In this document: positions 1-64,000 of the stretch, in pieces
How the letters are laid out: each line of letters opens with the position of its first letter
How positions within the stretch are numbered: position 1 is the stretch's first letter
Notes under the pieces: generated by a model
Database searches by the model: none
What the model saw: the letters and a program-made list of their open reading frames with translations, nothing else
What the model was told of the DNA's origin: nothing
Position numbers and translations under genes: made by a program
Assembly (NCBI RefSeq): GCF_020084865.1
Contig: NZ_CP071953.1
Coordinates: forward strand, 930,001 to 994,000
Direction: 5' to 3'
Source of the DNA: Candidatus Kaistella beijingensis
GTDB lineage: Bacteria > Bacteroidota > Bacteroidia > Flavobacteriales > Weeksellaceae
DNA length: 64,000 nt

Positions 1-764
1 TTAGTTTTGTTTTTTTTGTTTTTAAAAAGTAAACGCACGTCTTTCGGTGCCACAATTTCCGGATTTGCCTTAAATTTTTCAAGGAACAAATCACGCAATT
101 TAATTCCGGTCGAAATCATTTCACCTTTGCCAAAAAACGCCATATTATCGCCACCTAAAGCCAAATAATCAGAAGTTGCAATGTAATAAGTTTTTGCAGG
201 ATCAACTTCTTTTCCGTTGATTAATTCCTTCACCGACATTCCGTTATCTGTTTCAATATAAAGTCTAGAAACAGGATTGTTTTTCTGTGTCTTCAAGTAA
301 TAATCGAAAAGGCCTTTCAAATCCGAACCTTTCATTTTCACGATCATCACTTCATTTTCAAACGGCATTACTTCGTAAATATGTTTAGTCAAAATATCGC
401 CTTTCCCAATAGTAGAGCGTATTCCGCCCACATTGATTACGGCTGCGTCTACTCCGTTTGGGATTCCGTTTTTTCTCGCCCAATCGTCTGCACCTTCAAA
501 AGTAAAGTCTGCCAGAAGATTTCCCAAATTACTGTTGTCTCCCTGTTTGTTCAAATCGACATTTGTATAAGAAATTTTAGTATTCATTTTTCCTTCCAAC
601 TCAGCTTTATAAGGTTCGATGACTTTTGTAAAAGCTGCGTCTTCCGGTAAATCTTTGGAAAGGGAAATATTTTTCTCGGCACTTACTTTCGCCACACTCA
701 ACGCGGTTCTACACGAAGAAAGCGACAAAATTGCCAAACCAAGAACGAGGAATCTGTTTTTCAT
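1..764 (-). CDS. 5'-nucleotidase C-terminal domain lipoprotein, 3' end cut by window edge
   Basis: Reading from an ATG at 764, the frame is open to base 1 without a stop, so the gene is partial at its 3' end (at least 254 codons). The N-terminus is a short hydrophobic signal ending in a lipobox (LSSC, Cys about residue 18), so it should be an outer or periplasmic lipoprotein. The body matches the 5_nucleotid_C fold: NVGGIRS and the SDYLALGGDNM segment that in this family forms the nucleoside-binding cleft. The metallophosphatase half of a classical 5'-nucleotidase is absent; in related genomes it is a separate neighbouring gene, probably just left of the window (inference). The first three bases, TTA, look like a stop but are out of frame. 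Confidence 0.85.
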   Translation of the reverse strand, partial: MKNRFLVLGLAILSLSSCRTALSVAKVSAEKNISLSKDLPEDAAFTKVIEPYKAELEGKMNTKISYTNVDLNKQGDNSNLGNLLADFTFEGADDWARKNGIPNGVDAAVINVGGIRSTIGKGDILTKHIYEVMPFENEVMIVKMKGSDLKGLFDYYLKTQKNNPVSRLYIETDNGMSVKELINGKEVDPAKTYYIATSDYLALGGDNMAFFGKGEMISTGIKLRDLFLEKFKANPEIVAPKDVRLLFKNKKNKT

Positions 765-888
765 TGAGATAAAATCTTGAGTTGCAAATATAAAGATATG
801 AATATAAAGTTGTGATAATTTTTTCCAGGTAGGTGAAAATATTTTTATACAAAATACAGAATCAAAAGTTAGGTTTTTCAGTAATTCA

Positions 889-930
889 GATACTTTTGTC
901 TTGATACAAAAGTATCCAAAAAATCAAGAC
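889..930. repeat. Dispersed intergenic repeat with two mutually exclusive hairpins
   Basis: Bases 889-899 (GATACTTTTGT) pair perfectly with 906-916 (ACAAAAGTATC). Bases 898-905 (GTCTTGAT) also pair perfectly with 923-930 (ATCAAGAC), so the two stems compete for 898-905. It sits in the 412-bp gap between the nucleotidase gene and dapA. I recognise this type of sequence as a common intergenic element in Chryseobacterium-like genomes (from memory, not checked). Confidence 0.5.
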
Positions 931-1010
931 TGGATATTTTTCCTAAAAAATCTCCTACGTCATCTCATTTGTCCAATTGAAAAAACACAACAATTTTAGA
1001 AAACAGAACT

Positions 1011-1091
1011 TTAAAAATCTTTGATTTTTCACTTTGTGTACTAATTTCACCAATTAAGGAACAATTAAACTTTTGTGACTTTTGTGGTTTA
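1011..1091. repeat. Dispersed repeat (TTTTGTG nonamers) upstream of dapA
   Basis: Two recognisable parts: a segment reading CTTTGATTTTTCACTTTGTG (1020-1039 region) and a direct nonamer repeat ACTTTTGTG, ACTTTTGTG followed by GTTTA (1069-1091). Both parts occur again at 26949-27039 (the first part inverted there), and the nonamer part again at 25099-25120 inverted. Apart from this and the preceding hairpin element, the 765-1147 gap shows nothing I can support. Confidence 0.45.
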
Positions 1092-1147
1092 CATAATTTT
1101 TTTGTTTTTATGCAGTATTTTTTCACAAATTCTCATCTAAATTTTCG

Positions 1148-1155
1148 TATTTTTG
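1148..1155 (+). promoter_or_regulatory. -7 box of the dapA promoter
   Basis: TATTTTTG fits the Bacteroidetes consensus TAnnTTTG and ends 21 nt before the dapA ATG. No convincing TTG -33 box is seen at the usual spacing. Confidence 0.5.
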
Positions 1156-1176
1156 AAAACATTAATTTAATTCAGA

Positions 1177-2049
1177 ATGAGCAATTTAAAAGGAGTTGGT
1201 GTTGCTTTGGTAACGCCTTTCAATGAAGATTTGTCGGTAGATTTTGATTCGTTGACCAAATTGGTCGAGTTCAATATCGAGAACGGTACTAATTATTTGG
1301 TGGTTTTGGGAACAACCGCAGAAGCGGCGACGCTTTCAGAAGAGGAGAAAAAACAGGTTACAGAACATATCGTAAAGGTGAATAACGGACGTCTTCCTTT
1401 GGTTCTTGGAATTGGCGGAAACAACACGATGGAAGTTAAAAAACAGATTGAGCAAGCCGACCTTTCTGCTTTCGATGCAGTTCTTTCTGTTTCACCATAC
1501 TACAACAAACCTAATCAGGAAGGGCTTTATCAACACTATAAAGTTTTGGCCGGAACAGGAAAGAAAATCATTATTTACAACGTTCCTTCAAGAACCGGAC
1601 AAAATATTGAAGCTTCCACCACTTTGCGTTTGGCCAAGGAATTCTCGAATTTATTTTTAATTAAAGAAGCCGCACCCAATATTTTACAATATTTCGACAT
1701 ATTAAGACAAAAACCTGATGGTTTTAATTTGGTTTCCGGTGATGATGAATACACACTTCCCGTAACTTTAGCGGGAGGAAACGGTGTAATTTCCGTGATT
1801 GGACAAGGTTACCCGAAAGAATTCTCAACGATGGTTCAATTGGCTTTTGACGGAAAAGTAAAAGAAGCTTATGAAATCCACAATAAATTGGTGGAAATCA
1901 CCCGATTGATTTTCGCTGAAGGAAATCCTGCAGGAATTAAAACCGTTTTGGCGGAAAAAGGAATTATCAAAAATTATTTAAGACTTCCGTTGGTTGCAGC
2001 AAGCGCAGGTTTGCAGGAAAAAATAAAGGCGGAAATGGCGAAGATTTGA
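1177..2049 (+). CDS. dapA: 4-hydroxy-tetrahydrodipicolinate synthase
   Basis: Cytosolic enzyme that condenses pyruvate with L-aspartate semialdehyde, the first committed step of lysine and diaminopimelate synthesis. At 290 residues it has normal length for the family. Seen: the GTTAE motif near residue 46 (pyruvate carboxylate binding), YNVPSRTG with the catalytic Tyr near 134, and the Schiff-base Lys in LIKEA near 163; GGNGVISV near 205 follows. The start follows a -7 box by about 21 nt. It appears monocistronic, with a hairpin terminator after the stop. Family assignment is very secure. Confidence 0.97.
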   Translation: MSNLKGVGVALVTPFNEDLSVDFDSLTKLVEFNIENGTNYLVVLGTTAEAATLSEEEKKQVTEHIVKVNNGRLPLVLGIGGNNTMEVKKQIEQADLSAFDAVLSVSPYYNKPNQEGLYQHYKVLAGTGKKIIIYNVPSRTGQNIEASTTLRLAKEFSNLFLIKEAAPNILQYFDILRQKPDGFNLVSGDDEYTLPVTLAGGNGVISVIGQGYPKEFSTMVQLAFDGKVKEAYEIHNKLVEITRLIFAEGNPAGIKTVLAEKGIIKNYLRLPLVAASAGLQEKIKAEMAKI

Positions 2050-2084
2050 TACGAGGTTCGAGTTACGAGATTCGTGTCGCGGGT
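2050..2084. repeat. Heptad array A (consensus WCGAGNT)
   Basis: Five 7-bp units in exact register directly after the dapA stop codon, for example TACGAGG, TTCGAGT, TACGAGA. The 14-mer TCGAGTTACGAGAT (2058-2071) is identical to 37373-37386, about 35 kb away. Confidence 0.6.
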
Positions 2085-2102
2085 TTGGGAATATCATAAT
2101 TT

Positions 2103-2132
2103 AAAAGGACTTTTTTCAAAAGTTCTTTTTTA
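2103..2132 (+). terminator. dapA terminator
   Basis: Stem AAAGGACTTT / AAAGTTCTTT (one G-T wobble) with a four-base loop followed by a T run. The gap downstream to 2294 also holds a TTCTTTGCG/GACTTTGTT nonamer-like stretch at 2152-2170. Confidence 0.5.
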
Positions 2133-2294
2133 TGTGACTTAAATAAAAGAATTCTTTGCGGACTTTGTTAAGTGTTACGCCTTTGCCTCATCTTATTTAA
2201 CAATATTTATTGAATGGCTAACCTTCGATTTGCGAACTTAAAAGTTTTACGCAAGACAGCATAGTCATAAAACTTTGGGGACTTCTCGTTAAAT

Positions 2295-3020
2295 TCAGTC
2301 CAATGATTTTACCAATTCAAAAAAATATTCACCACATTTCGCCAAATGCGTTCCATACCAAGAAAACGCTTCACCATCTACCAAAACAATTTTTGAATTT
2401 AGAAGTTCTTTTTGCAGTTCATCAATATGCTTTTGCTGAAAAGGAAATGGTTCGGAAGAAAGGAAAATAAAATCGGCCTTCTTCATTTCCTCAACTAAAA
2501 TTTCGGGATATCTTTTTTCATTTTTAAAAACATTTTCAAAACCAAGTTTGTCGAGAATTTCATGGATAAAAGTATCGGAACCAATCGTCATGTACGGATT
2601 TTTCCAGATCAGGTAACATACTTTTTTGGATTCTTGATTTTTAATACCATTGATAATATCAGAAATTTTTTGATTGAAATTTTTGGCTGTATTTTCTTTG
2701 TTTAAAAGCGTTCCGAGTTCTGTTAAAAATCTTGAATTGTCTTCTAAAGTTTCAATAGCAGTTACCCAAACTTTGAAATCTTTCATCAATTCTTCAACTT
2801 GTAATTTTTCGTTTTCCTCTTTATTGGCGATAATAAGATCAGGATTTAAATTCTTAATTTTCTCTAAATTCAAGTTCTTGGTTCCACCGATAGTTTCAAC
2901 GTTTTTTACTAAACCTTTTGGATGTATGCAGAATTTGGTTCGACCGATAATTTCGGTATCAGTTAACCCAAAATCGAAAAGAGTTTCGGTGATGCTTGGA
3001 ACAAGAGAAATTATTTTCAT
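2295..3020 (-). CDS. Helical-backbone metal/cobalamin receptor-like protein (BtuF-like)
   Basis: 241 residues starting at ATG 3020 (a TTG lies one codon earlier). The sequence begins IISLVPSITETLFDFGL and contains TIGGTKNLNLEKI, PDLIIANKEEN and the closing VDGEAFSWYG block, as in the BtuF/periplasmic-binding fold with an interdomain helix. There is no signal peptide, unlike true periplasmic BtuF; Bacteroidetes have many such signal-less homologues whose ligand is uncertain. No ABC permease or ATPase is adjacent, so transport of vitamin B12 or a metal chelate cannot be inferred from context. mgtE lies upstream on the same strand with a 130-bp gap, so they are probably separate units. Confidence 0.75.
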   Translation of the reverse strand: MKIISLVPSITETLFDFGLTDTEIIGRTKFCIHPKGLVKNVETIGGTKNLNLEKIKNLNPDLIIANKEENEKLQVEELMKDFKVWVTAIETLEDNSRFLTELGTLLNKENTAKNFNQKISDIINGIKNQESKKVCYLIWKNPYMTIGSDTFIHEILDKLGFENVFKNEKRYPEILVEEMKKADFIFLSSEPFPFQQKHIDELQKELLNSKIVLVDGEAFSWYGTHLAKCGEYFFELVKSLD

Positions 3021-3153
3021 CAATGAGAATTATGTTTTAAACCATTAAGAAGTTAAGGTAGTTTTGTTAATAATTCAACTACCGAAAAGATAAATTTAGA
3101 CTTTTAACTTCAATCTTAATGAACCATAATCTCTTAATGGTTATAAGCCGTTA

Positions 3154-4473
3154 TTACAAAATTTTCCCTGTAAGAAAAAGTGCCGCAATCGAAAAGTAAA
3201 TGATCAAACCGGTTACATCCACCAAAGTTGCGACAAAGGGCGCAGAAGAAGTTGCAGGGTCAAGATTGAATTTTTTCAAAATAAATGGAACCATCGAACC
3301 GGAAAGCGTTCCCCAAAGTACGATCATTGCTAAAGAAATTCCTGCGCTTATTCCCACAAAAAACCAATATTGCCCGTAATCGAACCAACCCATTTTGTGC
3401 CACAACATAATTCGGAAAAAACCGATGATTCCAAGCAAACTTCCTAAAAACAAACCGGTCACCAATTCTTTTCGCATCACGGTCCACCAATCTTTCAAAG
3501 TGATTTCCTGTAGCGCCATTGCACGAATTATCAATGTTGCAGCTTGTGAACCGGAGTTTCCACCACTCGAAATAATTAATGGAATGAATAGCGCCAAAAC
3601 CACCGCTTTTTCAATTTCATTTTCATAAAACCCCATCACAGAAGCGGTTATGAGTTGCAAAAAGAAAAGGACAATCAGCCACAATCCACGTTTCTTTATC
3701 ATTTCAAACCATGGAGTTTGAATGTACGGTTCGTCCAACGCTTCTACCCCACCAAATTTTTGAATGTCTTCCGTGTTTTGTTCCTCAATTTGGTCAATGA
3801 TGTCATCCACGGTCACAATCCCTACCAAAACGCCATTTTCAGTGACAATTGGTAATGCAGCGCGGTCATATTTTTCGAAATAAGGAACTGCATCTTCTTT
3901 GGAAGTCGTTGTGGTAATCGCCACAAAATGATTGTCGGTAATATCTGAAATCAAAGTGTCTTCTTCTGCCAAAAGTATTGAACCAATCGCAATGTCGTCT
4001 ATCAAACGGTTTCTTTCATCCACCACGTAAAGATGGTTCATGGTTTCTACTTTTTTGCCGACTTTTTTGATATGTGCAAAACATCTTTTCACCGTCCATT
4101 CTTTTCGGATTTGGATGTAATAGGGCGTCATCAAACGAGCGATGGAATCTTCATGATAACCTAAAAGTTTCAGGGCAATTCTTCGTTCTTGCGGATTAAG
4201 GTGATTGATGGAATACTTAATAAGTTCATCGGGAAAATCCTCGAACAACGCGGTTCGGTCATCGGGAGTCATCGCGTTCAAAATCTCGGAAACTTCTTCG
4301 CTTCCGATGCTTCGAATGGTTTCTTCCTGAAAGTCGGGATCAAGGTGTGAGAAAACTTCTGCCTTGTATTGTTTCGGAACTTTCAGAAACGCCAAAAGCC
4401 GCTCATCTGCGGGCAGTTCGCTCAGTCTTTCGGCAATATCTGCCGGATTGAAAATAAGTTCCTGAGTTTCCAC
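3154..4473 (-). CDS. mgtE: Magnesium transporter MgtE
   Basis: 439 residues, normal for the family. Order of domains seen: the superhelical MgtE N domain (about 15-125, with [11 protein letters not shown] and [14 protein letters not shown]), a CBS pair (about 130-255, with [17 protein letters not shown] and [10 protein letters not shown]), then the five-helix membrane part (about 265-439) including the [16 protein letters not shown] selectivity segment and [15 protein letters not shown] at the end. Known role: inner-membrane Mg2+ channel gated by cytosolic Mg2+ bound between the N and CBS domains. Stands alone between oppositely spaced genes. Confidence 0.96.
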
Positions 4474-4556
4474 AATTCTATTTTTTAGGGAATTGCAAAA
4501 TTAGCCTAAAAACTTAAAATTACCGAATAAATGAACGATTTAAAAATTAATGTTCT

Positions 4557-5132
4557 TTAATTTTCAATAGGAAGAACGTAATCTTTTTTGATTTTCCTAA
4601 GGTTTTTGCCCAAACTTTTCATTGCGCCTGTTGTCCCAATTTTAATGGAGTTTTCTGCGGAACCTAGGAGTCGCGCGTTTTTTTTATAAGTATCGTAATC
4701 GGTTTCTGTGATGAAATTTCCTTCCGAATCATACAGTTTCAAGCTCACAATCACTTGATTTGAAAACACATATTTTCCAAGTCCAACCTTAAAATATTTT
4801 ACTTTTGGAACTACTGCGAATTGTGCGTTATTGTTGTCACAAAATTCTTTCAAGGTTTTTACATCAGCAGAATCAAAGGTTAGATTTGCATCCACTCTCA
4901 ACATTTTATAATTTCTAAAATGGCTGATTCGATCGGAAACTGCGCTGTAAAAAGCGGAGTAAGTAGGCTCCTTTATTTCATCAATATCGGGAAAAACTTC
5001 GGGATTGAAATAGATGACATTCTGAATTTTTAAATCTCTATTAAAGACACTGTTTTGTGCGGAAACAGAATGAAAGCCGGTCAAAAGTATGAAAGCCGTA
5101 AAAGTAAAACTCAGTAAATAAAGATTTCTCAT
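4557..5132 (-). CDS. Secreted/periplasmic protein of unknown function
   Basis: 191 residues from ATG 5132; an ATG at 5162 in frame is less likely because the sequence from 5132 begins with a clean signal peptide (MRNLYLL ... VSAQ). The mature part has FNPEVFPDIDEI, FAVVPKVKYFKVGLG and SLKLYDSEGNF, suggesting a mixed alpha/beta fold of the kind seen in periplasmic proteins that bind or regulate, but I do not recognise a named family. Neighbours: mgtE downstream on the same strand (83 bp gap) and rpsO divergent. Confidence 0.75.
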   Translation of the reverse strand: MRNLYLLSFTFTAFILLTGFHSVSAQNSVFNRDLKIQNVIYFNPEVFPDIDEIKEPTYSAFYSAVSDRISHFRNYKMLRVDANLTFDSADVKTLKEFCDNNNAQFAVVPKVKYFKVGLGKYVFSNQVIVSLKLYDSEGNFITETDYDTYKKNARLLGSAENSIKIGTTGAMKSLGKNLRKIKKDYVLPIEN

Positions 5133-5243
5133 TAATGTGCGTTGTTGCAAAAATACTGCCATTCAACGGATTATCAAAGAAAATTTTAAGATTTTTTTAA
5201 CATTCTTTCTATGCCTTTCCATACACAGAATCAATCACGATAT

Positions 5244-5274
5244 TTTGTCTGTAGAAAAAATTGTCGTACTTTTG
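5244..5274 (+). promoter_or_regulatory. rpsO promoter
   Basis: TTTG at 5244-5247, 19 nt, then TACTTTTG at 5267-5274: an almost ideal Bacteroidetes sigma-A promoter. Transcription should begin near 5281, leaving a leader of about 30 nt. Confidence 0.75.
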
Positions 5275-5310
5275 CACCCGTTACATAATAATCATTAAAA
5301 TAATATTGGA

Positions 5311-5580
5311 ATGTACTTAACAACTGACAAGAAGAAAGAAATCTTCGCAAAACACGGAAAGTCTGATGCAGACACAGGAAGCGCAGAAGGACAAGTTGCC
5401 CTTTTCACTTTCAGAATCAATCATTTATCTCAACACCTTAAGAAAAACCACAAAGATTATGCTACGGAAAAGTCTTTGGTGAAGTTGGTAGGTAAAAGAA
5501 AAAGATTGCTAGATTACTTGAAAAACAAAGACATCGCAAGATACAGAGCGATTATCGCTGAACTTGGTTTAAGAAAATAA
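5311..5580 (+). CDS. rpsO: 30S ribosomal protein S15
   Basis: 89 residues, standard length. Binds the central domain of 16S rRNA early in 30S assembly. Seen: the TGSAEGQVALFTFRI segment and NHLSQHLKKNHKDYATEKSL with the conserved HL..H..D rRNA-binding residues, ending in RYRAIIAELGLRK. Unlike many proteobacteria, pnp is not directly co-transcribed: a terminator and a converse gene separate rpsO from pnp, but both genes remain close on the same strand. Confidence 0.98.
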   Translation: MYLTTDKKKEIFAKHGKSDADTGSAEGQVALFTFRINHLSQHLKKNHKDYATEKSLVKLVGKRKRLLDYLKNKDIARYRAIIAELGLRK

Positions 5581-5601
5581 TCTTTTCCGAAAAAAAAGAA
5601 A

Positions 5602-5631
5602 AAAGCAACTCAGAAATGGGTTGCTTTTTTT
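5602..5631 (+). terminator. rpsO terminator
   Basis: Stem AAAGCAAC (5602-5609) / GTTGCTTT (5620-5627) followed by Ts. Confidence 0.8.
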
Positions 5632-5694
5632 CCTCTTTAATTGGAATGTCTTCAACTTCTTGAAGACGGGGTGTAGTAATTGAAGTGGGTCAAT

Positions 5695-5940
5695 TTAAAC
5701 CGCCCTTCCTCGTGTCAGTAAATTCACGATAGCGAGTAAAATAATTGATCCCACTGCTCCTGTAAGAATCTGTCCGATAATTTCAGTACCGAAAGTTGTT
5801 CCCAACAACCAATATCCAATAAAACCGCCTACGATTCCTACTACGATATTTCCGATTAATCCAAGACTACCGCCTTTAAAGATTTGCGCGCCAAGCCAAC
5901 CTGCGATTGCGCCGATAATAAGTGTCCATAAAATTCCCAT
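5695..5940 (-). CDS. GlsB/YeaQ/YmgE family stress-response membrane protein
   Basis: 81 residues, three hydrophobic segments (WTLIIGAIAGWLGAQIF, LIGNIVVGIVGGFIGYWLL, GAVGSIILLAIVNLL) rich in glycine. This is the transglycosylase-associated/GlsB pattern of small inner-membrane proteins induced by general stress; biochemical role not known. Monocistronic and convergent with rpsO. Confidence 0.88.
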   Translation of the reverse strand: MGILWTLIIGAIAGWLGAQIFKGGSLGLIGNIVVGIVGGFIGYWLLGTTFGTEIIGQILTGAVGSIILLAIVNLLTRGRAV

Positions 5941-6001
5941 AACTTTAAATTTTTAATGATTTGTATTTTCTTAAATTCTAAAATTATGCCACAAATAGAA
6001 T

Positions 6002-6036
6002 ATTTCGAGATTTGAAATTCCATATTTGAATTTAAA
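6002..6036. repeat. Heptad array N (ATTTGAA/GATTTGA words)
   Basis: Five or more consecutive heptads such as GATTTGA, TATTTGA, ATTTAAA in one register between the GlsB gene and the pnp promoter; heptad spacing may continue to about 6084. AT-rich, so weaker than the other arrays. Confidence 0.35.
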
Positions 6037-6097
6037 TTCACTTCATTCAAAACAAAATCAACTGACTTCAGACTGATTCAAACTCGACAAAAATGCG

Positions 6098-6105
6098 TAT
6101 CTTTG
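6098..6105 (+). promoter_or_regulatory. -7 box of the pnp promoter
   Basis: TATCTTTG matches TAnnTTTG. A leader of about 100 nt follows before the pnp start, and it contains heptad array F. Confidence 0.6.
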
Positions 6106-6155
6106 CGCCGATTAAAAACGAAGTATTAACAAGAAAATCTGCCTGAAGAAGTTGC

Positions 6156-6195
6156 GCAGATTCGCTGAAAGCCGAAAGCAAACGGCAGAAAGCAA
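6156..6195. repeat. Heptad array F in the pnp 5' leader (GCNGAAA)
   Basis: Units GCTGAAA, GCCGAAA, GCAAACG, GCAGAAA follow one another at 7-bp spacing inside the presumed untranslated leader of pnp. The same words occur in the rsmB leader at 21221-21255. An in-frame TTG at 6152 would read through the array, but the peptide it gives is unlike any PNPase N-terminus. Confidence 0.6.
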
Positions 6196-6211
6196 CAAAA
6201 TTTTTTATTTT

Positions 6212-8395
6212 ATGAGTGCTCCAGAAGCAATTATTGAAAAATTTCAATTAAAAGACGGGAGAGAAATCTCCATTGAGACAGGTCGTCTCGCAAAACAAGC
6301 GAACGGTTCTGTAGTAGTAAAATGTGGCGGAACAATGCTCCTTGCAACAGTTGTAGCCAACAAAGACGCAAATCCGGGAGTGGATTTCCTTCCATTAACG
6401 GTAGATTACAGAGAAAAATTCTACGCAGGAGGTAAAATTCCTGGAAATTTCTTCAGAAGAGAAGCAAGACCTTCAGACGAGGAAATTTTAACGATGAGAT
6501 TGGTGGACAGAGTTCTTCGTCCGCTTTTTCCCGAAGATTTCCACGCAGAAGTTCAGGTGATGATTTCCCTGATTTCTTATGATAAAGAAGCAATGCCGGA
6601 AGATTTGGCAGGTTTAGCCGCTTCCGCAGCCATCGCAATTACCGATATTCCTTTCAACGGACCAATGTCTGAAGTGAGAGTGGTGAGAATTGACGGACAA
6701 CTTTCCGTAAATCCAAGTTTTGAAAACTGGAAAAAAGCAGATATCGATATCATGGTTGGCGCGACTAAAGATTCCATCGTTATGGTAGAAGGAATTATGG
6801 ACGAGATTTCTGAGCAGGAAATGATTGAAGCAATTCAGTACGCTCACGATGAAATTAAAGTTCAAATTCAAGCACAGGAAAGATTGGCTGAAAGAGTTGG
6901 AAAAGCTTTCCCAAAAAGAGAATACTCCCACGAAGATCACAACGAAGAAATTCGTGAAAAAGTTTGGAAAGAAACTTATGATAAAGTTTACGCAGTAGCA
7001 AAAACGCCATCTACAAAAGAAGAAAGACACGATAATTTTGCAGCAGTTTTAGAAGAATTCCTTTATCAATATTCTGAAGAAGAATTGGAAACTGTAAAAC
7101 CATACGCAAAAGTTTATTACCATGATGTAGAAAAAGAAGCGATGCGTCAAATGATTTTGAACGAAAAAATCCGTTTGGATGGTCGTGATCCGGAAACTAT
7201 TCGTCCAATTTGGAGCGAAATCGATTACCTTCCGGGAGCACACGGTTCCGCAATTTTCACAAGAGGCGAAACACAATCTTTAACTGCAGTAACTTTAGGT
7301 TCTATTAAAGATGCAAACATGGTGGATTCTGTTGCTTCTCAACACGACGAAAAATTCTTTTTACACTATAATTTCCCACCATTTTCAACAGGTGAAGCAA
7401 GACCTTTGAGAGGAACTTCCAGAAGAGAAGTAGGACACGGAAACTTGGCGCAAAGAGCGCTGCAAAACATGATTCCTGCCGAAAATCCTTATACCATTCG
7501 TATTGTTTCCGATATTTTGGAATCAAACGGCTCGTCTTCTATGGCGACGGTTTGTGCAGGAACTTTGGCTTTGATGGATGCAGGTGTGCAAATTTCAAAA
7601 CCGGTTTCCGGAATTGCGATGGGATTGATTACCGATCCAAAATCAGGTAAATTCACCGTTCTTTCCGATATTTTAGGTGATGAAGACCATTTAGGTGATA
7701 TGGACTTTAAAGTGACCGGAACTGCAGACGGAATCACGGCTTGTCAAATGGACATCAAAATTCAAGGATTGACGATGGATATTATGACAACTGCATTAAA
7801 CCAAGCAAGAAACGGAAGATTACATATTCTAAATGAAATCTTGAAAACCATCGATAAACCAAGAGCCGACGTAAAACCTCACGCTCCGAAAATGGAAATT
7901 TTGGAAATTCCAAAAGAATTCATCGGTGCAGTGATCGGACCTGGTGGAAAAATCATTCAGCAGATGCAGAAAGATTTCGATACGGTGATTGCGATTGAAG
8001 AAATCGGCGAAATCGGAAGAATCGAAATTTCTGGCGTAAACAGAGAAAATATCAACGCAACGATTGCTGCGATTAACGAAATCACTTTCGTTCCTGTTGT
8101 TGGCGAAGTTTACAAAGGAAAAGTAGTGAAAGTGATGGATTTCGGTGCGTTTGTAGCGATTGCAAAAGGTACTGAAGGATTACTTCACATTTCTGAAATC
8201 GAGTGGAGAAGATTAGATAAAGTTCCTTACGCAGAAGGCAATGAAGTGGAAGTGAAATTCATGGGTTACGATGACCGCAAGAAAATGAAACTTTCCAGAA
8301 AAGTTTTATTGCCGCGTCCACCAAGACCGGAGCAGAAACCGAGAGAAGAAAGGCCTCAAAATAACGAAGGACAAAAACCTGAACAGCAAGGTTAA
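6212..8395 (+). CDS. pnp: Polyribonucleotide nucleotidyltransferase (PNPase)
   Basis: 727 residues from ATG 6212 ([11 protein letters not shown]), chosen over an in-frame TTG at 6152 because family homology begins here. Phosphorolytic 3'-5' exoribonuclease, a trimer in the RNA degradosome. Domains seen: first RNase PH core (about 15-145, [14 protein letters not shown]), all-alpha linker, second RNase PH core (about 310-540, [19 protein letters not shown] and the catalytic [15 protein letters not shown]), KH (about 560-620, with IGPGGK near 577), S1 (about 630-695), then a proline/glutamate-rich basic tail. No deviations from the family are visible. Confidence 0.97.
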
Positions 8396-8403
8396 AAATA
8401 AAG

Positions 8404-8435
8404 ATCCGCTTCAAAAAATTGAAGCGGATTTTTTT
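8404..8435. terminator. Bidirectional terminator between pnp and the M15 peptidase gene
   Basis: ATCCGCTTCAA / TTGAAGCGGAT with an AAAA loop and a T run on the plus strand that overlaps the stop codon of the converging gene. Confidence 0.85.
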
Positions 8436-9048
8436 AGACATACACTTCTCCTGTTTCGAAATGTCTTCTGGTAGAAGCGAGAGTGGGCTCTAAAGATTTG
8501 TGTTGATAATGAGGAAAATCTTTAAAAGAATTCCAATTCCCGCCCCACTCCAGGTTTGGTAAAAAAGGCAAAACAAACGGTGCAATATCTTTGTACTCCC
8601 GGTCTTTTTTGATGTACTCGCCATTTTGAAAAATACCGATGTCCCATGCTAAGCCAAAATTATGATTGCTTTGTCCACCTTTAGCATTGGTAACTACAGA
8701 TCTGTTTTTCTGTGTAGTTCTTCCAATACTGTACAGAGCATTTTGCTCCGAATAAGTACGGGTACCGGATAGAATTCTTACATCCAGTCGATGATCAGTA
8801 CGTAAAATTTTAAGAAATTTCCTGACCAAAATCTGCACTTTCGGCGTCAAGGTAATAATGTTTGATTCGCTACGCGCATCAAATGCGCCATAATCGGACT
8901 TAATTTCATCTGACTTTCGGGTAAAAGCGATATCCGCATTATTAGTTTTATTTCCCCATTTTCCATCGATTTCGTAAGGATAGAAACCGTTTGCTTTTAA
9001 AAATCTTTGGTAGAAGACGATGTCCTCCTTAAAAAGTGTTGAGCTCAT
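8434..9048 (-). CDS. M15-family peptidoglycan peptidase (L,D-endolysin-like)
   Basis: 204 residues. The N-terminal part (about 8-30, YQRFLKANGFYPYEIDGKWG) resembles a peptidoglycan-binding repeat; the C-terminal part has the M15 zinc/catalytic motifs: SNHNFGLAWDIG near 120-131 (SxHxxGxAxD) and HYQH near 183. Known M15 enzymes cleave L-Ala-D-Glu or D-Ala-D-Ala bonds in the cell wall; phage endolysins are close relatives, but no phage genes are nearby. No signal peptide, so export, if any, needs lysis or another path. An operator-like palindrome at 9152-9165 lies beside its promoter and recurs at the neighbouring patatin gene. Confidence 0.85.
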   Translation of the reverse strand: MSSTLFKEDIVFYQRFLKANGFYPYEIDGKWGNKTNNADIAFTRKSDEIKSDYGAFDARSESNIITLTPKVQILVRKFLKILRTDHRLDVRILSGTRTYSEQNALYSIGRTTQKNRSVVTNAKGGQSNHNFGLAWDIGIFQNGEYIKKDREYKDIAPFVLPFLPNLEWGGNWNSFKDFPHYQHKSLEPTLASTRRHFETGEVYV

Positions 9049-9119
9049 AGTATTTTGTTTTTAGGTTATTATAGTTGCTGTAGGTTCCTAATGTTTGATC
9101 ATTTTCAACTTCCCGAGAA

Positions 9120-9151
9120 CAAATTTAAAAAGAAACAAAATCAATAGCCAA
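9120..9151 (-). promoter_or_regulatory. Candidate promoter of the M15 peptidase gene
   Basis: On the minus strand TTG (9151-9149), 21 nt, TAAATTTG (9127-9120). The GGGTGATTTCACGC palindrome abuts the -33 TTG. Confidence 0.5.
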
Positions 9152-9165
9152 GCGTGAAATCACCC
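9152..9165 (-). promoter_or_regulatory. Operator-like palindrome GGGTGATTTCACGC (copy 1)
   Basis: Minus-strand GGGTGATTTCACGC, 12 of 14 positions symmetric. Related copies at 9462-9475, 15022-15035 and 48112-48125, always intergenic and upstream of a gene. Regulator unknown. Confidence 0.5.
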
Positions 9166-9248
9166 TATTCTTTGAAGCTGCAATAAAAATTTTCATAAAA
9201 TTGAAACTTGGAATACTAATTGCTAAAACTGTAGAAACAAAAAAAATT

Positions 9249-9383
9249 ATGAATCCAGTACTTTTAAGAAGACTCCTTATGTGGGTTGCTCCATTAGCAA
9301 TTGGCTATATCGTTAAAAAATACGAGCAAAAACAAGCAAAGAAACAACAGGAAAAAGCAATGGCGAAAAATACAGCGCTTTAA
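9249..9383 (+). CDS. 44-residue basic membrane microprotein
   Basis: ATG at 9249; an in-frame TTG at 9201 would add 16 residues but gives no better start. The peptide begins MNPVLLRRLLMWVAPLAIGY, one probable membrane helix, followed by a very basic, glutamine-rich tail (KKYEQKQAKKQQEK) and ending in NTAL. Followed at once by a strong terminator, which supports a real transcription unit. No family recognised. It lies between two copies of the GGGTGA palindrome. Confidence 0.6.
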   Translation: MNPVLLRRLLMWVAPLAIGYIVKKYEQKQAKKQQEKAMAKNTAL

Positions 9384-9386
9384 GTA

Positions 9387-9411
9387 AAACCTCATTTTTG
9401 AGGTTTTTTTT
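9387..9411 (+). terminator. Terminator after the 44-residue gene
   Basis: AAACCTCA / TGAGGTTT with a TTTT loop and a long T run. Confidence 0.8.
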
Positions 9412-9461
9412 ATTTCTAGAGTTCATCTCACTGCATTTCATTTTTTTCATTCAATAAAAAA

Positions 9462-9475
9462 GGGTGATTTCACTT
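9462..9475 (+). promoter_or_regulatory. Operator-like palindrome GGGTGATTTCACTT (copy 2)
   Basis: GGGTGATTTCACTT lies 2 bp upstream of the TTG -33 box of the patatin gene, the same arrangement as copy 1 at the M15 gene. Confidence 0.5.
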
Positions 9476-9477
9476 GC

Positions 9478-9506
9478 TTGATTTCAACAGCATCTTGGTA
9501 ATTTTG
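9478..9506 (+). promoter_or_regulatory. Patatin gene promoter
   Basis: TTG at 9478-9480, 18 nt, TAATTTTG at 9499-9506; ATG at 9531. Confidence 0.65.
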
Positions 9507-9530
9507 ATTTATGATAGATAACTTGAAGCC

Positions 9531-11042
9531 ATGAACGAATCTGATTTCACACAAATTCTGCAGTACATCTCCCAAGATCACAATAGCGATGATTTACTTC
9601 AAAAACTGCAAAGTGTAAAAGAACAAAATAAAATTTTTTCGGACGTTTATACCATTGATGCAGATGGAAACACACTACAATTCGTGGAATTGGTTCAGGA
9701 AGGAGGTGGAACATTAGGAATTTCGCTGGTTGGATTCTGTTTTGTTCTCGAATATTGCGGTATCCGTTTTCTGAAACTTGCCGGAACAAGCGCAGGAGCC
9801 ATCAATACTCTTTTTATGGCAGCATTGGGTAAAAATAAGGAATGTTGTTCAACACCTGAACTTTTCCAAATCGTGAGGAACATGGATATGTTTTCCTTTG
9901 TAGATGGACATTGGATTGCTAAAAGAGCAATCAGAAGTTTAATCTCCAAAGATGGTTGGCTCAAGAGTACGATTTTCGCTTTTGTGGTTTTGGTTCTGTT
10001 TCTGATGATTTTTTATCCGCTCATTTCGATATTCGGCGAAATTGGTAACGGCGTGTATCTACTTGGTTTGGCGGTCTTCCTTATTTTCGTCGGAATCAAT
10101 GTTTATCTTTATCTGCGTTTTAAAAAAGCAAAATATGGCGTTAACTCTGGAAAGGAATTCTTAAAATTTTTAGTAAAAAATCTTGAGAAGAAAAATATTT
10201 CGACCAAACTTGAGCTGGATAGAATTGCAAAATTCATCATTAATGAGGACGGTTCTGTGGAAGGAAATTCAAACTATAAATTTTACGGCAGAAGTGAGAA
10301 TGTTGCCGAAAATCAAAAGATCATCGATGTTCTTAATCAAGAATATCACACCAACCGTCAGTACAATTTTACCCTCAAAAATTTACAGGCAGATTACACC
10401 TTTATCACGGTGGACATATCCTCCGAAAGAAAAATCGAACTTCCTGCACAAGCCGGACTTTACTGGAGCAATCCTAACTTTGATGTAAATCCTGCCGTTT
10501 TCGTTCGTTCTTCAATGGCGATTCCGCTATTCTTCGAGCCGGTTATCCAACAGATTGACCGTTCAGATGTCAAAATTATTGAAAACTGGGCTAAGATTTT
10601 TGTCAACCAACACGAAATACCTAACCAGGGAATTTTTGTGGACGGAGGATCCATTTCAAACTTTCCAATCAATATTTTCCATAATGAAAAAATTATTATT
10701 CCGCGCTTACCTGTTTTTGGAATTAGAATTAATGACGTAAAACCCAATCCTGATACCGAAATCAAAACTCTCGGGAATTATGCCGGAAGAATTCTAAACA
10801 CCATGAAAAGCAACTACGATAAAGATTTTCTTACGAAAAACAATTTCTACGAAAAATACAGCATCGCAGATATTGACACCTATCTCACCAAAGCGAATTG
10901 GCTGGATTTCAACATGAGCGAAGAAAACAAAAAAGCCCTGTTTTTGAAAGGTGTGGAATCGGCAATTGATTTCCTGGAGCGGTTTAATTGGCTGGATTAT
11001 AAAACCAACCGTGCAAAAGTGTATTACGAAAACAATAGATAA
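9531..11042 (+). CDS. Patatin-like phospholipase with membrane hairpin
   Basis: 503 residues. Serine lipase/acyl hydrolase of the patatin class. Seen: glycine-rich oxyanion loop (EGGGTLG near 62), nucleophile elbow GTSAG near 84-88, and the DGG motif (VDGGSISNFPI near 370) that supplies the catalytic Asp of the Ser-Asp dyad. Two adjacent hydrophobic helices (about 146-168 and 174-195) interrupt the domain, which should tie it to the inner membrane; this insertion is unusual for cytosolic patatins. Downstream converges with nitronate monooxygenase. Its promoter shares an operator-like palindrome with the nearby M15 peptidase, so lipid and wall hydrolases may respond together (inference). Confidence 0.88.
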   Translation: MNESDFTQILQYISQDHNSDDLLQKLQSVKEQNKIFSDVYTIDADGNTLQFVELVQEGGGTLGISLVGFCFVLEYCGIRFLKLAGTSAGAINTLFMAALGKNKECCSTPELFQIVRNMDMFSFVDGHWIAKRAIRSLISKDGWLKSTIFAFVVLVLFLMIFYPLISIFGEIGNGVYLLGLAVFLIFVGINVYLYLRFKKAKYGVNSGKEFLKFLVKNLEKKNISTKLELDRIAKFIINEDGSVEGNSNYKFYGRSENVAENQKIIDVLNQEYHTNRQYNFTLKNLQADYTFITVDISSERKIELPAQAGLYWSNPNFDVNPAVFVRSSMAIPLFFEPVIQQIDRSDVKIIENWAKIFVNQHEIPNQGIFVDGGSISNFPINIFHNEKIIIPRLPVFGIRINDVKPNPDTEIKTLGNYAGRILNTMKSNYDKDFLTKNNFYEKYSIADIDTYLTKANWLDFNMSEENKKALFLKGVESAIDFLERFNWLDYKTNRAKVYYENNR

Positions 11043-11059
11043 TGATAAGGTTTAACGGT

Positions 11060-12046
11060 CTAGAAATCAAAGCCTGTTTGTGACTGTTGGAATTCCTTGA
11101 TTAAATTCTTGAACACCTGCTCTACCGGCAAAATCTCATCGATGAGTGCGGAAACCTGACCGATTTCCAGTTCGCCTTCTTCCAGGTCACCCTCAAACAT
11201 TCCGCGCTTGGCTCTGGCTCTTCCCAATGTTTCTTTTAAAGCTTCAACATTTCTTCCCGATTCGTAAAGTTTTTCCAGATCGTGGAAGAATTTATTTTTC
11301 ACCAAACGAACCGGTGCAAGTTCTTTTAATGTAAGTTGCGTATCGCCCTCGTTTAGGGAAATCACCTTATTTTTAAAATTTTCGTGGGAGCTCGCTTCCT
11401 GGGTCATCGCAAAACGGGAACCGATTTGAACGCCGTCTGCACCCAGGATCATCGCCGCTTTCATTTGGGAACCGAGCGCAATTCCACCCGCAGCAATGAG
11501 GGGTTTGGAAATGTGCCTTTTCACATTCGGAATCAGGCAAAAAGTGGTGGTTTCATCTCTACCATTATGACCGCCTGCTTCAAAACCTTCCGCAACAATC
11601 GCGTCAACTCCGGCTTCTTCACATTTCATGGCAAATTTGGTGGAGGAAACTACATGCGCAACCTTTACTCCCTCTTTCTGTAAAGTTTCCGTATAGGTTT
11701 TGGGATTTCCGGCGGAGGTGAAAACAATCTTCACCCCTTCTTCCAAAATAATCTGGATGATTTCTTCCAGGTTAGGATAAAGCATCGGAACATTCACGCC
11801 AAAAGGTTGCTCCGTCGCTCTTTTGCATTTCTGAATATTTTCCCGCAAAATATCGGGATACATGCTTCCTGCCCCGATCAAACCCAAACCGCCATTATTG
11901 GAAACCGCCGAAGCCAGCCTCCACCCGGAATGCCAAATCATCCCGCCCTGAATAATGGGATATTTAATATTGAAAAGTGAGGTGATTTTATTCTGATTTT
12001 CGCTGTACATCTTCTCAGCGATACCGAAGTGGATAAAGTTGCTCAT
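11060..12046 (-). CDS. Nitronate monooxygenase family flavoprotein
   Basis: 328 residues from ATG 12046 (MSNFIHF); an internal ATG at 12010 is the other plausible start. FMN-dependent TIM barrel of the 2-nitropropane dioxygenase/FabK class. Seen: KYPIIQGGMIW near the start, VNVPMLYPN, FTSAGNP, AEGFEAGGHNG with the likely catalytic His, LIAAGGIA and ADGVQIGSRF for FMN phosphate binding. Oxidises nitronates; physiological substrate in Flavobacteriia unproven. Only 14 bp separate it from the DUF262-HNH gene upstream, so it may be the last gene of that operon or a host gene downstream of an inserted cassette. Confidence 0.9.
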   Translation of the reverse strand: MSNFIHFGIAEKMYSENQNKITSLFNIKYPIIQGGMIWHSGWRLASAVSNNGGLGLIGAGSMYPDILRENIQKCKRATEQPFGVNVPMLYPNLEEIIQIILEEGVKIVFTSAGNPKTYTETLQKEGVKVAHVVSSTKFAMKCEEAGVDAIVAEGFEAGGHNGRDETTTFCLIPNVKRHISKPLIAAGGIALGSQMKAAMILGADGVQIGSRFAMTQEASSHENFKNKVISLNEGDTQLTLKELAPVRLVKNKFFHDLEKLYESGRNVEALKETLGRARAKRGMFEGDLEEGELEIGQVSALIDEILPVEQVFKNLIKEFQQSQTGFDF

Positions 12047-12060
12047 ATTATTTAAATGGA

Positions 12061-13170
12061 TTATTTGCCGCTCTTCATGCGGTTGTCTTTTTTGCAAAGC
12101 ATCATAAGGTTATCTTCAACGGTAAGTCCGCCGTCTTTCCACGGAATGACGTGGTCGCCTTCCATTTCTTCAAATTCAAAGTGCTGTTTGCAGACCGGGC
12201 AAATCCCTTCCTGCTGTTGATATTTCTTGCGTTTGGTTTTGATGTCGAACGTCCTTAAATCCAGATACCGCACATCGTCCGTTAAAACATAAGGATAAAT
12301 TCCCTTCTCGCTTTTCACTTCGTCATCTTCCACCAGTTCTGCGATTTGTTTTTCTATGGCGTCGGTATCTAAAATCTCATCTTTATAACGGTCATACCAA
12401 AATCCCCAATCTACTCCTTTCATGGAGGAGCGGTATTTTTTGAAGGTATTTCTTTGCCAACCAATCACGGCTTCAAAATACTGTTTCAGTGCATTGGCGT
12501 TGGGATCGTGCTGATGTTCGCCCATATATTTCTGGATGTTGTCTTTGGAAATCCACTTCAACACGGTTTCCAAATAATCCTGCCGTTTTGCGGAACCGGT
12601 GAGCAAATCGTGGGCTCTGTTGAAAGCCGGACCGCTCGGTTTGCTGAAATATTTCTTGGCATCGCTCAGCCAAGGGCCTGCAAAAGTGGCGTTCAAAAGT
12701 TCCTGTTTGGTGAGAACGGCTCCGGCAATGTTGATGGTTTCAAACCATTCCAGTTTTTCGCTGGGTTCGCCTTCGCATAGATAAACGAGGAGTTTATAAT
12801 CGAGAATTTTTTTCTGCATATCGTCCTGAAGGTTCATAAAGGCGAGCATTTTGCCACCAATATTTACAGAAAAATCTCCGGCAACATACTGACAGATAGA
12901 AATTGTGCGCTGTTGCCCGTCGATAATTTCGTATTCGGGTTCGCCGTCTTCAATTTTATCCCGCACCGCCCAATACATCACGTTCAGCGGGTGACCTTTT
13001 AATATCGTATCGATGACCATGGCACGCTGCTTCTCATCATACACAAACTCGCGCTGGAAAGGCGGCCGCACATCCAGCTTGCCTTTATAGGCAATTACAC
13101 CATCATCGCCTTTGTCCTGATAACCTTTGACAAGGGCGGCAACATTGACTTCAAATAAAGTGATATCCAT
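12061..13170 (-). CDS. DUF262 / HNH nuclease (GmrSD- and restriction-related)
   Basis: 369 residues. N-terminal DUF262 domain: RPPFQREFVYDEKQ near 35 and the hallmark IDGQQRTIS near 85 (ParB-like NTPase fold; in GmrS/BrxU-type restriction proteins it binds NTP). C-terminal HNH domain: CPVC near 322, then EGDHVIPWKDGGLTVEDNL and MLCKKDNRMK, matching the E-DH-P-GG-NL-LC pattern. The second zinc-knuckle Cys expected after LC is Asp (LCKKD), a deviation. Upstream by 10 bp is an EcoRI-type adenine methyltransferase, so the pair looks like a restriction-modification-like cassette with DUF262-HNH as effector (inference). Confidence 0.85.
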   Translation of the reverse strand: MDITLFEVNVAALVKGYQDKGDDGVIAYKGKLDVRPPFQREFVYDEKQRAMVIDTILKGHPLNVMYWAVRDKIEDGEPEYEIIDGQQRTISICQYVAGDFSVNIGGKMLAFMNLQDDMQKKILDYKLLVYLCEGEPSEKLEWFETINIAGAVLTKQELLNATFAGPWLSDAKKYFSKPSGPAFNRAHDLLTGSAKRQDYLETVLKWISKDNIQKYMGEHQHDPNANALKQYFEAVIGWQRNTFKKYRSSMKGVDWGFWYDRYKDEILDTDAIEKQIAELVEDDEVKSEKGIYPYVLTDDVRYLDLRTFDIKTKRKKYQQQEGICPVCKQHFEFEEMEGDHVIPWKDGGLTVEDNLMMLCKKDNRMKSGK

Positions 13171-13180
13171 GATTTAATTT

Positions 13181-14206
13181 TTAGAGTTTTTTGTTTTTGA
13201 TTAAAATTCTTGCGTAAGTTGGCTTGCCATTTATAGCTCCATCTTTGTCTTTAATTAATCCATGTTCCTTGAAAGGAATTGTTTCATTAATGCGATAATC
13301 ATTTGAACTAATAATTTCAAACTGCTCCGGATTGTATTTATCCAAAAAGGTAATCGGCACGCCCATAGCTCCGGCATAATCTTTGGGAATATCCTTAGTT
13401 TTATTAACATTAATAGCATCATAGTTATCATACTTCGGATACTCTTCCGGAGTATAGGTTTTGTATAAATCCAAATCTTCATGACGCTTGGAATGATCGA
13501 GATTGGTAAACCAAATGGCTTGTGCTCTACCTTTTACAACACCATTTACAACTTTATATGCACTGCCTTCTTTTTTATTATTTAATAAAAATTCGATTTC
13601 ATCTTTAGGTAAGTCAAATAGTAGATCAGTGCTCATTGGCGTAACGCCAACCCATAATTTATTTTCTTTAATTAATTTAAAAACTTCTTTATAAGTGATG
13701 GCATTTTTGTTTGAAATAATAATAAACTTCTTATCAAACTCCATCAGCTGCGCCACATATTTCCGGAATAGCGAGAACGGCGGGTTGGTTACCACAATAT
13801 CGGCTTCTTTCAAAAGGGCAACACTTTCCGCCGAACGGAAGTCGCCGTCGCCCTGCAGCTCGGTAATCCCAATTTCTTCGGCATTGGGCACGCGGTCGCC
13901 ATTTTTGTCGCCTTCGTACACCAACATTACGGCTTTTTCGCTTTCGTGGGTGCTGAAGAGATCCATGTCCTGATTTTTGTAGCAGGTGGTGATAAGTTTT
14001 TTCAGCCCCAAATCCTCGAAGCGGTGGCTGAAATAATGAAAGAAGTTGGAAACTCTGGGATCATCGCAGTTGCAGAAAACGGTTTTGCCTTTAAAGTGGT
14101 GGCGGTAATGTTTCAGTTCGTTTTCTATATCAGCAATTTGGGTATAGAACTCGTCTTTTTTATTGCTTTTTGCGCTGTGCAGGTTTTTGTTGAGGGATTT
14201 TGCCAT
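13181..14206 (-). CDS. EcoRI-type adenine-specific DNA methyltransferase
   Basis: 341 residues from ATG 14206 (MAKSLNKNLHSAKSNKKDEF); a TTG two codons earlier is not needed. N6-adenine methyltransferase of the EcoRI_methylase family: KKDEFYTQ start block, FCNCDDPRVSNFF, catalytic motif IV as NPPF near 140 and the following SLFRKYVAQL. The partner nuclease is not an EcoRI homologue but the DUF262-HNH gene 10 bp downstream. GC content falls abruptly inside the gene near base 13,741: about 52-60% in the 120 bases encoding the motif IV region versus about 22% in the next 60 bases toward the C-terminus. This suggests a recombined C-terminal half. Target sequence unknown. Confidence 0.9.
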   Translation of the reverse strand: MAKSLNKNLHSAKSNKKDEFYTQIADIENELKHYRHHFKGKTVFCNCDDPRVSNFFHYFSHRFEDLGLKKLITTCYKNQDMDLFSTHESEKAVMLVYEGDKNGDRVPNAEEIGITELQGDGDFRSAESVALLKEADIVVTNPPFSLFRKYVAQLMEFDKKFIIISNKNAITYKEVFKLIKENKLWVGVTPMSTDLLFDLPKDEIEFLLNNKKEGSAYKVVNGVVKGRAQAIWFTNLDHSKRHEDLDLYKTYTPEEYPKYDNYDAINVNKTKDIPKDYAGAMGVPITFLDKYNPEQFEIISSNDYRINETIPFKEHGLIKDKDGAINGKPTYARILIKNKKL

Positions 14207-14241
14207 GCCCAAATATAATTAATTGTTGGGTTACTTCAAAA

Positions 14242-14416
14242 AACACAATCGTTTCGGTCTTTTACTCCTCCGTTTCGGTTGCCAACCGAAAAATTGCGGT
14301 CCGGAACCCCAAACTTCCGGTTGGGTAACCCCAAATTTTCGGTTCCGGACCGTAAGTTTAGGGTTCCGAACCCTACCGTTTCGGTTCTTTAGTGGTTCGT
14401 ACCGGTTAAAGACCGG
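14242..14416. repeat. Palindromic heptad array with 21-bp super-period upstream of the methyltransferase
   Basis: About 24 consecutive heptads (one unit has 8 bp) cycling as NTTTCGG, TTNNNAA, CCNNAAA. The CGG(T) heptad recurs about every 21 bp from 14251 to 14406; AACC marks recur at 14284, 14305, 14327, 14348 and 14369. Nested perfect palindromes: 14273-14291 (arms TTTCGGTTG), 14297-14308 with 14341-14352 (12-bp arms), 14359-14375 (8-bp arms), 14402-14416 (5-bp arms). It fills the gap between the methyltransferase start and the terminator of the upstream gene, so it overlaps the cassette's promoter or leader. Confidence 0.8.
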
Positions 14417-14423
14417 AATGCAC

Positions 14424-14454
14424 CTAAAAAAAAACCGCCTTTTTGTAGGCGGTT
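14424..14454 (-). terminator. Terminator of the 14.46-kb hypothetical gene
   Basis: On the minus strand AACCGCC / GGCGGTT stem (14454-14448 with 14439-14433) followed by nine Ts. Confidence 0.85.
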
Positions 14455-14461
14455 CGGTTTT

Positions 14462-14947
14462 TTAAGGATTTGGTGGGGGCGGGTTAAAGTTTTTGGTTGT
14501 TCTTCCAAAAAACTGCTTCAGTTCGTTGTATTTGTTTTCATAACCATCTGCTCCTGTCGCGGCGCGGTAAGTGGTGTACGCATAATCGTCTAATGCTGCC
14601 TGATAATTGTCGTAATCGTGCAGGATTTTGGCTCCCTGCAGTTTGATGGCCAACGCATTCAGGCGGTTGATGAGACTCTCGAAAACATTGCGGCTTGCAA
14701 AATCTTTGTCGAACTCGTCCCAATCTACATCCGATACGGAAAGGTTGGGGTTGCTTTGGCGGAAATCTTTCACCTTGTTGACCAGGAGTTTGTTCTGCTC
14801 GTTGATGCTGCCGTATTTTTGGCGGTCTTCCGGGGTGAGCTGCACGGTGATTATGGCAAGTGCGTTCTCCAGTTCGGTGAGGGCGTTCTGTGCGGCGGTT
14901 ACCTGTGCTTCGGTAAGGTGCGCGCTGTTGAGGTTGGTTAGTGGCAT
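14462..14947 (-). CDS. Hypothetical helical protein
   Basis: 161 residues, no signal peptide or membrane helix; mostly predicted helix (AQVTAAQNALTELENALAII, SLINRLNALAIKLQG) and ending in a proline stretch NPPPPNP. I do not recognise a characterised family. The gene is GC-rich (about 50-60% in places) compared with the surrounding chromosome, like the first part of the methyltransferase gene. An operator-like GGGTG-NNNN-CACCC palindrome lies 75 bp upstream. It has its own terminator, so it is not co-transcribed with the methyltransferase. Confidence 0.7.
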   Translation of the reverse strand: MPLTNLNSAHLTEAQVTAAQNALTELENALAIITVQLTPEDRQKYGSINEQNKLLVNKVKDFRQSNPNLSVSDVDWDEFDKDFASRNVFESLINRLNALAIKLQGAKILHDYDNYQAALDDYAYTTYRAATGADGYENKYNELKQFFGRTTKNFNPPPPNP

Positions 14948-15021
14948 AACATTGTGTTTTTTAAATTAGTGATTTAAAGTTAAAAACTTTTTCGCACCAA
15001 AAACATAATGTCTTTAAAAAA

Positions 15022-15035
15022 GGGTGTTTTCACCC
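15022..15035 (-). promoter_or_regulatory. Operator-like palindrome GGGTGTTTTCACCC (copy 3)
   Basis: Both half sites (GGGTG / CACCC) intact; 75 bp upstream of the 14.46-kb hypothetical gene. Confidence 0.5.
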
Positions 15036-15048
15036 ATTAGAAGAGATG

Positions 15049-15306
15049 TTAGGGTAACAAATCCCTGGCTTTCATTTCCTTTTGCAGGTTAGAATATTTG
15101 ATGATGTATTTAAAACAGATCATACAGGAACCCATGAAGAGAATCAATTTGAAAAATCCCATTCCGCCATGCGTTGCCGCGTAAATCCCTATCGCAAAAA
15201 TGAACAGCAGAATCCCTACTGCGGGATAGCATAATTTTTTGCTGGTGGCAAACTCGCTCTGTAATTCTTCGTTGGATAATTCTGTGAATTTGTTTTCGTT
15301 GCTCAT
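15049..15306 (-). CDS. Small two-helix membrane protein, unknown function
   Basis: 85 residues. An acidic cytosolic N-terminus (ELSNEELQSEF) is followed by two membrane helices (AVGILLFIFAIGIYAA and FFKLILFMGSCMICF) and a short basic tail. No recognised domain. Follows alaS on the same strand with a 36-bp gap, so it may be co-transcribed with it. Confidence 0.65.
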   Translation of the reverse strand: MSNENKFTELSNEELQSEFATSKKLCYPAVGILLFIFAIGIYAATHGGMGFFKLILFMGSCMICFKYIIKYSNLQKEMKARDLLP

Positions 15307-15342
15307 AATTGTGCGGTAAAAATTTTATAGAAACTTGAGAAA

Positions 15343-18000
15343 TTACAGCTCCATCGCTTTTTTTACAGCGGCATCAATTCCGTCTAGATTTTTACCGCCC
15401 GCAGTGGCGAAACCCGGGTTTCCTCCTCCTCCACCCTGGATTGCTGCAGCCAATTCTTTCACGATATTTCCGGCGTGGTATTTCGATTCCAAATCTGCGG
15501 AAACTCCCACGGTGATCATGGGTTTTTGGTCTGCATCAGAAATAATAACCGTCACAGAATTCGGAATTTCTTTCTTCAGTTGAAACACGATATCTTTTAC
15601 AGAACCTGCGTCCAAAGAAACTTTTTTCACCAAAAGATTTTTATCGCCGCTTTCTTGGAAGTCGTTTTTCCAGTTGGCAGTTTCTCCTTTTGCTTTTTCT
15701 TTTTTAAGGGATTCTATTTCGGATTTTAGGGATTGGTTTTCTTCGATTAATCTTTCGACAGATTTTGTCAAATCTTTCGACTTTAATAAGGAGGAAATTT
15801 CTTTCAGCTGTGCTTCCAAATTTTTAAAGTATTCCGAAGATTTATCACCGGAAATCGCTTCGATTCTGCGAATTCCCGCCGCAGTTGAACTTTCTGTCTG
15901 AATTTTGAAATGACCGATTTCCCCCGTTGATTTTACGTGGGTTCCGCCACACAATTCTTTAGAACTACCAAACTGAATCATTCGAACGTGGTCACCATAT
16001 TTTTCACCGAAGAGCATCATCGCCCCTTTTTCCGTTGCTTCCGCGATTGGAAGGTCACGGAATTCCTGCAGTGAAATATTTTCCTTGATTTTAGCATTTA
16101 CCTGATCCTCTACCAGTTTCAATTCATCTTCACTCATTTTCGAGAAGTGTGAGAAATCGAAACGAAGGTAATCCGGTCCCACAAAAGAGCCTTTCTGCTC
16201 CACGTGAGTTCCCAAAACGTCACGCAACGCTTCATGTAAAAGGTGCGTCACCGAGTGATTTGCCTGTGTATTTTTTCTTTCGGAATGATTAACTTTCGCG
16301 TAGAATACCGCACCTGCATCTTTCGGCAAATCTTTGATTAATGAAATGATCAGGTTGTTTTCTTTTTTGGTATCCAAAACTTCGATGATGTCCGAACAAT
16401 TTGTGATGTCAAAAACACTTGGGTTGGAAATATCAAAACCTTCCGTATAACTTGGAATTAAAATTCCCTTATCGCCAATTTGACCACCACCTTCCGGATA
16501 AAACGGAGATTTCGCCAAAACGATTTGATAGAACTCGCCGTCTTTGTTTTCTATTTTTCTGTAACGGGTAATATAAGTTTCTGTTTCCGTTTGGTCGTAA
16601 CCCACGAAAGTTTCAGGTTTTTCCTCTAAGATTACCCAATCGTGAACTTTGGACGCGGATGATTTTTTGGAACGCTGCTTTTGCTTTTCCATTTCTTCAT
16701 CAAATCCTTTTTCATCTACGGTTAAACCTTTTTCCTCTGCAATAATTCTTGATAAATCGGCAGGAAATCCGTAAGTATCGTAAAGCTCGAAAACTTCCGT
16801 TCCGGGAAGCGTTTTCTCGTTCTTGGAAATGGTTTCGTTGATGATTAGATCGATTCTTTTCAAACCGTGTTCAATGGTTTTAAGGAATGAAGATTCTTCT
16901 TCCTTAATCACTTCGGTAACCAATTTTTCCTGTTTGATGAGTTCCGGGAAGAACTGTCCCATTTCGTTTTTCAAAACGGCAACCAACTGATAAAGGAATG
17001 GTTCTTTCATTCCCAAAAATCGGTAAGAATACGAAATCGCTCTTCTCAAAATTCTTCTAATCACGTAACCTGCACCGCCGTTGGAAGGGAGTTGTCCGTC
17101 AGCAATTGCAAACGCCACCGCACGAATGTGATCCACCACAACACGAATTGCAATATCTTTTTCGTCTTCTAAAATTCCGGTATATTTTTTACCGGAAAGT
17201 TCTTCCACTTTGGCAATTAAAGGCGTGAAAACATCGGTATCATAATTTGATTTTTTTCCTTGCAAAGCCATACACAAACGTTCGAAACCCATTCCGGTAT
17301 CAACATTTTGCTTCGGTAATTTTTCTAAACTTCCGTCGGCTTTTCTTAAAAATTCCATGAAAACGAGGTTCCAGATTTCCACGACTTGCGGATGGTCGTT
17401 GTTCACCAAATCTAAACCAGAAACTTTTGCTTTTTCTTCCTCCGAACGCAAATCCACGTGAATTTCGGAGCAAGGTCCGCACGGTCCGCTTTCGCCCATT
17501 TCCCAGAAATTGTCCTTTTTATTTCCGTTGATGATTCTGCTCTCGTGAATATGGGATTTCCAAAAATGGTAAGCGTCTTGGTCACGTTCCAAATTTTCGG
17601 AAGCATCACCTTCAAAAATGGTCACATAAAGGTTTTCTTTTGGGATTTTATAGACTTCGGTCAGCAGTTCCCACGCAAAATCAATCGCCTCTTTTTTGAA
17701 ATAGTCTCCAAAAGACCAGTTTCCCAACATTTCGAACATCGTGTGGTGATACGTGTCGCGACCAACATCGTCCAAATCATTGTGTTTCCCGGAAACTCTC
17801 AAACATTTTTGAGTGTCGGCAATTCTTACATTCGATGGTTCTTTGTAGCCCAGAAAGAAATCCTTGAACTGCGTCATTCCCGAATTGGAGAACATCAAAG
17901 TGGGATCGTCTTTCAGAACAATTGGTGCGGAAGGAACAATTTGGTGTCCTTTTTCTTTGAAAAAATCTAAAAACTGTTGGCGTATCTGTTGTGAAGTCAT
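15343..18000 (-). CDS. alaS: Alanyl-tRNA synthetase
   Basis: 885 residues from ATG 18000 ([14 protein letters not shown]); the open frame extends 43 codons further upstream but only through heptad array C and unrelated sequence. Class II synthetase. Seen: catalytic domain with [32 protein letters not shown]-like [21 protein letters not shown]; editing domain with HSVTHLLH (HxxxH) and CGGTH zinc/editing motifs; C-Ala domain ending in [14 protein letters not shown]. Normal length and all key residues present. Confidence 0.97.
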
Positions 18001-18007
18001 ATTATTA

Positions 18008-18042
18008 AGTTTGAAGCTGGAAGCTGGGTGCTGGAAGCTTTT
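18008..18042. repeat. Heptad array C (AGCTGGA) in the alaS leader
   Basis: Five heptads in perfect register, for example AGCTGGA, AGCTGGG, TGCTGGA, located just upstream of the alaS start codon. Confidence 0.65.
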
Positions 18043-18112
18043 ATAAGATTGCAAATTTAAGGAAAATTTGTGTGTTTTTGATGATGGATTTGTTGGATAT
18101 TCGCTGCCAAAA

Positions 18113-18144
18113 TAAAAAATCCGTTCCATAAAATGAAACGGATT
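18113..18144 (-). terminator. Terminator of the YceI gene
   Basis: Arms 18118-18129 and 18133-18144 (AATCCGTT / AACGGATT core) followed by Ts on the minus strand. Confidence 0.75.
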
Positions 18145-18180
18145 AACATCACTTATTACACTTAAATAAAAAACTTATTT

Positions 18181-18840
18181 TTATTTCTTTTCCAGGGCTT
18201 TGATCAAAATTTGGATATTCACCTCATCTTTGATTACGCCGTTTGCAACAGGCATTTGGAACTTCACTCCAAATTCTTCTCTGTTGATGTCTTTTGGTTC
18301 GGTTGCGATACTTACCTCGCCTTCTTTCACCGACACATTTGCGTTGAACTGCATTGGTTTTGTAATTCCTTTGATGGTTAAATTACCGTCCAAAATGGTG
18401 TTGTAATCTCCAGCTTCGTTGGGTGAAACTTTTGTAATTTCATAGGACGCTGTTGGAAATTTTTCAACTTCAAAGAAATCACCGCTTTTTAAATGACCTT
18501 CTAATTTTGCTTTTTGTTCTGCATCGTCCTTCAAATCTACATTTTCAAGAGAATTCATATCGGCAACAAACTTCCCGCTTTCCAATTTTCCGTCTTTGAT
18601 GGTTACATCGCCGCTTTCAAATTTTATGGTTCCGAAATGACTTGAATTATCGGTTTTGAAAACTTTATATCCTTTCCATTCTATCCTACTATTTAAAGTG
18701 TCTACCACAAAGGCGTTTCCATCTTTAGTAGTGGTTACTTCAGTGTTGTCACTTACTAAAGGCTTATCTTTACCACAGGAAACGACTAAAGTTCCTAAAA
18801 CCAGAACTGGATATACAGCTTTCAAAAACATTTTATTCAT
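18181..18840 (-). CDS. YceI-family lipoprotein
   Basis: 219 residues from ATG 18840. Signal peptide with lipobox ending VVSC (Cys about 22). The mature part is the YceI lipocalin-like barrel: VDTLNSRIEWKGYK, FESGDVTIKDGKLESGKFVADMNSLEN, and GNLTIKGITKPM near the end. Known members bind isoprenoid or amphiphilic ligands in a beta-barrel; the physiological ligand here cannot be read. Divergent from the ABC ATPase gene. Confidence 0.9.
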   Translation of the reverse strand: MNKMFLKAVYPVLVLGTLVVSCGKDKPLVSDNTEVTTTKDGNAFVVDTLNSRIEWKGYKVFKTDNSSHFGTIKFESGDVTIKDGKLESGKFVADMNSLENVDLKDDAEQKAKLEGHLKSGDFFEVEKFPTASYEITKVSPNEAGDYNTILDGNLTIKGITKPMQFNANVSVKEGEVSIATEPKDINREEFGVKFQMPVANGVIKDEVNIQILIKALEKK

Positions 18841-18910
18841 CAAAAATTTGGTTTTTTTTCTTATTTCACGGCTAAAATAGTAAAAAAATTAATACTAATC
18901 ACAAAAATAT

Positions 18911-18918
18911 TATTTTTG
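18911..18918 (+). promoter_or_regulatory. -7 box very close to the ABC ATPase start
   Basis: TATTTTTG ends 4 bp before the ATG at 18923. If used, transcription would start at or within a few bases of the start codon (leaderless mRNA). Confidence 0.45.
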
Positions 18919-18922
18919 CAAC

Positions 18923-19855
18923 ATGCTTTTAAAAATTAACCAGTTATATTTTTCACATTCACCTGAAAAAAGACTTTTCCATAATTTCAATTTGAAGGTT
19001 GAAGCCGGAAAAATTATAGCACTTGCCGGCGAAAGCGGTTGCGGAAAATCGACTTTGATTAATTTGATTTACGGACTTTTGGATTGGGAAAAAGGAGAAA
19101 TTATTTTTGATGGAAAACCAGTTTTTGGTCCAAAAAAGAACATTGTTCCCGGTGAAAACGAAATGAAGTTGGTGGCTCAGAATTACGATTTAATGCCGTA
19201 CGCAACGGTTGCTGAAAACGTGGGCAAATTTATATCCAACATTAATCTAAACGAAAAAAAAGCAAAAATTGAAGAACTTCTACAGGTCGTAGGGCTTGAA
19301 GAATATGCCGAAACTTTGCCTAAATATTTAAGCGGCGGACAGCAGCAAAGAGTTTCTATCGCAAGAGCGCTTTCTGTGATGCCGAAGCTTCTTTTACTAG
19401 ACGAACCTTTCAGTAACATTGATTTTAGCAGAAAAGTAGAACTTCGCGAAAGACTTTTTAATTATGTAAAGGAGAAAAATATTTCTTTAATTATTTCCAC
19501 GCACGAAATTCAGGAAGTAATGCCCTGGCTGGATCAGATTATTGTTCTTCAGGATGGAAGACTGATTCAAAATGACGACCCGGAGGAAACGTACAGAAAT
19601 CCGTACAATGAATATGTCGCCAAACTTTTCGGTGAAGTGAATGTTTTTTCTGATAACGAACAAAATTCTTTAAATCTATCCAAAAAATTTTGGTATCCCA
19701 ACGAGATCAAAATTACAGAAAACGGAAAAGAAGCTCGAGTTTTGGAAAGTCGGTTCGCAGGAAACCACTATTGGAACAAGGTTTTATTGAATGAAAAAAA
19801 CCTGGTCATTTTTACAACAAACCCCATATCCGGCAAAACACATCTTGAATTTTAA
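18923..19855 (+). CDS. ABC transporter ATP-binding protein (orphan)
   Basis: 310 residues. Walker A GESGCGKST near 38-46, Q-loop in VAQNYDL, signature LSGGQQQRVS near 137, Walker B LLLLDEPFSNID near 156, switch His in ISTHE. Class resembles importers of the FbpC/PotA/Thi type, with an extra C-terminal region (about 235-310) that could be a TOBE-like regulatory fold. No permease or binding protein is adjacent, so substrate is unknown. Confidence 0.88.
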   Translation: MLLKINQLYFSHSPEKRLFHNFNLKVEAGKIIALAGESGCGKSTLINLIYGLLDWEKGEIIFDGKPVFGPKKNIVPGENEMKLVAQNYDLMPYATVAENVGKFISNINLNEKKAKIEELLQVVGLEEYAETLPKYLSGGQQQRVSIARALSVMPKLLLLDEPFSNIDFSRKVELRERLFNYVKEKNISLIISTHEIQEVMPWLDQIIVLQDGRLIQNDDPEETYRNPYNEYVAKLFGEVNVFSDNEQNSLNLSKKFWYPNEIKITENGKEARVLESRFAGNHYWNKVLLNEKNLVIFTTNPISGKTHLEF

Positions 19856-20041
19856 AATTAGAATCAACTTTGTTTTTATTATAAGGTTGGCATTAATTTT
19901 GAAAATTTTTTCTTAACTTTACCTATCCCAACTAAGGAAATTTTTGGTTAATTCTCTTTCTGCCTTTAAGACGAAATTAGTCCGGATCTTCGCGACAACC
20001 AAGTCTTCGAAATGGAACCCTGTCCAAATCTTTCCTTTTTT

Positions 20042-20374
20042 TTATGCCTTTCTCACAAATTCCGATTTCAGTGCCATAGAACCAAAACCGTCAATTTTGC
20101 AGTCGATATTGTGATCGGAATCTGGTCTTAAACGAATATTTTTCACTTTCGTACCTGCTTTCACTGGTTTTGGAGCACCTTTTACAGGCAAATCTTTAAT
20201 CACAACTACAGAATCTCCATTTTGAAGTTCGTTTCCGTTAGAATCAAAAATTTTGTCAGAATTCTCAACTTCCTTTGGATCCCATTCGTGGAAACACTGG
20301 GAACAAACCATCATATTGTCCTGTTCATAAGTAAATTCCGATTGACATTTTGGGCAAATTATCGCGTCGCTCAT
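20042..20374 (-). CDS. PhnA/YjdM-type zinc-ribbon protein
   Basis: 110 residues. N-terminal zinc ribbon with two CxxC pairs (CPKC near 7 and CSQC near 24) and FHEWDP; C-terminal SH3-like PhnA domain ([45 protein letters not shown]). Annotated in many genomes as alkylphosphonate utilisation protein, but no phosphonate genes are nearby and true function is unproven. The 186-bp gap after the ABC ATPase shows no confident feature. Confidence 0.88.
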
Positions 20375-20400
20375 TGTTTTTAATTTTTTGCAAAGGTAAA

Positions 20401-20442
20401 GATTTGGTTGGATGATTGGTGATGGATGCTGGATGGTTTAAA
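20401..20442. repeat. Heptad array D (NTGGATG)
   Basis: Six heptads in strict register, for example ATGGATG, CTGGATG, TTGGATG, between the zinc-ribbon gene and the toxin-antitoxin promoter. The inverted word set occurs at 34898-34932. Confidence 0.6.
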
Positions 20443-20493
20443 GCACAAAATTCTAAATTTAAACACGTTTGTTAAAACTACGTATAATTTTTA

Positions 20494-20501
20494 TATCTTT
20501 G
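20494..20501 (+). promoter_or_regulatory. -7 box of the toxin-antitoxin operon
   Basis: TATCTTTG 14 bp before the ATG at 20516, with TTTG at 20468-20471 (22-nt spacing). Short leader. Confidence 0.55.
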
Positions 20502-20515
20502 TCGTATAGATTAAA

Positions 20516-20773
20516 ATGATGGATGCAAAAATCACATTAGCGTTTGATGAACAAGTTATTAAAGAAGCAAAAGCCTTTGCAAAAAGGAACAACGTGAGCT
20601 TGTCGCGTCTTACAGAGATGATTTTTCGGCAGATGACTGCAGAAAATCACCAAACTATCGATGATTTACCGATTTCCGATTGGGTAAATGCTGTCGCAGA
20701 AGAACGACCTGAATACGGTAGACCTAATTCTAGGAAAAAAATGAAGTCAGAATTTTTTGAATCTAAGAAATGA
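20516..20773 (+). CDS. Ribbon-helix-helix-type antitoxin
   Basis: 85 residues (two consecutive ATGs). Begins ITLAFDEQVIKEAKAFAKRNNVSLSRLTEMIFRQM, the beta-strand plus two helices of DUF6364-type antitoxins, followed by an acidic/polar tail that would wrap the toxin. Overlaps the downstream PIN toxin gene by 4 bp (ATGA type), typical for toxin-antitoxin pairs. It probably autoregulates the promoter at 20494 (family knowledge). Confidence 0.8.
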   Translation: MMDAKITLAFDEQVIKEAKAFAKRNNVSLSRLTEMIFRQMTAENHQTIDDLPISDWVNAVAEERPEYGRPNSRKKMKSEFFESKK

Positions 20774-21183
20774 AAATCTTTTTAGACGCCAATGTTTTGG
20801 TTGCGGTTTTGAATCGGGAATATCCGCTTTTTACTTATGCGGCTAGAATTATCAGTTTAGTTGACCATCCAAGATTTGAAGTTTTCACCTCTCCTATTTG
20901 TCTTGCGATTGCTTTCTATTTTGCCGAAAAGAAAAGCGGGACAGAATTGGCGAAAAATAAAATCAGTATACTTTCAAAAAAATTGAAAATAACGAGAATT
21001 GATTCAAAAACGGTCGATTTAGTTTCTGAAAATCCTGCAATATATGATTTTGAGGATGGTTTGGAATATTATTCCGCCATCAATTCCGGTTGCGAAATCA
21101 TTATTACCGAAGACGTTTCGGATTTTTATTTTTCGGAAATGCAGGTTTATAACTGTATTTCTTTTTTGGAGAATTTGAAATAA
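20770..21183 (+). CDS. PIN-domain toxin (VapC-like)
   Basis: 137 residues. Metal-dependent RNase fold: first acidic residue in FLDANVLV near 5, a middle Glu region (AIAFYFAEKKSG), and the DFEDGLEYYSA / IITEDVSDF acidic cluster near 96-117. Translationally coupled to the antitoxin by a 4-bp overlap. Target RNA unknown; both reading frames are intact so the module looks functional. Confidence 0.85.
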   Translation: MKIFLDANVLVAVLNREYPLFTYAARIISLVDHPRFEVFTSPICLAIAFYFAEKKSGTELAKNKISILSKKLKITRIDSKTVDLVSENPAIYDFEDGLEYYSAINSGCEIIITEDVSDFYFSEMQVYNCISFLENLK

Positions 21184-21202
21184 TCATCCATCCAAAAAAA
21201 CG

Positions 21203-21210
21203 TATTTTTG
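21203..21210 (+). promoter_or_regulatory. -7 box of the rsmB promoter
   Basis: TATTTTTG; start codon 47 bp downstream, with heptad array G in the leader. Confidence 0.5.
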
Positions 21211-21220
21211 CAAATTAATC

Positions 21221-21255
21221 GCAGAAAAGCCAATCGCAGACTGCTGAAAGCAAAA
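21221..21255. repeat. Heptad array G in the rsmB 5' leader
   Basis: GCCAATC, GCAGACT, GCTGAAA follow each other at 7-bp spacing after an 8-bp GCAGAAAA unit. Same words as array F in the pnp leader; both arrays lie between promoter and start codon. Confidence 0.55.
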
Positions 21256-21257
21256 TT

Positions 21258-22460
21258 ATGGAACTTATTCACCGCAATCTCCTTATCGGAATTCACGACG
21301 CATTACAGGAAACTTTTTTTCAGGATAAAAAATACGCAGACAAAGTCATCGAACGACTTCTGAAAGCCCACAGAAAATGGGGAAGCGAAGACCGAAAAGT
21401 GGTTTCCGAGATTTTCTACAACATCATCCGCTGGAAAAAACGACTCGAATATTATATGGGAGAAGGCGTGAAACCGAACAATGTTTACAAACTCATCCTT
21501 ACTTATTGTCTATGGAGCAAAACCCATTACAAGAAATTTGAGGAGTTTGACGGGATTAAAATTGCAGATGTTTTAACCAAACTCAAAAAAAACACCGTTC
21601 CCACAAAAGCGATTGAATACTCTATTCCCGATTGGTTGGCTGAAACGTTGGAGAAAGAACTCGGCAAAAATTGGGAAAAAGAAATGGACGCGTTGAACGA
21701 ACAAGCGCCAACAATTCTTCGTGCAAATACTTTAAAAACCACTGCAAAAGAACTGGTTTCTGATTTAAAGGATGAAAATGTGGAAAGTTTTCAAATTAGA
21801 AATTATCCAGACGCTGTTCAACTAGAGGAAAAGAAAAACGTTTTCCTGACTTCTGCTTTTAAAGACGGATTGTTTGAAGTTCAAGATGCTTCCTCACAAA
21901 AAATCGGCGAACTTCTGGACGTGAAGGAAGGAATGCGCGTTGTTGACGCTTGCGCAGGTGCAGGTGGAAAAACTTTGCATTTGGCCGCTTTAATGAAAAA
22001 TAAAGGTCAAATTATCGCTTTAGATATTTTTGAATGGAAATTAGCAGAGTTAAAACGTAGAGCAAAAAGAGCAGGAGCTCACAATATTGAGACCCGTTTT
22101 ATTGAAGATAATAAAGTCATCAAACGACTTCATGAAAAAGCAGACAGATTGTTGATTGACGCACCTTGTTCCGGCTTGGGAGTTTTAAAAAGAAACCCTG
22201 ATTCTAAATGGAAAATCGACCAAGATTTCATCGACAGAATTAAAAAAGAACAACAGCAAATTCTTCAAGATTATTCTAAAATCTTGAAAAAGGGAGGGAA
22301 AATGATTTATGCAACCTGCTCCATTTTACCTTCTGAAAATAACGAGCAAGTCGAAATTTTCTTGAAAAACAATCCTGAATTTTCTCTAATTAAAGAGGAA
22401 AAAATCATGCCGAGTGAAGGTTATGACGGATTTTATATGGCGTTGATTGGAAGGAAATAA
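21258..22460 (+). CDS. 16S rRNA cytosine-C5 methyltransferase (RsmB/NOL1/Sun family)
   Basis: 400 residues. N-terminal NusB-like RNA-binding part (about 1-140), then the SAM-dependent methyltransferase: DACAGAGGKTLHLAALM near 234, LIDAPCSGLGVLKRNPDSKW near 299 with the first catalytic Cys, and YATCSILPSENNEQV near 350 with the second. Both Cys are present, so it should be active. By homology with E. coli RsmB it would make m5C967 of 16S rRNA; other NOL1/Sun members modify other sites, so the exact target is inferred. Confidence 0.88.
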   Translation: MELIHRNLLIGIHDALQETFFQDKKYADKVIERLLKAHRKWGSEDRKVVSEIFYNIIRWKKRLEYYMGEGVKPNNVYKLILTYCLWSKTHYKKFEEFDGIKIADVLTKLKKNTVPTKAIEYSIPDWLAETLEKELGKNWEKEMDALNEQAPTILRANTLKTTAKELVSDLKDENVESFQIRNYPDAVQLEEKKNVFLTSAFKDGLFEVQDASSQKIGELLDVKEGMRVVDACAGAGGKTLHLAALMKNKGQIIALDIFEWKLAELKRRAKRAGAHNIETRFIEDNKVIKRLHEKADRLLIDAPCSGLGVLKRNPDSKWKIDQDFIDRIKKEQQQILQDYSKILKKGGKMIYATCSILPSENNEQVEIFLKNNPEFSLIKEEKIMPSEGYDGFYMALIGRK

Positions 22461-22484
22461 ACTTAATACAAAAATTAACTAAGA

Positions 22485-22512
22485 AAGCAATTCAGATTTG
22501 GACTGCTTTTTT
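22485..22512 (+). terminator. Weak terminator after rsmB
   Basis: AAAGCA / TGCTTT outer stem with an imperfect inner stem and a T run. The rest of the gap to the asnB promoter is AT-rich and featureless. Confidence 0.4.
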
Positions 22513-22627
22513 ATTAATGGTTAAAGAATTTTTTCAAGCAAGATCGTTAAAATTTCATTATTAACTTAAATTTTTCCTTTTTTAAATTAAATTATAGAAT
22601 ATTTTTCTTTAGACTAAAATTTTTATT

Positions 22628-22656
22628 TTGTTTTGTAAACTAAAACTTTATGTTTG
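22628..22656 (+). promoter_or_regulatory. asnB promoter
   Basis: TTG at 22628-22630, 18 nt, TATGTTTG at 22649-22656; leader about 40 nt. Confidence 0.65.
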
Positions 22657-22703
22657 CATCAGAATTTTAATCTATTATCAATTATAACTTATCATTTATA
22701 AAT

Positions 22704-24374
22704 ATGTGCGGAATTGTATGCCTGTTTGATGCGAAACAAAAAACCGAGCTTTTAAGACCTCAAATCCTTGAAATGTCCAAAAAAATCCGTCACCGCGGCC
22801 CAGATTGGAGCGGAATTTTTCAGGACGAAAAAGTAATATTCTCTCACGAAAGATTGGCGATTGTGGATCCAACTTCAGGGAAACAGCCTCTATTCACCAA
22901 AGACGGAAAAGTAGTTTTGGCGGTGAATGGCGAAATTTACAACCATCAAGAACTAAGAAAAGAGTTCCCTGATTACGAATTTTTAACCCAATCTGATTGT
23001 GAAGTAATTTTGGCTTTATACAGAAAGTATGGTAAAAATTTTTTGGAAAAGCTCAACGGAATTTTTGCCTTCGCTTTATATGATACTGAAAACGATGTTT
23101 ATTTGGTTGGTCGTGACCACATGGGAATTTGCCCCCTTTATCAAGGTTGGGACAAAAACGGAAATTATTATGTTGCTTCCGAATTAAAAGCACTGGAAGG
23201 CGTTTGCAAAACCATCGAATCTTTTCTTCCTGGACATTTTCTTTACAGCAAAGACGGCTACGAAATGCAGAAATGGTACCACAGAGATTGGGAAGATTTT
23301 GAAAACGTAAAAAACAATGTAACCGATATTTCCGCCATCAGAAAAGGTTTGGAAGACGCAGTTCACCGTCAGTTGATGAGCGACGTTCCTTATGGCGTTT
23401 TACTTTCCGGCGGTTTGGATTCTTCGATTATTGCTGCTGTAACTGCGAAATATGCGAGAAACAGAATTGAAAGCGGCGACACCCAAGAAGCGTGGTATCC
23501 TAGATTGCACAGTTTTGCAGTTGGTTTGGAAGGTTCTCCTGATTTAGTGGCGGCACAAAAAGCGGCCGATCACATCGGTTCCATCCACCACGAAATTCAT
23601 TTCACCGTTCAGGAAGGTTTGGACGCAGTAAAAGACGTCATCTATCATTTGGAGACTTATGATGTGACTACAGTTCGCGCCTCAACTCCGATGTATTTGT
23701 TGGCAAGAGTCATCAAATCGATGGGAATTAAAATGGTACTTTCCGGTGAAGGATCAGATGAATTATTTGGAGGATATCTTTATTTCCACAAAGCTCCCGA
23801 TGCGAAACAGTTCCACGAAGAAACGGTAAGAAAATTAGGAAAACTTCACCTTTATGATTGCTTGAGAGCTAATAAAGCCTTAATGAGTTGGGGCGTTGAA
23901 GGACGAGTTCCATTCCTCGACAAAGAATTTATCGATGTGGCGATGACGATAAATCCTAAAGACAAAATGGTCAACAAAGCTGAAGGAAAAATGGAAAAAT
24001 GGGTTTTGAGAAAAGCATTCGAAGATTTATTGCCTGAGTCCATCGCTTGGCGACAAAAAGAACAATTTTCTGACGGAGTTGGCTATTCATGGATTGACTC
24101 CTTAAAAGCGAAAGCGGAAGAAGAAGTATCTGATGAAATGATGGAAAATGCACGTTTTAGATTTCCATTAAACACACCTCAAAATAAGGAAGAATACCGA
24201 TACAGAACTATTTTCGAAGAATTGTTCCCAAGTGAAACTGCGGCAGCTACGGTTCCTTCTGTCCCTTCCGTCGCTTGTTCTACTCCGATCGCTTTGGAAT
24301 GGGATGAAGCCTTCAAAAAAATGAATGATCCGAGCGGAAGAGCGGTGGTTTCTGTACATGAGGACAGTTATTAA
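22704..24374 (+). CDS. asnB: Asparagine synthase B, glutamine-hydrolysing
   Basis: 556 residues, the usual length. N-terminal class II glutaminase with Cys2 nucleophile (MCGIVCLFD), RHRGPDWSG and VNGEIYNHQ; C-terminal ATP-dependent synthetase with the PP-loop GVLLSGGLDSS near 232 and VLSGEGSDELFGGY near 347. Makes Asn from Asp using Gln nitrogen. Near the end is an alanine/serine/proline stretch (AAATVPSVPSVACSTPIALEWD) as in E. coli AsnB. Monocistronic, followed by a heptad array and a strong terminator. Confidence 0.96.
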   Translation: MCGIVCLFDAKQKTELLRPQILEMSKKIRHRGPDWSGIFQDEKVIFSHERLAIVDPTSGKQPLFTKDGKVVLAVNGEIYNHQELRKEFPDYEFLTQSDCEVILALYRKYGKNFLEKLNGIFAFALYDTENDVYLVGRDHMGICPLYQGWDKNGNYYVASELKALEGVCKTIESFLPGHFLYSKDGYEMQKWYHRDWEDFENVKNNVTDISAIRKGLEDAVHRQLMSDVPYGVLLSGGLDSSIIAAVTAKYARNRIESGDTQEAWYPRLHSFAVGLEGSPDLVAAQKAADHIGSIHHEIHFTVQEGLDAVKDVIYHLETYDVTTVRASTPMYLLARVIKSMGIKMVLSGEGSDELFGGYLYFHKAPDAKQFHEETVRKLGKLHLYDCLRANKALMSWGVEGRVPFLDKEFIDVAMTINPKDKMVNKAEGKMEKWVLRKAFEDLLPESIAWRQKEQFSDGVGYSWIDSLKAKAEEEVSDEMMENARFRFPLNTPQNKEEYRYRTIFEELFPSETAAATVPSVPSVACSTPIALEWDEAFKKMNDPSGRAVVSVHEDSY

Positions 24375-24409
24375 AGAGCCAAGTAAAAAGAACCAAGAGC
24401 CAAGTAAAA
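24375..24409. repeat. Heptad array L (AGAGCCA / AGTAAAA)
   Basis: Five heptads directly after the asnB stop: AGAGCCA, AGTAAAA, AGAACCA and repeats. The reverse complement of these words forms array K at 28105-28156, right after the tolC-type gene. Confidence 0.65.
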
Positions 24410-24444
24410 ATCCTGCGATTATTTTTTCGCAGGATTTTTTTTCC
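24406..24444 (+). terminator. asnB terminator
   Basis: AATCCTGCGA / TCGCAGGATT stem followed by eight Ts. Confidence 0.85.
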
Positions 24445-24455
24445 AAAATTTTTGC

Positions 24456-24497
24456 GATTTACAAATGCAGATTGCAGATCGACGAAAGCCGACAGCT
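24456..24497. repeat. Heptad array H (GATTGCA type)
   Basis: Six units in register, for example GATTTAC, GATTGCA, GATCGAC, GAAAGCC, running up to the last codon of the Crp/Fnr gene. Confidence 0.5.
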
Positions 24498-25056
24498 AAA
24501 TTTCGCTACGAATTCTACTCAATGTTTCCTGCGAAATTCCCAGGTAAGTTGCAATCATTCCTAAAGGTGCTCGAAGAATAATGTTGGGATTCTCTTCTAG
24601 AAGTTGGGCATATTTTTCCTTCGCGGTCATATATTGTAGCGAGTTGATTCTTTTCGCCATTTGCGACATCAGATTTCCGAGGATGAAACGGCTGAAATTG
24701 GCGGAAGTCAAAGAAACGGAACACAATGCTTCCAATTTGTCGTAATGGCAGAAAGTGATGGTGCTTTCTTCTAAAGTTTCAATATTGTAACGCGTTGGTT
24801 CTGCTGCGAAAATAGTGTCGAGATTGGCAAATGTTTTTCCGTCGGAAAAAAAATTGGTCGTGATGTCTTTTCCTTTTTCGTAATAAAACATTCTTGCCAA
24901 ACCTTCTTCCATAAAAAAAACGGTGCGGTTAAAGGTATTTTGTTTGCTCAACAATTCCCCTTTTGCGAACACTTTGGTTTCGGTTTCGTTGCGGAAAAAA
25001 TTTTCGGTTTCGGAGTCGGTTTTTATGTATTTAGAAAGTTGTTCGAGAAGTTTCAC
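24496..25056 (-). CDS. Crp/Fnr-family transcription regulator
   Basis: 186 residues. Cyclic-nucleotide-binding-like beta barrel (about 20-115: FAKGELLSKQNTFNRTVFFMEEGLARMFYYEKGKDIT) and a short winged helix at the C-terminus ending YLGISQETLSRIRSEI, with the recognition helix at the very end, typical of the small Bacteroidetes Crp/Fnr group. The cAMP-contact residues are not conserved enough to predict a ligand, and there are no FeS cysteines in the Fnr pattern. Target genes unknown; the efflux operon begins 560 bp upstream. Confidence 0.88.
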   Translation of the reverse strand: MKLLEQLSKYIKTDSETENFFRNETETKVFAKGELLSKQNTFNRTVFFMEEGLARMFYYEKGKDITTNFFSDGKTFANLDTIFAAEPTRYNIETLEESTITFCHYDKLEALCSVSLTSANFSRFILGNLMSQMAKRINSLQYMTAKEKYAQLLEENPNIILRAPLGMIATYLGISQETLSRIRSEI

Positions 25057-25098
25057 GGTGTTGACTTTTTACAAAAATAGGGTTTTATTATTTCTACC

Positions 25099-25120
25099 GC
25101 AAAAGTCACAAAAGTTTTGC
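25099..25120 (-). repeat. Inverted copy of the ACTTTTGTG nonamer repeat
   Basis: The minus strand reads AACTTTTGTGACTTTTGC, matching 1069-1091 and 27015-27039. Confidence 0.4.
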
Positions 25121-25138
25121 TAGACGATTCTTTAAAGT

Positions 25139-25610
25139 GAAAATAAGCAAGTGTAAAAAGTTGCAGAGCGACGAGATATTGTTAGAAAGACACATTTTTG
25201 AAGATAGCGGAGCGCCGAAGGTGCGACATCTTGGTTCTAAATTTTTATTCCCAGAAATTCACGAATTTTCATTTTTATGGATGGGTGCTACGATTGCGTG
25301 GTATTACGGACAAGCGATTAACTCATACTTTTTCTATTTTTTTAATGGAATAGTTGAACCTCGCGTACTCGGTTTGCAGTGGAAATCCTTTCTGTTTTTT
25401 TAGAATGGGAAAAGGTGCGAAAAAAACAAAAAGATTGCAATGCTTCGACTTCGCTCAGCAAAAACTCCAAGCGCGGTCCCGACAAAAAATGGCGTTGGGA
25501 TTGGTTGGAATTTTTTATCGGGATGGCCCTTAATTTTGAAAAAAAAGAACGCCCGAAATACTTCGGACGCTCCCAACAAACAAACAGTAAATGAAAACTG
25601 TTTTAACATT
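25139..25610. repeat. Decayed dispersed intergenic element, no gene
   Basis: The 560-bp gap between the Crp/Fnr and ABC-2 genes contains only short, poorly coding frames. It holds TTTGCAGTGGAAATCC (25372-25387) and a GCTTCGACTTCGCTCAGC palindrome-like word near 25443, similar in kind to TTGCAGTGTAAAGCCC in the 41.5-kb gap. I read it as an eroded copy of a Chryseobacterium-type intergenic repeat; no protein homology seen. Confidence 0.35.
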
Positions 25611-25618
25611 AAAATAAA

Positions 25619-26830
25619 CTATGTTGTTGCAGTTATGGCGGTTTCTTCTTCCCCGGTTTCTTCGTTGATGCGGTATTTTTTGAAGAGGAAATGGATTTTG
25701 ATTTTTAGGGCAATCCAAGCCAAAATGAAGTAAATCCATCCCAAAATAAAAAGGTGCAGGAAGTATTTTTTGGTGAGAAAATCGGAACCTTTTTGCACGA
25801 GCATGATTTTGAGCGCCTCCAAATAAGGCGTTAATGGAATAATTGCGGTGAAATTCCTGATAAATTCGGGCATTGCAGAAGTGGGCCACGTAAATCCGCT
25901 GATGATGAACGCGGGAGATGCGATGACCATTAATACTTGAGTGGCTTTGAGCGCATCGGGAATGAGGATGCTGACCAAAACTCCCAAATTGGTTGCCGAA
26001 ACCACGAATATGGCAGTGACGAGGAAAAAATTCCAAACGTTTTCGGGCACCGGAATTTTGAAATACAGACTGCACAAATAGAAAAACAGGATGTTGAAAT
26101 TGGCGAAAATCCATACCGGAAGACATTTGATTGCCATTACTAAAACGGCGTATTTTTGTTTTCCGGCGAAATCTCTGATGAAAGATTCTCTTTTAAATTC
26201 TTCGGAAAATGTAACCGCCATTGCGAGTAAAATCACCTGCTGCAAAACCACCGCCATCATTGCAGGCCACATAAAAACCAAGTAATTACTCGTGGTGTTG
26301 AAGAGCGTGATGTAATTGGTTTTCAGCGGTTCGTATTGGGTTTTGGCGATTTCAGCGTTCATTCCTTTTTTTTGTAACGCCTTAATTTCAGCACCTGCGG
26401 AAAATGTTCCAAAAGTGAGTTGCAATGCTTTTGTGGCGAAATTTGCGGTCAAAACATTGGAGGTATTGACATAAACATTGATTTCGGGATATTTTTTTTG
26501 GAGCATCATTGCTTCAAATCTTTCGGGTATGATGACGACTGCGGATGCTTCGGTTTTGATGACCTCATCTTTTAGATTGGAAGGTTCATCAATGTAGTTC
26601 AGCACATTGATGGTTTTATTGTCTTGAAGCATTTCCACAATTTGGTTGGACATCGCGGAGTTATCGTGGTTGATGACGATGACGGGAATGTTTTCTACTT
26701 TTCCTTTTTGGTAGGTAAAACCGATAAGTAAAGCGTAGAAAATCGGCGCGACAAAAAAGACAGAAATCAATGTCTTGTTGGTAAAGAACAGTTTGAATTC
26801 GCGTTTTAGTAAATATCTTAGTTGTTTCAT
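25619..26830 (-). CDS. ABC-2 type transporter permease (drug/envelope exporter)
   Basis: 403 residues. One N-terminal membrane helix (SVFFVAPIFYALLIGF), a large periplasmic domain (about 45-175), then five C-terminal helices including the ABC-2 signature region FIISGFTWPTSAMPEF near 305. Matches YhhJ/YbhR-type permeases that work with an HlyD adaptor. It is last in a three-gene operon TolC, HlyD, permease. No ATP-binding subunit lies in the operon, and the usual second permease is also missing, so an ATPase encoded elsewhere is needed (inference). Confidence 0.88.
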   Translation of the reverse strand: MKQLRYLLKREFKLFFTNKTLISVFFVAPIFYALLIGFTYQKGKVENIPVIVINHDNSAMSNQIVEMLQDNKTINVLNYIDEPSNLKDEVIKTEASAVVIIPERFEAMMLQKKYPEINVYVNTSNVLTANFATKALQLTFGTFSAGAEIKALQKKGMNAEIAKTQYEPLKTNYITLFNTTSNYLVFMWPAMMAVVLQQVILLAMAVTFSEEFKRESFIRDFAGKQKYAVLVMAIKCLPVWIFANFNILFFYLCSLYFKIPVPENVWNFFLVTAIFVVSATNLGVLVSILIPDALKATQVLMVIASPAFIISGFTWPTSAMPEFIRNFTAIIPLTPYLEALKIMLVQKGSDFLTKKYFLHLFILGWIYFILAWIALKIKIHFLFKKYRINEETGEEETAITATT

Positions 26831-26833
26831 TAG

Positions 26834-26875
26834 TTTAGATTTTAGCTGGCAGATTTCAGATATCAGACTTTTGAC
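26834..26875. repeat. Heptad array I (TTCAGAT)
   Basis: Six heptads in strict register between HlyD and permease genes, for example TTTAGAT, TTCAGAT, ATCAGAC. Confidence 0.6.
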
Positions 26876-26948
26876 TGCATTTTTTTAACCACGGAAGGCA
26901 CAACAGTTTTTTTTCACATTAGAGATGGAACTGAATGGGCTTTAGAAG

Positions 26949-27039
26949 TTCACAAAGTGAAAATCGAAGATTTTCAGAACTTTTGTGCGCTATTCCACAG
27001 CATTCATATCCTTTCATCTTTTGTAACTTTTGTGGTTTA
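26949..27039. repeat. Second copy of the TTTTGTG dispersed repeat
   Basis: Contains GTTCACAAAGTGAAAATC (inverted relative to the copy near 1020-1042) and CTTTTGTAACTTTTGTGGTT, like 1069-1091. It lies inside the efflux operon between HlyD and permease genes, which may uncouple them. Confidence 0.45.
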
Positions 27040-27043
27040 ATAA

Positions 27044-28000
27044 CTATTTTAAGGTCACGTTTGAGTTTACCAAAATATTGTCTGCCAAAGTCTGGTTTTC
27101 GGGAACGACTTTGATTTCGTAAACCGCTTCTTCCGGTTGATAATCGGGGAAAGCAGTGGTGATATCGGCATATCTCGTCAACTGTTTGATGGAAACAATT
27201 TTTCCTGCGATTTCTTTTTTGTTGTAATTCACCATCATTTTCACTGGCATTCCTTTTTGATAATTCGCAATTTTACTTTCCGGAATAGTGAAACGGAAAT
27301 AAGATGTTTGCGGAATGTAGCCCGAAAACAGCGGATAACCTGCAGTTGCGAGTTCGCCCTTGTTGAGGGAAATGGTTTCAATTTCCATATCGTTGGTTGC
27401 GATGATGTATCTTTCGGAATACGCCACATTCGCTTCCTGAAGCGCGCCCATCGCTTGATTTTGCTGACCTTGAGCCATTTCGATTTTTTCAAAACGGGTT
27501 CCTTTTTCCACGTCGTTCAATTCTGCGTTTACCGCATCCAATTGTGCTTTTGCACCTTGATATTTCGCAAAATATTCATCATAATTTTGTGGCGAAAGCA
27601 ATGAGTCGCGGTACATATTTTTTGCTCTGCTGAAGGATTTTTGGGCGTATTGATATTGTTCCTGCAAACCTTTTTGTTTGGCTTTCAATTGACGAAGTTG
27701 GTCGGCTGTTGCGCCATTTTTTGCCATTTGTGCTTGTGCTTTTGCGGATTTTACGGCTCCGGTTGCCTGTGAGATTTTTGCGGAAACTTCGGGAATATCC
27801 AATTTTGCGAGCGTGTCCCCTGCTTTTACCGTTTGTCCTTCTTCCACATAGATTTCTAAAATTCTGCCCGTCACTTTTGGGGCGAATGAAACGGTTTCCT
27901 TTTTTGCTTTTCCGTCAATAGGTTTTTCGGAAGCGGGTTCTTTACAGGCAACAACCGTGAAAGCAGTTGCGAGAGATAAAGTTTTTAATAAAGTATTCAT
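27044..28000 (-). CDS. HlyD-family membrane-fusion lipoprotein
   Basis: 318 residues from ATG 28000; upstream in-frame codons are leader. Lipobox ending VVAC (Cys about 20). Seen: biotinyl-lipoyl half-motif GRILEIYVEEGQTVKAGDTLAKLDIPEV, long alpha-hairpin coiled coil (about 75-190, rich in A/Q/K), then the second lipoyl half and beta barrel. Bridges the inner-membrane permease to the TolC channel in the periplasm. Operon with TolC (upstream) and ABC-2 permease (downstream). Confidence 0.9.
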   Translation of the reverse strand: MNTLLKTLSLATAFTVVACKEPASEKPIDGKAKKETVSFAPKVTGRILEIYVEEGQTVKAGDTLAKLDIPEVSAKISQATGAVKSAKAQAQMAKNGATADQLRQLKAKQKGLQEQYQYAQKSFSRAKNMYRDSLLSPQNYDEYFAKYQGAKAQLDAVNAELNDVEKGTRFEKIEMAQGQQNQAMGALQEANVAYSERYIIATNDMEIETISLNKGELATAGYPLFSGYIPQTSYFRFTIPESKIANYQKGMPVKMMVNYNKKEIAGKIVSIKQLTRYADITTAFPDYQPEEAVYEIKVVPENQTLADNILVNSNVTLK

Positions 28001-28033
28001 TTTAAAGTTTGTTTGTTTGATGTAATTTGAAAT

Positions 28034-28068
28034 AGTTTGAATTTGTTTCAAGTTTCAGGTTTCAGGTT
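28034..28068. repeat. Heptad array J (TCAGGTT)
   Basis: TCAAGTT, TCAGGTT, TCAGGTT preceded by two AT-rich units, within the 150-bp gap between tolC-type and hlyD-type genes. Confidence 0.5.
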
Positions 28069-28104
28069 CAATGATTAAAAAATTCACTATTGACAGCGAA
28101 GCGA

Positions 28105-28156
28105 ATTCACCATTCACTTTCCTTGGCTCTTGGCTCTGTTTACTTGGCTCTTATAA
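28105..28156. repeat. Heptad array K (CTTGGCT), inverted relative of array L
   Basis: ATTCACC, ATTCACT, then CTTGGCT, CTTGGCT, CTGTTTA, CTTGGCT. The second part is the reverse complement of the words at 24375-24409. Confidence 0.6.
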
Positions 28157-29551
28157 CTCGTCTATATGTAAGTTTTGCGTCGATTTCATCAATTCCACCG
28201 CGCTTCTTCGTTGGTTAAAAACGGCGGTTTGATAATCCAATTCGGCGGTTTCCAAATCGTTTTCGGCTTCGATTAACTGGGAAGATTTGATGGTTCCATA
28301 ACGGAATTCTTTTTCAGCTTGAGTTAATGCCAATTTTGCGATTTGTCGTGCTTTTGCTTTGGTTGCGATTTGCGAATTGGCGATGTCGTAGTTGGTTTGG
28401 TTGTTGGCTAAATTCAGGGCTAATTTGTCTATTGCATCGGATTTTTTACTTTGCAAAATTTCCTTGTCGATTTTCGCTTTTTCAACGGCAGACTTTCCTT
28501 CTTTCCCATCAAAAATTTCCCATTTAAAGCCAATTCCGATTTGGAACATTGGTAAAATATTGATGTCTTTCGGTGCCCAATTCAATTTTTTTGGAATGAA
28601 CGGAGCTATATTTTCCGAAGAAGTAATGAGGTTATCATACAATCCGAAATAGGACAAAGAACTCACCGCCTGAACTTTTGGTTGCCACCACTGATTCTCG
28701 GCTTTCATCTTGAATTCCGATGCTTTGATACCGTGTTCCAATGCTTGAATTTCAGCGCGGTTTTCTACATTTTTATTTAAAACTTCGTATTGAATGGGAA
28801 CCAATTCCGGATTGATTTGTGCAATTTTTTCCCGTTCCAAACCTGTAAGAATTTGAAGTTGAGTGATAAGCAATTCCTTTTTTCCTTCATATTCCACCAT
28901 TTTGGAGTCTAAATTTGCTTGAGCCAATTCAATTTTTTTGTGGTCGTAAGGAGTGATTAATCCGTAACCTAAAGCTTTATCCGCTGTTTTTTTGTTGATG
29001 TCCAAACGTTTTTTGGATTCGTCTAAAACTTTTTTCGATTCGTGAACAAGGGCAAATTGATCGTACGCTTTTGATATTTCGGTGATGACCTCATCTATCG
29101 TTTTCTGCATCAAAGCGGTTTCTGAAAGTTTCTTTTCATTTAATGCCTGATTTAAATATTTTACTTTTCCTCCTGAATAAAGCAAAACACTAGCTTCTGC
29201 TTTTGCACTTCCCGAAAATCCGGAAACATTGTAGGAATTTTTATTTTCAGGAACCGTCATTCCGGGAAAAACGGGCGGAACTTTCGGAATTGAAATTTCA
29301 GGCGAAGTTAAATGAGCGGTCGTATTCATATAACCAAACTTGCCACTGATTTCCAATTTTGGAAGAAAAATGTCTTTCAATTTTTCTTGGTCGAGTTCGG
29401 TGTATTTTGTTTCTAATTTTTGCTGTTCCAACAAATGATTTTTTGCGAGACCTGCATTGATGAGTTCCTGCAAATCGGGTGCAGTTTGCGCCGAGAAAAT
29501 CAAGGGCAGAAAAACCAAAATTTTGCTAAAGTTATTTTTAAAAGTATTCAT
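28151..29551 (-). CDS. TolC-family outer-membrane efflux protein
   Basis: 466 residues from ATG 29551. Signal peptide ending in FSAQ, then DLQELINAGLAKNHLLEQQKLE and two structural repeats of the outer-membrane efflux family, each with long helices (AYDQFALVHESKKVLDESKKRL; ALTQAEKEFRYGTIKSSQLIEAENDLETAEL). First gene of the TolC-HlyD-permease operon. The sequence upstream to 29972 has no confident regulator gene. Confidence 0.92.
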   Translation of the reverse strand: MNTFKNNFSKILVFLPLIFSAQTAPDLQELINAGLAKNHLLEQQKLETKYTELDQEKLKDIFLPKLEISGKFGYMNTTAHLTSPEISIPKVPPVFPGMTVPENKNSYNVSGFSGSAKAEASVLLYSGGKVKYLNQALNEKKLSETALMQKTIDEVITEISKAYDQFALVHESKKVLDESKKRLDINKKTADKALGYGLITPYDHKKIELAQANLDSKMVEYEGKKELLITQLQILTGLEREKIAQINPELVPIQYEVLNKNVENRAEIQALEHGIKASEFKMKAENQWWQPKVQAVSSLSYFGLYDNLITSSENIAPFIPKKLNWAPKDINILPMFQIGIGFKWEIFDGKEGKSAVEKAKIDKEILQSKKSDAIDKLALNLANNQTNYDIANSQIATKAKARQIAKLALTQAEKEFRYGTIKSSQLIEAENDLETAELDYQTAVFNQRRSAVELMKSTQNLHIDEL

Positions 29552-29972
29552 TTCTTTTGTTTGTTTTGACGGTGCAAAGTTACGACGACGAGAAATGAAT
29601 TCCTTTGACATTTGTCAAAAAGTGAAATTAAATTATTAAAACGCAATGATGTAAAGACTTTCTTCAATTTATTCTGTATAAATGTTCGCAACGGCGTTTC
29701 ACTCAGCAAAGCGAAGTTGCTTAAAAGTATTGTCAAGCATGTTTTTGTGTTTTTAAAAAAAAAGTAAAACTTCGGAGGTTTCCAATTGCTAAATGAAACG
29801 CCTTTGCGCCCTAAATAAAGAGTCTTTAAGTCATTTTTCTTTGCGTCATTGCGTTAAACATTACAATTCATTGATACTTTTTGATTGATTTTGTCGGAAT
29901 TTTTTTTCAATTATTTTTTCGTAATTTGGACATTCTTTATTTTAAAGGTTCACTTTTTGTTCCACAGATTTC
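29552..29972. other. Intergenic gap between efflux operon and MFS gene
   Basis: 421 bp, AT-rich. The only structure noted is CTTTGCGTC/ATTGCGTTA at 29840-29857 (nonamer-like words also seen at 2152-2171). It should contain the divergent promoters of the tolC-type and MFS genes, but no ideal TAnnTTTG pair was found. Confidence 0.4.
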
Positions 29973-31379
29973 ATGCCCGATACTTTTAAAACATTTGATA
30001 CCACGACCAAAAGAATTCTGCCGTTCATCTTAGCGACGGCAATTTTTATGCAGATGCTCGATTCTACGATTCTGAATACTTCGCTCCCTTCTATTGCGAA
30101 AGATTTGAACGAGTCGCCACTCAATATGCAAAACGCCATTATCAGTTATGTTTTGACTTTGGCTGTGTTCATGCCGGTTTCGGGATTTTTGGCGGATAAA
30201 TTTGGGACAAAGAAAATCTTTATTTTTTCGTTGGTTGTTTTCAGTTTGGGTTCCGTATTCTGTGCGGTTTCCCAAAACTTGACACAATTGGTGATTTCCC
30301 GCGTCGTTCAGGGAATTGGCGGAAGTTTGATGACTCCTGTCGGCAGGTTGGCTTTAATCAAAACCTATGATAAGAATGAACTTCTGAAAGCGCTTAATTT
30401 CGCAATTGTTCCTGCACTTATCGGACCTGTTTTAGGACCATTGGTCGGTGGTTATATGGTTGATTATCTGTCGTGGCATTGGATTTTCCTCATCAACATT
30501 CCAATTGGATTGATTGGCATTTTCCTGAGTTTAAAATTTATGCCCGATTATAAATCCGAAGAAATTAAGTTTGATTTTAAGGGGTTTTTAATTTTCGCTT
30601 CGGCTTCTCTCCTACTTTCCATTGCACTTGAACGCTTTGGAACCGCTCAAAATATTACGCCTGTTTTAGTGATTTTCATTTGCGGATTCATGATGATTTA
30701 TTTCTATTACAGACACGCCAAAAAAACTGAAAACCCTATTTTTCCTTTAAATCTTTTTCAGGTGAGAACTTTTCGGGTGGGAATTTTGGGGAATTTGGCC
30801 ACGAGATTGGGCATCAGTTCAATACCTCTTTTATTGCCTTTGATGATTCAGATTGCGTATGGAGAAAGTGCCGTGATTTCGGGTTGGATAGTCGCACCAA
30901 TGGCTTTAACCGCCATGTTCGGAAAATCGTATGTCATTAAAATTCTCGATTATTTTGGCTACCGAAAAACATTGATGACCAATACTTTTATCATCGGATT
31001 TCTGATTTGTTGCCTTGGAATTCCTGGGATTAACACTAACATTTATTGGTTTATTCCAATTATTTCTATTCTTGGATTTTTCAACTCGATTCAGTTTACT
31101 TCTATGAATACAATTGCAATTGCTGATTTGAGAAATTCCCACACTTCAAGCGGAAACTCTTTACTTGCAGTATATCAACAAATTGCGATTGGTTTTGGAA
31201 TCGCGTTCGGCTTGATTGTCTTGAAGTTATTTGAAAATGAACCGACTTTAATTCAGGGAAATACCCATCTCGCTTTTCGCTACACTTTTTTTGTGGTGGG
31301 ATTTTTAACCATACTTTCGGGGTTTGTTTTTAGGAGGTTGCATGAGAAAGATGGGGAGAATATGAAGACGGAGCATTGA
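29973..31379 (+). CDS. MFS multidrug exporter, DHA2 (EmrB/QacA) type
   Basis: 468 residues, about 13-14 membrane helices. The first helix carries the DHA2 motif LDSTILNTSLPSIAKDLN; GFLADKFGTKKIF is the loop 2-3 motif A; RVVQGIGGSLMTPVGRL and GPVLGPLVGGYMVDYLSWHWIFLINIPIG (motif C region) follow. Proton-driven drug efflux predicted. No EmrA-type adaptor adjacent; the divergent TolC-HlyD operon is a separate unit but might supply one (inference). Confidence 0.9.
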   Translation: MPDTFKTFDTTTKRILPFILATAIFMQMLDSTILNTSLPSIAKDLNESPLNMQNAIISYVLTLAVFMPVSGFLADKFGTKKIFIFSLVVFSLGSVFCAVSQNLTQLVISRVVQGIGGSLMTPVGRLALIKTYDKNELLKALNFAIVPALIGPVLGPLVGGYMVDYLSWHWIFLINIPIGLIGIFLSLKFMPDYKSEEIKFDFKGFLIFASASLLLSIALERFGTAQNITPVLVIFICGFMMIYFYYRHAKKTENPIFPLNLFQVRTFRVGILGNLATRLGISSIPLLLPLMIQIAYGESAVISGWIVAPMALTAMFGKSYVIKILDYFGYRKTLMTNTFIIGFLICCLGIPGINTNIYWFIPIISILGFFNSIQFTSMNTIAIADLRNSHTSSGNSLLAVYQQIAIGFGIAFGLIVLKLFENEPTLIQGNTHLAFRYTFFVVGFLTILSGFVFRRLHEKDGENMKTEH

Positions 31380-31446
31380 GAAATTTGCAGTCAAGTTTTT
31401 AGTTTCATTCTTACCCTACATCAATGTATTCCAACTTTATCTCCCG

Positions 31447-31454
31447 TACTTTTG
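31447..31454 (+). promoter_or_regulatory. -7 box upstream of the pirin gene
   Basis: TACTTTTG fits TAnnTTTG; ATG 87 bp downstream. Confidence 0.45.
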
Positions 31455-31541
31455 TACCATAAAATTCAGAACCTCAAATATTGAATTCTTGTCGCGAGAA
31501 TTCGGGATTGAATTTTGATCAAAAAAAAATGAGATAAAAAA

Positions 31542-32414
31542 ATGGCAACAAAAAAAGTCGAATTAATAGCAGCGCCAAAACCTGCGCATTTCGTAGGAGA
31601 TGGTTTCAGAGTGCACAACTTCATTCCGAGCGGTTATCATTTGGATATGAAGAGAATGGACCCGTTCATTATGTTGGATTACAATTCCAAATTCCATTTT
31701 TCGGGAACCGATACACCGAGAGGAGTCGGCGTTCATCCGCACCGTGGTTTTGAAACCGTGACGATTGCTTATCAAGGTCGCGTAGAACACGGCGACAGTT
31801 CCGGCGGTGGCGGAATCATCGGACAGGGCGATGTGCAATGGATGACTGCAGCTTCGGGAGTTTTACACAAAGAATTCCACGAAACAGAATGGGCAAAAGA
31901 AGGCGGAATTTTCCAAATGGTGCAACTGTGGGTGAATCTTCCCGCAAAAGATAAAATGAGCCCGCCAAAATACCAAGCCATCAAAAATTCAGAGATGAAA
32001 AATGTGGATTTGGGTGAAAACGGTTTCATAGAAGTGATTGCGGGAGAATTTAATGGTGAAAAAGGACCTGCAACCACTTTCAGTCCGGTGAATTTGATGA
32101 ATGCCAAATTGAAATCAGGCGGAAAAGCGGAATTCAGTTTTCCTGCAAATTTCAACACCGCAGCTTTGGTTATCGAAGGAAACATCATGGTGAATGGGGA
32201 AGAAAAAGTTCCAACTGACCATTTGGTTTTATTCCAAAATGAAGGCGAAACTTTCACCATTGAAGCAGCAGAAGATTCCATCGTTTTGATTTTGAGCGGT
32301 GAACCTTTAAACGAACCAATTTATCCGCACGGACCTTTTGTGATGAACACGAGGGAAGAAATTATTCAGGCGTTTGATGATTTTAATAATGGGAAGTTTG
32401 GATATCTTGAATAA
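31542..32414 (+). CDS. Pirin-family cupin protein
   Basis: 290 residues. Bicupin with conserved metal site in the N-terminal domain: GVHPHRGFETVTIAYQGRVEHGDSSG and HKEFHETEWAKE. C-terminal domain with GEPLNEPIYPHGPFVMNTREEI. Some bacterial pirins oxidise quercetin, others regulate metabolic enzymes; which applies is not visible. Lies just before the catalase gene, with a terminator between, suggesting separate transcripts with a shared oxidative-stress theme (inference). Confidence 0.92.
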   Translation: MATKKVELIAAPKPAHFVGDGFRVHNFIPSGYHLDMKRMDPFIMLDYNSKFHFSGTDTPRGVGVHPHRGFETVTIAYQGRVEHGDSSGGGGIIGQGDVQWMTAASGVLHKEFHETEWAKEGGIFQMVQLWVNLPAKDKMSPPKYQAIKNSEMKNVDLGENGFIEVIAGEFNGEKGPATTFSPVNLMNAKLKSGGKAEFSFPANFNTAALVIEGNIMVNGEEKVPTDHLVLFQNEGETFTIEAAEDSIVLILSGEPLNEPIYPHGPFVMNTREEIIQAFDDFNNGKFGYLE

Positions 32415-32463
32415 TTCAAAATCAATAGGTATTAATCATTAGTTTTTACTAATGAATTTTTAT

Positions 32464-32496
32464 AAAGCAGAGAATTTCGATTTTCTGCTTTTTTAT
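32464..32496 (+). terminator. Terminator after pirin gene
   Basis: AAAGCAGA / TCTGCTTT stem followed by Ts. Confidence 0.75.
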
Positions 32497-32622
32497 TTTG
32501 AGAAACTATGCAAGACGGATCTTGCTTTCGTTAAACTATGTTAAACATCATCTGCATCTATTACAAAATCTCGAAAATATTTCCTAAATTCATGGCAGAT
32601 AAACAAATCATTGTTATTAAAT

Positions 32623-32655
32623 TTATCAATCGATGATTGTCGTATCGATTTATAA
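32623..32655 (+). promoter_or_regulatory. Inverted repeat upstream of catalase, candidate peroxide operator
   Basis: TTATCAATCGAT (32623-32634), 9 bp, ATCGATTTATAA (32644-32655): 12-bp arms with one mismatch, 43 bp before the catalase ATG. OxyR or PerR control is plausible from the gene, but the bound protein is not known. Confidence 0.45.
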
Positions 32656-32697
32656 AATCTAAATAGCTTTACAACTCAAATTATAAATCATATTCAA

Positions 32698-34203
32698 ATG
32701 GAAGACAAGAAAAAACTTACGAGACAAACAGGAGCACCAGTTCCTGACAATCAGAATGTACAGACAGCAGGACCAAGAGGACCGCTTTTGATGCAGGATT
32801 TTTGGTTTCTTGAAAAAATGGCAAACTTCGACAGAGAGGTAATTCCCGAAAGAAGAATGCACGCAAAAGGTTCCGGCGCATTTGGAACTTTTACCGTAAC
32901 TCACGACATTTCACAATACACGAAAGCCAATATCTTCAACGAAATCGGCAAGAAAACAGAAATGTTTGCAAGATTTTCTACCGTTGCAGGTGAACGTGGA
33001 GCAGCCGATGCAGAGAGAGATATCCGTGGTTTTGCCTTAAAGTTTTATACCGATGAAGGAATTTGGGATTTGGTGGGAAACAACACGCCGGTTTTCTTTT
33101 TCCGTGACCCGATGAAATTCCCGGACTTGAACCACGCCGTAAAACGCGACCCGAAAACCAATATGAGAAGTGCCCAAAATAATTGGGATTTTTGGACTTT
33201 ACTTCCCGAATCTTTGCATCAAGTAACGATTGTGATGAGCGACCGCGGAATTCCGAACGGATACCGTCACATGCACGGTTTTGGAAGTCACACCTACTCT
33301 TTTATCAACAAAGACAATGTTCGTCATTGGGTGAAATTCCATTTCAGAACGCAGCAGGGAATAGAGAATTTGTCGGATGACGAAGCAGCGAAACTCATCG
33401 GAATGGACAGAGAATCCGCACAAAGAGATTTATTCGACAACATCGAAAAAGGCAACTTCCCGAAATGGAAAATGTTCGTTCAAATCATGACGGAAGAACA
33501 GGCGAAAACTTACCGTTTCCATCCGTTTGATTTAACGAAAGTTTGGTCCAAAAAAGATTTCCCTTTAATTGAAGTCGGAGAATTTGAACTGAACAAAAAT
33601 CCTGAAAATTATTTCGCCGATGTAGAACAAGCCGCCTTCAATCCTACGAATATCGTTCCCGGAATTGGATTCTCGCCTGATAAAATGCTTCAGGGAAGAT
33701 TGTTCTCTTATGGTGACGCACAAAGATATCGTCTCGGTGTAAACCACTTTCAAATTCCAGTAAACAAACCGAGATGTCCGTATCACGCATTCCACCGAGA
33801 TGGACAAATGCGAGTTGATGGAAACTACGGTGACACAAAACATTACGAACCAAACAGTTACGGCGAATGGCAGGAACAGCCAAGTGCAAAAGAACCGCCT
33901 TTAGCATTAGAAGGCGATGCATTTGCGTACAATTTTCGTGATGATGACGAAGATTATTTCACCCAACCTGGAGATTTGTTCCGAATCATTAAAGCCGACA
34001 GAAAAGCCGATTTGCTCTTTAAAAATACGGCGGCGCAAGTTGGCGGAGCAGAAAAATTTGTTCAGATCCGCCACATCAGAAACTGCTACAAAGCAGATCC
34101 GGAATACGGAGAAGGCGTTGCAAAAGCTTTGGGACTTTCGATGGATGAAGTGAATGCTTTTGATTTAACTCCTTATAATAAATGGGCGCCGACGAAATCA
34201 TAG
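32698..34203 (+). CDS. Monofunctional haem catalase (small-subunit, clade 3 type)
   Basis: 501 residues. Degrades hydrogen peroxide. Seen: catalytic His region [48 protein letters not shown], the Asn in [16 protein letters not shown], and the haem-ligand block [27 protein letters not shown] with proximal Tyr. Length matches small-subunit catalases without a C-terminal flavodoxin-like domain. Cytosolic. Confidence 0.96.
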
Positions 34204-34224
34204 TTCTAATAAATTTTGTTAAAG

Positions 34225-34257
34225 TAACAGCCGAAGAAATTTGGCTGTTATTTTTTT
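34225..34257 (+). terminator. Catalase terminator
   Basis: TAACAGCC / GGCTGTTA with a T run. Confidence 0.8.
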
Positions 34258-34282
34258 ATTAACTTTATAAAAGTCAAAAATT

Positions 34283-34507
34283 ATGGAACTGCATGAATAT
34301 ACGAATGGTGAACTTACCGTGTTTTGACAACCAAGATTGAGCATCCATTCGGGAATTCGCGTGAACATGTTGCCACATGTTTACAACCCGAAAGAAAGAC
34401 CGTGGTGCAAACCGGAAAATGCAGCCACGGAAGAACTCAAAAATCAGATTGAAAATTGTCCTTCCGGAGCTTTGAGTTATGAAATGAATAAACAAACTGA
34501 TCATTAA
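34283..34507 (+). pseudogene. Dead (4Fe-4S) mono-cluster protein gene (YjdI-like)
   Basis: The frame from ATG 34283 reads MELHEYTNGELTVF, a TGA stop at codon 15, then stays in the same frame to TAA at 34505. Downstream text VYNPKERPWCKPENA and ENCPSGALSYEMN is clearly the Fer4_19/YjdI family. Intact relatives have Trp at the TGA site (TGG to TGA) and Cys-Gln-His-Ser-Gly-x-Cys; here that reads SIHSGIR, so both N-terminal cluster cysteines are changed (to Ser and Arg). No frameshifts. The usual partner, the GNAT gene just downstream, is intact. Confidence 0.85.
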
Positions 34508-34519
34508 AATTAAAAAAAA

Positions 34520-34804
34520 ATGGTAGAAATAAAACACACCAACAACGAATCGAAAGGAGTTTTCGAATTGTATTACGACGGAGGAAAAGCAGGATTAATG
34601 ACCTATTCTTGGGCAGGAGACGACAAATTCATCATCGACCATACCGAAGTTGATGAAGCATATGGCGGAAAAGGACTAGGAAAAGATTTGGTAAAAGCGG
34701 GAGTTGAATACGCTCGAGAAAAAAATGTGAAAGTGATTCCGCTTTGTCCATTTGCAAAAAAAGTAATTGCGAAAACACCTGAATTTCAGGATGTTTTGTC
34801 TTAA
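34520..34804 (+). CDS. GNAT-family N-acetyltransferase (YjdJ-type)
   Basis: 94 residues, the short single-domain form. ITHTEVDEAYGGKGLGKDLVKAGVEYA-type core: GGKGLGK near 53 is the acetyl-CoA pyrophosphate loop. This small family is usually encoded next to or fused with a YjdI 4Fe-4S protein, here present only as the pseudogene 12 bp upstream. Substrate unknown. Confidence 0.9.
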   Translation: MVEIKHTNNESKGVFELYYDGGKAGLMTYSWAGDDKFIIDHTEVDEAYGGKGLGKDLVKAGVEYAREKNVKVIPLCPFAKKVIAKTPEFQDVLS

Positions 34805-34829
34805 AACGCTTTCACTAAATACTATTTTT

Positions 34830-34876
34830 CGCCGCGAATTCACGAATAAATTTTAGAATTCGTGTATTCGTGGCGG
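34830..34876. repeat. Long inverted repeat CGCCACGAAT...ATTCGTGGCG (copy 1)
   Basis: Arms 34830-34847 and 34858-34875 pair at 16 of 18 positions. Same element as 36676-36719. Followed by Ts, so it can serve as terminator of the GNAT gene. Confidence 0.6.
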
Positions 34877-34897
34877 TTTTTATTTTGACTAAAAAAA

Positions 34898-34932
34898 ACT
34901 TCGAGCATCCACTTTCCAACATCCAGCCGAAA
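34898..34932. repeat. Heptad array E (GCATCCA; inverted TGGATG words)
   Basis: GCATCCA, CTTTCCA, ACATCCA in register; the reverse complement (TGGATGC, TGGAAAG) belongs to the same word family as arrays C and D. It directly precedes the -7 box of the symporter gene. Confidence 0.5.
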
Positions 34933-34937
34933 TTCTC

Positions 34938-34945
34938 TATATTTG
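34938..34945 (+). promoter_or_regulatory. -7 box of the symporter promoter
   Basis: TATATTTG, 22 bp before the ATG at 34968; its -33 region falls inside heptad array E. Confidence 0.5.
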
Positions 34946-34967
34946 CTCACATTAAAAAAATCACTCT

Positions 34968-36407
34968 ATGAATCCGATTGTCTTGTTGCTCATCATTATC
35001 GCCTATTTTGGACTTTTACTCTGGGTCGCTTATCAAACCGGAAAAGGCAGTAACAACGACAGTTTTTTCATCGGAAACCGAAAATCCAACTGGATGCTCG
35101 TTGCATTTGGGATGATTGGAACTTCGCTTTCGGGCGTGACTTTTGTGTCGGTTCCGGGTGCAGTTGGTGCAGATAAATTCCATTATTTGCAGATTACAAT
35201 CGGTTACTTAATTGGGTATGTGGTCATTGCGTATATTCTTCTTCCACTTTATTATCGTTTAAAACTCACCTCAATTTATGGTTATCTGCAACATCGAATG
35301 GGACAGCTCTCCTATAAATCGGGCGCGTGGATTTTTATTGTGTCACGTTTGGTGGGCGCGACTGCGCGACTTTATTTGGTAGTCAATATTTTGCAGATGA
35401 CGATTTTGGATTCACTCGGCGTTCCCTTTATTGTAACAACATTGGTGATTTTAGCGATGATTATCCTCTACACCTATGAAGGAGGTGTGAAAACCATTGT
35501 TTGGACCGATACTTTACAAACAACCTGTATGCTTTTAGGACTGATTATCTGTTCAGCTTATATGCTGAATCACATGAATTTAGGATTTTTTGAAAGTTTA
35601 AAAGAAATGAACAGGCTTGGTTATACTGAAGTTTTCAATACTGATGTAAACAGTAAGGCTTTCTTTTTCAAACAAATTTTGGCGGGTGCGTTTATCACCA
35701 TTACAATGACCGGAATTGACCAGGAAATGATGCAGAAATCACTCTCAGTAACAAAACTGAAAGATTCGCAGAAAAACATGGTGACTCTCGGATTTATTTT
35801 GGTAGTGGTAATTTCGCTGTTTCTCTTTATGGGCGGACTTTTACATCTTTACGGAAATGTGGAGCACGTGGCAACTTCAGGCGACCAACTTTTTCCGGAT
35901 ATTGCGCTGAATCACATGCCGCCATTTATTTCAATCATTTTTATTATCGCTTTAATTTCGGCACTTTTTCCGTCTGCGGACGGAGCAATGACAGCTTTAA
36001 CCTCTTCTCTTTGTATTGATATTTTTGGATTAAAGGAGAAAGAAATTTCACAAAAAGAAAAGGAAAAATTTAGAAAAAGAGTTCACCTTATTGTTGCAGC
36101 CGCATTTTTGCTGATGGTGATTATCTTTAAAATCATCAACGACAATTCGATGATAGGCTTGATTCTGAAAATGGCAGGATTCACTTATGGCCCTCTTCTG
36201 GGATTGTTCTCTTTCGGAATTTTTACGAAATTTAAGGTGAAGGATAAGTTGGTTCCTTACGTTTGCATCGCTTCTCCACTGATTTCTTTCTTCATCGATA
36301 AATATCAGGAAAATTTCTTTGGCGACTTCAAAATTGGTTTGGAATTGTTGATTATTAATGGATTGATTACTTTCTTTGGGTTGTGGTTAATTAGGAAAAA
36401 AGATTAA
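34968..36407 (+). CDS. Sodium:solute symporter (SSS family)
   Basis: 479 residues, about 13 membrane helices. Seen: SNWMLVAFGMIGTSLSGVTFVSVPG (helix 1 break region), VSRLVGATARLYLVV, YEGGVKTIVWTDTLQT and GIDQEMMQKSLS, all typical of SSS transporters. Substrate (sugar, sialic acid, proline, etc.) cannot be told. Stands alone. Confidence 0.9.
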   Translation: MNPIVLLLIIIAYFGLLLWVAYQTGKGSNNDSFFIGNRKSNWMLVAFGMIGTSLSGVTFVSVPGAVGADKFHYLQITIGYLIGYVVIAYILLPLYYRLKLTSIYGYLQHRMGQLSYKSGAWIFIVSRLVGATARLYLVVNILQMTILDSLGVPFIVTTLVILAMIILYTYEGGVKTIVWTDTLQTTCMLLGLIICSAYMLNHMNLGFFESLKEMNRLGYTEVFNTDVNSKAFFFKQILAGAFITITMTGIDQEMMQKSLSVTKLKDSQKNMVTLGFILVVVISLFLFMGGLLHLYGNVEHVATSGDQLFPDIALNHMPPFISIIFIIALISALFPSADGAMTALTSSLCIDIFGLKEKEISQKEKEKFRKRVHLIVAAAFLLMVIIFKIINDNSMIGLILKMAGFTYGPLLGLFSFGIFTKFKVKDKLVPYVCIASPLISFFIDKYQENFFGDFKIGLELLIINGLITFFGLWLIRKKD

Positions 36408-36461
36408 ATTGATTTTTTGAGGCTTTATTTTTGATGGAAATGAACATCTTAATTTAAACAC

Positions 36462-36673
36462 ATGAGCAAAAACTTCAAAATCGGTGACACGTAAAATGGA
36501 ATTCCGAAGCAGGCATGGTTTCAGGAACAATTATCAAAATCCACACAAAAGATTTTCTTTGTAAAGGTTAAACGCATCACGCGACAAAAGACGAACCTCA
36601 ATACGAAATCAAGAGCGACAAATCTGACCATATTGCGGCGCATAAAGGAAGTGCACTGACTTTAATTGATTAA
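36462..36673 (+). pseudogene. Dead DUF2945 (HVA1 Tudor-like) gene
   Basis: Begins MSKNFKIGDT, then hits TAA; restoring one lost base near 36491 gives VKWNSEAGMVSGTIIKIHTKDF and continues in the new frame. A second lesion is an in-frame TAA where relatives have an aromatic residue (KG-stop-THHATKDEPQYEIKSDKS). The final HKGSALTLID fits the family end. One deletion plus one nonsense mutation make it non-functional. The family is a 60-75 residue Tudor/SH3-like protein of unknown role. Confidence 0.8.
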
Positions 36674-36675
36674 AA

Positions 36676-36719
36676 TTGCCACGAATGCACGAATTAAATT
36701 ATTCGTTTAGTCGTGGCAA
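36676..36719. repeat. Long inverted repeat TTGCCACGAAT...TCGTGGCAA (copy 2)
   Basis: Arms pair at about 16 of 19 positions; same element as 34830-34876, directly after the dead DUF2945 gene. Confidence 0.6.
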
Positions 36720-36744
36720 AATATTTTCTATTTGGCATTCGCAG

Positions 36745-37104
36745 TTACAATTCTTCCCGATTTACCAACTCCATTGAAAAGGCAGGTAGACAAATTGCAA
36801 TATATTCACACGATTCTTCAAACGGATTACTGTAGCGGATTCTTGCACCTTTTTCAATCAGAATGCTTTGTCCTTTTTCTAAAACCACCGTTTCTCCATC
36901 GATTTCAAATTGTTTTTTTCCGTTGATGATGTAGGTAAATTCATCAAATTCTGGAGTTTGGTGTGGTTCGCTCCAGTTCGGTGGCGCAATCATGTGTGCA
37001 ATTGAAATATTGGAATTTCCTGTTGAATTTCCCCAAATTTCTTCAATGAGTTTTCCATCGTTTGTGGGAACTACAAAAGGTGATTTTTGGATTTTATATT
37101 TCAT
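36745..37104 (-). CDS. Cupin-domain protein
   Basis: 119 residues, single cupin. PHQTPEFDEFTYIINGKKQFEIDG is the first metal motif (His, Glu) and VLEKGQSILIEKGARIRYSNP the second, in which the usual His is replaced by Arg. Possible small-molecule or metal binding; no specific role can be given. Confidence 0.85.
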   Translation of the reverse strand: MKYKIQKSPFVVPTNDGKLIEEIWGNSTGNSNISIAHMIAPPNWSEPHQTPEFDEFTYIINGKKQFEIDGETVVLEKGQSILIEKGARIRYSNPFEESCEYIAICLPAFSMELVNREEL

Positions 37105-37107
37105 ATC

Positions 37108-37156
37108 ATTTGAGATTTAAAGTTTTGAATTTGGAATTTGAAATTCAAATTTAATA
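37108..37156. repeat. Heptad array M (ATTTGNA)
   Basis: Seven AT-rich units in register upstream of the cupin gene, for example ATTTGAG, ATTTGGA, ATTTGAA. Also contains a partial palindrome TTTGAAATTCAAA. Low complexity weakens the case. Confidence 0.4.
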
Positions 37157-37184
37157 AAAACGGCAGGAAAATTTCCTGCCTGAA

Positions 37185-37367
37185 TTATTTTTCTTTTTCG
37201 CTTTTCTCTTTCGGAATTTCCTTCTTTTTTCTCCCCGAACTGATTAGATTTTCATGGAGCAAATACTCAATCTGCCCATTCACAGAACGGAATTCGTCAT
37301 TTGCCCACTTTTCCAACAATTTGTAAGTGGCGTCATCAATCCTTAAAACAAAACTTTTTTTTGCCAT
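37185..37367 (-). CDS. Arc-type ribbon-helix-helix DNA-binding protein
   Basis: 60 residues: SFVLRIDDATYKLLEKWANDEFRSVNGQIEYLLHENL is the Arc fold (strand, helix, helix), followed by a highly basic tail (GRKKKEIPKEKSEKEK). Follows the SPFH gene on the same strand by 103 bp, a pairing seen in other Flavobacteriia, so it may act with it or regulate it. A hairpin (GGCAGG / CCTGCC) near 37161-37181 can terminate it. Confidence 0.8.
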   Translation of the reverse strand: MAKKSFVLRIDDATYKLLEKWANDEFRSVNGQIEYLLHENLISSGRKKKEIPKEKSEKEK

Positions 37368-37421
37368 CGAGTTCGAGTTACGAGATACGAGTTACGTGTT
37401 GAGTGATTCGTGCTTCGAGTT
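37367..37421. repeat. Heptad array B (WCGAGWT)
   Basis: Eight units starting at the first base of the Arc gene's start codon: TCGAGTT, ACGAGAT, ACGAGTT, ACGTGTT and so on. Shares a perfect 14-mer with array A at 2058-2071. Confidence 0.65.
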
Positions 37422-37470
37422 TCCCAAAATTATTATTAATTGTTAATTATAAATTATTAATTGTTCCTTA

Positions 37471-38337
37471 TTAATTATAAAGCGTTCCCGCATTCAAAAT
37501 CGGCTGCGCCGCTTTTTCACCGCAAAGAACGACCATTAAATTGGAAACCATCGCCGCTTTTCTTTCGTCATCCAATTCCACAATATTTTCCTCGGAAAGT
37601 TTTTTCAGGGCTAAATCCACCATTCCAACTGCACCTTCAACGATTTTTGTTCGCGCTGCAACGATTGCTGTGGCTTGTTGTCGTTGAAGCATTGCACCTG
37701 CAATTTCGGAAGCATACGCCAAATGCGAAATTCTCGCTTCTTGAATGACGATTCCTGCTTTTGCCAATCGGTCAGTTAATTCCTGTTCCAAAATTTGATT
37801 AATTTTTTCACCACCTTCACGTAGCGTAATTGGAGCGTGGTCGTCTTCCAAATTATCATACGGAAAACTCATCGCCAAATGACGAACCGCCGCTTCACTC
37901 TGCATTTTAACAAAATCCATGTAACGTTCCACATCATAAGCAGCTTTGTAGGTGTCTCCGACTTTCCAAACGATTACGACACCAATTTCGATGGGATTTC
38001 CCATTTTGTCGTTCACCTTTAAAGTTTGTCCTTGCAGGTTTTCCGAACGGAGCGAAATTTTTTGTGATGAATAAAGTGGATTAATAAAAAACAAACCGTT
38101 TTCTTTTACAGAACCTACATATTTCCCAAAGAAATTCAGAACTCGTGAATGATTCGGTTGAATAATCATCAAACCTTTCATAAAAAAGACAAACGTAATC
38201 AGACACAGAACTCCCAAAATTACGAAACTTACATTTTGGTCAACTCCATTGATAAGGAAGTAAAGTCCCGCTGCAAAAAGCAAAAGACAGATGACTAACG
38301 CAAGATATCCTGACATTGGTTTTAAAACTTTTTCCAT
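37471..38337 (-). CDS. SPFH/band-7 (stomatin/prohibitin-like) membrane protein
   Basis: 288 residues. Two N-terminal hydrophobic segments (LALVICLLLFAAGLYFLI and FVILGVLCLITFVFFM), SPFH domain (about 55-230: IIQPNHSRVLNFFGKYVGSV, DKMGNPIEIGVVIVWKV, LTDRLAKAGIVIQEARISHLAY) and a coiled-coil C-terminal part. Forms membrane microdomain scaffolds or protease-regulating rings; partner here is unknown apart from the following Arc gene. Confidence 0.93.
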   Translation of the reverse strand: MEKVLKPMSGYLALVICLLLFAAGLYFLINGVDQNVSFVILGVLCLITFVFFMKGLMIIQPNHSRVLNFFGKYVGSVKENGLFFINPLYSSQKISLRSENLQGQTLKVNDKMGNPIEIGVVIVWKVGDTYKAAYDVERYMDFVKMQSEAAVRHLAMSFPYDNLEDDHAPITLREGGEKINQILEQELTDRLAKAGIVIQEARISHLAYASEIAGAMLQRQQATAIVAARTKIVEGAVGMVDLALKKLSEENIVELDDERKAAMVSNLMVVLCGEKAAQPILNAGTLYN

Positions 38338-38502
38338 AATTATTTATTTTTAAATTGTGATATTATTTTGATATCATAAAGATATAATAATTTTTTGTAT
38401 CGGCAATAATTTCTTTTCAAAATTTCAAAAATTAAAAAATCCCCTTCAATACAGAATGGACTGCCCCCAAAAAGTTAGACACTTTTTAGGGGCATTTTTA
38501 TT

Positions 38503-39027
38503 ATGGGAGAATCAAAGTATAGTTTAGAATTTAAGGTGAGTTGTGTGGAGAAGATTAAGAAAAATGATCTGTCGATCCACTCTTTGGCACAGGAAGTAGG
38601 TTTGGATGCGACGGTTGTTCGCAAATGGAAAAGGTTTTATGATTTGTACGGAATTGAAGGACTGCAACGCAGAAGCAATCGCCGTTATGACGTAAAATTT
38701 AAGTTAAGAGTTTTGGAAACGATCAAGGCACAAGACTTATCTCTAAAGCAAGCTGCTGCACGGTTTAATATCGCTGCAGAATCCAGCATCACCAATTGGC
38801 GGAGCGCTTACGAAAAAAGTGGTATTTTAGGGTTACAGAATAAACCCAAAGGAAGACCAGCAATTATGAGCGATTACCAACGTAAAAAGAAAAAGTCTGG
38901 CAAACCATTGACCAGGGAAGAAGAATTGTTACTGGAAAATGAAAGACTGCGAGCCGAAATCGATTTTCTAAAAAAGTTAGACGCCTTAACTCTCAAAAAG
39001 AACAAGCAAAAGCCATCGAAGAGTTAA
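38503..39027 (+). CDS. IS3-family OrfA (helix-turn-helix, leucine-zipper)
   Basis: 174 residues. Two helix-turn-helix units (about 12-50, LSIHSLAQEVGLDATVVRKWKRFY; about 70-105, LSLKQAAARFNIAAESSITNWRSAY) and a coiled-coil end (EEELLLENERLRAEIDFLKK). DNA-binding half of the transposase. The slippery A-AAA-AAG heptamer falls near codon 157. Confidence 0.92.
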   Translation: MGESKYSLEFKVSCVEKIKKNDLSIHSLAQEVGLDATVVRKWKRFYDLYGIEGLQRRSNRRYDVKFKLRVLETIKAQDLSLKQAAARFNIAAESSITNWRSAYEKSGILGLQNKPKGRPAIMSDYQRKKKKSGKPLTREEELLLENERLRAEIDFLKKLDALTLKKNKQKPSKS

Positions 39028-39030
39028 GGC
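38970..39030 (+). promoter_or_regulatory. Programmed -1 ribosomal frameshift signal
   Basis: A-AAA-AAG at 38970-38976, in the OrfA frame, then a 6-nt spacer, then a perfect 11-bp stem GCCTTAACTCT (38983-38993) / AGAGTTAAGGC (39020-39030). Slipping here joins OrfA to OrfB in the -1 frame, which is open back to a TGA at 38940-38942, giving a fusion transposase of about 450 residues. Confidence 0.9.
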
Positions 39031-39053
39031 CTAAATACAATCTGTCCGTATTA

Positions 39054-39854
39054 TTGGATTGTACCGGGATGGCGAGAAGCAGTTTCTATTATCATCAAAA
39101 CAAGGCTCAAACCGACAAATATTCGGACGTAAAAACAATGATAAAACAGATTTATCATCAACACAAAGGAAGGTTTGGATACCGGCGTATTACTTTGACA
39201 ATGAGAGATAAAGGAATTATTATCAATCATAAAACAGTATTGAGATTAATGAAATCGCTAGGACTGAAAAGCATTATACGGGTAAAGAAATACAAATCTT
39301 ACCGTGGAGAACAAGGAAAAATAGCACCCAATATTTTGAAAAGAAATTTCAAAGCCGACCAGCCGAACACGAAGTGGGCAACCGATGTAACGGAATTTAA
39401 TGTCTCGGGAAATAAGCTCTATTTATCTCCGATAATCGATTTATTCAACGGTGAAATCATCAGCTATAATCTCTCAGAAAGGCCTGTCTTTGCACAGATT
39501 ACAGATATGCTGAAAAAGGGTTTAAAGAAAATTAAAAATACAGAAAACATCATTTTACATTCAGACCAAGGTTGGCAATATCAAATGAAAGCTTATCAAA
39601 ATATATTAAAAGAAAAAGGAATTGTTCAAAGTATGTCCCGAAAAGGGAACTGTCTGGACAATGCCATAATCGAAAATTTCTTCGGAACATTGAAGTCTGA
39701 AATGTTTTATACCAAAAAGTTTGGTTCTATCGACGAACTCAGGAAAGAAATAAAAGAATACATTGATTATTACAACAACGACAGAATAAGGCTTAATTTA
39801 AAAGGAAAGAGCCCGGTACAGTACCGAACTCTTTCCTTTAATAATATTGTTTAA
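39054..39854 (+). CDS. IS3-family OrfB (DDE transposase catalytic half)
   Basis: 266 residues counted from a TTG at 39054, but the true product is probably the OrfAB frameshift fusion since the frame is open upstream. HTH_21 region (YHQHKGRFGYRRITLTMRDKG) and rve core with D-D-E: TDVTEF, SPIIDLF with HSDQGWQYQ, and CLDNAIIENFFGTLKSE. All three catalytic acids are present. Confidence 0.92.
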   Translation: MDCTGMARSSFYYHQNKAQTDKYSDVKTMIKQIYHQHKGRFGYRRITLTMRDKGIIINHKTVLRLMKSLGLKSIIRVKKYKSYRGEQGKIAPNILKRNFKADQPNTKWATDVTEFNVSGNKLYLSPIIDLFNGEIISYNLSERPVFAQITDMLKKGLKKIKNTENIILHSDQGWQYQMKAYQNILKEKGIVQSMSRKGNCLDNAIIENFFGTLKSEMFYTKKFGSIDELRKEIKEYIDYYNNDRIRLNLKGKSPVQYRTLSFNNIV

Positions 39855-39919
39855 TTTTGTCTAAACTTTTGGGTGCAGTCTAGAATTGAAAGGGATTTCT
39901 ATCATGATTTAATTTGGTG

Positions 39920-40573
39920 TTAAAACTGCATTTCAGGAATTTCTCCTTCCACGATTAATCTGGCTTCGGTTGCTTTAACGATATCTTCTACCGAAACTCC
40001 GGGTGCTCGTTCCAAAAGCTTCAACCCTTTATCGGTAACTTCCATCACGGCTAAATCGGAGACAATTTTTTTAACGCATTTAACTCCCGTTAAAGGAAGT
40101 GTACAATTTTTCAAGACCTTACTTTCTCCGGCTTTGTTGGTGTGCATCATGGCAACGATAATGTTTTGTGCAGATGCAACCAAATCCATTGCACCGCCCA
40201 TTCCTTTCACCATTTTTCCTGGGATTTTCCAACTGGCGATGTCGCCGTTTTCGGAAACTTCCATTGCACCAAGAATGGTTAAATCCACTTTTTGGCTTCT
40301 AATCATCCCAAAACTGAATGCAGAATCGAAAAATGATGCGCCCGGAAGCGAGGTGATGGTTTGTTTTCCTGCATTGATTAAATCAGCGTCTTCTTCACCT
40401 TCGTAAGGAAATGGTCCCATTCCGAGGATTCCGTTTTCGCTTTGGAATTCTACGGAAAGGTTTTCGGGAATATAGTTTGCAACAAGCGTTGGAATTCCGA
40501 TGCCGAGATTGACGTAGTAACGGTCTTTAACTTCTTTGGATATGCGTTGTGCGATTTGTTCTTTTGTCAGCAT
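39920..40573 (-). CDS. scoB: 3-oxoacid CoA-transferase, subunit B
   Basis: 217 residues. Catalytic Glu in SENGILGMGPFP; VNLGIGIPTLVANYI near the start. With subunit A it moves CoA from succinyl-CoA to acetoacetate, feeding ketone bodies to acetyl-CoA. Its start codon overlaps the stop of the upstream subunit A gene by one base (TAATG), so they are translationally coupled. Confidence 0.95.
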   Translation of the reverse strand: MLTKEQIAQRISKEVKDRYYVNLGIGIPTLVANYIPENLSVEFQSENGILGMGPFPYEGEEDADLINAGKQTITSLPGASFFDSAFSFGMIRSQKVDLTILGAMEVSENGDIASWKIPGKMVKGMGGAMDLVASAQNIIVAMMHTNKAGESKVLKNCTLPLTGVKCVKKIVSDLAVMEVTDKGLKLLERAPGVSVEDIVKATEARLIVEGEIPEMQF

Positions 40574-41277
40574 TATGATTCTTTTTTTCTTGTGGTTACA
40601 CGCTCGATTCTTTTCTCATAATTCTCTCCCTGGAAAATTCTTTGCACCATGATTCCCGGAATATGGATTTCATTGGGATCCAATTCACCCGGTTGTACCA
40701 ATTCTTCTACTTCCGCAATGGTAATTTTCGCAGCTCCCGCCATCGGAAGATTGAAGTTTCTTGCAGTTCCTTTGAAAATTAAATTTCCTGAATAGTCGCC
40801 TTTCCAGGCTTTTACAATAGAGAAATCAGCTTCATAAGCATGTTCCAAAATATGTGGTTTTCCGTTAAAATCTTTCACCTCTTTCCCTTCCGCGACTTCG
40901 GTTCCGTAACCGGTTGGTGTGTAGAATGCAGGAATTCCGGCTTGCGCGGCGCGGCATTTTTCTGCTAAAGTTCCTTGAGGTGTAAGTTCTACGTCGAGTT
41001 CGCCGGAAAGCATTTGTCTTTCAAATTCGGCATTTTCGCCTACGTACGAAGCAATCATTTTTTTGATCTGGTGTTTTTGCAACAGTAAACCCAAACCGAA
41101 ATCGTCAACTCCAGCGTTGTTGGAGATACAGGTTAAATCGGTTAGATCACTTGCTGCCATTTCGTTGATGCAGTTTTCGGGAATTCCGCAAAGTCCGAAT
41201 CCGCCCAACATGACGGTCATTCCGGATTGGATTCCCTGGATGGCTTCTTTGGCGTTTTTTACTCTTTTGTCAATCAT
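40573..41277 (-). CDS. scoA: 3-oxoacid CoA-transferase, subunit A
   Basis: 234 residues. [23 protein letters not shown] is the family's glycine-rich CoA-binding start; [32 protein letters not shown] follows. First gene of the two-gene operon with scoB. Confidence 0.95.
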
Positions 41278-41353
41278 TTTTCACTAAAATTTCGAGGCCT
41301 TAAATTACGTTTTTTTTGGGAGTTGGTGAAATTTGGAATTTTCATGGGATTTT

Positions 41354-41395
41354 ACTTTTGATTTTCTAGCTGATTTGGCAGATTAAGCTGATTTC
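41354..41395. repeat. Nonamer repeat GCTGATTTG/GCAGATTAA
   Basis: GCTGATTTG (41369-41377), GCAGATTAA, GCTGATTTC (to 41395): three units at 9-bp spacing in the scoA-rplS gap, a 9-bp cousin of the heptad arrays. Confidence 0.45.
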
Positions 41396-41489
41396 TTTTT
41401 TTTTCTGTTAATTTAAAAAGAATGCGGACTTTCCGAGTAAGGGATTAACTCTATTTCTTATATTTTTTCAAAGAAATCGTTGAATCTCA

Positions 41490-41633
41490 TAAAATGAGAT
41501 TTGAAACGGAAATCCCACAACAAGCGATGGATTCAGCGAAGGAGCGAGGAATTGCAGTGTAAAGCCCGACCCGAATGAGTGACTGCAACGAAGTGGAATG
41601 ACCGTGTGAAGGATACGCCCCGATTGAATGGGT
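41490..41633. repeat. Dispersed intergenic element, no gene
   Basis: GC-richer patch with GGAGCGAGGAATTGCAGTG and AAAGCCCGACCCGAATGAG, resembling an intergenic repeat common in Chryseobacterium-like genomes (memory) and partly like 25372-25387. No open frame with protein homology. Confidence 0.4.
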
Positions 41634-41683
41634 GAGTTTGGGAGTGGGTGTGTTTGCGAGTTTGAGGGTTTGAGAGTTGAAAA
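41634..41683. repeat. Heptad array P (GAGTTTG/GAGAGTT)
   Basis: Units TTTGGGA, GTGGGTG, GAGTTTG, AGGGTTT, GAGAGTT in one register, ahead of the rplS promoter. Confidence 0.4.
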
Positions 41684-41717
41684 ACAGTGAACTTTGAACA
41701 AAAATTTTGGTAAGTTG

Positions 41718-41748
41718 TTGTGTGTGAGGAAAAATTGTTTTATTTTTG
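41718..41748 (+). promoter_or_regulatory. rplS promoter
   Basis: TTG (41718-41720), 20 nt, TATTTTTG (41741-41748). Leader about 65 nt with a short GC patch; a leader-based autoregulation is possible but I cannot show a fold. Confidence 0.65.
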
Positions 41749-41819
41749 CAGCCTGTTAATCAACCTCTGACGAAGGACGTGAATGTTGCTTGACTTGACA
41801 AAAAATTTTTATTATAAAA

Positions 41820-42173
41820 ATGGATTTATTAAAGTACGTACAGGATAAGTACATTACGAAAAAAGAATTCCCTGAATTCAAAGCCGGTGACACCATCACT
41901 GTGTATTACGAAATTAAAGAAGGCCAGAAAACGAGAACACAGTTCTTCAAAGGAGTGGTGATTCAGTTGAGAGGAACGGGTGCTACCAAAACTTTCACCA
42001 TCAGAAAAATGAGCGGTGATGTGGGTGTAGAGAGAGTTTTCCCAATCAACATGCCTGCTTTGCAAAAAATCGAGGTGGATAGAAGAGGTAAAGTGAGAAG
42101 AGCTAGAATCTACTATTTCAGAGACCTTAGAGGTAAAAAAGCGAGAATTAAAGACGCTGCCTACAAAAAGTAA
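41820..42173 (+). CDS. rplS: 50S ribosomal protein L19
   Basis: 117 residues, standard. PEFKAGDTITVYYEIKEGQKTRTQFFKGVVIQLRG and FPINMPALQKIEVDRRGKVRRARIYYFRDLRGKKARI match L19, which sits at the 30S-50S interface. Single gene with own promoter and terminator. Confidence 0.98.
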   Translation: MDLLKYVQDKYITKKEFPEFKAGDTITVYYEIKEGQKTRTQFFKGVVIQLRGTGATKTFTIRKMSGDVGVERVFPINMPALQKIEVDRRGKVRRARIYYFRDLRGKKARIKDAAYKK

Positions 42174-42193
42174 TTCAGACAACAACCATAGAG

Positions 42194-42224
42194 AAACCCA
42201 TCAGAATTTTTTTGATGGGTTTTT
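42194..42224 (+). terminator. rplS terminator
   Basis: AAACCCATCA / TGATGGGTTT with T run. Confidence 0.85.
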
Positions 42225-42781
42225 CATTTTTGCAACTCGGCGATGCATTCTTCGCGGATTTTCCAAAACTCATCGAGATTGTAGGGAATTTGAGGGTTTT
42301 CTTTAAGATATTTTTTGAGGAAATTCTTGTGGTAGTGGATTTTGAAGTCGATGATTTGGTCGGGTTGGATTTCTATTTCTTCGATTAAGTCGTTGATGAA
42401 GTCTTCGGGTTTGGAGTTTTTACGGGTGAAGTCGAAGATTTGGTTTTCTATTTTTAAATAATTGTGTGCTTCGGGAATTTCTTTTAGGCTGTACTTTTCT
42501 AGAATAGGTTTGATTTTTCGAGTATTTGAACCGTTCATTTTAAAAATTCCAAGCATTAATTTTAGTTCTTCGAAACTATTTTCATCGGCTAGTCTTTTTA
42601 ATAGAGCGTGCTTTGTGCTGCAAGTTCCGCCGCTGTCTTGGAAAACGGAGAGCGGGTTTTCTTTTTGTAAATTTCTTTTGTAAGGTAAATTTTTAACATA
42701 TTCAGCTGCTGCGAAAAAATCGAAAAGGTCCAATTGTAGAAACTGGTTGGAGATTGATTTTGATGTATTTGAAATTTTCAT
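42224..42781 (-). CDS. Unknown protein, possible transglutaminase-like cysteine enzyme
   Basis: 185 residues, no signal peptide. I see GGTCSTKHALLKRLA near 51 (Cys at the start of a helix), EAHNYLKI near 105 and IFDFT just after: the order Cys, His, Asp of the transglutaminase/papain-like triad. The similarity is motif-level only. Function not known; neighbours (rplS, secreted M36 peptidase) are unhelpful. Confidence 0.6.
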   Translation of the reverse strand: MKISNTSKSISNQFLQLDLFDFFAAAEYVKNLPYKRNLQKENPLSVFQDSGGTCSTKHALLKRLADENSFEELKLMLGIFKMNGSNTRKIKPILEKYSLKEIPEAHNYLKIENQIFDFTRKNSKPEDFINDLIEEIEIQPDQIIDFKIHYHKNFLKKYLKENPQIPYNLDEFWKIREECIAELQK

Positions 42782-42825
42782 TGTTGATGATTTAACTAGC
42801 CCGTCTTAAAAGAAGGGAAATAAAA

Positions 42826-42851
42826 AACCGCCATGATTTCTCAAGGCGGTT
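42826..42851 (-). terminator. M36 peptidase gene terminator
   Basis: AACCGCC / GGCGGTT stem with T run on the minus strand. Confidence 0.8.
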
Positions 42852-42872
42852 ATAAAGTTATGAATTAAAAAA

Positions 42873-45500
42873 TTACTTTTTAATCATCAGTTTTGAAGAA
42901 TAGTTTACGCCCAATCCTGAAACTTTTACCACATAAACTCCGTTTGCAAGATTTTGTGTGTTTACAGCTTCTGTAGCCGACATTTTCTGGCTGGAAACTA
43001 ATTTCCCTGATGCGTCGAAAATTTCAACGTTTACTTTTCCTAGAATATTTTTAGCTGATTTGAAGTAAAACTCATTTTTAGCCGGGTTTGGATAAATGCT
43101 TAATGCAGCATTGTTTCCAGTTTCACTCGTTGCAGCAGTAGCACATTCAGTAGGTACAGTAAAATCTTCCACCTGGTCATTGATGTTGGTTTTTGAGCCT
43201 GCAGCTGCATTAACTCCTAAACCTCTTTTTGCAAAAACATTCCAAATCATACATTTATCTGCTCCTCCTGTTTCTGTGTTTGCAGCTTCTGCAGCCAGGA
43301 TCGCATTTCTACCTTCAATAAATCCAGGGTTGCAGCCTTGTAAAGCCAAAGCATTATAAACAAGTTGTAATACTCTTGTACTACCGTTTGTATTATTTGA
43401 CATTACGTCTGAAGAATATCCATATTTTTCAGCATACTTCCAATGAAGATCCCACAGCATTGTTGCCCAAACAAATCCAATTGAATGCACGTCTGGTACA
43501 ATTGCTCCTGCTGTATTGGTATATTCCATCCCGTTAGTTCTTCCATAAGTGTAATTATTTACGGCAAAATTTGGAGAGTACTGTGCAGGTCTAATTCCCA
43601 GTCCATCTATTGGTTCTGATGTGGCATAAGTTCCGATTCCTCGTGGTACCGCTGCTGTCGCATTTGGTTGGTTGGTAAGCATCACTGCAAAGAAATCTGA
43701 CCAACCTTCACCCATCTGCTCTTTACTTACCGCAGAATTTAAACAAGAATAACCTGCTCCTGTTCTACGGTTAGATATACCATGACCATATTCGTGGATG
43801 ATAACTCCATTATCGAAACTTCCGTCTCTAGTTGGCTGTTCATTGGCATTGTATCTCAACGTAATATTTACGTTGGTTCCTGCATCTAACAAACCTTTCA
43901 TATAAACACCTTCAGGATTTTCGATTAATACGGACGGAATTGTGATATTAGGATTAGTTCCGCCCATACCTCCTGTTGGTGTAGAATCTGGTTGGCTGTA
44001 AATAATTGCCGCAACTGCTCCTGCATCTTGTGCTGCTTGTACTTTTGCTTGGAATTCACAGGTTCCTCTTGCAATTAAACCGATTTTACCTGCCAATGAA
44101 CCTGCTGGTAAAGGTGTACATGCATCCAAAACAGGTGATAATTTAACATCTGCAGTAACTCCGGTTGGTGTAAGAGCTGGACCAAAAGTAGTTGAAATAA
44201 GACTGGCTACAATTCTGTTAACCGCTTCTGTAGGTGCGTTATAAAATACCCTTCTAATTACACCCGGATCCCAAAGATACATCTGCATTCTGGGTCTTGA
44301 ACCGTCGATAGGAGATGAAAAGTTTGCATTATTTGTTCCTCCTCCATCTTGGGATTCAGCCATCACATAATCATTTTGAGAACCTCCTTTTCCAAAGTTC
44401 CATGCCTGGAAGTTTCTTCCGAGTTCATTAAATCCGAGACGGTAGAAAATATCGTGAACTTTGTTATTTACATAAAATAAGTTAGTTGTTGCAGCATTCA
44501 AATTACCTGGAGTGTCATTGACTACAAAAGGGAAATCGAAAACTCTGTTTGCTCCACCATCGGCATAAGAACCAGCTGCATTTGCATTGTTTCTATCGTC
44601 ATACGCCATTACGTTATTTCCTCGTGTTGTATTATAACTTCCTACATACGTTCCTCCCAAAATGGTATGCCAACCTTCAGGTGAAGCATCTAAAAACCAA
44701 GGGTTGCTCAGCAATTGTCTGGAGCCGTGATTCGGACTTTCCAGCGGGAGTGCAAAAACGTTATAACTTGCATCCAAAGGTGCTGCAGCGGCAAAAGATT
44801 TTGCTATTTCTCCATTTGAAGATTGATCATTATTGAAATTTACCGCAAATCCTTCTGGCGTATGTGCTGAATAGTCGTGGTGGTAAGCATCATGCTTGAA
44901 ATTGCACGTAAGAGTAAGGTTTTGCTTGCTCAATATTTCACCAGTTGTTGCGTCCGCAAGTACATCCCAATAATTTGAGGTTCCTTTTTCTTCGAACATA
45001 AATTCATGGCAAAGTCTTAAATCACCATTTTCAGCAGGAAAATAAATAAGTCTTGTTTTTGCAAAAGGAGTATCTAAATCGGCTGCATCAATTGCAATTA
45101 ACTGATAATTTGTGGAATTCTTCAAATTCATTGTTTGCGCAACAGTAGCAAAAACAGCTTTGTTGCTTCGGGCTGAACTCGGCAAAGAGACAGATTTGAA
45201 ATCTTTAGTAAATCCATCATTGAAATAATTCACTTTCTGATCTTTGATCAAAGCCGTTCCTACCGCATTGTAAATTGGAATACCGTTATAGGACTGCTGA
45301 ACCATAACTACATTCGAATTCATTGATTTTGAAACCTCTTTGCTGATGATTTCAAAATTATTGAGGTTGGGTTTCATGAAGGTATTCTTCGAATTCATGT
45401 GGCTCTGAATGATGGATTTAAAATCCTGAGCATTTGCACTACCGAAAGAAAACATCAAACATACCGCCGCAATTTTCAAGGGTAAATTTCTATTTTTCAT
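42873..45500 (-). CDS. Secreted M36 (fungalysin-type) metallopeptidase, T9SS cargo
   Basis: 875 residues. Signal peptide (to about NAQ 25), FTP/PepSY-type propeptide (about 30-200, VQQSYNGIPIYNAVGTALI), catalytic zinc motif HEYGH near 569 with the downstream GEGWSDF Glu, and a PA domain (about 455-540, IARGTCEFQAKVQAAQDAG, NITIPSVLIENPEG) inserted before the zinc site. The C-terminal 70 residues (SIYPNPAKNEFYF ... LMIKK) are a T9SS type A sorting domain. Predicted to be exported across the outer membrane and degrade external protein. Confidence 0.93.
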   Translation of the reverse strand: MKNRNLPLKIAAVCLMFSFGSANAQDFKSIIQSHMNSKNTFMKPNLNNFEIISKEVSKSMNSNVVMVQQSYNGIPIYNAVGTALIKDQKVNYFNDGFTKDFKSVSLPSSARSNKAVFATVAQTMNLKNSTNYQLIAIDAADLDTPFAKTRLIYFPAENGDLRLCHEFMFEEKGTSNYWDVLADATTGEILSKQNLTLTCNFKHDAYHHDYSAHTPEGFAVNFNNDQSSNGEIAKSFAAAAPLDASYNVFALPLESPNHGSRQLLSNPWFLDASPEGWHTILGGTYVGSYNTTRGNNVMAYDDRNNANAAGSYADGGANRVFDFPFVVNDTPGNLNAATTNLFYVNNKVHDIFYRLGFNELGRNFQAWNFGKGGSQNDYVMAESQDGGGTNNANFSSPIDGSRPRMQMYLWDPGVIRRVFYNAPTEAVNRIVASLISTTFGPALTPTGVTADVKLSPVLDACTPLPAGSLAGKIGLIARGTCEFQAKVQAAQDAGAVAAIIYSQPDSTPTGGMGGTNPNITIPSVLIENPEGVYMKGLLDAGTNVNITLRYNANEQPTRDGSFDNGVIIHEYGHGISNRRTGAGYSCLNSAVSKEQMGEGWSDFFAVMLTNQPNATAAVPRGIGTYATSEPIDGLGIRPAQYSPNFAVNNYTYGRTNGMEYTNTAGAIVPDVHSIGFVWATMLWDLHWKYAEKYGYSSDVMSNNTNGSTRVLQLVYNALALQGCNPGFIEGRNAILAAEAANTETGGADKCMIWNVFAKRGLGVNAAAGSKTNINDQVEDFTVPTECATAATSETGNNAALSIYPNPAKNEFYFKSAKNILGKVNVEIFDASGKLVSSQKMSATEAVNTQNLANGVYVVKVSGLGVNYSSKLMIKK

Positions 45501-45628
45501 ATATATTAATTATTTGGCATCGAATATATAAAATATTTTAATATGTTTTAAATTTTTAACACTAAAATATCGCAAATACCTTACAACTAATTTTAACGCA
45601 AATAAACTACAATTTAGAAAAAATAAAA

Positions 45629-45653
45629 AGCCACCATTTTTCAACGGTGGCTT
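45629..45653 (-). terminator. rpsA terminator
   Basis: AGCCACC / GGTGGCT stem followed by Ts on the minus strand. Confidence 0.8.
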
Positions 45654-45676
45654 AAATATTTAAAAGAATTCGAGAA

Positions 45677-47464
45677 TTAGTTTCCGCCTTCCATTTTCTT
45701 TTTCAATTCAGCTAAAACGTCAAGGTCACCAAGAGTTGATTTCTCTTCGTTGCTGGAAGATGCAGCAGGTTTTGAAGCGTTATCTCTCACGTTTTTCTTT
45801 TCCTCATCTCTGAAGATTCCCGTGTGAGAAACTACCACTCTCTTGAATTCTTTGTTGAATTCAATTACTTTGAACTGAGCTTCTTCTCCTTTTTTGATTT
45901 TAGAACCGTCTTCTTTTTCTAACAACCTTGATGGGCAGAACGCTTCAACTTCAGCGTCTTCGAACTGAACTTGTGCACCTTTGTCGAAAACTTCAGTAGC
46001 TTTTCCTGTATGTACAGTTCCTTCTGCATATTTAGTTTCGAATTTATCCCACGGATTTTCCTGCAATTGCTTGTGTCCTAATGAAAGTCTTCTTGCTGCA
46101 GTATCCAATTCTAGAACTACAACGTCTAACTTATCACCAACTGCACAGAATTCTGATGGATGTTTGATTTTCTTAGTCCAAGAAAGATCAGAAATATAGA
46201 TCAAACCATCGATTCCTTCTTCCAATTCTACGAAAACCCCAAAGTTTGTGAAGTTTCTAACAGTTCCAACATGTTTAGAACCAACTGGATACTTAGTTTC
46301 GATGTTCGCCCAAGGATCTTGGTTAAGTTGCTTCATACCAAGAGAAATTTTTCTGTCTTCTCTGTCCAAAGTCAAAACTTCAGCTTCTACTTCATCACCA
46401 ACTTTTACGAAATCTCCTGCGCTTCTCAAGTGAGTTGACCAAGACATTTCAGAAACGTGGATCAATCCTTCCACACCTGGAGCAACCTCAACGAATGCAC
46501 CGTAGTCAGCAAGAACAACCACTTTTCCTTTTACTTTATCACCAACTTTCAAATCAGCAGAAAGCGCATCCCATGGATGAGCTTCCAATTGCTTCATACC
46601 TAATTGGATTCTTGTTTTCTCGTCATCGAAATCAAGGATTACCACTTTTACAGTTTGTCCGTCTTCTAGGATTTCTGATGGGTGATTTACTCTAGACCAA
46701 GAAAGGTCTGTAATGTGGATCAATCCGTCAACTCCTCCTAAATCTACGAATACACCGTAAGAAGTAATATTTTTAACAGTTCCTTCAAGAACCTGTCCTT
46801 TTTCCAGTTGTCCAATGATTTCTCTCTTCTGACCTTCAAGATCTGCTTCGATCAACGCTTTGTGAGAAACTACAACGTTTTTGAATTCTGGGTTGATTTT
46901 CACTACTTTGAATTCCATTGTTTTTCCTACGAACTGATCGTAATCTTTAATAGGTTTCACATCGATTTGAGAACCTGGTAAGAATGCCTCAATTCCGTGA
47001 ACGTCAACGATCATACCACCTTTAGTTCTGGATTTTACGAATCCGTTTACGATTTCACCTGTTTCGTGAAGTTCGTTTACTTTATCCCAAGCTTTAAGCG
47101 TTCTAGCTTTTTTGTGAGAAAGTTGCAACTGACCCGATTTGTCTTCTCTTCTGTCCACCATTACTTCAACCTCATCACCAACTTGCAATCCTTGGTTGTA
47201 ACGGAATTCGTTAAGAGAAATAACACCTTCAGATTTGAAGTTGATGTCAACGATCGCTTCTTTGTCGGTAAGTCTTACTACTTTTCCTACAAGAACGTCG
47301 TTGTCGCTCAAGTTGTTAAGAGAACCGTTGTAGATTTCTTCTAGATCGCTTTTCTCTTTTCTTGCATCAGCATCAAGACCAGACTCGAATGAATCCCAGT
47401 CAAATTGTTCCGGTGCTACGTTTTGGTTCAAAAGAACCTCTTCTTTTACTGTCGTTTCTGACAT
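45677..47464 (-). CDS. rpsA: 30S ribosomal protein S1
   Basis: 595 residues with six S1/OB-fold repeats, beginning near residues 54, 134, 225, 308, 395 and 481 (for example GTVKNITSYGVFVDLGGVDG and GKVVVLADYGAFVEVAPGVEG). Repeats 3-5 are the best conserved, as in other S1 proteins. An acidic N-terminus and a short lysine-rich C-terminus are normal for Bacteroidetes. Binds mRNA on the 30S; in Bacteroidetes, with weak Shine-Dalgarno use, its role is thought to be important. Confidence 0.97.
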   Translation of the reverse strand: MSETTVKEEVLLNQNVAPEQFDWDSFESGLDADARKEKSDLEEIYNGSLNNLSDNDVLVGKVVRLTDKEAIVDINFKSEGVISLNEFRYNQGLQVGDEVEVMVDRREDKSGQLQLSHKKARTLKAWDKVNELHETGEIVNGFVKSRTKGGMIVDVHGIEAFLPGSQIDVKPIKDYDQFVGKTMEFKVVKINPEFKNVVVSHKALIEADLEGQKREIIGQLEKGQVLEGTVKNITSYGVFVDLGGVDGLIHITDLSWSRVNHPSEILEDGQTVKVVILDFDDEKTRIQLGMKQLEAHPWDALSADLKVGDKVKGKVVVLADYGAFVEVAPGVEGLIHVSEMSWSTHLRSAGDFVKVGDEVEAEVLTLDREDRKISLGMKQLNQDPWANIETKYPVGSKHVGTVRNFTNFGVFVELEEGIDGLIYISDLSWTKKIKHPSEFCAVGDKLDVVVLELDTAARRLSLGHKQLQENPWDKFETKYAEGTVHTGKATEVFDKGAQVQFEDAEVEAFCPSRLLEKEDGSKIKKGEEAQFKVIEFNKEFKRVVVSHTGIFRDEEKKNVRDNASKPAASSSNEEKSTLGDLDVLAELKKKMEGGN

Positions 47465-47671
47465 AATTAAATAATTTGTATTCTTTCTTTTTCGATGTTT
47501 GGCTTAATGTGGCTCTCGAAAAATACGGAAGATGTTAATTGTAAATGTTTTAACCTCGCCAAATGCTTCCACAAAAAGTGGTGCAAAATTACTGAAAATA
47601 TTTGAGTTACAATCTGTTTCAGTGAAATTTTTATTAAACATTTAAGTCTCCAAAATTCTGTCAAAAATTGC

Positions 47672-47679
47672 TATCTTTG
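47672..47679 (+). promoter_or_regulatory. -7 box of the MerR gene
   Basis: TATCTTTG, 24 bp before the ATG. Confidence 0.5.
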
Positions 47680-47703
47680 AAATTCAAATTTTCGAACTAA
47701 AAA

Positions 47704-48045
47704 ATGAAAATTAATCTTCCGGACAAACTTTATTATTCTATTGGTGAAGTAGCAAAAGCGTTTAACGTAAATGCTTCGCTCATTCGTTATTGGGAGCAGG
47801 AATTCCCTATTATTAAACCTAAAAAAAATAAGAAGGGGAACCGATATTTCACGCCGGAAGACATAAAAAATCTGAAAATTATCTATCATTTGGTGAAAGA
47901 GAAAGGCTATACTTTAGACGGTGCCCGAATTGCTTTAACCACCAACTCGAAAATTTCTGAAACCATTACCATGATCGACCGCCTGGAATTTGTAAAAGCA
48001 GAATTACAAAAACTCAAGGAATCTTTGGTGGATAAGCCTGAATAA
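47704..48045 (+). CDS. MerR-family transcription regulator
   Basis: 113 residues. N-terminal winged helix: YSIGEVAKAFNVNASLIRYWEQEFPIIKPKKNKKGNRYFTPEDIKNL, followed by a short dimerisation coiled coil (MIDRLEFVKAELQKLKESL). No effector domain or metal-binding Cys, so it is the small MerR group whose targets are unknown. Confidence 0.92.
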   Translation: MKINLPDKLYYSIGEVAKAFNVNASLIRYWEQEFPIIKPKKNKKGNRYFTPEDIKNLKIIYHLVKEKGYTLDGARIALTTNSKISETITMIDRLEFVKAELQKLKESLVDKPE

Positions 48046-48111
48046 ATACTTTTTCTACCACTTTAGCAAGTTTACATTTCTTCTAATCCGTTAACACGAT
48101 TTTACAAAATT

Positions 48112-48125
48112 GGGTGATTTCACCC
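48112..48125 (+). promoter_or_regulatory. Operator-like palindrome GGGTGATTTCACCC (copy 4)
   Basis: Both half sites intact (GGGTGA / TCACCC), 46 bp upstream of the -7 box of the helix-hairpin-helix gene. Confidence 0.5.
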
Positions 48126-48171
48126 TAAAAAATACCGTGTTTTAACCCATAGTGCGAGATGCTTTATGCAA

Positions 48172-48179
48172 TATGTTTG
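48172..48179 (+). promoter_or_regulatory. -7 box of the helix-hairpin-helix gene
   Basis: TATGTTTG, 15 bp before the chosen ATG (48195) and downstream of an in-frame ATG at 48159, which argues against the earlier start. Confidence 0.6.
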
Positions 48180-48194
48180 CATAAAAAACACATC

Positions 48195-49607
48195 ATGAAT
48201 CTACACATCCAACTTTCAGCAGCGAAGAACTACTTTTTAGGCTTCGTTACATCGGGAGCAATTTTATTCTCGGGGCTACTCTACTTTAGCGGTAAAGGCA
48301 ATGAAGATGCAGGATCAACTACCAAGTTTTCGGAAGCGGAATATGTCGCAGCAGAAAAAATTCAGTTAAAGGAATTCGATCCAAATAGTTTGACCGAAAA
48401 TGAATGGAAAATGCTGGGATTTTCTGAAAGACAAACTGCCACCATTTTAAAATATAAAAATGTTGTTGGCGGGAATTTTACTTCGAAACAGCAATTAAAA
48501 AAGTGCTACGCCATTTCGGGCGAGAAATTCGCAGAGTTGGAACCTTACATCTTACTTCCTGAGACTTCGGTTTCTTCCTATAAAAATTACGAATCGAATT
48601 ATAATCGTAGAAATTATTATCAAAATTCTAGCTTCAAAAATCATTATGTTAAGAAGTCATTAACAGTTCCCGGAAAATTTAATCCTGATCACTTTTCAGT
48701 GACCGATTTTATTAAGATGGGGTTCACTGAAAATCAAGCAAACTCTATTCTAAAATACAAAAATTATTTGGGAGGAAGTTTTATTAGCAAAGAAAAATTC
48801 AAAAATTGCTTTATCATTAGTGACGAAAATTACCGGAAAATGGAGCCTTACCTTTTGCTTCCGGAAAAAACGCCGGAAAAGTATGTGATGTCAAAACCTA
48901 ATTTCCAAGATTCTTACGCCAAAACAGAGAAAGCGAAAGTCAATTATCAAAACTTTGATCCAAACATGACTGATTTGGAAGGGTGGAAAAATTTGGGATT
49001 CTCTGAAAAACAAGCTCAAGTTATCATCAATTATAGAGATAGAAATTTAAAGGGCAGTTTCAAAAGTTTAGAAGACATTCAAAGATGCTTCGTGATTTCC
49101 GCAGATAAATTTGAAGAGTTGAAACCGTACATCGTTTTGAATGCGGAGACGTTTAAACCGGCTCAAAACAACAGCAACCCTCCTCATAACAATTCATCCT
49201 CAAAAATTTATGAAGCCAAAACCGATTTCAGTAAAACAGACTTGAATGTGATTACTTTTAAACAACTTATCGAGTATGGCTTTGATGATAAAAGCGCGGC
49301 AAGCTTCATTGGGTTCCGAAATAAACTGGGTGGATTCATCAATAAAAATCAGATTCTCGACACTTATAATATTGACAAAATATTAGCACAACGTTTGGTT
49401 TATACAGCTCCCTTAAATACGGAAAATGTTCAAAAATACACTTTAGCGGACGCGCCGGAATCTTGGTTGAAAAATCACCCTTACTTCAAGTATTATGCTG
49501 ATAAAATTATCTATTACCGAATTTCCTTTACCAATGAAAAGAAGTTCTTCAAAACGATGAATATCAAACCAGAAGCGGAAGAGAAAATGAAACTGTATTT
49601 AAAATAA
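48195..49607 (+). CDS. Helix-hairpin-helix repeat protein, membrane-anchored
   Basis: 470 residues from ATG 48195. One N-terminal membrane helix (FVTSGAILFSGLLYFSG), then four ComEA-type HhH repeats (near 60, 160, 262, 360): each has FDPN-x-LTENEWKMLGFSERQTATILKYK-like text followed by GG-x-F-x-SKEQLKKCY and EPYILL. ComEA-like repeats bind DNA without sequence preference; this multi-copy form is typical of Bacteroidetes. It could act in DNA uptake or be structural; unproven. Confidence 0.85.
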   Translation: MNLHIQLSAAKNYFLGFVTSGAILFSGLLYFSGKGNEDAGSTTKFSEAEYVAAEKIQLKEFDPNSLTENEWKMLGFSERQTATILKYKNVVGGNFTSKQQLKKCYAISGEKFAELEPYILLPETSVSSYKNYESNYNRRNYYQNSSFKNHYVKKSLTVPGKFNPDHFSVTDFIKMGFTENQANSILKYKNYLGGSFISKEKFKNCFIISDENYRKMEPYLLLPEKTPEKYVMSKPNFQDSYAKTEKAKVNYQNFDPNMTDLEGWKNLGFSEKQAQVIINYRDRNLKGSFKSLEDIQRCFVISADKFEELKPYIVLNAETFKPAQNNSNPPHNNSSSKIYEAKTDFSKTDLNVITFKQLIEYGFDDKSAASFIGFRNKLGGFINKNQILDTYNIDKILAQRLVYTAPLNTENVQKYTLADAPESWLKNHPYFKYYADKIIYYRISFTNEKKFFKTMNIKPEAEEKMKLYLK

Positions 49608-49611
49608 AAAA

Positions 49612-49642
49612 AATCAGCTTCCTTGGAAGCTGATTTTTTTAA
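49612..49642. terminator. Bidirectional terminator
   Basis: AATCAGCTTCC / GGAAGCTGATT with a TT loop and T run, between two converging genes. Confidence 0.85.
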
Positions 49643-49655
49643 ACTATAAGGGCAA

Positions 49656-51569
49656 TTATTTTTTAATAAACTTAACCGATTGATCATCCACTTTCAAAAT
49701 ATAAACTCCCGGATTTAGTTTTTGTACATTGATGGAATTTTTATTTTTAAAAGGAGTATTTTCCTGCTGAATTAACTTTCCTGAAAGATCAACAATTGAA
49801 GCGTTTTTAATATTGCCGATTTTTTTACCCTTAACAAACAATTCATTTCCAACCACTGGATTTGGATAAATTGACAAATCATTTTCGGCATATATCTGTG
49901 CATCGGAAACCACTAATGTTCCAATATTTTCACAATAATTGGAAGGATGTTGTTCCCATTCTGAAAGTGTAAAGGTTGAATTTGGCTGATTTACAGAATT
50001 CAGACGGTAGAGCGAAACATTTCCCAATATTGCAGAATTGCTTTGATCTTTTACTCCAACCGCATCAACCGTGGTTGACGCATACCGCAACTCAATATAA
50101 TTACTTCCGCTGAAAGTAAGTTGTGGCGCCGCAGTAACAAATCTTGCCTGATCATTGTTTATACAGGTGAAAGTCGCATTTGGATTTAATATAACAAAAG
50201 TCTCATTGTTTTGCACAATTCCCTCCAATTCATAGGGTGCAGGAAAATAGTATTGCGTACCGTTAAAAAACTGGATACTCATTCGGTACTTATTCAGAGT
50301 TACGGCATGTCCTGTTTTGTTGGTAATTTCCAAGGCTTTGTTGTTGGAAGAACCTTCCAAATATTTGGTAATCATTAAATCTTTTGCATAAATATCAGCA
50401 TCTAGAGTAGTTACCGTAACTAGGTTACTTTCCGCAGATTCGGCATAATTATTATTGTAAGCCTTTACCGAAAAGGTATAGGGAGTTGAAGGCGTAAGAT
50501 GATCTGCAACGAAAGAGTTATTTTTAGCAGTACCGATCAAAGTTCCGTTCTGATAAACTTTAAAACCTAAAATCGACGGATCAGATGGAGTGCTCCAATT
50601 CAAATTTACGAAGTATGCGCTGTTCTGTGCAACATTCAAGTTGGTAACCTGTGACGGAGAAACTACACTTGGCGTCTGATTCCAAATTAAGTTAACCCAT
50701 TCAGGATGATCGATAAAAGGATTTCTATTTTTTTGAATCCCAAAAACCGCATTGTTCCGGTCGATCTCCTTTTGCGAAACAGGATCTTGGTTGTGCCAAT
50801 TCAGCAGCATCGCAACATACCAATCTTCAAAAGCTTTTTCCTCTGTTCCGTCGAGCGGGCTTGTATCGTTTGCAGCAGAAGTTCCGTTGTAAAAATTGAA
50901 GTTATTTAATTTCCCTTCATACCGAACAGCGAAATAAAGCAAACTTCTTGCGATATCGCCTTTAAATTCATCAATAGGTTCATAAACACGCCCCGTATAA
51001 CCAGAATTTGGCGTTGCATTCTTTCCAATTTTAGACGTATTGGTAAAATTATAATAAACCAAAGACGGTGTTGTAGAAGAAATTCCGTAAGGATAATTAC
51101 TTCGCAGCTGATTGATCCTGGCATCCGTAGGAAACACATAAAACAAATCAGAATACATAGGATAGTTACTATTAAAAGTGCTTTGCGGCATCATGTGCTC
51201 CCGGTTCCAACCTTGTCCTTCGGCGCTTGCAGATCCAGTTGAATTTGCAGTAGTATATTCGTAGGCATCTGGTCCAGCTGGTTTTTCGGAATAAATATCC
51301 AACAAAATATAATCCATCGTATTTGTTGTAGAATTAAAGATGGGATTGTTGGAGGGTGTATGATCATAATAAACGTCCAGATCGGTTTGCTTATAAAATT
51401 CCTGCAGGTCGCCATAATGCCAATTGATGTATCTTGCAGATATGATTTCGTGCAATTTTGTTTTTAAAGCGTAACCAGTTAATCCAGAAGTGCCATCATA
51501 ATACCCTGTAGGAATCTGCGCCAAGCCCAAAAAAGGAACTAAAAAAAGCGAAAGTAAAGTTATCCTCAT
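49656..51569 (-). CDS. Secreted endonuclease I with FN3 and lamin-tail-like domains, T9SS cargo
   Basis: 637 residues. Signal peptide ending GLAQ. Endonuclease I domain (about 20-300) with NREHMMPQS near 121 and WHNQDPVSQKEIDRN; fibronectin III (about 308-390, LNVAQNSAYFVNLNWSTPSDPSILGFKVYQ); LTD-like beta domain (about 395-520, KYLEGSSNNKALEITNKTG); T9SS type A sorting domain (about 565-637, SIYPNPVVGNELFV ... SVKFIKK). Extracellular DNA degradation is predicted. Confidence 0.92.
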   Translation of the reverse strand: MRITLLSLFLVPFLGLAQIPTGYYDGTSGLTGYALKTKLHEIISARYINWHYGDLQEFYKQTDLDVYYDHTPSNNPIFNSTTNTMDYILLDIYSEKPAGPDAYEYTTANSTGSASAEGQGWNREHMMPQSTFNSNYPMYSDLFYVFPTDARINQLRSNYPYGISSTTPSLVYYNFTNTSKIGKNATPNSGYTGRVYEPIDEFKGDIARSLLYFAVRYEGKLNNFNFYNGTSAANDTSPLDGTEEKAFEDWYVAMLLNWHNQDPVSQKEIDRNNAVFGIQKNRNPFIDHPEWVNLIWNQTPSVVSPSQVTNLNVAQNSAYFVNLNWSTPSDPSILGFKVYQNGTLIGTAKNNSFVADHLTPSTPYTFSVKAYNNNYAESAESNLVTVTTLDADIYAKDLMITKYLEGSSNNKALEITNKTGHAVTLNKYRMSIQFFNGTQYYFPAPYELEGIVQNNETFVILNPNATFTCINNDQARFVTAAPQLTFSGSNYIELRYASTTVDAVGVKDQSNSAILGNVSLYRLNSVNQPNSTFTLSEWEQHPSNYCENIGTLVVSDAQIYAENDLSIYPNPVVGNELFVKGKKIGNIKNASIVDLSGKLIQQENTPFKNKNSINVQKLNPGVYILKVDDQSVKFIKK

Positions 51570-51738
51570 TACAATATTTTTTCGGTCGCTAAATTACTTA
51601 ATAAAGTGATGCAAAAAATCCGAACTCATGTTAATTTTATTAAAATTGAATATTAGTAAAGTCGTCATTTTCAAAAAAATATCATGAATACTGGAAAAAT
51701 TCAACACAAAAAATATTTTTAGACTTCTACATTTTAAT

Positions 51739-51746
51739 TATCTTTG
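51739..51746 (+). promoter_or_regulatory. -7 box of the acyl-CoA dehydrogenase gene
   Basis: TATCTTTG, 16 bp before the ATG. Confidence 0.5.
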
Positions 51747-51762
51747 AAAACAAATAAAATTT

Positions 51763-52902
51763 ATGAATAGCGATACTCTACACAACATCAATATGATTGC
51801 TGAAACTGCACGTGATTTTGCAGAAAAAAATATTCGTCCACACATTATGGAATGGGATGAAAGCCAAACTTTTCCCGTTGAGCTTTTTCACCAACTTGGC
51901 GAAATGGGTTTCATGGGAATTGTAATTCCTGAAGAATACGGCGGTTCTGGTTTAGGTTACCACGAATATGTTGCCATTTTGGACGAAATTTCTCAGGTTG
52001 ATCCATCAATCGGACTTTCTGTTGCGGCACACAATTCACTTTGTACCAATCATATCTATGAGTTTGGAAATGAGGTGCAACGTCATAAATGGCTGCCTCA
52101 ACTCGCTTCCGGAAAAGTAATCGGAGCATGGGGACTCACTGAGCACAACACCGGATCAGATTCGGGCGGAATGAGCACAACCGCTGTAAAAGATGGTGAT
52201 GACTGGATTTTGAACGGAGCTAAAAATTTCATCACCCACGCAATTTCGGGAGATATTGCCGTAGTAATGACAAGAACAGGCGAAAAGGGAGCTAGAAATA
52301 ATTCTACGGCCTTTGTACTTGAAAAAGGAATGCCAGGATTTTCTTCAGGAAAAAAAGAGAACAAATTGGGAATGCGCGCTTCGGAAACCGCAGAATTAAT
52401 TTTCGATAACGTAAGGGTTCCTGATGCAAACAGACTCGGCGAAGTTGGCGAAGGTTTCAAACAGGCAATGAAAATATTGGATGGCGGAAGAATTTCTATC
52501 GCAGCTTTAAGTTTAGGAATAGCGAGAGGTGCTTACAAAGCTGCTTTAAAATATTCTTTGGAAAGACAACAGTTCGGGCGACCAATCAACCAATTCCAAG
52601 CGATTAACTTTATGCTTGCAGATATGGCGACCGAAATCGATGCTGCTGAATTACTAATCCAAAGAGCTTCAACTTTGAAAAATGCAAAAAGACCGATGAC
52701 CAAAGAGGGAGCTATGGCAAAATTGTACGCTTCTGAAGCTTGTGTAAGGATTGCCAACAATGCCGTTCAGGTTTTCGGAGGTTATGGTTATACCAAAGAT
52801 TTTCCGGTGGAAAAATTCTATAGAGATTCAAAACTTTGTACCATTGGCGAAGGAACTTCGGAGATCCAGAGATTGGTAATCGGAAGAGAAATTTCAAAGT
52901 AA
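51763..52902 (+). CDS. Acyl-CoA dehydrogenase (short/medium-chain type)
   Basis: 379 residues, normal. FAD enzyme oxidising acyl-CoA to enoyl-CoA. Seen: VIPEEYGGSGLGYHEYV, AWGLTEHNTGSDSGG (substrate/FAD loop), LGMRASETAELIFDNVRVP, ALSLGIARGAYKAALKYSLERQQFG, QVFGGYGYTKDFPVEKFYRDSK and GEGTSEIQ with the catalytic Glu. Chain-length preference not readable. Confidence 0.94.
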   Translation: MNSDTLHNINMIAETARDFAEKNIRPHIMEWDESQTFPVELFHQLGEMGFMGIVIPEEYGGSGLGYHEYVAILDEISQVDPSIGLSVAAHNSLCTNHIYEFGNEVQRHKWLPQLASGKVIGAWGLTEHNTGSDSGGMSTTAVKDGDDWILNGAKNFITHAISGDIAVVMTRTGEKGARNNSTAFVLEKGMPGFSSGKKENKLGMRASETAELIFDNVRVPDANRLGEVGEGFKQAMKILDGGRISIAALSLGIARGAYKAALKYSLERQQFGRPINQFQAINFMLADMATEIDAAELLIQRASTLKNAKRPMTKEGAMAKLYASEACVRIANNAVQVFGGYGYTKDFPVEKFYRDSKLCTIGEGTSEIQRLVIGREISK

Positions 52903-52926
52903 TATAAACATAAAAATGTTATTTAA

Positions 52927-52954
52927 AACACCGGAAATCTTCGGTGTTTTTTGT
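52927..52954 (+). terminator. Acyl-CoA dehydrogenase terminator
   Basis: AACACCG / CGGTGTT stem and T run. Confidence 0.8.
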
Positions 52955-53108
52955 TTTGTTTTAGAATTTTGGCTAACAAGTAAGGTGGTATTCGTTTTAT
53001 AAATTAACTCAAACTGCTACGTGATTGGGTGGAATCCAACGGCAAAGCATCGCGCATATTTTTATTTTCAGAGAGTAAATTAGTTATCAATCAGGAGTTT
53101 TACGAAAA

Positions 53109-53144
53109 AAAAGGCAACCACTTTAAATAAATGGCTGCCTCTTT
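53109..53144 (-). terminator. Terminator of the 53-kb T9SS gene
   Basis: AGGCAGCCA / TGGTTGCCT stem (one bulge/wobble) then Ts on the minus strand. The 52955-53108 stretch holds nothing else I can support. Confidence 0.7.
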
Positions 53145-53161
53145 GGTTATCATGTTAAATA

Positions 53162-56100
53162 TTATTTCTTAATTACTTTCACAGATTTGGTTGATCCGGT
53201 ATTGTAATCAAGTTTCAAAACATAAACACCAGATTTCAATTCTCCAAGGTTGATATTGGAAAGTGAACCTGCGTTTCTGATTACTTTCACAATTCTTCCT
53301 GAAGCGTCCGCAACTGAAATCATATTCAGATCCTTAATATTAGTAATGTTGATGACCTCTCCAAATGGATTAGGATAAACTTTTACCAGTTTATTTGCTG
53401 CATAATCGCCAGAAACAGATAATGTTGAATCCAATTTTGCATAAGATAAATAACCTGTATAATCAGCAGCTGCAAGTGCTGTTGCGGTCTGTAAAGAATT
53501 CGGCATTGTGGCAGTTGCAGCGGTGTAAGTAGCTGTTTTACCAAAGACTAGATCATAAGCTCCATTCGCAGAAGGTGCTTGAGCAGGAACGTGGTCACTT
53601 TGAATTCCGGAATCTGCAATTCTTAATTGGATATCCGTCATTGTACCAGAAACTAAGAATGCTTCCCATCTTCTAGATGTGGATACAGTTCCCGCTTGAA
53701 CCATTGAACCTGCGCTACCAGAATTGCTGTCAAAAGCTTCCGCTTTCATATTTGCAACCGCCGTGGTAGTTGGTGCTAAAGAAACAGGTGCATAAGCTGC
53801 TTTTCCTACTGGGAACAAAATGAAGTTTGTATTGGCATTTCCGCTTGCAATTGTTCTGGCAAATGGTCCGTTGATATAAGAAGCGTCTGAACCTCCAGCT
53901 AAAGTTCCTGCTAAAGTTGCAGTACCTAAAGTTAGCAAATTGGTTGAAGTGGTATTTACTTTTCCTGCGTTAAGTGTTAAAGTTCCCCCAACTGATACTG
54001 GCGAATTCAAAGTAACCCCACCTGTACTCGTATTATTTACAGTAAAATTATTTAAGTTAGCTGTAGGTGCAGTTGCCAAATTACCCAAAGTACCATTATT
54101 GCTAATTGTTTGTGATGAAGTAGCAGGAGCTGTAGTAAGAGTTGAAGCTGAACTTGCAGTCACAATTCCTGTTGCCAATCCGGAGGTACTAACAAATTTT
54201 CCTCCTGTATTTACATTTAAGTTTCCACCAAGAAAAGTATTTGCTACTGTCAAAGTTCCGCCAGAATTTATATCCACATTTCCAGTAGCTGCAAGTTGAT
54301 ATTGCGACACTACACCACGATTTGTTCCTGATGGACCATCAACGATTATATTTCCAAAATTTAAAAACCCAGTGCCATTCCAAGTATTAACATAAAAACC
54401 ACTTGTGTTTCCACCACCATCCGTTGATATTCCATCGCCAAACTTGATGGTATGATTTGGTGAGGTAGCAATAGAGTTTGGTGAGTTAGAACCAAAATTG
54501 TAATAAACAGCATATGCACTACTATTTGTTGTTGCAGTATGAGGGTCAACAATTGTTAATGTTCCACCTGTAAGATTGATATTTGTTGAAGCACTGCTAA
54601 ATAGTGGAGTACCTGATGCTACAGAAGATGCTACAGCACCAGCTGCGTTTCCGTCTATTTTAATATCCCCACCAGATTGGTTAAATACGGAAGTCGCTGT
54701 ATTTGCAATGTTACCATTCACATTTAATGTTCCTCCAGAAACGGTTAAAGTTCCATTATTGGTAAGGAAATTATTGTTTAATGTACAGCCCACTGTTAAA
54801 TCTCCTGATGCAACTGTTAAAGTTCCACCATTAGCGATCGTAATATTTTTAGAAACATTCGCAGCAGAATTCACTGTTACATTATGCGGACTTGCAATAA
54901 CGATACCATCGGTGCAAGAAGGCAGTACTCCTTTATTCCAGGTAGTTGGATCGTTCCAGTTTCCGCTTGCAATACTTACAAATGAAGTATCTGCAGTATT
55001 AACTCCTATATAAAGTGGTCCACTCAATAAATCTGTTTGTGATACTGTGATTCGCTGAGCGCCCGGAGTTGTGGTTCCATTTTGATGAGTGCCACTAAGT
55101 GCTGCATTTGCTGCCATCACTCGGGAATTTCCGTTAGCTGCCTGATAAGCACCTGGAGCAAGTAATACCACGGTATATGAAGATGCGTTCACTGAAGTTC
55201 CCTCATTGGATACTTTCCAGTTTCCGTCGTATCGGTCAGTAATGGTATAACTTCCATCGGTGATATTCAATCCGGTTGTCATTGTATTCGCATCAGTGTA
55301 AACAGCTGCAAGTTCGCCAGCTGCAGCTCCAGTTGCGTTTGTTCTCGTAATGTACATTGACCTATCCCTTCCTGAATTATTTACAAAAGGGTATCTACTT
55401 GTCGTATTTGTTGGGTCAACTCCAGCGGTTACTGCTGTTCCAGTAGCTGTTGCTGTCCAATATCTAGAAAACTTTCCTCCTGGTAAGAAACCGGTTCCAC
55501 TTGGTGCAGTAAGCGTGTTCCCTGCTGCATTATAACCGAATGTCACTTTACTTGTTCCTAGATTTACTCTTGCTCCGGTCATGCTTAAGTTGTACGCAAT
55601 TGCAACATTCATTGACCAATTGATATTTGGAATTGAAGTATTGGTATTGGAAAAAGTCAAATTCCTTATATTACCGTTTGTGAAGGTTCCCGAACCAGAA
55701 ACAGTTTGTACATTACTACCATTTAAGGTAAGGTTTCCTGCGCTGGTTGCTCCCACTGAAATATCCATTGCACCATCATTCACGATGTTTCCCTTCACAG
55801 TCAATGTTTTTCCGGTTGTACCGTTGAAAACACTAACCAAACCACCGGAATTTACGTTGAGGTCGTTGTTTACTGCAAATGAAGCTGGAGTTGTGCCGTA
55901 ATTTAATGTTCCTTTTACTGTGAGGTTGTTCGCAGCCTGCGATGCAGCATCAATGGTTACCGTATGACCAGTATCTACAGTGACATTATCTGCAGCTGTT
56001 GGAACAGCATTGGCATCCCAAGTAGCGGCTGTACCCCAGTTTCCTGTCGCCACCGAAGTGAAATTGCCTGGAACATTTGAAGTTAATGAAACATTATCAA

Positions 56101-56692
56101 TCGCTGCTGGTGGATTGGCTATTGTTGAAACATCAGATTTCCATGAGAAGACTATTCTCCATGATCCCGAAGAAGGGAACGCAAAATTAATGGTCTCTGA
56201 ATTCCAAGTGGTAGAACTTAGCTTGTACATCCCACTAACAGCACCTGCACCAGAAAGCTGCATACCACCAGTTGTGGATACGGCTGCCGTAGAAAGAGGT
56301 GTAGTAGTAACTGGAACCAAAAAGATTTTTAAATTGTCCCAGTCAGAAGTTGTGCTACCTTCTCCTCCTACTTTCCAATCAAAAGTTAACTTTCCTTTCA
56401 ATTCGCCTGCCGGAACCGTAACATCTCTGTATAAGTGAGAGTAAGTAGATAACTGTGAATAAATCCAAGATGTTCCATTGTCATTGGAGATGTATCCACA
56501 ATTTGCACTTGTTGGAGCTGGAGCAGCTCCTACCACCCAAATATCAGCAGTTGGAACTACTGATGACCATCCGTTGCTTAAAAGTGTTGTTCCACTTTCA
56601 AAGCCTCCGCCCGCAGATGGATCAATTAAAATTGTTTGTGCACCAAGCCACGATGTAAGTAGTAAGGTACACCATAAGAAAATTTTCTTCAT
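53162..56692 (-). CDS. Large T9SS cargo protein with choice-of-anchor and two G8-like domains
   Basis: 1,176 residues from ATG 56692 (MKKIFLWCTLLL); frame extends 17 codons upstream without a signal peptide. Signal peptide to about AQT 20; N-terminal choice-of-anchor-type beta domain (about 20-205, with GSWRIVFSWKSDVS); G8-like repeats near 210 (VATGNWGTAATWDANAVP ... DNVTVDTGHTVTI) and near 575 (IASGNWNDPTTWNKGVLP ... GIVIASPHNVTV); threonine/glycine-rich beta-helix-like stretches between; T9SS sorting domain at the end (KVYPNPFGEVINI ... SVKVIKK). Probable surface adhesin; no catalytic motif seen. Confidence 0.85.
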   Translation of the reverse strand: MKKIFLWCTLLLTSWLGAQTILIDPSAGGGFESGTTLLSNGWSSVVPTADIWVVGAAPAPTSANCGYISNDNGTSWIYSQLSTYSHLYRDVTVPAGELKGKLTFDWKVGGEGSTTSDWDNLKIFLVPVTTTPLSTAAVSTTGGMQLSGAGAVSGMYKLSSTTWNSETINFAFPSSGSWRIVFSWKSDVSTIANPPAAIDNVSLTSNVPGNFTSVATGNWGTAATWDANAVPTAADNVTVDTGHTVTIDAASQAANNLTVKGTLNYGTTPASFAVNNDLNVNSGGLVSVFNGTTGKTLTVKGNIVNDGAMDISVGATSAGNLTLNGSNVQTVSGSGTFTNGNIRNLTFSNTNTSIPNINWSMNVAIAYNLSMTGARVNLGTSKVTFGYNAAGNTLTAPSGTGFLPGGKFSRYWTATATGTAVTAGVDPTNTTSRYPFVNNSGRDRSMYITRTNATGAAAGELAAVYTDANTMTTGLNITDGSYTITDRYDGNWKVSNEGTSVNASSYTVVLLAPGAYQAANGNSRVMAANAALSGTHQNGTTTPGAQRITVSQTDLLSGPLYIGVNTADTSFVSIASGNWNDPTTWNKGVLPSCTDGIVIASPHNVTVNSAANVSKNITIANGGTLTVASGDLTVGCTLNNNFLTNNGTLTVSGGTLNVNGNIANTATSVFNQSGGDIKIDGNAAGAVASSVASGTPLFSSASTNINLTGGTLTIVDPHTATTNSSAYAVYYNFGSNSPNSIATSPNHTIKFGDGISTDGGGNTSGFYVNTWNGTGFLNFGNIIVDGPSGTNRGVVSQYQLAATGNVDINSGGTLTVANTFLGGNLNVNTGGKFVSTSGLATGIVTASSASTLTTAPATSSQTISNNGTLGNLATAPTANLNNFTVNNTSTGGVTLNSPVSVGGTLTLNAGKVNTTSTNLLTLGTATLAGTLAGGSDASYINGPFARTIASGNANTNFILFPVGKAAYAPVSLAPTTTAVANMKAEAFDSNSGSAGSMVQAGTVSTSRRWEAFLVSGTMTDIQLRIADSGIQSDHVPAQAPSANGAYDLVFGKTATYTAATATMPNSLQTATALAAADYTGYLSYAKLDSTLSVSGDYAANKLVKVYPNPFGEVINITNIKDLNMISVADASGRIVKVIRNAGSLSNINLGELKSGVYVLKLDYNTGSTKSVKVIKK

Positions 56693-57204
56693 AGTATAAA
56701 GGTTTTTAAATAAAAAAACAAATTTACTATAATTTCTGGTCAATATGATAAATTCTAAATAAAAAATTTAAATTTAATATATTCAAATTTTATGAACATT
56801 GCGAATTTGATAAAATAAGAAACCCGATATTAAAGATATTTAGAATTTAACAAGGAATTGGCTCACTATTTTATGAAATATTCAAATTAAACATGATAAA
56901 CCTCAACCCTTTCTAATTAATTAGGAATTCTTTTTTATATATCGAGATCAAAATCCTTAATGTGGGTGGGATAATCCTAGGTAGTCAAGAAAAAATTCTT
57001 AACAAAAAATCGGCAATAAAATTCTTACGAACTAATAATTAATCAACCTCTTAAAATAGATGAGAACTACCAATTTTATATTTAATTCAACAGTTTATGC
57101 AAATCATAACATTTTTTTTAATTTTTTTTTATTTTCGTTTTAAAAAAAATTATACATTTGGTTTTCTTTAACGAAATTAACAATTTAAAAATTAAAGTTA
57201 ATCT
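56693..57204. other. Very AT-rich divergent promoter region
   Basis: 512 bp between two divergent T9SS-cargo genes. A minus-strand TAAATTTG (56726-56719) and a plus-strand TACATTTG (57153-57160) are the probable -7 boxes. Long A and T runs, no open frame, no inverted repeat of note. Confidence 0.45.
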
Positions 57205-60200
57205 ATGAAAACAAAACTATTGTCGCTCGCTTTCGTAGCAGTTGCCGGTTTTTCCTACGGACAAACCGGTTCTTTATGGACTCAAGCTTCTAAAAAAGCA
57301 GGTTCACAAGTAATTGGAAATAAAACTTCCATTACTACACCTAAACTTTTTGAATTAGACATTCAAGGCTTAAAACAGCAACTAAAGGGAGCTCCTCAGA
57401 AACTTTCAGTTAATCAAAAATCTGAAAAAATTATTTCTTTTCCTTCCGCAGATGGAAAAATGGAGAATTTCAAAGTCTCTGAGCACTCCAATTTTGATCC
57501 TGTTTTAGCCGCGAAATATTCCGACATCAAATCGTATGTTGGGCAAAGTTTAGATGATCCTTCTAAGGTAGTTTATTTTAGTGTTTCTCCTTTGGGTTTA
57601 TCATCCATGGAAATCAATGCAGACAATTCCGCAGTTTTCATAGAACCTTATACCACTGACGCTTCAACTTATGTGGTTTACAAAAAATCTGACAAGAAAG
57701 ACAACCTAAATAAATTTGAATGTACAACCATTGACGACGTAAAAACTCAATTAGGAACAACTATTACAGCAAGACCTAATGCAGATGATGGTCTTTTGAG
57801 AACCTTCAGACTTGCCCTTTCTTGTACGGGGGAATATGCAGTATATTTTGGCGGAACAAAAGCGCAAGCTTTGGCGGCGATGAACAATACTATGACGAGA
57901 GTAAATGGTGTTTTCGAAAAAGACTTCTCTGTAAGAATGGTTCTTATTGCGAACAATGACGCGGTAATTTACACCAATGCTTCAACCGACCCTTATTCTG
58001 CGGCTTCTTCGATGAGCAGTTGGAATTCTCAATTACAGTCAACGTTGACATCTGTAATTGGTGAAGCAAATTACGACATCGGACATTTATTCGGAGCTTC
58101 CGGTGGTGGTGGAAATGCAGGTTGCATCGGCTGTATCTGTGTAAATGGATCAAAAGGTTCAGGAATCACTTCACCTGCAGACAATATTCCATCCGGTGAC
58201 AATTTCGATATCGATTATGTTGCCCACGAAATGGGTCATCAATTCGGTGGAAACCACACTTTTTCTATGAACAATGAAAGTACAGGTGCAAATATGGAAC
58301 CTGGTTCTGGCTCAACAATTATGGGTTATGCAGGAATTACATCGCAAGATATTCAAGCGCATTCTGATGCACTTTTTCATGCGATTTCCATTCAGCAGAT
58401 TACGAATAATGTGAAATCAAAAACCTGCTCTGTAAATACACCTACAGGAAACTCAATCCCAACCGCAAACGCAGGTTCAGACTATACGATTCCGAAAAGC
58501 ACACCATTTATGTTAACAGGAACTGCTTCTGATGCAAATGGAGACGCATTAACCCATATTTGGGAAGAAATGGATGTTGCTTCAACTTCACAAACGGGAG
58601 CAAGTTCTGCGGCAAGTGCTACAAAAACCTCAGGTCCTAACTTCAGATCCTGGACGGCAACCGCTTCACCAACAAGATATTTCCCAAGAATGCAATCTGT
58701 CTTAGCGGGAGCTACAACAACTGCAGGTCAGGAAATCACCGTTGAAGCACTTTCTTCTGTAGCAAGAACTTTAAATTTCAGATATACTGTTCGTGATAAC
58801 AGAGCAGGCGGTTCCGGAAATAATTCTGATGATGCGGTAATCACCGTAAATGCAACTGCAGGACCTTTTACCGTAACCTCTCAATCTGCTGCAACCACTT
58901 ACACAGGAGGAACTTCACAAGCAGTGACTTGGAACGTTGCAGGTACAACTGCAAACGGCGTGAACGCTGCCAATGTTGATATTCTTTGGTCAACCGATAG
59001 TGGAAATTCTTGGACAACACTTTTAGCCGCAACTCCAAATGACGGTTCACAAAATGTAGTGATTCCAAATGCAGCGACTTCCACAGGAAGAATTATGGTG
59101 AAAGGAAGCAATCACGTTTTCTTTAACGTAAACAAAGCAAACATTACCGTTACCGCGGGAACTTCAGACACCGTTGCTCCAACTGCACCTACACTTTCCG
59201 CATCAGGAACTACGCAAACTTCAACCAATCTTTCTTGGAGTGGCGCAACCGACAATGTGGGTATTATAGGTTATGACGTATACCAAGGAGCAGCTTTATT
59301 GGTTTCTACTTCTTCGGCTTCTTATGCAGTTTCAGGACTTTCTGCTTCTACAACCTATTCTTTCACAGTAAAAGCGAAAGATGCAGCAGGTAATATTTCG
59401 GCAGCAAGTAATGCGGTTTCCGTAACAACTCTAGCTCCTGTTTCTGATACAACTGCTCCAACAGCACCAACTTTGGCTGCTTCAGGAACAACCTCAAGTT
59501 CAACCAACCTTTCTTGGAGTGGAGCAACCGACAATGTTGGTGTTACAGGTTATGACGTATATCAAGGAGCAACTTTATTGGGTGCTACAACCTCAACTTC
59601 TTATGCAGTTTCAGGACTTTCTGCTTCAACAACTTATTCTTTCTCTGTAAAGGCGAAAGATGCAGCAGGAAATGTTTCAGCAGCAAGCAACACTGTTTCA
59701 GTAACAACTTTAGCAAATTCTGTGACTTACTGTACTGCGGCTGCAACGAATACCAATGACGAAAGAATTGGAAACGTAAAATTCGGAACCATCAACAATT
59801 CATCTACTGGAGCTGCAGGTTACGAAAACTTTACTGCAATTTCTACAAACGTAACGCGAGGAACAGCTTACGCAATTTCGATTACTCCGACTTGGACAGC
59901 ATCTAAATACAATGAAGCGTACTCTGTCTATATCGATTACAACGGAAACGGAGTTTTCACAGATTCAGGCGAAAAAGTTTGGACTAAAACAGGTTCAACA
60001 ACAACCCCTGTTACAGGTTCAATTACTATCCCTGCAACCGCAACTTTAGGTGCAACAAGGATGAGAGTGATGATGAAATACAGCACTGCTCCAACTTCAC
60101 CATGTGGAACTTACACTTACGGACAAGTTGAAGATTACACCGTAAACATTATGTCAACGGCAAAAGAAAACGCGGCAATTGTTAATCCAACGAGAGAACT

Positions 60201-60402
60201 TTCAATCTACCCGAATCCTGTTAAAGGAAGTACATTGAATATTACTAATGCAGATTCTTCCGAGTTCAGCATCTACGATTTGAGCGGAAAAAAAATCAGC
60301 AGCGGAAAAATTTCTGATAATACAGTAAGTGTAAACGCTCTTCCAAAAGGAGTCTACCTCATCAAGGTTGGGAATGTTTCTAAAAAATTCATCAAAGAAT
60401 AA
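57205..60402 (+). CDS. Secreted reprolysin-like (M12B) metallopeptidase, T9SS cargo
   Basis: 1,065 residues. Signal peptide ending SYGQ; propeptide (about 20-190); metzincin catalytic domain with HEMGHQFGGNH near 341-351 (HExxHxxGxxH) and a downstream Met-turn region IMGYAG; PKD/cadherin-like segment (about 415-650); two fibronectin III domains (near 665 and 760) that are almost identical in sequence (WSGATDNVG, TTYSF, VKAKDAAGN), pointing to recent duplication; GEVED domain (about 880-985, YIDYNGNGVFTDSGEKVW); T9SS type A end (SIYPNPVKGS ... SKKFIKE). Extracellular protease predicted. Confidence 0.93.
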   Translation: MKTKLLSLAFVAVAGFSYGQTGSLWTQASKKAGSQVIGNKTSITTPKLFELDIQGLKQQLKGAPQKLSVNQKSEKIISFPSADGKMENFKVSEHSNFDPVLAAKYSDIKSYVGQSLDDPSKVVYFSVSPLGLSSMEINADNSAVFIEPYTTDASTYVVYKKSDKKDNLNKFECTTIDDVKTQLGTTITARPNADDGLLRTFRLALSCTGEYAVYFGGTKAQALAAMNNTMTRVNGVFEKDFSVRMVLIANNDAVIYTNASTDPYSAASSMSSWNSQLQSTLTSVIGEANYDIGHLFGASGGGGNAGCIGCICVNGSKGSGITSPADNIPSGDNFDIDYVAHEMGHQFGGNHTFSMNNESTGANMEPGSGSTIMGYAGITSQDIQAHSDALFHAISIQQITNNVKSKTCSVNTPTGNSIPTANAGSDYTIPKSTPFMLTGTASDANGDALTHIWEEMDVASTSQTGASSAASATKTSGPNFRSWTATASPTRYFPRMQSVLAGATTTAGQEITVEALSSVARTLNFRYTVRDNRAGGSGNNSDDAVITVNATAGPFTVTSQSAATTYTGGTSQAVTWNVAGTTANGVNAANVDILWSTDSGNSWTTLLAATPNDGSQNVVIPNAATSTGRIMVKGSNHVFFNVNKANITVTAGTSDTVAPTAPTLSASGTTQTSTNLSWSGATDNVGIIGYDVYQGAALLVSTSSASYAVSGLSASTTYSFTVKAKDAAGNISAASNAVSVTTLAPVSDTTAPTAPTLAASGTTSSSTNLSWSGATDNVGVTGYDVYQGATLLGATTSTSYAVSGLSASTTYSFSVKAKDAAGNVSAASNTVSVTTLANSVTYCTAAATNTNDERIGNVKFGTINNSSTGAAGYENFTAISTNVTRGTAYAISITPTWTASKYNEAYSVYIDYNGNGVFTDSGEKVWTKTGSTTTPVTGSITIPATATLGATRMRVMMKYSTAPTSPCGTYTYGQVEDYTVNIMSTAKENAAIVNPTRELSIYPNPVKGSTLNITNADSSEFSIYDLSGKKISSGKISDNTVSVNALPKGVYLIKVGNVSKKFIKE

Positions 60403-60425
60403 CATGTACTATTAATTATTTTAAG

Positions 60426-60459
60426 ACCGCCCCAAATTAATTTTTGAGGCGGTTTTTTC
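60426..60459 (+). terminator. Reprolysin gene terminator
   Basis: ACCGCC / GGCGGT stem and six Ts. Confidence 0.8.
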
Positions 60460-60550
60460 ATTACACCACTCTGAAGCGGTTTCTTCAACTTTGGTAAAGG
60501 CGTGGGTAGATTACTCGTTTCTTTTAAGTACAGGAAAGTTTCATTTTTTC

Positions 60551-60558
60551 TATATTTG
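60551..60558 (+). promoter_or_regulatory. -7 box of the pyrophosphohydrolase gene
   Basis: TATATTTG, 17 bp before the ATG. Confidence 0.5.
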
Positions 60559-60575
60559 CTTAAATTTAAATTTTA

Positions 60576-61043
60576 ATGGAAAAAATAGATTCGCTGAATC
60601 AGGTTGCAGAATTTCACAGAACCTTTAATGCCCCAATTTTAGATACTCCGCAAATCCCGTCGAAAGAAAGATGCGATCTGCGTGTTTCACTTTTACAGGA
60701 AGAATTAAACGAACTCCAACAAGCCATTGCAGATAACGACATTGTAGAAATTGCGGATGCTTTATGCGATTTGCAATACGTTTTAAGCGGAGCAGTTTTG
60801 GAATTTGGTTTGGGCGAAAAATTTGTGGAACTGTTCAATGAAGTTCAACGTTCGAATATGTCGAAAGCATGTTCAACACAACAGGAAGCGGATGAAACCA
60901 TTGAATTCTATAAAGAAAAAGGTCAAGATGCTTATTCCGAGGTTTCGGGCGACAAAATCAATGTTCACCGAACTTCCGACAACAAGGTTTTGAAGAACAA
61001 ATACTACTCTCCTGCTGATCTAAAAACCATCTTAGAAAATTAA
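60576..61043 (+). CDS. MazG/HisE-like NTP pyrophosphohydrolase
   Basis: 155 residues. All-alpha NTP-PPase pattern: RCDLRVSLLQEELNELQQAIADNDIVEIADALCDLQYVL has the EExxE (here QEELNEL) and ExxD (EIADAL CD) metal-binding motifs. Probably hydrolyses an NTP or related nucleotide for housecleaning. Followed at 19 bp by a thioredoxin-like lipoprotein gene, possibly the same transcript. Confidence 0.88.
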   Translation: MEKIDSLNQVAEFHRTFNAPILDTPQIPSKERCDLRVSLLQEELNELQQAIADNDIVEIADALCDLQYVLSGAVLEFGLGEKFVELFNEVQRSNMSKACSTQQEADETIEFYKEKGQDAYSEVSGDKINVHRTSDNKVLKNKYYSPADLKTILEN

Positions 61044-61062
61044 TTTATTTTAAATTTAAGCA

Positions 61063-61623
61063 ATGAAAAAAATAATAAAATCTCTTTTTGCTGCCGCAAC
61101 AATTCTTCTTGTGGCACAATCTTGTGAAGCACAGAAAGTAGTCGTAAACCGAGAAGTAGACACTACGAATGACGGAAAAATGCTTTTGGGAACTCAAACT
61201 AAAAGCCAACTTTTAAAGGAGCCATACAGCAGTTGGTACACGAAAGAACACGACCAATATACACTTGATGAGGCAACAGTTGCCCAATTGAAAAAAGAAA
61301 AATTAAACTCCTATAATATAACTTTGGTGATGGGAACTTGGTGCGAAGACAGCCACCACGAAGTTCCCAGATTGATGAAGCTTTTGGAAACTTTAAAATA
61401 TCCGGAACAAAAATTGAATATCATTGCCGTAAATAGAAAAAAAGAATCACCAAGTGGTGAAGAAGGGATTTACAATATTCAGAGAGTTCCAACCATCATC
61501 GTTCAAAAATATGGCAAAGAAATTGGTAGAATTGTAGAAACGCCGAAAACTTTTTATGTAGAAAAAGACCTTTTGGAAATCATTAAAAAAGACAATTCAT
61601 CCATCAAAGATTTATTTAAATAA
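61063..61623 (+). CDS. Thioredoxin-like lipoprotein
   Basis: 186 residues. Lipoprotein signal (VAQSC, Cys about 21). Thioredoxin fold with an unusual active site WCEDS (CxxS in place of CxxC) near 96 and a cis-Pro loop RVPT near 142. A CxxS site suggests a mixed-disulfide or isomerase role rather than a standard oxidoreductase. Downstream gene starts 1 bp after its stop. Confidence 0.82.
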   Translation: MKKIIKSLFAAATILLVAQSCEAQKVVVNREVDTTNDGKMLLGTQTKSQLLKEPYSSWYTKEHDQYTLDEATVAQLKKEKLNSYNITLVMGTWCEDSHHEVPRLMKLLETLKYPEQKLNIIAVNRKKESPSGEEGIYNIQRVPTIIVQKYGKEIGRIVETPKTFYVEKDLLEIIKKDNSSIKDLFK

Positions 61624-61624
61624 A

Positions 61625-62236
61625 TTGAAAAATCAACAGAAAATACTACCGTTCATTTTAGGAGCTGCTGCAATGTTGCTCCTGTTTTTTATTTGGAACG
61701 CCATCACCAAAAAAGCAGATGACAAAATCCAAAACGACTTCTACATCATCACCAACCAAATCAAAAAGATGAACAAAATGGTCGTGATGGAACAGGATTT
61801 TTCGAGCATGCAAAAAACGAAAGTGACTTCCCAACTTCTCGGCGGAATGCTTCCCAATATGGAGAAAGAACTCATCACCTTCACCAAAACCAACGCACAA
61901 GTTTCTTATGATTTAAATAAAATGAAACTCGATGTGGATTCAGTTAATAAAAAACTCATCATTAAAGAACTTCCAAATGCAGACATCAAAATTACGCCAA
62001 GCGTGGAAATTCAGTCGATGGACGATTCTTTTTTCGACCGTTTTAATGAAAACGATTTCAAAAAAATCACTCAGAATGCGAAAGATAACGCTTACAAAAC
62101 GGTAAACCAGGACCGTTTAAGAAATGAGGGAAGAAAGCAACTTTTAGAAAATCTCAATAATATATTTGTTTTGGCAAAGGCTTTGAACTACAAAATTGAA
62201 GACCAAACCGGTCAAATCGACACTTCAAAACTTTAA
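61625..62236 (+). CDS. DUF4230 protein, TTG start
   Basis: 203 residues. No ATG gives a sensible N-terminus; TTG at 61625, one base after the preceding stop, yields a membrane helix (ILPFILGAAAMLLLFFIW) followed by the DUF4230 pattern: FTKTNAQVSYDLNKMKLDVDSVNKKLIIKELPNADI and LLENLNNIFVLAKALNYK. Function unknown; probably anchored in the inner membrane facing the periplasm. Coupled to the thioredoxin-like gene. Confidence 0.78.
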   Translation: MKNQQKILPFILGAAAMLLLFFIWNAITKKADDKIQNDFYIITNQIKKMNKMVVMEQDFSSMQKTKVTSQLLGGMLPNMEKELITFTKTNAQVSYDLNKMKLDVDSVNKKLIIKELPNADIKITPSVEIQSMDDSFFDRFNENDFKKITQNAKDNAYKTVNQDRLRNEGRKQLLENLNNIFVLAKALNYKIEDQTGQIDTSKL

Positions 62237-62241
62237 ACAAA

Positions 62242-62436
62242 ATGATTATGGATAAGCAGAAACATCAAACCAAAACCAAAGAAGCAGAAATAAAAAAGGA
62301 AAATCAGGATTTCCCAAACATTCCCGCCTCATCAGAAAAAATACATTCGGAGAAAATGGCGAAAAAGGAAATTAAAGAAACCTCTAAACTTCATGATGAC
62401 GGAAAAACCGACAATACAGAGAAAAGCGAAAATTAA
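62242..62436 (+). CDS. Small hydrophilic lysine/glutamate-rich protein
   Basis: 64 residues (two close ATGs), almost all charged or polar (KTKEAEIKKENQDF, EKMAKKEIKETSKLHDD), probably disordered. Follows the DUF4230 gene by 5 bp and is ended by a GCGAAAA / TTTTCGC hairpin with a T run, which supports it as the last gene of the operon. No family recognised. Confidence 0.6.
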   Translation: MIMDKQKHQTKTKEAEIKKENQDFPNIPASSEKIHSEKMAKKEIKETSKLHDDGKTDNTEKSEN

Positions 62437-62559
62437 TTTTTTCGCCTTTTTTTTATTAAATGTTAAACTAATCACAAACTCTGCAAAACGCTTTGAAATG
62501 CATGATTATCGTTGTAGTATGACTTACATAACAAGTTTTAAAGTCCTGTTACAAAAATT

Positions 62560-62871
62560 ATGAATTATAAAATCCAAGCTATTTTCGCCACTGAAAGCGA
62601 GGCGAATTCGGCTTCATCACTACTCCATGCTGCAGGTTATCGTAAAGAATTTCTTGGTTATAAGCAAAACGCACACCTTCAACCCGAATCTTTGGTTGAA
62701 GACCATCACATCGATAAAAATTATGTGACCGTTTTTACAAAGAATTTAAATCGTGCCTTCAAAGCAAGAAATATTTTGTCTAGAATTGGAGCGGTTTCTA
62801 TCAAAATGAAACATCAGTTTTCCCAACAAATTATTAAAGTTGAAAAACTACGATTTTCAAAAAAATTGTAA
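62560..62871 (+). CDS. Stress-type (YflT/GS17M-like) protein, short paralogue
   Basis: 103 residues. IQAIFATESEANSASSLLHAAGYRKE and KNYVTVFTKNLNRAFKARNILSRIGAV match in order the N- and C-terminal halves of the longer gene at 63129 but without its acidic middle insert. The pattern resembles the YflT general-stress domain (family inference, moderate). Confidence 0.65.
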   Translation: MNYKIQAIFATESEANSASSLLHAAGYRKEFLGYKQNAHLQPESLVEDHHIDKNYVTVFTKNLNRAFKARNILSRIGAVSIKMKHQFSQQIIKVEKLRFSKKL

Positions 62872-63128
62872 ATGAAATTCAGAATAATCTTTTGGAATAT
62901 CACCAGCAACCTATCGCAATGGATCATTCTCAGAAAACGTAAAATATAAAATCCAAAAAAATTTCAGATTCAGATAATATGCTGTTAAACAATCGTTAAG
63001 ACAGCACTTGAATAAAAAGTATTATGTTAAATAGTTCTAAATTTTATACGATGCATTCCTTTTGTCATCATTTTTGATCAACTTCAACTATCAAATCACA
63101 AAATATTAACACTTAAAAATTTAACATT
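62872..63128. other. Gap between two stress-type paralogues
   Basis: 257 bp, AT-rich, no coding or structural feature seen; it should carry the promoter of the 63.1-kb gene. Confidence 0.4.
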
Positions 63129-63656
63129 ATGTCTTACACAATTGTGGGAATGTTCCCAACCAACGAGGATGCAGATAAAGCTTCAAACAAATTAGATAAT
63201 GCAGGATTTGCCAAGGAAGATTACAGAGTTTCGCGCTACTCCACTTCCGGCAGCCACGAAACTGATGCAGAATATGATTATGAAGAGGACGAAAAAACCA
63301 CAGGTTTTTGGAATTGGCTTTTCGGCGACGATGAGACTGAAAAACAAAAATACAGCTACGCAGGAACAAAAAGTAACATGGTAACTGTTTACACCGATGA
63401 TTTAGAAAGAGCCGAAGAAGCGAGAGACATCATGAACGAACAAGGCGCAGTGAATGTGACCGATTTCACCAAAGACCGCTACAATAACGAAGAATTTGTT
63501 TCTCCCGATAACAATCTCACCGCCGATGAACGCGCAAGAATCATCAACAAGGCAAAAAACGATTTATATTTCACGGAAGATACAAGAACTTACAGCCTAA
63601 CCAACCGTGGGATGACTTCCGATATGGATTCCATGGGAAATAGAGACACTTTCTAA
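63129..63656 (+). CDS. Stress-type (YflT/GS17M-like) protein, acidic
   Basis: 175 residues. MSYTIVGMFPTNEDADKASNKLDNAGF is the YflT-like start; an acidic stretch (DAEYDYEEDEKTTGFWNWLFGDDETE) near 40-65; then MVTVYTDDLERAEEARDIMNEQGAVNV. C-terminal tail polar. Paralogue of the gene at 62560. Probably cytosolic. Confidence 0.7.
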   Translation: MSYTIVGMFPTNEDADKASNKLDNAGFAKEDYRVSRYSTSGSHETDAEYDYEEDEKTTGFWNWLFGDDETEKQKYSYAGTKSNMVTVYTDDLERAEEARDIMNEQGAVNVTDFTKDRYNNEEFVSPDNNLTADERARIINKAKNDLYFTEDTRTYSLTNRGMTSDMDSMGNRDTF

Positions 63657-63713
63657 AAATAGTTTTCATAATTTTTCGCGACCCTTTCAGCACTTTTGTT
63701 GGGAGGGTTTTTT

Positions 63714-63742
63714 GTCATTGCGAGCGAACCGAAGCAATCTCA
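63714..63742. repeat. Dispersed repeat GTCATTGCGAGCGAA...GAAGCAATC
   Basis: GTCATTGCGAGCGAACCGAA then GCAATCTCA: a widely distributed intergenic repeat type with ATTGC/GCAAT ends. The rest of 63657-64000 has no supported gene; an open frame at 63772-63975 has no protein-like features. Confidence 0.5.
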
Positions 63743-64000
63743 TTTTTTTTAGAAGCATCAAGTTTTGAGATTTGTTTGAAGGGCAGTCCCGCTTTCCATT
63801 ACCATTGAAAATTTACAAATCAGAGAGTCAATCGAGGCTAGAAGTCTTTTCAGTTCTTCTTTTGAAAAAATTCTGCGCCATCTACAAAATCTGCGAGAGA
63901 AAAATTTTCACTTTTTTAGGTTTTTTTGGTAGCAGTATCAAAATATCAATAGAAACAAGTTTTAACCCGTTTTAACAGCAGAACTCAATTTGGCTTTAGC

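Follow-up and report, generated by a model that had tools for sequence, protein, structure and literature searches.

The window analysed here is a 64,000-nt stretch (bases 930001-994000) of the 2.82-Mb single-contig genome of Candidatus Kaistella beijingensis, and includes dapA, pnp, alaS and asnB. Matches of its dapA to Chryseobacterium/Kaistella reach 94%, which places the genome in the Weeksellaceae. Many gaps between its genes hold short arrays of diverged 7-nt units, or heptads (Table 1). Sixteen coordinates for such arrays had been listed in the initial annotation, and each was scored over 70 bases against shuffled windows, the P values being uncorrected for multiple tests. Eleven of them hold, seven with a clear lag-7 signal (score at least 10, P ≤ 0.003: 18008, 20401, 24456, 26834, 28034, 37108 and 37367) and four with a moderate one (score 8-9, P 0.005-0.0095: 2050, 6156, 24375 and 28105). 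Four are unsupported at lag 7: 14242 (score 0), which is within a called ORF and adjoins 21-22-bp tandem repeats; 21221 (score 3 over the 70-base stretch); 34898 (score 5); and 6002 (score 6, P 0.04). At lag 14, 34898 and 6002 have raw scores of 8 and 10, respectively. At the remaining coordinate, 41634, the array has a period of 8 (lag-8 score 15). Two arrays, at 22670-22699 and 37432-37465, were absent from the earlier list. The array upstream of alaS is spanned by a mechanical ORF reaching 18129, with alaS homology starting at residue 44-48 (about 17990-18000).

Table 1. Heptad arrays of the window, with their gene context and scores.
Unit words	Position	Strand	Context	Score (P)
CGAGGTT/CGAGTTA/CGAGATT	2052..2074	+	Directly after dapA stop (2049; dapA by NCBIfam); G-type on sense strand	lag-7 8 (0.0095); lag-14 11
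GCNGAAA	6164..6194	+	Upstream of pnp (ATG ~6212, 17 nt off; pnp by NCBIfam)	8 (0.0095); lag-14 9
AGCTGGA	18007..18039	-	Upstream of alaS; C-type (AGCTTCC) on alaS sense strand	14
NTGGATG	20413..20435	.	Divergent gap	10 (0.0027)
ATCAATT-type	22670..22699	+	Ends 4 nt before asnB start; C-type	
AGAGCCA/AGTAAAA	24375..24410	+	Directly after asnB stop	9 (0.0052); period-21 15
GATTGCA/GACGAAAGCC	24466..24496	.	Ends at stop of next, minus-strand gene	10 (0.0027)
TTCAGAT	26834..26876	-	Begins 3 nt before start of minus-strand gene 25619-26830; weakly C-type on sense strand	12
GTTTCAG	28045..28068	-	Tandem gap 28001-28150	15
CTTGGCT (AAGAGCC word family)	28122..28137	.	Gap 28001-28150	9 (0.0052)
ATTTGAA	37108..37152	-	Begins 3 nt before start of gene 36745-37104; C-type on sense strand	16
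CGAGTTA	37374..37423	-	Middle of gap 37105-37470	21 (top among the 16 coordinates)
ATTATTA	37432..37465	-	5 nt past stop of gene 37471-38337; nearly all A/T, counted C>G	

Rates were taken from the window together with 20 stretches of 20 kb (L009-L028) spaced about evenly over the same genome. A second batch of stretches (L118-L137), chosen partly for matches to CGAGATT, was excluded from rates, and both batches were used for gap-type density, position, orientation and quadruplex counts. Gene calls were mechanical (longest ORFs, with TTG and GTG starts shifted to the first ATG), so some start positions will be wrong. Array classes merge periods 7, 14 and 21 at a score of at least 12.

The lag-7 excess over dinucleotide shuffles that the initial annotation implied is present in non-coding DNA, where lag-7 identity is 0.3111 against 0.2937 (sd 0.0019) in 20 shuffles (z 9.1), with harmonics at lag 14 (z 6.6) and lag 21 (z 5.6). 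Coding DNA has no lag-7 peak, its lag-7 identity (0.2571) being about that at lag 8 (0.2567). Period-7 arrays scoring at least 14 occur 23 times in 55,595 non-coding bases, with 0.2 expected from five shuffles, and 7 times in 408,405 bases of coding DNA, or 0.95 for a length equal to the non-coding; the 7-nt register is real and rare in coding DNA, as had been proposed. Both the tandem 7-nt units beyond chance and their under-representation in coding DNA, expected of a unit that is not a multiple of three, characterise bacterial heptanucleotide simple-sequence repeats. Period-14 arrays at the same score number 7 in non-coding DNA, against 0.2 in shuffles. Among periods 4-24 (non-coding, score at least 12), period 7 is the commonest with 32 arrays, and periods 14 and 10 have 11 and 7. 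Identity at lags 10, 11 and 12 in non-coding DNA likewise lies above the shuffles (z 7.7, 6.9 and 5.8).

An array of period 7, 14 or 21 is present in 39 of 260 gaps of at least 60 bases in this unbiased sample. The non-coding DNA of this sample has perfect 7-nt dimers at 31 sites, compared with 3-7 in eight shuffles, and they represent 26 different words, compared with 2-7. The tandem heptanucleotides of Calothrix are reportedly made of three fixed words, unlike the many words found here. Named Weeksellaceae loci around dapA hold 21 period-7 arrays, against none in shuffles and one in coding DNA, and other Bacteroidota loci hold 3, against 0.3 in shuffles. One set of named loci contains orthologous copies of the same gaps, and its members are not all independent.

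The recurrence of words in distant arrays, claimed earlier, was confirmed. Three copies of CGAGATT, with up to 3 mismatches, match 48 times in the genome, grouped into 27 places, and the reversed-pattern control matches nowhere. Three copies of CATTACT, with up to 2 mismatches, match 36 times at 22 places, the reversed control being uninformative because this word is mirror-symmetric; CATTACT was found in 22 of the 296 genomes of a phylum sample. The AGAGCCA/AGTAAAA word of the array after asnB also has dispersed matches, both in its own genome and in relatives. Independent local slippage does not predict recurrence on this scale (22-27 places, 22/296 genomes). The same words at many places would be expected if a mobile element or gene conversion had carried whole words or short arrays from gap to gap, their orientation being set by the insertion target. 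Gaps also share more 12-mers than shuffles do (2378 common to several gaps, against 1817-1864), the commonest being mostly AT-rich and outside arrays. However, words diversify inside single arrays, and local growth fits the change in unit number at an orthologous gap described below, making dispersal a rather unlikely main source of the arrays.

The window and the 40 other stretches of its genome hold 90 arrays, 73 of which lie in gaps between co-directional genes. Density is highest in these tandem gaps (1.19 per kb) compared with divergent (0.57) and convergent (0.34) gaps. Within tandem gaps the arrays are drawn to the gene ends: 35 of the 73 end within 15 nt of a start and 28 begin within 15 nt of a stop, where 19.5 would be expected in each case if they were evenly placed, and 7 arrays do both. 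The last 60 nt before starts have a lag-7 identity of 0.346, above lags 6 (0.320) and 8 (0.312), and the first 60 nt after stops have one of 0.307, below lag 10 there (0.314).

The arrays are also oriented, a point absent from the initial annotation. When read on the sense strand of tandem gaps in this genome, 26 of 28 near-start arrays have more C than G (one has G>C, one is tied), and 15 of 21 near-stop arrays have more G than C (four have C>G, two are tied), a difference between starts and stops with a Fisher P of 1e-7. The unbiased sample alone gives 17 to 0 (C>G to G>C) at starts and 7 to 3 (G>C to C>G) at stops. Two arrays of the window depart from this rule. The GCNGAAA array before pnp has G>C, and is a counter-example just beyond the 15-nt cut-off; the ATTATTA array after the stop at 37471 is an exception. 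At the same positions in 272 array-free tandem gaps the fractions are 0.57 C>G and 0.31 G>C at starts, and 0.44 G>C and 0.43 C>G at stops (P = 1.2e-4 and 0.011, respectively, against the arrays). Local composition alone is therefore insufficient to explain the strand rule.

In relatives, where arrays of all gap types were assigned to the nearer gene end, C>G outnumbers G>C by 23 to 2 at starts and G>C outnumbers C>G by 29 to 5 at stops (Fisher P 1.6e-9), identical 21-base words being counted once per set here and not in the own-genome counts. Some of these relatives (G041, G144, G006, G040 and G050) were chosen for word counts or an array already noticed, with stretches taken at round coordinates; the part of the counts that comes from ten genomes sampled at round coordinates is 9 to 2 at starts and 12 to 1 at stops.

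Bacterial simple-sequence repeats with a heptanucleotide unit are a recognised class (PMC4679880), and the arrays belong to it as a variant with many words. The earlier view that no named element behaves in this way is thus unsupported. Among long simple-sequence repeats, unit length 7 is described as dominant and slippage has been proposed (Mrazek et al. 2007, as cited in PMC4679880 and PMC4692102); in these citing accounts the repeats are runs longer than expected, while the arrays here are short, strongly diverged and detected by a lag score. Tandem heptanucleotides in a bacterial genome are also described for Calothrix (cited in PMC4692102). A close parallel is offered by the GGGAATC heptads of Xanthomonas and the GGGGA(C/T)T heptads of Nostoc (Rehm et al. 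2015, PMC4692102), for which quadruplexes were proposed and a role in gene regulation could not be identified. Those too are tandem 7-nt units in intergenic DNA, mainly between co-directional genes, and their G-strand is antisense upstream of starts and sense downstream of stops (PMC4692102), a positional rule that the present genome shares. No description of such arrays in Weeksellaceae or Flavobacteriia was found in a literature search confined to listings and short of most subscription journals.

This shared geometry (antisense G upstream of ORFs, sense G past stops, mostly co-directional gaps; PMC4692102) invites the suggestion that the arrays are G-quadruplex or i-motif elements, the reading put forward for the Xanthomonas and Nostoc heptads. 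The G tracts of such elements are missing. Four runs of at least three G (or C) occur in none of the 90 arrays of this genome, four runs of at least two occur in 6, and 36 lack both GG and CC. Because the required G or C triplets are found in 0/90, quadruplexes do not explain the arrays, and this very improbable reading was rejected. The one or two fixed G-rich, quadruplex-forming words described for Xanthomonas and Nostoc (PMC4692102) thus differ from the many words here, with the canonical motif in 0/90 arrays.

The TAACTGA direct repeats, described from Beggiatoaceae, Cyanobacteria and some Bacteroidetes (PMC4679880), likewise place heptads close upstream of start codons. As 25 of the 73 arrays in tandem gaps stop 0-5 nt short of a start codon, a position resembling that of TAACTGA repeats (PMC4679880), the arrays could be sites of protein binding. 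TAACTGA repeats have a single word, however, and its perfect dimers, absent from 884,000 bases of this genome, occur in 2.9 Mb of relatives at a single locus. The 26 words that form perfect dimers in one sample disfavour a single binding protein, and arrays after stops bear the opposite strand. A heptamer binder indifferent to sequence may exist, although protein binding as a whole seems improbable as the basis of the arrays.

A further reading is that the arrays are arms of RNA hairpins, in which stop-side and start-side arrays are reverse-complementary and pair for termination or coupling. By eye, several gaps seemed to fold convincingly with 7-periodic arms (among them L012 1062, L017 10479, L128 7788, L131 8350 and L132 1957). 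Within-gap complementarity (score at least 12) was found in 8 of 49 array gaps, against 4.0 for swapped arms, a mild excess; array-free gaps show a larger one (27 of 225, against 6.6), and it is therefore unspecific. Complementarity of arms particular to array gaps, as expected of an intergenic hairpin or terminator element, was not found, and hairpin arms are an unlikely explanation of the arrays.

Start and stop codons offer another route to the strand rule. The 28 near-start arrays contain 19 start codons as oriented and would contain 102 if flipped, and stops in all three frames are present in 11 of 21 near-stop arrays as oriented, against 3 of 21 flipped. Counting against a codon filter, near-stop arrays contain 48 start codons as oriented and 24 flipped, and PMC6764699 reports no evidence in eubacteria of selection for additional 3′ stops, which counts against a stop-codon filter. 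The rule also holds in arrays where neither strand has more than one start codon (3/3 C>G at starts; 4/5 G>C at stops, with one tie), and in arrays where neither has more than one stop codon (4/4 and 3/3). Codons as the sole cause are weakened by these few, nearly codon-free arrays, and because the rule persists in them an additional effect linked to G and C is needed.

Turnover of the arrays was followed at the gap that separates an SDR gene from a large glycoside hydrolase-like gene (assigned by eye), which was readable in 19 named relatives; the window genome's own copy was not found in L231. Twelve of the 19 carry an array scoring at least 11, and the words differ by species (ATCAATT, TACTCAT, AAAGTTC, ACATTAT and AAATCTG). 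Within the C. indologenes group the pre-start array has a constant word and a varying number of units. The ATTACTC array of L082 is 14 nt longer than that of L044, a clean insertion. By eye, seven close Chryseobacterium loci range from about 2 to 5 units in the pre-start array and from about 0 to 6 in the post-stop array. Direct evidence of change in 7-nt units is thus available from a single locus, in agreement with the ongoing expansion that the initial annotation had considered. Its contention that a kept register goes beyond simple slippage does not follow, since stepwise gain and loss of 7 nt keeps the register by itself, and selection on spacing is unsupported.

Indels in non-coding DNA between relatives show no excess of 7 nt (6 nt, 2; 7 nt, 2; 8 nt, 2; 11 nt, 6), the relatives (at least 82% identity) being too distant for a sharp test. 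Both 7-nt indels fall within a single AT-rich stretch, apparently as one event, and no 21-nt case passed. A general 7-nt bias is absent from this indel spectrum, and for unit number the evidence is confined to one gap, with one clean event.

After the asnB stop, an array scoring at least 11 lies within 100 nt in 4 of 29 relatives (L142, L157, L163 and L164), all with G>C; two have AGAGCCA-type words and two have other words. The L142 gap differs from that of the window by two substitutions and one indel over 121 columns, in spite of an asnB only 83% identical, which suggests recent exchange. Around window positions 20-63 kb there is almost no synteny with G005. Array density is lineage-specific: per 10 kb of non-coding DNA there are 6.5 arrays in this genome, 5.8 and 4.8 in G050, and 0-3.3 in the other nine sampled genomes, a range that excludes L232-L242, which were chosen at CATTACT matches.

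Taken with the strand rule, we consider the most plausible account, at a probability of about one half, to be expansion in 7-nt steps and decay, with orientation filtered by selection at mRNA ends. The arrays would be heptanucleotide simple-sequence repeats that grow and shrink by whole units, as seen at the one orthologous gap, with point mutation presumably eroding the units while the register stays. Slippage of a polymerase that contacts about 7 nt is a published suggestion for the preferred step. Arrays are observed to persist almost solely in non-coding DNA, and selection on the mRNA beside gene ends may sort their orientation: before starts the G-poor, C-type strand would survive, and after stops the G-type strand would be tolerated or favoured. 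Codons are probably one part of this filter, as a start or stop codon within a word would be multiplied along with the word and, 7 not being a multiple of 3, would reach all three frames, making the strand selectable by translation. A factor tied to G and C, such as leader structure or Rho loading, would act besides codons.

A broader reading, which we hold tentatively and at somewhat less than even odds, is that the grammar of C-type before starts and G-type after stops spans unrelated phyla and words. The geometry in Xanthomonas and Nostoc would then not concern quadruplexes but be the footprint of a lineage-specific 7-nt expansion process acting where genes begin and end, selection on transcript and reading-frame ends having set the orientation, and array-rich genomes such as that of the window would be living records of this process. 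For bacterial heptad arrays the positional rule is separable from the quadruplex idea, since it persists in arrays that lack the canonical motif. If correct, growth in 7-nt steps together with a strand filter would provide a testable account of how intergenic DNA builds up. The question of why the step is 7 could be put to sister species that are rich or poor in arrays (4.8-6.5 and 0-3.3, respectively, per 10 kb of non-coding DNA).

Periodicities other than 7 bp were also found in the non-coding DNA of the own-genome sample (the window and 20 roughly evenly spaced 20-kb stretches, L009-L028). Identity between bases 10, 11 and 12 nt apart was raised (z = 7.7, 6.9 and 5.8 against dinucleotide shuffles), and seven period-10 arrays were counted, compared to 0.8 in shuffles. 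A period-7 array had been proposed at 14242, but the lag-7 signal is absent there, and arrays of longer units adjoin this position. The 279-bp tandem repeat lies within an ORF and is a set of repeated domains of a large protein.

In two other genomes, the AGAGCCAAG word family forms higher-order repeats of regular spacing. By eye, an intergenic element of ~100 bp (GGCGCACATTTCCGGCTTTCACTACTCGC...) is common to several Chryseobacterium, 3′ of the same gene. The near-palindrome GGCTAAAGCCAA occurs in five separate gaps of the own-genome sample, and is perhaps a second dispersed intergenic family.

The gap following asnB (window 24375-24495) differs from that of another species (G005, stretch L142) at only 3 of 121 columns, although asnB itself is just 83% identical between the two, suggesting a possible recent exchange.

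Coordinates of repeats and a shared element
Feature	Location	Details
AGAGCCAAG family	G050:C1:531361-531661	spacing ~65 bp
AGAGCCAAG family	G002:C3:206920-207387	spacing ~83 bp
GGCGCACATTTCCGGCTTTCACTACTCGC... element	about 2036-2465	in L036, L039, L053, L054, L058, L080 (relatives); by eye
Tandem repeat, 279-bp unit	window 59175-59714	1.9 copies, 84% matches; within ORF 57205-60402
21-22-bp-unit arrays	window 14290-14387	overlapping one another
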